Source of the DNA: an uncultured Opitutales bacterium
GTDB lineage: Bacteria; Verrucomicrobiota; Verrucomicrobiia; Opitutales; UBA953
Length of the DNA: 16,821 bases
Reading direction: 5' to 3'
Assembly (NCBI GenBank): GCA_934675585.1
Contig: CAKUQY010000034.1
Coordinates: 1-16,821, forward strand
Of this stretch, positions 1 to 16,821 are shown piece after piece; positions within the stretch are counted from its first letter, which is position 1, and each line of letters starts with the position of its first letter. The notes under the pieces were generated by a model. The model had not been told where the DNA came from. It made no database searches and saw only the letters and a list, made by a program, of their open reading frames with translations. Made by a program: the position numbers and the translations under genes.

Positions 1-43
1 TGATTCCTAATAAACCTACGGTTTTTCATTCCCGCGTTCCCGC
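1..43 (+). repeat. End module of the large intergenic repeat, cut by the window edge
   Basis: Bases 1-43 are the exact reverse complement of 2042-2084. They carry the CCTACGGTTTTTCATTCCCG module that ends the other intergenic repeat copies (2042-2284, 3861-4076, 4141-4358, 15943-16199). The rest of this copy probably lies left of the window. Bases 44-105 hold one further GTTCCC motif and a small GCGCTTTCAGCGC hairpin, but no gene. Confidence 0.8.
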
Positions 44-105
44 GAAGTTTCCCGTATTCTGTCGCGCTTTCAGCGCTCAATTTTTGTTCCCGCGTTTTTC
101 TAAAA

Positions 106-1659
106 TTAATTTTCAATCTCGGGAACGACAAAACCGCTCGCTTCCACAATGCGACTCACGCCCAACATCACAAAAACCTCTTTCGCGTTCCCGCGCGGCA
201 TAAACCAATATTGATAAACGCCTGGACGCACAATCACGACGCTTTCGGGAACGAGAATTTCGTTGCTGTCGGTGCGCACATTGGCGGGAACAAAAAATAA
301 TTCTGGCGCGTATTCTTTTGCCAACATCGGCAACTCGGTAATTTCAATGACAATCGCGGGCGGCGATTTTTTTAAAATGCGAAAATAATCATCGTCCAAA
401 AACGCGCGCATTCGGCAAGTTTGTCCCGCAAAACTCACTCGCGTATTCGCCGCTTTTCCCAACTTTAATTTTTGCTCGGGCAAAATTTCATTCGCGCCAA
501 AACCTTGCATTTTAACGAGTTTAGCGAGCACCGCCCACTCATCATTTTCGCGCGGGAACGCCACTTTGGCAATCGGCGTCGAAAGCACGTTCCCGTCAAG
601 CGTGCCAAACTCCTCATTTTCCAAAAAGCGCACATTCACATGAAAACGGTCCGGCGCGGTCAAACAAATTTGCTGCGGGTCGGTCGGCGCAAACATCAAA
701 ACATCGGCGGGAACAATCTCCGCGCCCGTCGCCTCTCGCAAAGTTTTTGCCGAGCCCAACGCAAAATTGCCCAAGCGCCAATTGTAAAAATTTTCTGTTC
801 CCGCCAACTCAATTTCCATTTTGCCAAACGCCGCGCTCATTTCTTGCGGCATCGAAAAACTACGCAAATCGCGCGGGAACGCAATCGATTTTACCACCGC
901 AGTCATCGCGGGAACGGGCAAGCGTTCGCTCTGCGCACGCTCGTCATCGGTCAATTTTTGCATGCCGTAAAGTTCGGGCGGAATATCAAAATTTTGCGAA
1001 ACAAAACGGCATTCGAATTCGTCCAATTTTTGCCACGCGCCGTTCCCGTCTTTCGCCTCGACTCGCAACAACCAATGTTCCGAAAAATCACTGCCAAAAT
1101 CGCTGCTCCAAACAGGCCGCACTGGCAACGGCATCGCCGCAATCGCATCGCCCGTTTTTGAATGAAAAACCGTAAAACTTTCAGGATCCAACTGCATCGC
1201 AAAACGCGTTGCGGGATCAACGATTGAAAACGCAAATTTTTCGCGGTCAAAAAACGCTTTGCCAAAACTTTTATAACCCGCCGTCTTCATCTCATCAACG
1301 TTCCCGCGAGCATAAATCCAAACAAATGGCACATTGACAACCTCGCCCGCGCGGTCCGTATCCGCAAAATAATAATCCGCAAAACGTTCCCGCGCCTCAC
1401 GACTGCCGCCCTTAAAACTCAAACCCATTTTGTGAAGCGTCGCCAAAAAATTCGTTCCCGCAAAACTCACCAACTCCTCACCATTTTGCTCAATGCCCAA
1501 CACCGCAAACGTCGTCGTTTCGTTGCGGCATTCATACTGAAAACGGTCGCGCCACATCAGCCAGCCCATCGCCAACAACGCAATCAGCGTTCCCGCAACA
1601 AGCGCGCAAAACAACAACGAAACCCGATTCTTCGGCAAATCGTCAATCGTTATTCGCAT
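106..1659 (-). CDS. Unknown membrane-anchored protein, 517 aa
   Basis: I do not recognise this family. The protein has one hydrophobic segment at about residues 14-36, preceded by a short basic N-terminus and followed by a long soluble part, so it is probably anchored by an N-terminal helix with most of the chain outside the membrane. The soluble part is rich in beta-type alternation and shows no catalytic motif I can name. The start ATG shares its A with the stop of the upstream cysteine-protein gene (TAATG), which implies translational coupling and co-transcription. The coding sequence is loaded with the GTTCCC motif, giving repeated Ala-Gly-Thr, Val-Pro-Ala, Gly-Asn and Phe-Pro-Arg steps. 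That suggests a protein under weak sequence constraint. Function unknown; that it is a real gene is fairly sure from its length and coupling. Confidence 0.8.
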   Translation of the reverse strand: MRITIDDLPKNRVSLLFCALVAGTLIALLAMGWLMWRDRFQYECRNETTTFAVLGIEQNGEELVSFAGTNFLATLHKMGLSFKGGSREARERFADYYFADTDRAGEVVNVPFVWIYARGNVDEMKTAGYKSFGKAFFDREKFAFSIVDPATRFAMQLDPESFTVFHSKTGDAIAAMPLPVRPVWSSDFGSDFSEHWLLRVEAKDGNGAWQKLDEFECRFVSQNFDIPPELYGMQKLTDDERAQSERLPVPAMTAVVKSIAFPRDLRSFSMPQEMSAAFGKMEIELAGTENFYNWRLGNFALGSAKTLREATGAEIVPADVLMFAPTDPQQICLTAPDRFHVNVRFLENEEFGTLDGNVLSTPIAKVAFPRENDEWAVLAKLVKMQGFGANEILPEQKLKLGKAANTRVSFAGQTCRMRAFLDDDYFRILKKSPPAIVIEITELPMLAKEYAPELFFVPANVRTDSNEILVPESVVIVRPGVYQYWFMPRGNAKEVFVMLGVSRIVEASGFVVPEIEN

Positions 1660-1988
1660 TACTTCTTCGACTCTCCAAGCTCAACTCCACTCACAACACA
1701 TTGCGGACACGGCACGCGATAAATCTGCTTTAATTCTTTGCAAAATATCGAACCATTTTTGTTTTTAAACGCTTCAACAACCGCATCCGCATTTTGCACA
1801 CCCACAATCATCATCGCCGCATAAACCGCGCCACACATGCCATTCGGCGCACGACCTACACCACAATCACTCAATTTTTCTAGCAAATCTTCACGCCCCA
1901 AACCATACGCAACCGCTTGCGCGCAATTAAGCCGCAACGGCGGTTGACGAAAGGCGGACAATGCCTTATTTTTTGCATTTTCTTCCAT
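1659..1988 (-). CDS. C_GCAxxG_C_C family cysteine protein, 109 aa
   Basis: Resembles the C_GCAxxG_C_C family, small proteins with spaced cysteines thought to have redox or metal-related roles; their precise function is not established. Visible cysteines fall at residues 22 (in LNCAQAV), 42, 52 (in NGMCGAVYAA), 83 (FCKELK) and 94/97 (CPQC), matching the family pattern of NCAQ, CGA and a C-terminal C-x-x-C. I chose the ATG at 1988 rather than an in-frame GTG at 2036, because a perfect TATAAT lies six bases upstream, which would give a leaderless message. It is followed on a TAATG overlap by the membrane-anchored unknown. It contains no GTTCCC motif, unlike its neighbours, so it may be a newer arrival or more constrained. 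Confidence 0.8.
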   Translation of the reverse strand: MEENAKNKALSAFRQPPLRLNCAQAVAYGLGREDLLEKLSDCGVGRAPNGMCGAVYAAMMIVGVQNADAVVEAFKNKNGSIFCKELKQIYRVPCPQCVVSGVELGESKK

Positions 1989-1994
1989 AAAATC

Positions 1995-2000
1995 ATTATA
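1995..2000 (-). promoter_or_regulatory. Candidate -10 box for the cysteine-protein gene
   Basis: A perfect TATAAT on the minus strand lies six bases before the ATG at 1988. Transcription would start at or beside the A of the ATG. No good -35 box is visible at 16-18 bp, so this is weaker than the other promoters in the window. Confidence 0.4.
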
Positions 2001-2041
2001 AATTACGCCAAACTTTTTCGCGAGAAATTTGAACACAAACG

Positions 2042-2284
2042 GCGGGAACGCGGGAATGAAAAACCGTAGGTTTATTAGGAATCAATAGGATTTTTGAGTT
2101 GTGCCGAAGACACTAAAATCGCTTGCGATGGCTAACCCCCACAAAAGCGAGCGAATTTTATTTCAGTTATTTTCAAACTCGGTCATCGTCATGGTCACGC
2201 GAATGCGCGTCTCGCGTGTGAGGGTAAAACAAAAATAACACCTGTCCCAAAGGGGGTGAACTAAAAAAACTTCGCGGGAACGTG
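2042..2284 (-). repeat. Large modular intergenic repeat, copy A (reverse)
   Basis: Read on the minus strand it holds, in order: a CGTTCCCGCGAAG start, a TTCACCCCC...GGG hairpin, a poly-T/GTTTTACCCTCACAC segment, a GAGACGCGCATTCGCG block with ATGACN hexamer repeats, TTTTGTGGGGGTTAGCCATCGC, a small hairpin around the GTGTCTTCGGCAC module, and the CCTACGGTTTTTCATTCCCG end. Copy D (15943-16199) is nearly the same along its whole length. Copies B and C lack the GAGACGCG/ATGACN block. No open reading frame is convincing in it. Confidence 0.85.
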
Positions 2285-2289
2285 GGAGC

Positions 2290-2700
2290 GCGGGTTTTAT
2301 TTCTCACGCAGATCTCGCAGATTGCGCAAATTTTTTGGGAGGAGCGGCATCTTGCCGCTCCATTTTTGTTATTTTTTCCCGCAAACTCAAAGCGCCAACG
2401 GCGCGTCTTATTTCAGCCCAGAGCACAAGCCCTGGGTAAGCTTCGTGAAAAGTGCGTTCCCGCGATGAAAGCGCCTACGGCGAAAAGGTTTTTGAAGGAG
2501 GCGGTACCGAGCAACGCGAGATGGAACCATTTCTAACTTCGCCACGAGAGGCGAGAGAACGGCGGGAACGACAAAACGCGCGTGGAACGCGCAACACGAA
2601 TAACCGCGGGTTTTAACCCGCGGGAACGCAAAAATAACGATGCGCCTGTAAGACGCAACTTCACCGCGAAACAAAACCTATTTTCCCGCTTCCCGCACAT
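2290..2700. repeat. Gene-free block of short hairpin modules
   Basis: This stretch holds a string of unrelated short inverted repeats: GGAGCGGCATCTTGCCGCTCC at about 2340, GCGCCAACGGCGC at 2391, CCCAGAG...CCCTGGG near 2415, CGCCTACGGCG near 2470, GCGCGTGGAACGCGC near 2578 and CCGCGGGTTTTAACCCGCGG near 2604. A 15-base TCACGCAGATCTCGC word (2304-2318) recurs inverted at 16225-16239. Such mosaics resemble REP-like intergenic elements. The open frames that cross it are arginine-rich artefacts. Confidence 0.6.
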
Positions 2701-2761
2701 CCCCGCGAACGTTAGTGAGCGAGCGTAAGCTACTCGCAATCGGTGTTAAAAAACGTTCCCG
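2701..2761. repeat. Intergenic repeat shared with 7466-7528
   Basis: The segment containing GTTAGTGAGCGAGCGTAAGC and CTACTCGCAATCGGTGT recurs with small changes at 7466-7528. In both places it lies just beyond the terminator of a minus-strand gene and ends in the CGTTCCCG arm of that terminator. Confidence 0.75.
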
Positions 2762-2781
2762 CGAGCAAGCCCACGGGAACG
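2748..2781 (-). terminator. Intrinsic terminator of the first PEP-CTERM gene, built from a motif pair
   Basis: On the minus strand CGTTCCCG (2781-2774) pairs with CGGGAACG (2761-2754), followed by six T (2753-2748). The stem is two inverted copies of the iterated motif. It lies about 30 bases past the stop codon at 2812. Confidence 0.75.
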
Positions 2782-2895
2782 ACAAAACAATATGAAAAAA
2801 TTCTTTTCAAATTAGCGACGGCGGCGACGCGCACCAACTAATGCCAACGCACCCAATCCCGCCAACAGGCCGAACGCCGACGGCTCGGGAACAGC
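2772..2895 (-). repeat. PEP-CTERM 3' cassette, copy 1
   Basis: These 124 bases match 16390-16513 without gaps and with about four mismatches. They cover the terminator arm, 30 non-coding bases and the codons of the PEP-CTERM tail. Identity stops abruptly just upstream of the Val-Pro-Glu-Pro codons, where the two genes diverge. Confidence 0.9.
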
Positions 2896-3507
2896 CGGAG
2901 AAACCGCATCACCGTATTTCAACGAAATGTTGGAATAGGTGTCCGTCCTGCTGTTCGTCCACAAGCGCGTGTTGCTGTTGTTGCCCAGAAACGTTGTGTT
3001 GCTATCCGGAGCGTTAACGGTGGCTTCTTTCTTATCGCCGAACTTCAATTTCAAAACCGACAGCGCCGCTGAGGAGTCGCTCGATTTGAGATAAGTGAGC
3101 ACAACGGTCTGGCTGGAGCCGGTGGCAGGCTTCGTGATATTCGTCAGCAATGCCCAGTCGCTACCGCCTTTCGTGCCGAATTTCAAGGTGCCGTTGTTGT
3201 CGCTTTCCCATTGCAGGACGATGCCGTTGGCACCGGAGGATGCCGCACCGTTCGTCCCGAAGAGGTCGATGGGGGTGGTGACATTACTATTAGTCGAAGC
3301 CCAGCTGAACGAAAGCTGCCAGCTGTTCGTCAGACTGCCACTGGGATCGCCCGACCACGAGAAGCCGGAGTTCCCGGAGCTAAGCGTGCCGCTCGGCTCA
3401 GTGAGCGTAAGATCCGTCCACTCCGGTTCCGGCAACGTGTTTCCTTCCGCGTTTGCGAAAGCCGTTCCCGCGGCGAGGAGCGCTGTAATTGTAATGAGAT
3501 TTTTCAT
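2812..3507 (-). CDS. PEP-CTERM sorted exported protein, 231 aa
   Basis: A secreted protein handled by an exosortase-type sorting system. Residues 1-20 form a signal peptide (MKNLITITALLAAGTAFANA, with an ANA cleavage site). The middle is rich in Ser, Thr, Asn and Gly with alternating Trp and Phe, like small beta-sandwich surface proteins of Verrucomicrobiota. The tail from residue 206 is VPEPSAFGLLAGLGALALVG followed by Ala and five Arg: the PEP motif, a hydrophobic helix and a basic end that define PEP-CTERM substrates. The tail is identical to that of the gene at 16430. No exosortase is in this window. Codons are more GC-rich and the motif rarer than in neighbours. The upstream region is AT-rich with no clear Shine-Dalgarno. 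The exact role (surface, matrix, adhesion) cannot be told. Confidence 0.9.
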   Translation of the reverse strand: MKNLITITALLAAGTAFANAEGNTLPEPEWTDLTLTEPSGTLSSGNSGFSWSGDPSGSLTNSWQLSFSWASTNSNVTTPIDLFGTNGAASSGANGIVLQWESDNNGTLKFGTKGGSDWALLTNITKPATGSSQTVVLTYLKSSDSSAALSVLKLKFGDKKEATVNAPDSNTTFLGNNSNTRLWTNSRTDTYSNISLKYGDAVSPAVPEPSAFGLLAGLGALALVGARRRRR

Positions 3508-3544
3508 ATATTTTATAATTTTTTTGTTTAAGATTTAAGATTTC

Positions 3545-3565
3545 GTTTGAAGACCATCTTCAAAC
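3545..3565. promoter_or_regulatory. 21-bp inverted repeat upstream of the PEP-CTERM gene
   Basis: GTTTGAAGA, three bases, then TCTTCAAAC: a perfect 9-bp dyad about 40 bases before the ATG at 3507. It could be a regulator binding site or a hairpin in a 5' leader. I see no clear promoter boxes between it and the start. Confidence 0.4.
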
Positions 3566-3810
3566 TTGAAACATTCTAAATTCAAAAAAAAAAACGCAAG
3601 CACAAAATTAAATTCGCGTTCCCGCAAGATTAAAAAAATCAAAAAATTTCTTCGTTTTCTTTAGCGAGCGAACGCGAGCAGGTGCCCTTAAATTCTTTTT
3701 TTTTCTTGTTCCCGCGCGTCTGCGTTGCCTTAGCAACGCGCCCAAAAAATCTTCGTGCCTTTGTGTCTTCGTGTGAGATTTTTTCCCGTTCCCGCGCCCA
3801 CCAACAAAAA
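3566..3810. other. Gene-free intergenic region with short repeats
   Basis: AT-rich, with several A and T runs. It holds GTTCCC motifs at about 3620, 3710 and 3790, a GCGTTGCCTTAGCAACGC hairpin at about 3722-3739, and a CTTCGTGCCTTTGTGTCTTCGTG stretch (from 3751) that resembles low-complexity intergenic repeats found in many environmental bacterial genomes. No gene seen. Confidence 0.6.
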
Positions 3811-4076
3811 ATCTTAGTTTCTCTTAAATTTTCCCCGTAGTTTCCTTAGTTGAAAAAAATCCCGTTCCCGCAAACTCTCAGCTTTTTTAGTTCACCCCCT
3901 TCGGGGCTGATTTTATTTTTGTTTTACCCCCACACGCTCGCGTTCCCGCAAGCTTTTGTGGGGGTTAGCCATCGCGGGAAGGCGTTCCCGCAATTTCAGT
4001 GCCTTCGGCACAATTAAAAAAACTATTTTCCCCTATTCTGCCTACGGTTTCTCAATTTCTGTTCCCGCGTTCCCGA
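3811..4076 (+). repeat. Tandem repeat unit 1: CTTAG module plus large repeat copy B
   Basis: The first part (3811-3860) is a TCTTAG...CCCCGTAGTTTCCTTAG module; the second (3861-4076) is copy B of the large intergenic repeat. Copy B has the TCAC-CCCC-TTC-GGGG-CTGA hairpin, an ACCCCCACA/TGTGGGGGT stem, a GTGCC-TTC-GGCAC hairpin and a CCTACGG end. It lacks the ATGACN block of copies A and D. Unit 2 follows directly in the same orientation. Confidence 0.85.
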
Positions 4077-4090
4077 GCAACAAACAAAAA

Positions 4091-4358
4091 TTCTTAGTTT
4101 TCCTTAAATTTTCCCCGTAGTTTCCTTAGATGAAAAATTCCCGTTCCCGCCGCAAACTCTCAGCTTTTTTAGTTCACTCCCTTCGGGACTGATTTTGTTT
4201 TTGATCGACCCCCACACGCTCGCGTTCGCTCGCTTTTGTGGGGGTTAGCCATCGCGGAAACGCGTTCCCGCAATTTCAGTGCCTTCGGCACAAGCCAAGT
4301 TCCTATTTATTTCTACTAAACCTACGGATTTTCCATTCCCGTTCCCGCGTTCCCGCGG
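4091..4358 (+). repeat. Tandem repeat unit 2: CTTAG module plus large repeat copy C
   Basis: Same order of modules as unit 1: the CTTAG module at 4091-4139, copy C at 4141-4358. In the first hairpin the outer C-G pair of copy B is replaced by T-A (TCAC-TCCC-TTC-GGGA-CTGA), a compensatory change. The unit ends two bases before the rseP stop codon on the opposite strand. Confidence 0.85.
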
Positions 4359-4359
4359 G

Positions 4360-6174
4360 TTATTTTTTCATCAATTTTAAATAATCGTTCGAAAGTGTAA
4401 ATTTTTCGATTTGTGTGGCTTGTTTTGCGTCTTGATTGCCTTGCAAGCGCGACCAATCGTTGAGCAAAACGTAGCCCATAAATCCAAAAAGCAACATCAT
4501 AAAAAACATCGTGATACAGCTTTGCGTGCGTATTGAGATTGCTTTTTTGCGCAAGCGGTTAATGGTGGCAATCAAAATGTGCCCGCCGTCGAGCACGGGA
4601 ACGGGAAGCAAATTCAAAATCGCCAGATTGATGTTGATCATCACTGTCAAACTCAACAGCAAATACAAACTTTGCGAAAAACGGTAATAAACTTCGCCGA
4701 TTGAAAACACGCCGTTCATGTGTTTGATGCTAATGTCGCTGCTTGGATTCACCAATCCCGCGAGCGATTTAAATGTGACATCGACGCTGCGCCACAAAAG
4801 CGAAAACGCGTTCACGTGTTTTGTCGTCATCGCTGGCGCAAAGCCCACGCCGATAAATGCTTCAGGCGTTCCTGCCACAAAATTCACGGACTTAATCGTT
4901 CCCGCAACCACCGCCGATTCTCCGTTGGGATAAGTGATAAAAAATTTCACCGTTGGCGTTCCCGCGAGCATTTTTGCAAACTCGGGCAATTTTTTTGCGG
5001 GAACAATTTTTGCGTTCCCGCCGATGCTCACGCCGTCAATAACCGTGCCGATTGGGAACTCGTCGGTGCTTGTCAAAAATGTGCGCAAAGTTTCGCGCGA
5101 CGCAGACAAACTGACGTTTTCCAAATCGCTCGGCGTTGCCAAAATGTGCAGATTTTGAGTGTTCCCGTCGCGTTCGAATGTCAAATTTAACAAATCGGCG
5201 TTGCGCGTAATCGCGAGTGGCTGAATCGTGGCGCGTTGTGCGTTCCCGTCGCGTTCGTAAGTAATTTCAACCGCAGTGTTAGCGTCGCGGGAACGCAAAA
5301 TCGCGCTCAAATGTGAAACGTTTCCCACTTTTTCATCGCCGACTTTTGTAATCACATCGCCCGCTTGCAAGCCCGCTTTTTCGGCGGGAAGATTTTTTGC
5401 GGGAACGATGCGCGCGGGCAAAAATTGTTCCAAGCCCAGCATGCGCACGCGATCGCCCACACGCGAATTTGTCGCAACGAGCGCGGGTTTTACGACAACT
5501 TCGTGCGTTCCCGTTGCGTTTTCAATTGTCAAAACGGCTTGTGGATTTCCCGATTCGTCGTGATTTGTGCCAAACGCAATCGCCGTGGCGACTTTCGAAA
5601 AATCGTTCACGGGAACGCCATCGACGGCGATAATTTTATCAAAAACTTTTATGCCCGCCACAAAAGCGGGTCCCGCGACTTCCACGCCCGGCTCGATTTC
5701 CAACGTTTTTTCGACGTTCCCGACAACCGTCGTTTCCGCATTCACGGGAACGTCCACTGGAATCGCCCACGCGACAAAAGCCAAAACCACCGCGAAAACG
5801 ACGTTGAAAAATGCTCCCGCCGCCAAAACGATAACGCGGTCGAGATAAGTGATTTGTGTGCGCGTTTTGCAACGCGCCAATTGTTGCAAATTAATTTTGT
5901 CGCCGCCCTCAATCGCCGACATTTCCGCCAAATCGGGAACGGCAACATAGCCGCCCAAGGGCAACAACGAAATGCAATATTCAATGCCCGAACGCGCACT
6001 CGTCCAAGTAAAAAGACGCGGACCAAAACCGATCGAAAAACGCGTTACGCGAATACCACGCCAGCGCGCCGCCAAAAAATGCCCCAATTCATGAACAAAA
6101 ATCGACCCGCCAAAAAACACGACAATCGCCACAATACCTTGCAGCGTCGAAAACAATGATAAAAAACTTTCCAT
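4360..6174 (-). CDS. rseP: RseP-type site-2 intramembrane metalloprotease, 604 aa
   Basis: Zinc metalloprotease of the inner membrane that cuts membrane-bound anti-sigma factors and signal-peptide remnants. The first membrane helix carries HELGH at residues 28-32 (two His and the catalytic Glu). The third zinc ligand is the Asp of LLPVPVLDGGH at about residue 529, near the C-terminal helices. Between them lie at least two PDZ-like domains, one ending AGIKVFDKIIAVDGVPV and one with AGLQAGDVITKVGD. Typical members are about 420-450 residues, so the periplasmic part here is enlarged by about 150. That insert is rich in iterated motifs (Val-Pro-Ala, Ala-Gly-Thr, Asp-Gly-Asn). The start is supported by a promoter ending eight bases upstream. 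It stands alone: ddh upstream has its own promoter and a terminator-like hairpin between them. The substrate is unknown; no anti-sigma gene is nearby. Confidence 0.93.
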   Translation of the reverse strand: MESFLSLFSTLQGIVAIVVFFGGSIFVHELGHFLAARWRGIRVTRFSIGFGPRLFTWTSARSGIEYCISLLPLGGYVAVPDLAEMSAIEGGDKINLQQLARCKTRTQITYLDRVIVLAAGAFFNVVFAVVLAFVAWAIPVDVPVNAETTVVGNVEKTLEIEPGVEVAGPAFVAGIKVFDKIIAVDGVPVNDFSKVATAIAFGTNHDESGNPQAVLTIENATGTHEVVVKPALVATNSRVGDRVRMLGLEQFLPARIVPAKNLPAEKAGLQAGDVITKVGDEKVGNVSHLSAILRSRDANTAVEITYERDGNAQRATIQPLAITRNADLLNLTFERDGNTQNLHILATPSDLENVSLSASRETLRTFLTSTDEFPIGTVIDGVSIGGNAKIVPAKKLPEFAKMLAGTPTVKFFITYPNGESAVVAGTIKSVNFVAGTPEAFIGVGFAPAMTTKHVNAFSLLWRSVDVTFKSLAGLVNPSSDISIKHMNGVFSIGEVYYRFSQSLYLLLSLTVMININLAILNLLPVPVLDGGHILIATINRLRKKAISIRTQSCITMFFMMLLFGFMGYVLLNDWSRLQGNQDAKQATQIEKFTLSNDYLKLMKK

Positions 6175-6182
6175 TGCAATCT

Positions 6183-6211
6183 ATTCTAATAAATTCCCGT
6201 TCCCGCGACAA
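6183..6211 (-). promoter_or_regulatory. Promoter of rseP
   Basis: TTGTCG, 17 bp, TAGAAT, then 8 bases to the ATG at 6174. Transcription would begin one or two bases before the start codon, so the message is nearly leaderless. The spacer contains GGGAAC in the direction of transcription. Confidence 0.6.
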
Positions 6212-6216
6212 AGCAA

Positions 6217-6255
6217 AATGCGTTCCCGCGGGAATGCTATTCACGGGAACGCATT
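6217..6255 (-). terminator. Motif-pair hairpin after ddh, probable terminator
   Basis: AATGCGTTCCCG (6217-6228) pairs perfectly over 12 bp with CGGGAACGCATT (6244-6255), about 25 bases past the ddh stop. On the minus strand it is followed by TTTGCTTTG, a poor T run, so termination may be partial. It directly precedes the rseP promoter. Confidence 0.55.
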
Positions 6256-6279
6256 TGTTGTTGTTTTTGCGGGAACGCT

Positions 6280-7272
6280 CTAAAGCAAAGTCGCGCGCAG
6301 CTCTTCGCCCGATTTTGGCGAAAGCCACGCGGGAGCGATGTCAAACAAGGTAAACGCGCCAGTTGCTCCGTGCGATTTAATGCGCATCGCCGCGCGGGCA
6401 CAAGCCGTCAAAACACTGCTTGTAAATTCCGGATTCGAGCCCAATTTTAATGAATATTCAATAATGTGTTTCGTTTCACCGTTCACGCCCGTCGTTCCCG
6501 AGCGCAACACAAAACCGCCGTGCGCGATGCCGCTGTGGTCGCGCGCGAGCTCTTCCTGCGAAATAAAATGCACCGTCGTGTCGTAATCGGCAAAATAATT
6601 TGGCATAGTTTTGATCGTCGTTTCGATTTTTGCCAAATCTGCGCCCGGTTTTGCGACGACAAAACATTCGCGCAAATGTTTTTGGCGCGTGGTGAGTTCG
6701 GGATTCGTTCCCGCGCGAACGGCTTCGATCGCGGCGGCGACGGGAACGGTGTATTGCTTCGCATCGGCAACGCCTTCGATGCGGCGAATCGCGTCCGAAT
6801 GTCCCTGGCTCACGCCCTTGCCCCAAAATGTGTAATCGTTCCCGCAAGGCAGCATGCAGTTGCCGTAAAGTCGGTTGAGCGAAAACATTCCGGGATCCCA
6901 GCCCGCGGAAATAATCGCGACCGTTCCCGCGGCTTTTGCGGCTTTATCGACGTTTGCAAAATGTTGCGGAATTTTCGCGTGCGTGTCGAAACTGTCAACG
7001 CAATTGAACATCGCAGCACACGCAGGCGTTTGCTCGGGCAAATCCGTTGCGCTGCCACCGCAAAGAATCATCACGTCGATTTTACCAACGAATGACGGCA
7101 TTTCGCTCATCGCAAAAACGCCCGCCGACGTCGTTAAAATTTTCAAAGTTTTAGGATCACGGCGCGTAAAAACGCCGACAAGTTCCATATCTGCATTTTG
7201 CGCAATCGCGAGTTCCACACCGCGCCCAAGATTGCCGTAACCGATGATACCGATTTTAATTTTTTGACTCAT
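6280..7272 (-). CDS. ddh: meso-Diaminopimelate D-dehydrogenase, 330 aa
   Basis: NADPH-dependent enzyme that makes meso-diaminopimelate from tetrahydrodipicolinate in one step, bypassing the succinylase or acetylase routes. It supplies lysine and the peptidoglycan cross-linking residue. The N-terminal Rossmann motif is GYGNLGRG (residues 11-18). Family hallmarks follow: a CVDSFDTHAKIP segment, SAGWDPGMFSLNR and GKGVSQGHSDAIRRI. The length is normal for the family (about 320-330). I chose the ATG at 7272 because the Rossmann strand starts right after it and a promoter ends 10 bases upstream. A longer frame up to 7389 has no homologous sequence. asd lies just upstream on the same strand but has its own promoter and terminator, so the pair is adjacent but separately transcribed. 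The gene has a scattered distribution among bacteria. Confidence 0.95.
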   Translation of the reverse strand: MSQKIKIGIIGYGNLGRGVELAIAQNADMELVGVFTRRDPKTLKILTTSAGVFAMSEMPSFVGKIDVMILCGGSATDLPEQTPACAAMFNCVDSFDTHAKIPQHFANVDKAAKAAGTVAIISAGWDPGMFSLNRLYGNCMLPCGNDYTFWGKGVSQGHSDAIRRIEGVADAKQYTVPVAAAIEAVRAGTNPELTTRQKHLRECFVVAKPGADLAKIETTIKTMPNYFADYDTTVHFISQEELARDHSGIAHGGFVLRSGTTGVNGETKHIIEYSLKLGSNPEFTSSVLTACARAAMRIKSHGATGAFTLFDIAPAWLSPKSGEELRATLL

Positions 7273-7282
7273 AACGTTTACA

Positions 7283-7311
7283 ATTTTATGCCTGTTCCCG
7301 CGGGAATGCAA
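7283..7311 (-). promoter_or_regulatory. Promoter of ddh
   Basis: TTGCAT, 17 bp, TAAAAT, then 10 bases to the ATG at 7272. The predicted leader is about 3-4 bases. The spacer holds CGCGGGAAC in the direction of transcription. Confidence 0.6.
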
Positions 7312-7513
7312 TTTACAAAAATCAATCGTTCCCGACAAAAAACGAGCAATGTTGAAAATTCTAATCAAAAACTCTGCGCCCTCCCCCAAAAAAAATAATT
7401 CGTTTTAATGGCGGGGTGTCGCTTCGCTCGGGACGCGTCAGTTCGTAGTCGAAAAAAATCGTCCCCGTTCCCGCGAATGTTAATGAGCGGGCGTAGCTAC
7501 TCGCAATCGGTGT
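7312..7513. repeat. Gene-free region with a repeat shared with 2701-2761
   Basis: Bases 7312-7465 show no gene; they contain an A-rich run near 7385 and a GGTGTCGCTTCGCTCGGGAC segment near 7415. Bases 7466-7528 repeat 2701-2761 (GTTAATGAGCGGGCGTAGC...CTACTCGCAATCGGTGT) and run into the asd terminator. Confidence 0.65.
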
Positions 7514-7551
7514 AAAAAAACGTTCCCGCGAAAATACTCTTCACGGGAACG
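7514..7551 (-). terminator. Intrinsic terminator of asd, built from a motif pair
   Basis: On the minus strand CGTTCCCG (7551-7544) pairs with CGGGAACG (7528-7521). The stem extends by a GAA/TTC after one mismatch, and seven T follow (7520-7514). It lies about 20 bases past the asd stop. Five T on the other strand could let it work in both directions. Confidence 0.8.
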
Positions 7552-7571
7552 CGTTTTTACGAATTTGAAAA

Positions 7572-8594
7572 TTACGCTTTTTTCAAGATGCCTTGGCGAT
7601 CCATTTCTTCGGCGATTTGGATTGCGTTGAGCGCGGCGCCTTTCCAAAGCTGATCGCCCGCGACCCAAAAAGCGAGTCCGTTTTCAAACGCGATATTTTT
7701 GCGAATGCGCCCGACACCGCATTTTACCTTGCCTTGATAATCGAGCGGCATTGGGTAAACTTTGTTTGCGGGATCGTCTTTGAGCTCAGCGCCCGAAAAT
7801 TCTGAAATCACCTTGCGCGCAACTTCGAGATCGACTGGACGTTCAAATTCTGCATCCACCGAAATTGAGTGCGCACGGAACACGGGAACGCGCACGCAAG
7901 TGCAAGTACAGACGAGCTCGGGCAATTCCAAAATTTTGCGACCTTCGTTGAGCATTTTCATCTCTTCTTTGGTGTAGCCCGTGTCAAGAAAAGTGTCCAC
8001 ATGTGGCAAAACATTGAACGCGATTTGGTGTGGATAAACCGAATGTTTGATCGGCTCATTATTCGTCCAAGCATAAATTTGTTGCTTCAACTCTTCCATC
8101 GCTTTTGCGCCCGTTCCCGAAACCGCTTGATAAGTCGAAGCAAAAAAGCGTTTCAAACCAAAAGCTTTGTGCAATGGGTAAAGCCCCATCAACGTAATTG
8201 CCGTCGAGCAATTTGGATTTGCGATAATGCCTTTGTGTTCTTTCAAAACATGCGCGTTAATTTCGGGAACGACAAGCGGAACATTCGGATCCATACGGAA
8301 CGCCGAACTGTTGTCAATCACGATGCAACCGCGTTTAACAGCTTCGGGAGCCAAATCGCGCGAGATGCTGCCGCCTGCTGAAAAGATTGCAAAATCAAGA
8401 CCTTCAAACGCTTCGGGCTTTGCCTCGAGCACGGTCCACAATTTGCCGCCAAATTCAATTGACGTTCCCGCCGAACGAGCCGAAGCCATCGGACGCAATT
8501 CTGCGATTGGAAAATTTCGCGATGCCAAAAGCGAAAGAATTTCTTGACCAACGGCGCCGGTAACGCCTACAATACCTACTTTATATGATGCCAT
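7572..8594 (-). CDS. asd: Aspartate-semialdehyde dehydrogenase, 340 aa
   Basis: NADPH-dependent reductive dephosphorylation of aspartyl phosphate to aspartate semialdehyde, the branch point to lysine/diaminopimelate, threonine and methionine. The nucleotide-binding loop is GVTGAVG (residues 10-16). The nucleophile is Cys129 in NPNCSTA. Other active-site residues lie in the R-V-P-V-F-R-A-H-S segment (Arg235, His242). Length and motifs fit the bacterial family. The start at 8594 is set by the N-terminal strand KVGIVG and by a promoter ending 8 bases upstream. The start codon lies inside the first codons of the divergent L,D-transpeptidase gene. The next gene on this strand, ddh, works lower in the same pathway. 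The gene contains only about four GTTCCC motifs. Confidence 0.97.
   Translation of the reverse strand: MASYKVGIVGVTGAVGQEILSLLASRNFPIAELRPMASARSAGTSIEFGGKLWTVLEAKPEAFEGLDFAIFSAGGSISRDLAPEAVKRGCIVIDNSSAFRMDPNVPLVVPEINAHVLKEHKGIIANPNCSTAITLMGLYPLHKAFGLKRFFASTYQAVSGTGAKAMEELKQQIYAWTNNEPIKHSVYPHQIAFNVLPHVDTFLDTGYTKEEMKMLNEGRKILELPELVCTCTCVRVPVFRAHSISVDAEFERPVDLEVARKVISEFSGAELKDDPANKVYPMPLDYQGKVKCGVGRIRKNIAFENGLAFWVAGDQLWKGAALNAIQIAEEMDRQGILKKA
8544..8573 (+). promoter_or_regulatory. Promoter of the L,D-transpeptidase gene, inside asd
   Basis: TTGACC, 18 bp, TACAAT, then 11 bases to the ATG at 8585. It lies wholly within the first codons of asd on the other strand. The predicted leader is about 4-5 bases. 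Confidence 0.5.
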
Positions 8595-9136
8595 TTGATA
8601 TAAATATACTATTTTTGCAACTCAAAAGCAAATGCGAAAATTTGGGCGTTCCCGTAACGCACGACACGCTCGTCGCCAGTATCGCGCACCAAAAACTCGC
8701 GTTCCTGCGCAATGGCGTTCCCGTCGCAGAATACAAAATTTCTACATCGCGCGCACAACCGTCCTGCGTCAAAGATTCGCTCGGCACGCCCGACGGACTT
8801 TTCACCGTCGTTGAAAAAATCGGCGAAGGCGTTCCCGCGGGAACGGTTTTCATCGCGCGAAAATCCACGGGAACGCATTTTAGCGAATGGCTCAAAGACA
8901 AACCCGATTGCAATCTTATTACCTCGCGCATTTTGCGAATCACGGGAGAAGAACTTGGCAAAAATCGCGGCGGGAACGTCGATACTTTTGAGCGCTACGT
9001 TTACATTCACGGCACAAATCAAGAAAACAAACTCGGCACGCCCAATTCTCACGGCTGTTTACTGATGAGCAACGCCGAAATCATCGCCCTTTTTGAGCAA
9101 ATCAGCGTTCCCGCGCGCTTGTGGATAGCAAAATAA
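8585..9136 (+). CDS. L,D-transpeptidase (YkuD domain) family protein, 183 aa
   Basis: The YkuD domain forms 3-3 cross-links between meso-diaminopimelate residues in peptidoglycan or attaches proteins to it. The catalytic signature is complete: H142-G near YVYIHGTN, then SHGC at 155-158 with Cys158 as nucleophile, and MSN following. Upstream, LGTPDGLF is typical of the fold. No clear signal peptide or anchor is visible in the first 20 residues, which is odd for an enzyme acting outside the membrane. The ATG at 8585 overlaps the asd start head to head by 10 bp; an in-frame TTG at 8615 is the alternative. The promoter at 8544-8573 favours 8585. Seven iterated motifs are read here almost only as Val-Pro, Gly-Thr and Gly-Asn steps. 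The lipoprotein gene follows after six bases, so the two are probably one operon. Confidence 0.88.
   Translation: MMPFDINILFLQLKSKCENLGVPVTHDTLVASIAHQKLAFLRNGVPVAEYKISTSRAQPSCVKDSLGTPDGLFTVVEKIGEGVPAGTVFIARKSTGTHFSEWLKDKPDCNLITSRILRITGEELGKNRGGNVDTFERYVYIHGTNQENKLGTPNSHGCLLMSNAEIIALFEQISVPARLWIAK
8603..8631 (-). promoter_or_regulatory. Promoter of asd, inside the L,D-transpeptidase gene
   Basis: TTGCTT, 17 bp, TATATT, then 8 bases to the asd ATG at 8594. It lies within the first codons of the divergent gene. The predicted leader is one or two bases. Confidence 0.55.
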
Positions 9137-9142
9137 ATCTAA

Positions 9143-9853
9143 ATGAAAAAATTACTTTTAATTTGCCTTGTCTTTTTCTCAACACTTTTTTCGGGCTGTG
9201 TTGCGATTTCTCAAACATCAAAAAATGTTAAGGAAAATGGGAATCGCTATTATTTTGCACTTTCAACACGCGCGATTACGGCTTACAACATTGACGGAAA
9301 CGTCATTTTGAAATGTCCGCTCGTGCCCTACCAAAAAAAGCATTCTTTGATAAAAATCAAAACATTCAACGAAGAATTTGAAGAAACGTATTATCAGGAA
9401 GTCCCAATCCAAAAAACCGAATACGCTTTCGTAAAAGTGAACGAGCTCAAAGTTGACAAAACCGTTTATTTTCCTTCCAACAACAAAATTATTTCTTTTG
9501 AAAATTACGTTCCCGAGCCGAGTAAAATTTGCGCCGAAAACGAAATTCCCATTCCCAAAGAAGTCAAAACTTTTCTCGCGGTCAAATTTCCAATTGGCGA
9601 TCAAATGTTGAACGGAGAAAATTCAATTATGACGTTTGTAAAAAAAGAGCCCGGCGAATTTCTGGGAACTTGGTACGCGTGCGCCGTTGTCAATAGCGTT
9701 GTTATCGATGTGCCGCTATCGGTTTTGATGACAGCGGGCGTTTGGCTTATGGACGTGCAAGGAGACGACAAACCCGTGAGCAGCGGCCAAAATATCGTAG
9801 ATCTGTCTGCAAGTGCCATTTTAAACGCACTAAGATTTTGGCAATACCAATAA
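9143..9853 (+). CDS. Unknown lipoprotein, 236 aa
   Basis: A type II signal peptide is clear: two Lys, a hydrophobic run, then the lipobox LFSGC with Cys19 as the lipidated residue. The mature part is rich in Lys, Glu and Asn. Near the C-terminus a VIDVPLSVLMTAGVW segment recalls the PF-x-x-DLPLS end of YceK/YidQ-type small lipoproteins, but the rest does not let me assign the family. The gene is 6 bases after the L,D-transpeptidase, so it is probably co-transcribed and acts in the envelope. It is AT-richer than its neighbours and has only two core motifs, one of them in a weak context (CTGGGAACTT). It ends 19 bp before the convergent recombinase gene, with no terminator visible between them. 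Confidence 0.75.
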   Translation: MKKLLLICLVFFSTLFSGCVAISQTSKNVKENGNRYYFALSTRAITAYNIDGNVILKCPLVPYQKKHSLIKIKTFNEEFEETYYQEVPIQKTEYAFVKVNELKVDKTVYFPSNNKIISFENYVPEPSKICAENEIPIPKEVKTFLAVKFPIGDQMLNGENSIMTFVKKEPGEFLGTWYACAVVNSVVIDVPLSVLMTAGVWLMDVQGDDKPVSSGQNIVDLSASAILNALRFWQYQ

Positions 9854-9872
9854 AATTTCGCGTTCCCGCCAA

Positions 9873-10820
9873 TTATTTTCCTTTTTCTAACGGATGCGTT
9901 CGCGCGTGTTCACTAATCAAACGCGTTTTCGCAACGGCGGTGTAAATCTCGGTCGTTGAAATATTGGCGTGACCAAGCATTTCTTGAATCGAACGCAAAT
10001 CCGCCCCGTGCGCGAGCAAATGCGTCGCGAACGCGTGGCGCAATTCGTGCGGATGAAGTTTTTTGCGAATTCCCGCGCGGGTCGCCCATTCCTGCACGAG
10101 CACCCAAAGCGTTTTGCGCGAAATTGCTTTGCCCCATTGACTCAAAAAAACGGCGCTGCCCGTTTTTTCTTTGACCAATTTAGCGCGACCATTTTCACTA
10201 TTTAAATACGTTTCAATGGCGCAAATGGCGCTTTTGCCGACGGGAACGAGCCGCTCTTTGTTGCCTTTGCCATGCACCAAAATCACACCTTCATCGAGAT
10301 TGAGCGATTGTAGCTCGATTTTGCAAATTTCACTCGCGCGCAAACCCGAAGAATACATCAGTTCGAGCATCGCGCGATCCCGCAAACCTTGTGGCGTTCT
10401 CGGCATTTCTGCTTCGAGCAAACGCGTAATTTCTTCTTCCGTCGGCGCATCGGGAACGCTTTTAACAACCGACGGTGGAGAAATAATTTCACAAAAATCA
10501 TCCGCGCGAATACCTTCGATCACGAGCCATTTTGCGAGCAAATGCAAGGCAGACAATTTGCGCGCCGCGCTGCGAGCGCTCACGGCGTGTTTGGTCAAAT
10601 CTGCCAACCAATCAGAAACGTGCTCGGGTTGAACATCTTCCCACGTTCCCGCCAACTTTTTTTTGCGCAAAAAATCTCCAAATTCGAGCAAATCTTTTTC
10701 GTAAGCCGCGTGCGTATTTTTTGACAAACCTCGTTCCAAATCAAGATACGACAAAAAATCTTCCAGCGACAATTTCATCGCGGGAACGAGCGTCCAATGC
10801 GATTGCTCTTTGTGGCGCAT
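9873..10820 (-). CDS. Tyrosine recombinase of the XerC/XerD type, 315 aa
   Basis: Site-specific recombinase; the chromosomal members resolve chromosome dimers at dif. The N-terminal SAM-like core-binding domain spans about residues 16-100 (DFLSYLDLERGLSKNT, then ARKLSALH). All catalytic residues are present: Arg161 (SSGLRASEI), Lys185 (HGKGNKER), His258 and Arg261 (HPHELRHAFATHLL), His284 (LGHANISTT) and the Tyr293 nucleophile (TEIYTAV). Length and motifs fit XerC/XerD rather than a phage integrase, and there are no phage genes nearby. I cannot say which of the two it is. The ATG at 10820 overlaps the gmk stop as TAATG; an internal ATG at 10778 is the alternative. It is the third gene of the unit starting at 11980. 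No dif-like site was recognised in the window. Confidence 0.93.
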   Translation of the reverse strand: MRHKEQSHWTLVPAMKLSLEDFLSYLDLERGLSKNTHAAYEKDLLEFGDFLRKKKLAGTWEDVQPEHVSDWLADLTKHAVSARSAARKLSALHLLAKWLVIEGIRADDFCEIISPPSVVKSVPDAPTEEEITRLLEAEMPRTPQGLRDRAMLELMYSSGLRASEICKIELQSLNLDEGVILVHGKGNKERLVPVGKSAICAIETYLNSENGRAKLVKEKTGSAVFLSQWGKAISRKTLWVLVQEWATRAGIRKKLHPHELRHAFATHLLAHGADLRSIQEMLGHANISTTEIYTAVAKTRLISEHARTHPLEKGK

Positions 10821-11422
10821 TAATTTGCAACGCGCATTTGTGCCGCCGTATAAATCGCGCAAATGCGTTCAAAATCGCGTTCCCGCGAATCAGAAACCAA
10901 ACAAAAATCAAATTCATTCACGCGCGCCATTTCATCGAGCGCAACTTTCATGCGGCGCTCGACTTCATCTTCGGCGTCCGTTCCGCGTCCAACCAGGCGG
11001 GAACGCAATTCTTCAACGCTCGGCGGCATCACAAAAACCGAAACCAACGCCGCGCGCAATTGTAGATTTTTTTCGGCGACTTTTCGCAACGTCGCCGCGC
11101 CCTGCACATCGAGATTGATGATGACATTTTTACCCGCGTCCAAAAGTTCACTCACTTGCGCTTGGCGCACGCCATAGCGATTGGAATGCACGCGCGCATG
11201 TTCGAGAAATTCGCCGTTGGCAACGCCCGATTCAAAATCTTCATGCGACAAAAAATAATAATCGATGCCGTGTTGTTCGTTCCCGCGCGGTGCTCGCGTT
11301 GTGCAAGTTACCGCGCGCGCAATTTCTTGCGGGAACGCCGCCGTCAGCCGATCGCAAAGCGTGGTTTTGCCGCTGCCCGCTGGCCCCGAAATGAGCATTA
11401 AAACAGGATGAGATTTGAACAT
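10820..11422 (-). CDS. gmk: Guanylate kinase, 200 aa
   Basis: Phosphorylates GMP to GDP with ATP, an essential step of guanine nucleotide synthesis. The P-loop is GPAGSGKTT at residues 13-21. The GMP-binding segment TCTTRAPRGNEQHGIDYYFL is present, followed by FLEHARVHSNRYG and the NLDVQGA Walker-B-like strand. Length is typical (about 200). It lies between a membrane protein gene (6-bp gap) and the recombinase gene (TAATG overlap), so all three are probably one transcript. No Shine-Dalgarno is visible before the ATG; the leader is only T and A. The C-terminal part carries a motif read as Arg-Glu-Arg (SRERDFER). Confidence 0.97.
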   Translation of the reverse strand: MFKSHPVLMLISGPAGSGKTTLCDRLTAAFPQEIARAVTCTTRAPRGNEQHGIDYYFLSHEDFESGVANGEFLEHARVHSNRYGVRQAQVSELLDAGKNVIINLDVQGAATLRKVAEKNLQLRAALVSVFVMPPSVEELRSRLVGRGTDAEDEVERRMKVALDEMARVNEFDFCLVSDSRERDFERICAIYTAAQMRVAN

Positions 11423-11428
11423 AATTTT

Positions 11429-11980
11429 TTAAATACAGAAAATTCCTTGAACTAAATTTGCTGCCCCAAGCGCCAAAAAAAGCGTTCCCGCAACGAGCGA
11501 ATTGCGTTTGCTCGCGAACGACCAAGTCAGCCAATCGCGCAACAAATACGGCGACGCGCCAACAAAAAGCGCGGCGATGATAAACAAATAAACCGTTCCC
11601 GCCAAAACGCGAGAATACGGCACGAGCGTGTAGCCGATTTGCAACAATTCATTCGCTCCAAAAAGCGTCAAAACTGCCAGCGCGCGCAAACTTAACAAGT
11701 CCGACAAATATTTAAATGCCAGCGTTCCCGCCGCCATAAAAACGACAATCACCGGCCAACGCGGAAATCCCGCAAAATCGACTTCATCAAGCGTGTAAAG
11801 ATGATAAAAAAACCATGCGAGAGCCGCGCCCCAAAGCAGCGTTCCCGCCACCGTCGAACGCGGCAAGCGCAGCCAAAGTTTTCCGCCGCGCGCGTTCCCG
11901 CTAAAAAACGTTCCCGCGACAATCGCAAAAAATGTCGCGAGCGCGTAATAAGTAATTTGAAGCGTTTGAAGCTTTTCCAT
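11429..11980 (-). CDS. Unknown integral membrane protein, 183 aa
   Basis: About six hydrophobic segments are visible, connected by short loops; one loop is charged (YTLDEVDFAGFPRW). I do not recognise the family and see no catalytic motif. The ATG at 11980 is chosen because a strong promoter ends 7 bases upstream; an in-frame extension to 12115 has no support. It is the first gene of the unit with gmk and the recombinase. Several membrane segments contain Val-Ala-Gly-Thr or Ala-Ala-Gly-Thr, each encoded by an iterated GGGAAC motif, showing how tolerant helices absorb the repeat. The role in the operon is unclear. Confidence 0.75.
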   Translation of the reverse strand: MEKLQTLQITYYALATFFAIVAGTFFSGNARGGKLWLRLPRSTVAGTLLWGAALAWFFYHLYTLDEVDFAGFPRWPVIVVFMAAGTLAFKYLSDLLSLRALAVLTLFGANELLQIGYTLVPYSRVLAGTVYLFIIAALFVGASPYLLRDWLTWSFASKRNSLVAGTLFLALGAANLVQGIFCI

Positions 11981-11987
11981 AATTAAA

Positions 11988-12016
11988 ATTTTAAGAAAAT
12001 CGTTCCCGCCGAGCAA
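11988..12016 (-). promoter_or_regulatory. Promoter of the membrane protein-gmk-recombinase unit
   Basis: TTGCTC, 17 bp, TAAAAT, then 7 bases to the ATG at 11980, so the message is essentially leaderless. The spacer holds GGCGGGAACG in the direction of transcription. Confidence 0.6.
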
Positions 12017-12117
12017 GGTAAATTTCCGGCTGCCCAATCGCTGTTTTGTAGCGGGAACAGAAATTAACGGGAACGTGATTTTTAATGCAGATTTCGCAAT
12101 TTGCTGCGTCCACAACT

Positions 12118-12336
12118 TTAAAGATCAAAAATTATTGGCGTTTTTTCTTTTTGAGCAATACGAAAAATCTTCTGCAAATGGCTCAACGAAAGAAATACTT
12201 TGTTACTATCGTTATTTTTAGACTTCAAAAAATTAGCGACAATTTTATCCGCAGCTTCGGCTTTTTCAAATGGCAATAATTGGCATTCCCCAATCGTGAT
12301 TTGTAGTCCCAACTGAGCATTTAACAGATCGAGTAG
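12118..12336 (-). pseudogene. Open frame of about 72 codons, possible gene remnant
   Basis: The minus-strand frame is open from a TAA at 12337-12339 down to its stop at 12118. It has protein-like composition (LLPFEKAEAADKIVANF, then KVFLSLSHLQKIFRIAQKE, ending TPIIFDL), yet no ATG and only a TTG at 12312. It is AT-rich and holds no GTTCCC motif. It could be the C-terminal end of a decayed gene or a small gene with a rare start. I do not recognise a family. Confidence 0.3.
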
Positions 12337-12361
12337 TTAAAAAGATAATTTCCATTCCTGG

Positions 12362-12385
12362 CTTCCCGAATTAACCTTCGGGAAG
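12362..12385 (+). other. Hairpin upstream of ilvA
   Basis: CTTCCCGAA, six bases, TTCGGGAAG: a perfect 9-bp stem without a T run. It lies 26 bases before the terminator-like hairpin at 12412. Confidence 0.4.
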
Positions 12386-12411
12386 TTCGGTATTTGTGCG
12401 GTGTTCCCGCG

Positions 12412-12440
12412 AAATTGGGATAAGTTATCCCAATTTTTTT
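12412..12440 (+). terminator. Strong intrinsic terminator upstream of ilvA
   Basis: AAATTGGGA (12412-12420) and TCCCAATTT (12428-12436) pair perfectly, and TAA/TTA in the loop can extend the stem. The T run continues to 12440. No plus-strand gene ends nearby, so it either blocks read-through towards ilvA or is part of an attenuated leader. The stem is not made of the iterated motif, unlike the other terminators here. Confidence 0.65.
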
Positions 12441-12515
12441 GTTCCCGCCAAAATTTCTTCAAAAATGGATTTTAGAATTTAAATAAAACTCGCGGGAACG
12501 CAAACGCGCTTAACA

Positions 12516-12544
12516 TTGCACCACGGGAACGGGCGGAGTAAAAT
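12516..12544 (+). promoter_or_regulatory. Promoter of ilvA
   Basis: TTGCAC, 17 bp, TAAAAT, then 9 bases to the ATG at 12554. The predicted leader is 2-3 bases. The spacer holds CACGGGAACG in the direction of transcription. A GGAG lies 15 bases before the ATG, too far to serve as a ribosome site. Confidence 0.55.
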
Positions 12545-12553
12545 AGTTTTATT

Positions 12554-14080
12554 ATGTCAGAACTGAGTGATAAAGTTTTTAATGCCATTTTGATGGCGCG
12601 CCAAAGTGTTTATAAAGTTGCGCAAGCGACGCCGACAGAAGAATTAGTCGGGAGCGAATTGCCGTTTCGCTTGTTTGTAAAACGCGAAGATTTGGGTCCG
12701 ATTAAAGCGTACAAATGGCGCGGCGCCTACAATCGCATGGTTCATTTGACGGCAGAAGAGCGTTCCCGCGGCGTTGTGGCGGCTTCGGCGGGCAATCACG
12801 CGCAAGGTGTAGCGCTCGCGGCAAAGCGTTTGGGCGTTCACGCAAAAATTTACATGCCACTTTCAACGCCCGCGGTAAAACAAAGCGCAGTCAAGCGTTT
12901 TGGCGGCGAATTTGTGGAAATCGTTTTGTTTGGCGATTCATATTCGGAAGCTGGCGACGAAGCCAAAAAATTTGCGCACGAAAAAAATCTCACTTTCATT
13001 CATCCCTACGACGACGTTCTCGTGATGGGCGGACAAGGCACGCTCGCGGACGAAGCCGTGATGAGCGGGAAAGGTCCGTTTGACGTGGCTTATCTGCAAA
13101 TCGGCGGCGGTGGCATGGCGGCGGCAACGGCTGTCTGGCTCAAAAATCAGTTCCCAGGAATTAAAATTTACGGTGTCGAAGGCGTGAATCAAGCGTCGAT
13201 GAAAACCGCGCTCGAAAAAGGCGTTCCCGTGGACATCGGTCCCGTGGATATTTTTTGCGACGGCACGGCGGTTCGCAAGGCGGGAACGCTGACTTACGAA
13301 CTTTGCAAAGAATTTCTCGACGGAATCGTAACGGTTACGAACGAAGACGTTTGCTGGGCGATTCAAAAACTTTGGGAAACCAACCGCATCGTTCCCGAAA
13401 CTTCGGGCGCGATGGGCGTTGCCGCGGCGCTCAAATACAGCGACGAACTGACGGGCAAAAAAGTGTTCACGGTGATTTCTGGCGCGAACGCAGATTTTGG
13501 GAAACTCCGCGTCATCACGCGCAACGCGCAAATCGCGGGAAGACAAAATTACGCGCTCCGCATCGATTTGCCCGAACGCCCAGGTTCGTTCCTGACGGTG
13601 CTGCAAAAAACGTTCGACAATTTGAGCATCACGGAATTTCAATACGGGAAAACCTCCTCGCAAATCGCGTCGCCCGTCATCGGCGTTTCTTTGACACCAG
13701 ACGAATTCAAAAAAGTCACGGCATCGCTCGACGAACAAAAAATCCGCTGGAGCGACGTTACGCGCGACGCGGATGTCGTTTTCCGCGTCATTCCTTTCGA
13801 GCGCGAACTGCTGCGTTTCCCGACGTTTATCCAAGTCAATTTCCGCGAACGCGCGAACGGCTTGCGTGAATTTTTGACAACTTATCTCGGCGACAAATAC
13901 AATCTCTGCTACTTCAATTATTTTTATTCGGGCGAAACGATCGGCCGCGCACTGATTGGTGTTGAGGCGGAAAATGAAGAACGGCGCGACGAACTGTTGC
14001 GCCAGCTGACCGGAAGGCTCAAAGGCGTGCAAACCTACACGATTCTCAGCGGGAACGTCGCCCAACGACTCGGCAGCTAA
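12554..14080 (+). CDS. ilvA: Threonine ammonia-lyase, biosynthetic, 508 aa
   Basis: PLP enzyme that converts threonine to 2-oxobutanoate, the first step to isoleucine. The PLP lysine is Lys54 in KAYKWRGAYN, following KREDLGP; the common form is SFKLRGA, so this site is slightly variant. The SAGNHAQGVA loop and the phosphate-binding GGGG turn (QIGGGGMAAA) are present. From about residue 330 the chain carries the two ACT-like regulatory domains (LRIDLPERPGSFLTVL, then FIQVNFRERANGLREFL) that mark the long, isoleucine-inhibited form. Length is normal for that form. The aminotransferase gene starts on its stop codon (TAATG), so the two are coupled. The C-terminal half has no iterated motif for about 660 bp, the longest gap in the window. 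Confidence 0.95.
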   Translation: MSELSDKVFNAILMARQSVYKVAQATPTEELVGSELPFRLFVKREDLGPIKAYKWRGAYNRMVHLTAEERSRGVVAASAGNHAQGVALAAKRLGVHAKIYMPLSTPAVKQSAVKRFGGEFVEIVLFGDSYSEAGDEAKKFAHEKNLTFIHPYDDVLVMGGQGTLADEAVMSGKGPFDVAYLQIGGGGMAAATAVWLKNQFPGIKIYGVEGVNQASMKTALEKGVPVDIGPVDIFCDGTAVRKAGTLTYELCKEFLDGIVTVTNEDVCWAIQKLWETNRIVPETSGAMGVAAALKYSDELTGKKVFTVISGANADFGKLRVITRNAQIAGRQNYALRIDLPERPGSFLTVLQKTFDNLSITEFQYGKTSSQIASPVIGVSLTPDEFKKVTASLDEQKIRWSDVTRDADVVFRVIPFERELLRFPTFIQVNFRERANGLREFLTTYLGDKYNLCYFNYFYSGETIGRALIGVEAENEERRDELLRQLTGRLKGVQTYTILSGNVAQRLGS

Positions 14081-15276
14081 TGTTCACCGACCGCTTTAAA
14101 TTTTCGCTGAAGCCCAACCGCTGGACGCGCATTTTAAAAAGCGTGCGCGAAGATGGTTGCGATTTGATCGATTTGGCAATTTCAAATCCAAGCGCCGCAG
14201 GGTTTGCTTGGGACGCGGGAACGCTCGCAAATGCGCTCGGGAACGCCGAAATCGCGCGCTATTCGCCCTCGCCTCGCGGGAACGCAAATGCGCGCCAAGC
14301 CATTGTTGATTTTTACAAAAATACGCATGCCTGCGCGCTTGCTCCCGAACAAATTCATCTCACCGCCAGCACAAGCGAAGCGTATGGCTGGTTGTTAAAA
14401 TTACTGACAAATCCTGGCGACAACATTTTAATGCCCACGCCATCGTATCCGCTCATCGCGTTTTTGTGCGGCATGGAAGCGGTCGAAACGCGCGACTACA
14501 ATTTAGTTTTTCGCGACAATCGTTGGCAAATCGATTTTGAATCGCTCGCGGCAGCTTGCAATGAAAAAACGAAAGCCATTTTTTGCGTCAGCCCAAACAA
14601 TCCAACGGGAAATTTGCCAAGCCAATCCGAGCGGGAACGCCTTTTGCAATTCGCGCGGAAACGCCAATTAGCACTCGTCGTCGATGAAGTTTTTTTCGAA
14701 TACCTCGCGCCCAATTGCAACGGCAAAACATTTGCAAATTGCCAAATCTCAACAGACGATTCTCAACTCGTTTTCGTGCTCGGCGGACTTTCAAAAACCG
14801 CCGCGCTCCCGCAAATCAAAGCGGGGTGGATTATCACCTGCGGGAACGCAAATTTGCGCGACGAAGCACTCGCACGCTTAGATTTTATTGCGGACACTTT
14901 TCTCTCGCTCAGCACGCCTGCAGCCCTCGCCGTTCCCGCGCTCTTAAAAGCCGCTCCCGCAATACGCGAACTCATCAACGCTCGACTCAACAACAATTTT
15001 GAATTGCTGAAAAATTGGTGCGCGCGTTCCCGCGACGGATGTTTTTTGCTGCCACGCGAAGGTGGCTGGTACGGCATTGTGCGCCTGCCCAAAGGCATTG
15101 ACGAAGAAACGCTCTGCACCGATCTTTTGCGCCACGGGAACGTGATTGTACACCCCGGTTATTTTTACGATTTGGAAAATAACGACGGCGCACATTTAGT
15201 TTTTTCACTTTTGTCGCCCAGCATTTTTTTTGAAAAAGCGTTCCCGCTGATCGATTACGCCATCGCACGTAATTAG
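14080..15276 (+). CDS. PLP-dependent aminotransferase, fold type I, 398 aa
   Basis: Class I/II aminotransferase. Visible landmarks are STSEAYGWLL (PLP phosphate contact), SPNNPTGN at 171-178, Asp202 in VVDEVF (pyridine nitrogen) and the PLP Lys239 in GGLSKTAALP. The place where many aspartate-type aminotransferases have a carboxylate-binding Arg near the C-terminus reads AHLVFSLLS, with no Arg, so substrate binding may differ. Coupling to ilvA by a TAATG overlap suggests a role in amino acid metabolism, perhaps transamination linked to branched-chain or alanine pools, but substrate cannot be read from sequence. Iterated motifs are frequent (about nine). It ends 15 bp before the convergent toxin gene. 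Confidence 0.9.
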   Translation: MFTDRFKFSLKPNRWTRILKSVREDGCDLIDLAISNPSAAGFAWDAGTLANALGNAEIARYSPSPRGNANARQAIVDFYKNTHACALAPEQIHLTASTSEAYGWLLKLLTNPGDNILMPTPSYPLIAFLCGMEAVETRDYNLVFRDNRWQIDFESLAAACNEKTKAIFCVSPNNPTGNLPSQSERERLLQFARKRQLALVVDEVFFEYLAPNCNGKTFANCQISTDDSQLVFVLGGLSKTAALPQIKAGWIITCGNANLRDEALARLDFIADTFLSLSTPAALAVPALLKAAPAIRELINARLNNNFELLKNWCARSRDGCFLLPREGGWYGIVRLPKGIDEETLCTDLLRHGNVIVHPGYFYDLENNDGAHLVFSLLSPSIFFEKAFPLIDYAIARN

Positions 15277-15291
15277 CGCGGAAACAAAATT

Positions 15292-15666
15292 TTAGGTGTA
15301 TTTTTTTACCCACGCGAGAAGAGCATCGTAATTCATCGTTCCCGCCGCAACCCCGAGTCCCGCTTCGACAATCGCCTCGTCTGGGCAATTGACTTCGATA
15401 CCATTTAACTCCAAAAACGTGATCATAATAAACATGCCAATGCGCTTGTTGCCATCAACAAATGCATGATTAGCAATAAGTGAAAATCCCAAACGAGCCG
15501 CTTTTTCGCGCTTACTTGGATAAAATTCACTTTCTCCAACGCCTGCATAAATTTGTTCTAACGCAGAATCAAGAAGATTAGCATTACGCAGACCTACGCT
15601 CCCGCCAGTTTCTTGCGCAATTAGCTGGTGCAACAACAAAACTTTTTCGCGCGAAAATTTAATCAT
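15292..15666 (-). CDS. Doc-family (Fic fold) toxin, 124 aa
   Basis: Death-on-curing type toxin; characterised Doc phosphorylates elongation factor Tu and stops translation. The signature HAFVDGNKR is at residues 67-75, matching the H-x-F-x-D/N-x-N-K-R loop of Doc. Length is typical (about 120-130). The upstream antitoxin gene overlaps it (stop TGA inside ATGA), the usual arrangement for coupled toxin-antitoxin pairs. The GTTCCC motif is present only near its 3' end, so the pair looks compositionally foreign. Whether the module is active is not visible, but no residue of the core motif is missing. Confidence 0.92.
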   Translation of the reverse strand: MIKFSREKVLLLHQLIAQETGGSVGLRNANLLDSALEQIYAGVGESEFYPSKREKAARLGFSLIANHAFVDGNKRIGMFIMITFLELNGIEVNCPDEAIVEAGLGVAAGTMNYDALLAWVKKYT

Positions 15667-15905
15667 TTTGCCAATTCTAAAAATGCCTTTTTATAACGTT
15701 TTAAAACACGAGCAGCGACAATAGATAATTTTTCATCATCGGTCAAATCTAATTGCACCGATTTTTCTAAATCAACAAACAAAAAGCGCGGACGATTATT
15801 TTTGAAAATAACAGCCCGAGAATTTTCTTCAGCCAACGCAACTAATTTTGAAAAATTACGATTGGCTTCCGTAATCGAAATAATTTCATTTGTTCGAATA
15901 ACCAT
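15663..15905 (-). CDS. Phd/YefM-family antitoxin, 80 aa
   Basis: Antitoxin with an N-terminal DNA-binding domain that also represses its own operon, and a C-terminal tail that covers the toxin. The N-terminus (ISITEANRNFSKLVALAEE, then VIFKNNRPRFLFV) fits the Phd/YefM fold; the last 30 residues are Lys/Leu-rich and would be the toxin-binding helix. The ATG at 15905 is chosen because a well-formed promoter ends six bases upstream; a TTG at 15920 would lie inside that promoter. It overlaps the toxin start by an ATGA. It contains no GTTCCC motif. Confidence 0.9.
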   Translation of the reverse strand: MVIRTNEIISITEANRNFSKLVALAEENSRAVIFKNNRPRFLFVDLEKSVQLDLTDDEKLSIVAARVLKRYKKAFLELAK

Positions 15906-15911
15906 AAAATA

Positions 15912-15940
15912 ATTATACAAAAAAGTAGCTACTTTTTCAA
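15912..15940 (-). promoter_or_regulatory. Promoter and palindromic operator of the toxin-antitoxin operon
   Basis: TTGAAA, 17 bp, TATAAT, then 6 bases to the ATG at 15905, so transcription would start on the A of the start codon. A perfect 18-bp palindrome AAAAAGTAGCTACTTTTT (15920-15937) fills the spacer and touches the -35 box. It is well placed for autorepression by the antitoxin. Confidence 0.8.
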
Positions 15941-15942
15941 GG

Positions 15943-16199
15943 CGTTCCCGCGAAGTTTTAATTCACCCCCTTCGGGGCTGGTGTTATTTTTGTTTTACCC
16001 TCACACGCGAGACGCGCATTCGCGCGACTATGACGATGACAATGACGATGACCGAGTTTGAAAATAACTGAAATAAAATTCGCTCGCTTTTGTGGGGGTT
16101 AGCCATCGCGGGAACGCGTTCCCGCAATTTTAGTGCCTTCGGCACAGCAAGTTCCTATTTTTTCCTAATCTGCCTACGGTTTTTCATTTCCGTTCCCGC
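15943..16199 (+). repeat. Large modular intergenic repeat, copy D
   Basis: Same module order as copy A (2042-2284) in the opposite orientation, including the GAGACGCGCATTCGCG block. The ATGACN hexamer occurs four times here against twice in copy A. The TTC-GGGG hairpin, the TTTTGTGGGGGTTAGCCATCGC segment, the GTGCCTTCGGCAC hairpin and the CCTACGG end are all present. Confidence 0.85.
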
Positions 16200-16363
16200 T
16201 CACTCAAAAAAATCTGTGAAATCGGCGAGATCTGCGTGAAAAAATCCTGCGTTCCCGCGCGAACAACAACAAATCTTAGTTTCCTTTAATTTTCCCGTAG
16301 TTGTCTTAGATGAAAAATTCTCGTTCCCGCGCGAAACACTAAAACCTTCGTTCCCTTCGCGGT
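16200..16363. repeat. Gene-free region with short intergenic repeat words
   Basis: Contains the inverted copy of TCACGCAGATCTCGC (16225-16239; other copy 2304-2318), a third copy of the CTTAG module (16273-16319) and a CCTTCGTTCCCTTCGCGGT segment. No gene seen. Confidence 0.65.
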
Positions 16364-16399
16364 AAAAAACGTTCCCGCAAAGTTACCTTCACGGGAACG
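16364..16399 (-). terminator. Intrinsic terminator of the second PEP-CTERM gene, built from a motif pair
   Basis: On the minus strand CGTTCCCG (16399-16392) pairs with CGGGAACG (16377-16370), followed by six T (16369-16364). Same layout as the terminator at 2748-2781 but with a different loop. Confidence 0.75.
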
Positions 16400-16513
16400 A
16401 CAAAACAATATGAAAAAATTCTTTTCAAATTAGCGACGGCGACGACGCGCACCAACTAATGCCAACGCACCTAAGCCCGCCAACAGACCGAACGCCGACG
16501 GCTCGGGAACAGC
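16390..16513 (-). repeat. PEP-CTERM 3' cassette, copy 2
   Basis: Gapless match to 2772-2895 with about four mismatches in 124 bases. It spans a terminator arm, the non-coding spacer and the PEP-CTERM codons. Confidence 0.9.
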
Positions 16514-16821
16514 TAACTTGTAGTAGTTTGTGAGATCTGTTGCACCCGCATTTCCGCCGGTCCAGTAAGCTGCCCCGAGCAACTTAAAACTACCTGCTTG
16601 ATCATTTGATGGGAACTTACTTGTCATTGTAGAATTTATATTACCAATACCCCAAAAATTAAAAGAAGTAATTTCACGATTACTAAAAGAGAATGAAGAA
16701 TTATTATAATCTACAGTCAAAAGTTTTTGCGAAAAATCGCCATTTGCATAAACAGAGATTGATAGGTTATTACCGTTTTCACGATTGAAAACAAATGTTA
16801 AATCTTTTTTACCTTTGGCAA
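16430..16821 (-). CDS. PEP-CTERM sorted exported protein, C-terminal part (5' end outside window)
   Basis: The frame stays open from its stop at 16430 to the window edge, so about 130 codons are seen and the start lies beyond. The visible chain is Asn-, Ser- and Phe-rich (KKDLTFVFNRENGNNLSISV, then NREITSFNFWGIGNINSTM), a beta-rich exported style. It ends in the same PEP-CTERM tail as the gene at 2812: PEP motif, hydrophobic helix, five Arg. Except for the tail the two proteins are not alike. The body is markedly AT-richer than the tail, and the base-composition break falls where the shared 124-bp cassette begins. An in-frame TTG at 16720 is not a likely start, because protein-like sequence continues past it. 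Confidence 0.88.
   Translation of the reverse strand, partial: AKGKKDLTFVFNRENGNNLSISVYANGDFSQKLLTVDYNNSSFSFSNREITSFNFWGIGNINSTMTSKFPSNDQAGSFKLLGAAYWTGGNAGATDLTNYYKLAVPEPSAFGLLAGLGALALVGARRRRR

Follow-up and report, generated by a model that had tools for sequence, protein, structure and literature searches.

Why is a single short word repeated so densely, within genes and between them, along the stretch of DNA analyzed here (16,821 bp, in the following called the window)? The hexamer GTTCCC/GGGAAC was found 130 times, 78 times on the + strand and 52 times on the - strand, while a first-order Markov model gives an expectation of 6.4. The first-pass annotation had reported about 130 copies, which proved exact, and about eight per kb, which agrees with the 7.7 per kb found for GTTCCC. 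The strong excess was also confirmed, but its size is about 20-fold and not about 15-fold. The stronger word is CGTTCCCG, and 76 of the 130 GTTCCC copies belong to CGTTCCCGC. A weak C follows CGTTCCCG, and an extra G precedes the word. The features concerned are:

35 to 16399, both strands (67 on +, 43 on -): region of CGTTCCCG, 110 copies, expectation 1.1
3508 to 4359: intergenic stretch with 10 motifs; two tandem copies of a repeated element, with 280-base spacing
7572 to 8594, - strand: aspartate-semialdehyde dehydrogenase gene, which places the window relative to the clade

Copies of GTTCCC/GGGAAC extend over 36 to 16611 and the CGTTCCCG starts over 35 to 16392, and the span of 35 to 16515 given previously is therefore correct within about 100 bases. 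The claim that both orientations and nearly all genes are involved also held, with CGTTCCCG located within 13 of the 14 predicted genes. It was likewise found within all seven stretches taken as intergenic, the last of which (15667-16821) is probably coding in part too. Judged by their positions, 14 of the total of 110 copies lie in the repeated intergenic element (3800-4360 and 15943-16340), so that the density of the window is somewhat inflated; amplification of this element, accounting for only about these 14 copies, was rejected as an explanation. The aspartate-semialdehyde dehydrogenase of the window has 89% amino acid identity to that of G267 and 80-85% to those of the other seven clade genomes.

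The possibility raised by the first-pass annotation that the enrichment is limited to the window did not hold, because related genomes are enriched genome-wide. In six of 79 genomes from a single Opitutales-like family, the number of CGTTCCCGC copies is 3,060-4,396 per genome. A further two genomes of the family carry 743 and 336 copies, and the remaining 71 at most 172. In the six rich genomes the forward and reverse counts differ by no more than 10%, and the reversed-word control gave 44-60 copies. The word is abundant and clade-specific in the Opitutales-like family. Ten family genomes outside the clade were sampled over 25-40 kb each, and apart from an excess of CACCGG in the GC-rich G397 no comparable motif was found in them. 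G407 and G408 show a weaker motif state with a relaxed NTTCCCGC, for which decay and dialect are both possible, and the clade tree gives no firm place for these two genomes inside the clade. The search for shared orthologues for tree building returned 7 sets only. When viral contigs were scanned with the hairpin pattern (at least 120 stretches), 3 of the 80 loci listed exceeded 1.5 motifs per kb. No report of this motif was evident among the titles and abstract beginnings listed from the open-access literature, searched for the word, for Verrucomicrobia uptake sequences and for Opitutales transformation.

The word could result from mutational or codon-usage bias, or from repeats at the protein level (A-G-T, V-P, G-N). 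Certain frames dominate in genes and there is an excess of GT, VP and GN dipeptides, both of which fit such an origin. Against it, the motif occupies all six reading frames, and its noncoding density exceeds its coding density in five of seven sources including the window (12.0 versus 5.5 per kb), the two being about equal in G194 and G361; the protein-repeat explanation was rejected on these grounds. The excess is also specific at 8 bases. The exact word is 26-42-fold above expectation in the six rich genomes and 96-fold in the window, compared to 1.6-2.0-fold and 2.6-fold for words with one mismatch, while words with two mismatches are near expectation. Moreover, the close relative G407 has about one-seventh of the motif density of G161 at roughly similar GC.

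The sites are conserved in place as well. Between G161 and G194 (79.6% identity) 29 of 44 motifs (66%) were kept, compared to 24% of GC-matched 8-mers. Comparison of orthologous positions, as suggested earlier for this locus, showed retention above matched controls: in G161, G406, and G361, 30 of 51 motifs were kept in all three genomes, compared to 33 of 168 control words of matched composition. From one branch of the clade to the other, retention was mixed and based on few sites, and the outgroup-polarised counts of gain and loss were small. Because of the exact-word specificity (26-96-fold versus 1.6-2.6-fold) and the site conservation, pure mutational bias, one of the options named in the first-pass annotation, is unlikely, and bias or protein repeats in any form are a highly improbable source of the word.

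CGTTCCCG is non-palindromic and reads CGGGAACG on the other strand. It could be a site for chromosome maintenance, bound by an abundant protein of the nucleoid, of recombination or of repair in the manner of Chi, KOPS or matS. Genome-wide spread, conservation in place and the near-random spacing of the motif would all fit such a site. The strand split moreover differs among loci (heterogeneity p about 1e-7), with one locus at 17:55. Over all 32 loci, however, the split is 1049:1059, without overall bias. The correlation with GC skew, taken as a proxy for replication direction, is weak (r -0.33, p 0.06), as is that with gene direction (r -0.41, p 0.02). Chi and KOPS are strongly polar, and signals of the Chi, KOPS or matS type are far sparser than the 3-4 per kb found here. 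A polar strand signal of the Chi/KOPS type was therefore rejected, the segregation signal considered in the first-pass annotation is made unlikely by the same strand split, and we regard a role in chromosome maintenance in general as improbable.

The word also forms close inverted pairs. Between genes, 40 such pairs occur as CGTTCCCG-CGGGAACG and 7 with the order reversed. For pairs located wholly or partly within genes the numbers are 50 versus 20, and as gene-borne pairs are thus also in excess, the inverted pairs are not only terminators. By eye, 7 of 14 printed intergenic pairs are followed by at least five T, 3 are preceded by at least five A, and 4 have neither, so the intergenic pairs look terminator-like as judged from their sequence. 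In the window the pairs are:

2754 to 2781: inverted pair CGTTCCCG...CGGGAACG, a predicted intergenic hairpin, with a run of A before it (T on the other strand)
6221 to 6251: intergenic inverted pair, then CATTTGTTGTTGTTT (T-rich, weakly terminator-like)
7521 to 7551: intergenic inverted pair, then CGTTTTTACG (terminator-like)
8830 to 8845: directly abutting inverted pair CGTTCCCGCGGGAACG within the L,D-transpeptidase gene (8585-9136)
16370 to 16399: intergenic inverted pair with a run of A before it; its right side lies in a 124-base repeat also present at 2772-2895

Most features of the word have also been reported for the DUS of Neisseria or the USS of Haemophilus. CGTTCCCG(C) probably represents a genome-wide DNA-uptake-sequence-like label that evolved independently in Verrucomicrobiota. 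Competent cells of the clade would preferentially take up or recombine DNA bearing the word, for which a receptor is inferred to exist. Recombination would restore broken copies and spread new ones, a molecular drive combined with a mutation-selection balance, and the word would consequently fill the genome at all positions where it is tolerated by the proteins. Among the options listed in the first-pass annotation, uptake fits best, segregation and mutational bias are unlikely, and methylation or repair stays as a rival.

In Neisseriaceae, DUS are likewise short asymmetric words with thousands of copies on both strands, with terminator-type inverted pairs, strong conservation in place, and rarity in recently acquired DNA (PMC2397512, PMC3630211, PMC12616744). 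Here the motif is sparser in DNA that is unshared between relatives: DNA aligning to two relatives has 3.45 motifs per kb (680 motifs), compared to 1.63 (28) for unaligned DNA of the same syntenic loci, where unaligned means unshared by the two relatives and recent acquisition is not established by the comparison. Some long stretches carry no motif; these include modification genes and ribosomal/RNA-polymerase genes. More divergent flanks at DUS are described for Neisseria in PMC2397512, and the flanks of the motif are slightly more divergent here too (0.899 versus a background of 0.907, Mann-Whitney p 0.009, with overlapping windows). The same paper reports that conversion fragments of Neisseria are enriched in DUS. 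For two DUS dialect genomes PMC3630211 gives 2,245 and 3,269 copies, while up to 4,396 were found here. The strong and weak motif states of close relatives may be comparable to the lineage dialects of DUS. The word is presumably also denser per Mb than DUS. It differs from DUS in being an unrelated word from another phylum, with no ComP-like basic minor pilin found among the prepilins extracted.

The USS of H. influenzae numbers 1,471 exact and 764 one-mismatch copies (PMC1939737), and within genes of Pasteurellaceae its two orientations are reported to differ in number (PMC2346458). The same inequality was seen here, with 1239 antisense and 873 sense copies summed over the sources. Unlike USS, the word has no A/T-rich downstream half; in four rich genomes flank information more than 3 bases from the word does not exceed 0.04 bits at any position.

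The main rival is a ratchet like that of Elhai's model for cyanobacterial HIPs, where a DNA methyltransferase together with a methylation-directed repair bias makes and keeps the word without any uptake function. HIPs reach 1000-2000 per Mb according to PMC4390886, and the first-pass comparison with HIP1 was matched at the genome level, since the densest genome, with 4,396 copies in a listed 1.6 Mb, has about 2,700 CGTTCCCGC per Mb. Both are very dense, dispersed 8-mers, and with the G before and the C after it the word begins and ends in GC, like HIP1. In most sources the one-mismatch variant with the largest excess over expectation is altered at the first base (TGTTCCCG), and HIP1 variants also deviate most at the ends; the inner-position variants CGCTCCCG and CGATCCCG, however, are in excess too. 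The palindromic HIP1 has been linked to identified methyltransferases, whereas the word found here is asymmetric. The search for a matching methylase proposed earlier gave a divided result. N6/N4 methyltransferases are present in every clade genome, and PF01555 methyltransferases in 8 of 8 clade genomes compared to 3 of 10 others, but neither of the two families searched, PF01555 and PF00145, yielded a methyltransferase group common to all six rich genomes, in genomes that may be incomplete. PF01555 group a was found in four of the six (it is absent from G194 and G406, and the copy of G161 has only about 50% identity), group b in three, and PF00145 is absent from two (G405 and G361). We consider the ratchet rather unlikely.

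With respect to the uptake reading, all 18 genomes tested contain ComEC and DprA, together with type II/IV secretion ATPases of a long and a short form, which we take to be PilB- and PilT-type. The 18 include 10 family genomes without the motif, and the competence genes therefore do not explain the motif difference. A ComEA-like DNA-binding protein, suggested in the first-pass annotation, was not found, as none of the 18 genomes reached the cut-off for ComEA. Matches to TIGR00426 in the clade are located in frames of 773-831 amino acids and below the cut-off; we take these to be Tex-like and not ComEA. ComP/FimT-type receptors are electropositive according to PMC12616744. No electropositive prepilin was found among the 35 extracted from the 53 counted in seven clade genomes (G407 contributing none), as all 35 are acidic with a pI of 4.2-5.5, a local basic patch being still possible. 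All seven clade genomes searched for it, the clade of eight without G407, have a small prepilin, with 22 homologues found for the G361 copy. It was not proposed as the receptor, being acidic and also present in the weak genome G408.

DNA self-labels have so far been described from two other bacterial families. It is conceivable, and we suggest it tentatively, that the word represents a third, independent uptake-labelling system, the first outside Proteobacteria as far as the cited papers go and with a higher density per Mb than either DUS or USS, that its receptor differs from the basic minor pilins of the ComP type, that it has altered the dipeptide content of proteins in one clade, and that it is relaxing or decaying in two close relatives. 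If this is true, DNA self-labelling evolves repeatedly, with a third case in another phylum, and receptors can be sought in a new group of bacteria. As there are relatives with and without the label, its gain and loss can be followed. The label would further suggest that these Verrucomicrobiota undergo natural transformation.

In the window (48% GC over 16,821 bp) we counted 130 copies of GTTCCC/GGGAAC, the number that the first-pass annotation had estimated, versus 6.4 copies of GTTCCC expected from a first-order Markov model. Of these, 76 have the form CGTTCCCGC. The word CGTTCCCG tops the list of over-represented 8-mers, with 110 copies versus 1.1 expected (first-order Markov). It was found in all seven stretches between genes and in 13 of the 14 predicted genes, which agrees with the earlier observation that the motif lies within nearly all genes. 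By position, 14 of the 110 copies are contained in a repeated intergenic element; this element and a second repeat of the window are as follows.

Window 3800-4360 and 15943-16340: repeated intergenic element, with a tandem pair of copies spaced by 280 bases and a further single copy.
Window 2772-2895 and 16390-16513: 124-base repeat, covering the part of the PEP-CTERM gene that encodes the C-terminus, and DNA past the gene.

An Acido-Lenti-1 RNA match was also observed at window 2391-2436 on the reverse strand (38.7 bits, just above the gathering score of 37).

The proteins encoded in the window include aspartate-semialdehyde dehydrogenase, diaminopimelate dehydrogenase, an M50 peptidase, guanylate kinase, a tyrosine recombinase and a PEP-CTERM protein. 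For aspartate-semialdehyde dehydrogenase the best named matches are from Verrucomicrobiota, at up to 67% (best 80 of at least 594 matches), and a prepilin of the clade has a homologue named Opitutales bacterium, Opitutales being an order within Verrucomicrobiota. Identity to the window dehydrogenase is 89% in G267, 85% in G194, G407, G361, G406 and G161, 82% in G405 and 80% in G408. A ComEC tree covering 18 genomes places these eight word-bearing genomes in one clade, with full support versus the ten others. For ComEC (L127, L129, L131-L136) the end branches in this clade are as long as 1.44 changes per column, versus about 0.12 at most for the dehydrogenase, which suggests that ComEC evolves fast here.

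The excess of the word is real and genome-wide. The possibility that it was confined to the window did not hold, since each of six related genomes carries thousands of copies. Among 79 genomes of the family of G161, 3,060-4,396 copies of CGTTCCCGC were found in G161, G405, G194, G406, G361 and G267 (the rich genomes), 743 in G407 and 336 in G408 (the weak genomes), while the other 71 had at most 172, without clear excess versus the reversed-word control. In a set of 384 genomes taken from the class of G007, CGTTCCCGC was present in 3,353-3,907 copies in 4; the remaining 380 did not exceed 344 copies and differed from the control, by eye, by a factor of about three or less. Whole-genome counts of HTTCCCGC were 2.5-6.8 times the control in all eight clade genomes, the weak ones included (G407 5.2 times, G408 4.9 times). 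Outside the clade they were close to the control in most genomes and 1.4-2.3 times it in G395-G403, but 1.0 times in G399.

Other repeated strings were seen in these genomes. The weak relative G408 has a different repeat system, clusters of GGGTTRGTGGTG in both orientations (L103-L106, L174, L182, L190, L197), of which several lie close to the end of a contig. In the GC-rich G397, CCGGTG occurs 150 times in 25 kb versus 27.5 expected, in both orientations (L223, L224), and may be another abundant word or a product of codon bias.

The shape of the word was read from fetched stretches covering part of each rich genome (71-197 kb). There CGTTCCCG occurs 2.8-4.2 times per kb, with a weak C after and a weak G before it. 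The exact word is at 26-42 times expectation, one-mismatch forms 1.6-2.0 times and two-mismatch forms 0.9-1.1 times (96, 2.6 and 0.9 times in the window). The exact word reaches 5-fold expectation in G407 and 4-fold in G408, where the relaxed NTTCCCGC is enriched whichever the first base. All six reading frames are used in the window and the rich genomes, and word density is higher in noncoding than in coding DNA in the window, G161, G406, G267 and G405, whereas in G194 and G361 the two densities are much the same. Both the frames and the noncoding shares should be taken as rough, because genes were called by a simple longest-ORF method that placed some on the wrong strand. Within genes, 1239 antisense and 873 sense copies were summed over the window and six genomes. 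Observed/expected dipeptide ratios are GT 2.1, VP 2.5 and GN 2.3 in the window proteins, GT 1.5-1.9, VP 1.3-1.7 and GN 1.5-3.1 in the rich genomes, and GT 1.2-1.4, VP 1.1 and GN 1.4-1.5 in the weak ones; GN overlaps between the two groups. We consider mutational or codon bias a highly improbable source of the word.

Between G161 and G406 (92.7% identity) 176 of 216 motifs were kept in one direction of comparison and 176 of 187 in the opposite one, while GC-rich control words were kept at 56-60%. For the pair G161 and G194 (79.6% identity) the figures were 29 of 44 versus 22-24%. When G161, G406 and G361 were aligned, 30 of 51 G161 motifs were kept in both other genomes versus 33 of 168 control words (71 composition-matched permutations). 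Retention across the clade was mixed, on small numbers: 16/27 from the window to G267 (control 24%), 15/25 from G161 to G405 (24%), 4/8 from G267 to G405 (12%), 2/9 from G161 to G267 (14%) and 3/10 from the window to G161 (25%). Weak genomes retain few motifs (G161 to G407 1/25, control 20%; G194 to G407 2/20, 20%; G161 to G408 2/18, 13%). Motif flanks were slightly more divergent than background (0.899 vs 0.907, p 0.009, with overlapping windows).

Seven syntenic locus pairs, counted from each side, had 680 motifs in 197 kb of aligned DNA (3.45 per kb) versus 28 in 17 kb of unaligned DNA (1.63 per kb); one of the unaligned parts, in L169, had normal density (9 motifs in 2.6 kb). Of 22 motif-free stretches longer than 1.8 kb, some of which end at fetched locus ends, five fall, going by a reading of the encoded proteins, within G267 genes for ribosomal proteins or within its rpoB or rpoC. 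A viral contig, L274 (IMGVR_UViG_3300019820_000004), carries 20 motifs over 12.3 kb, roughly half as dense as in the host; its S1 protein gene is 75% identical to that of G267, and it has genes that look phage-like by eye.

Over 32 loci the strand split was 1049:1059, uneven among loci (heterogeneity p ~1e-7; extreme locus 17:55) and weakly correlated with gene direction (r -0.41, p 0.02) and GC skew (r -0.33, p 0.06). That the word is the site of a maintenance protein is unlikely in our judgement.

According to PMC4390886, cyanobacterial dispersed words (HIPs) attain densities of 1000-2000 per Mb and have a link to methyltransferases. PF01555 methyltransferases were found in all eight clade genomes and three of the ten others, and PF00145 methyltransferases are patchy; no single PF01555 group common to all six rich genomes was found. 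One motif-free stretch contains a PF01555 methyltransferase and another adjoins a PF00145 one. A HIP-like ratchet is conceivable, if rather doubtful.

In the same 18 genomes (eight of the clade, ten without the motif), ComEC, DprA and both long and short secretion ATPases (PilB- and PilT-like by length) were present throughout, the motif-less ten included. G407 and G408 each have one long ATPase more than the word-dense genomes. ComEA was above the cut-off in none of the 18, with sub-threshold matches in 17. Prepilins (N_methyl matches) number exactly seven per rich genome and 11 each in G407 and G408; of the 53 in the seven clade genomes other than G407, 35 were extracted, and every one of these was acidic.

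Spacing of the word is near random, except that overlapping copies are under-represented and close pairs and long gaps are somewhat over-represented. Intergenic pairs 10-30 bases apart occur 40 times as CGTTCCCG-CGGGAACG and seven times in the opposite order, with 11 and 7 tandem pairs; inside or partly inside genes the two orders number 50 and 20. Of 14 intergenic pairs inspected by eye, seven have a run of five or more T after them, three others a run of five or more A before them, and four have neither. The Neisseriaceae DNA uptake sequence (DUS) and the Pasteurellaceae uptake signal sequence (USS) are found as terminator pairs and in dialects (PMC12616744, PMC3630211). An extended flank of the Haemophilus USS kind is absent around the word in the rich-genome stretches examined. 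Among the papers listed in searches of the open-access literature, none appeared to describe the word. In most genomic features tested the word matches the DUS/USS pattern. As to dialects and a receptor, the relaxed NTTCCCGC of G407 and G408 may be a dialect or a decayed form, and the prepilins extracted were all acidic. Judged on its genomic features the word would work like a DUS, although we do not call it a member of the DUS or USS, and it probably serves these bacteria as an uptake label.
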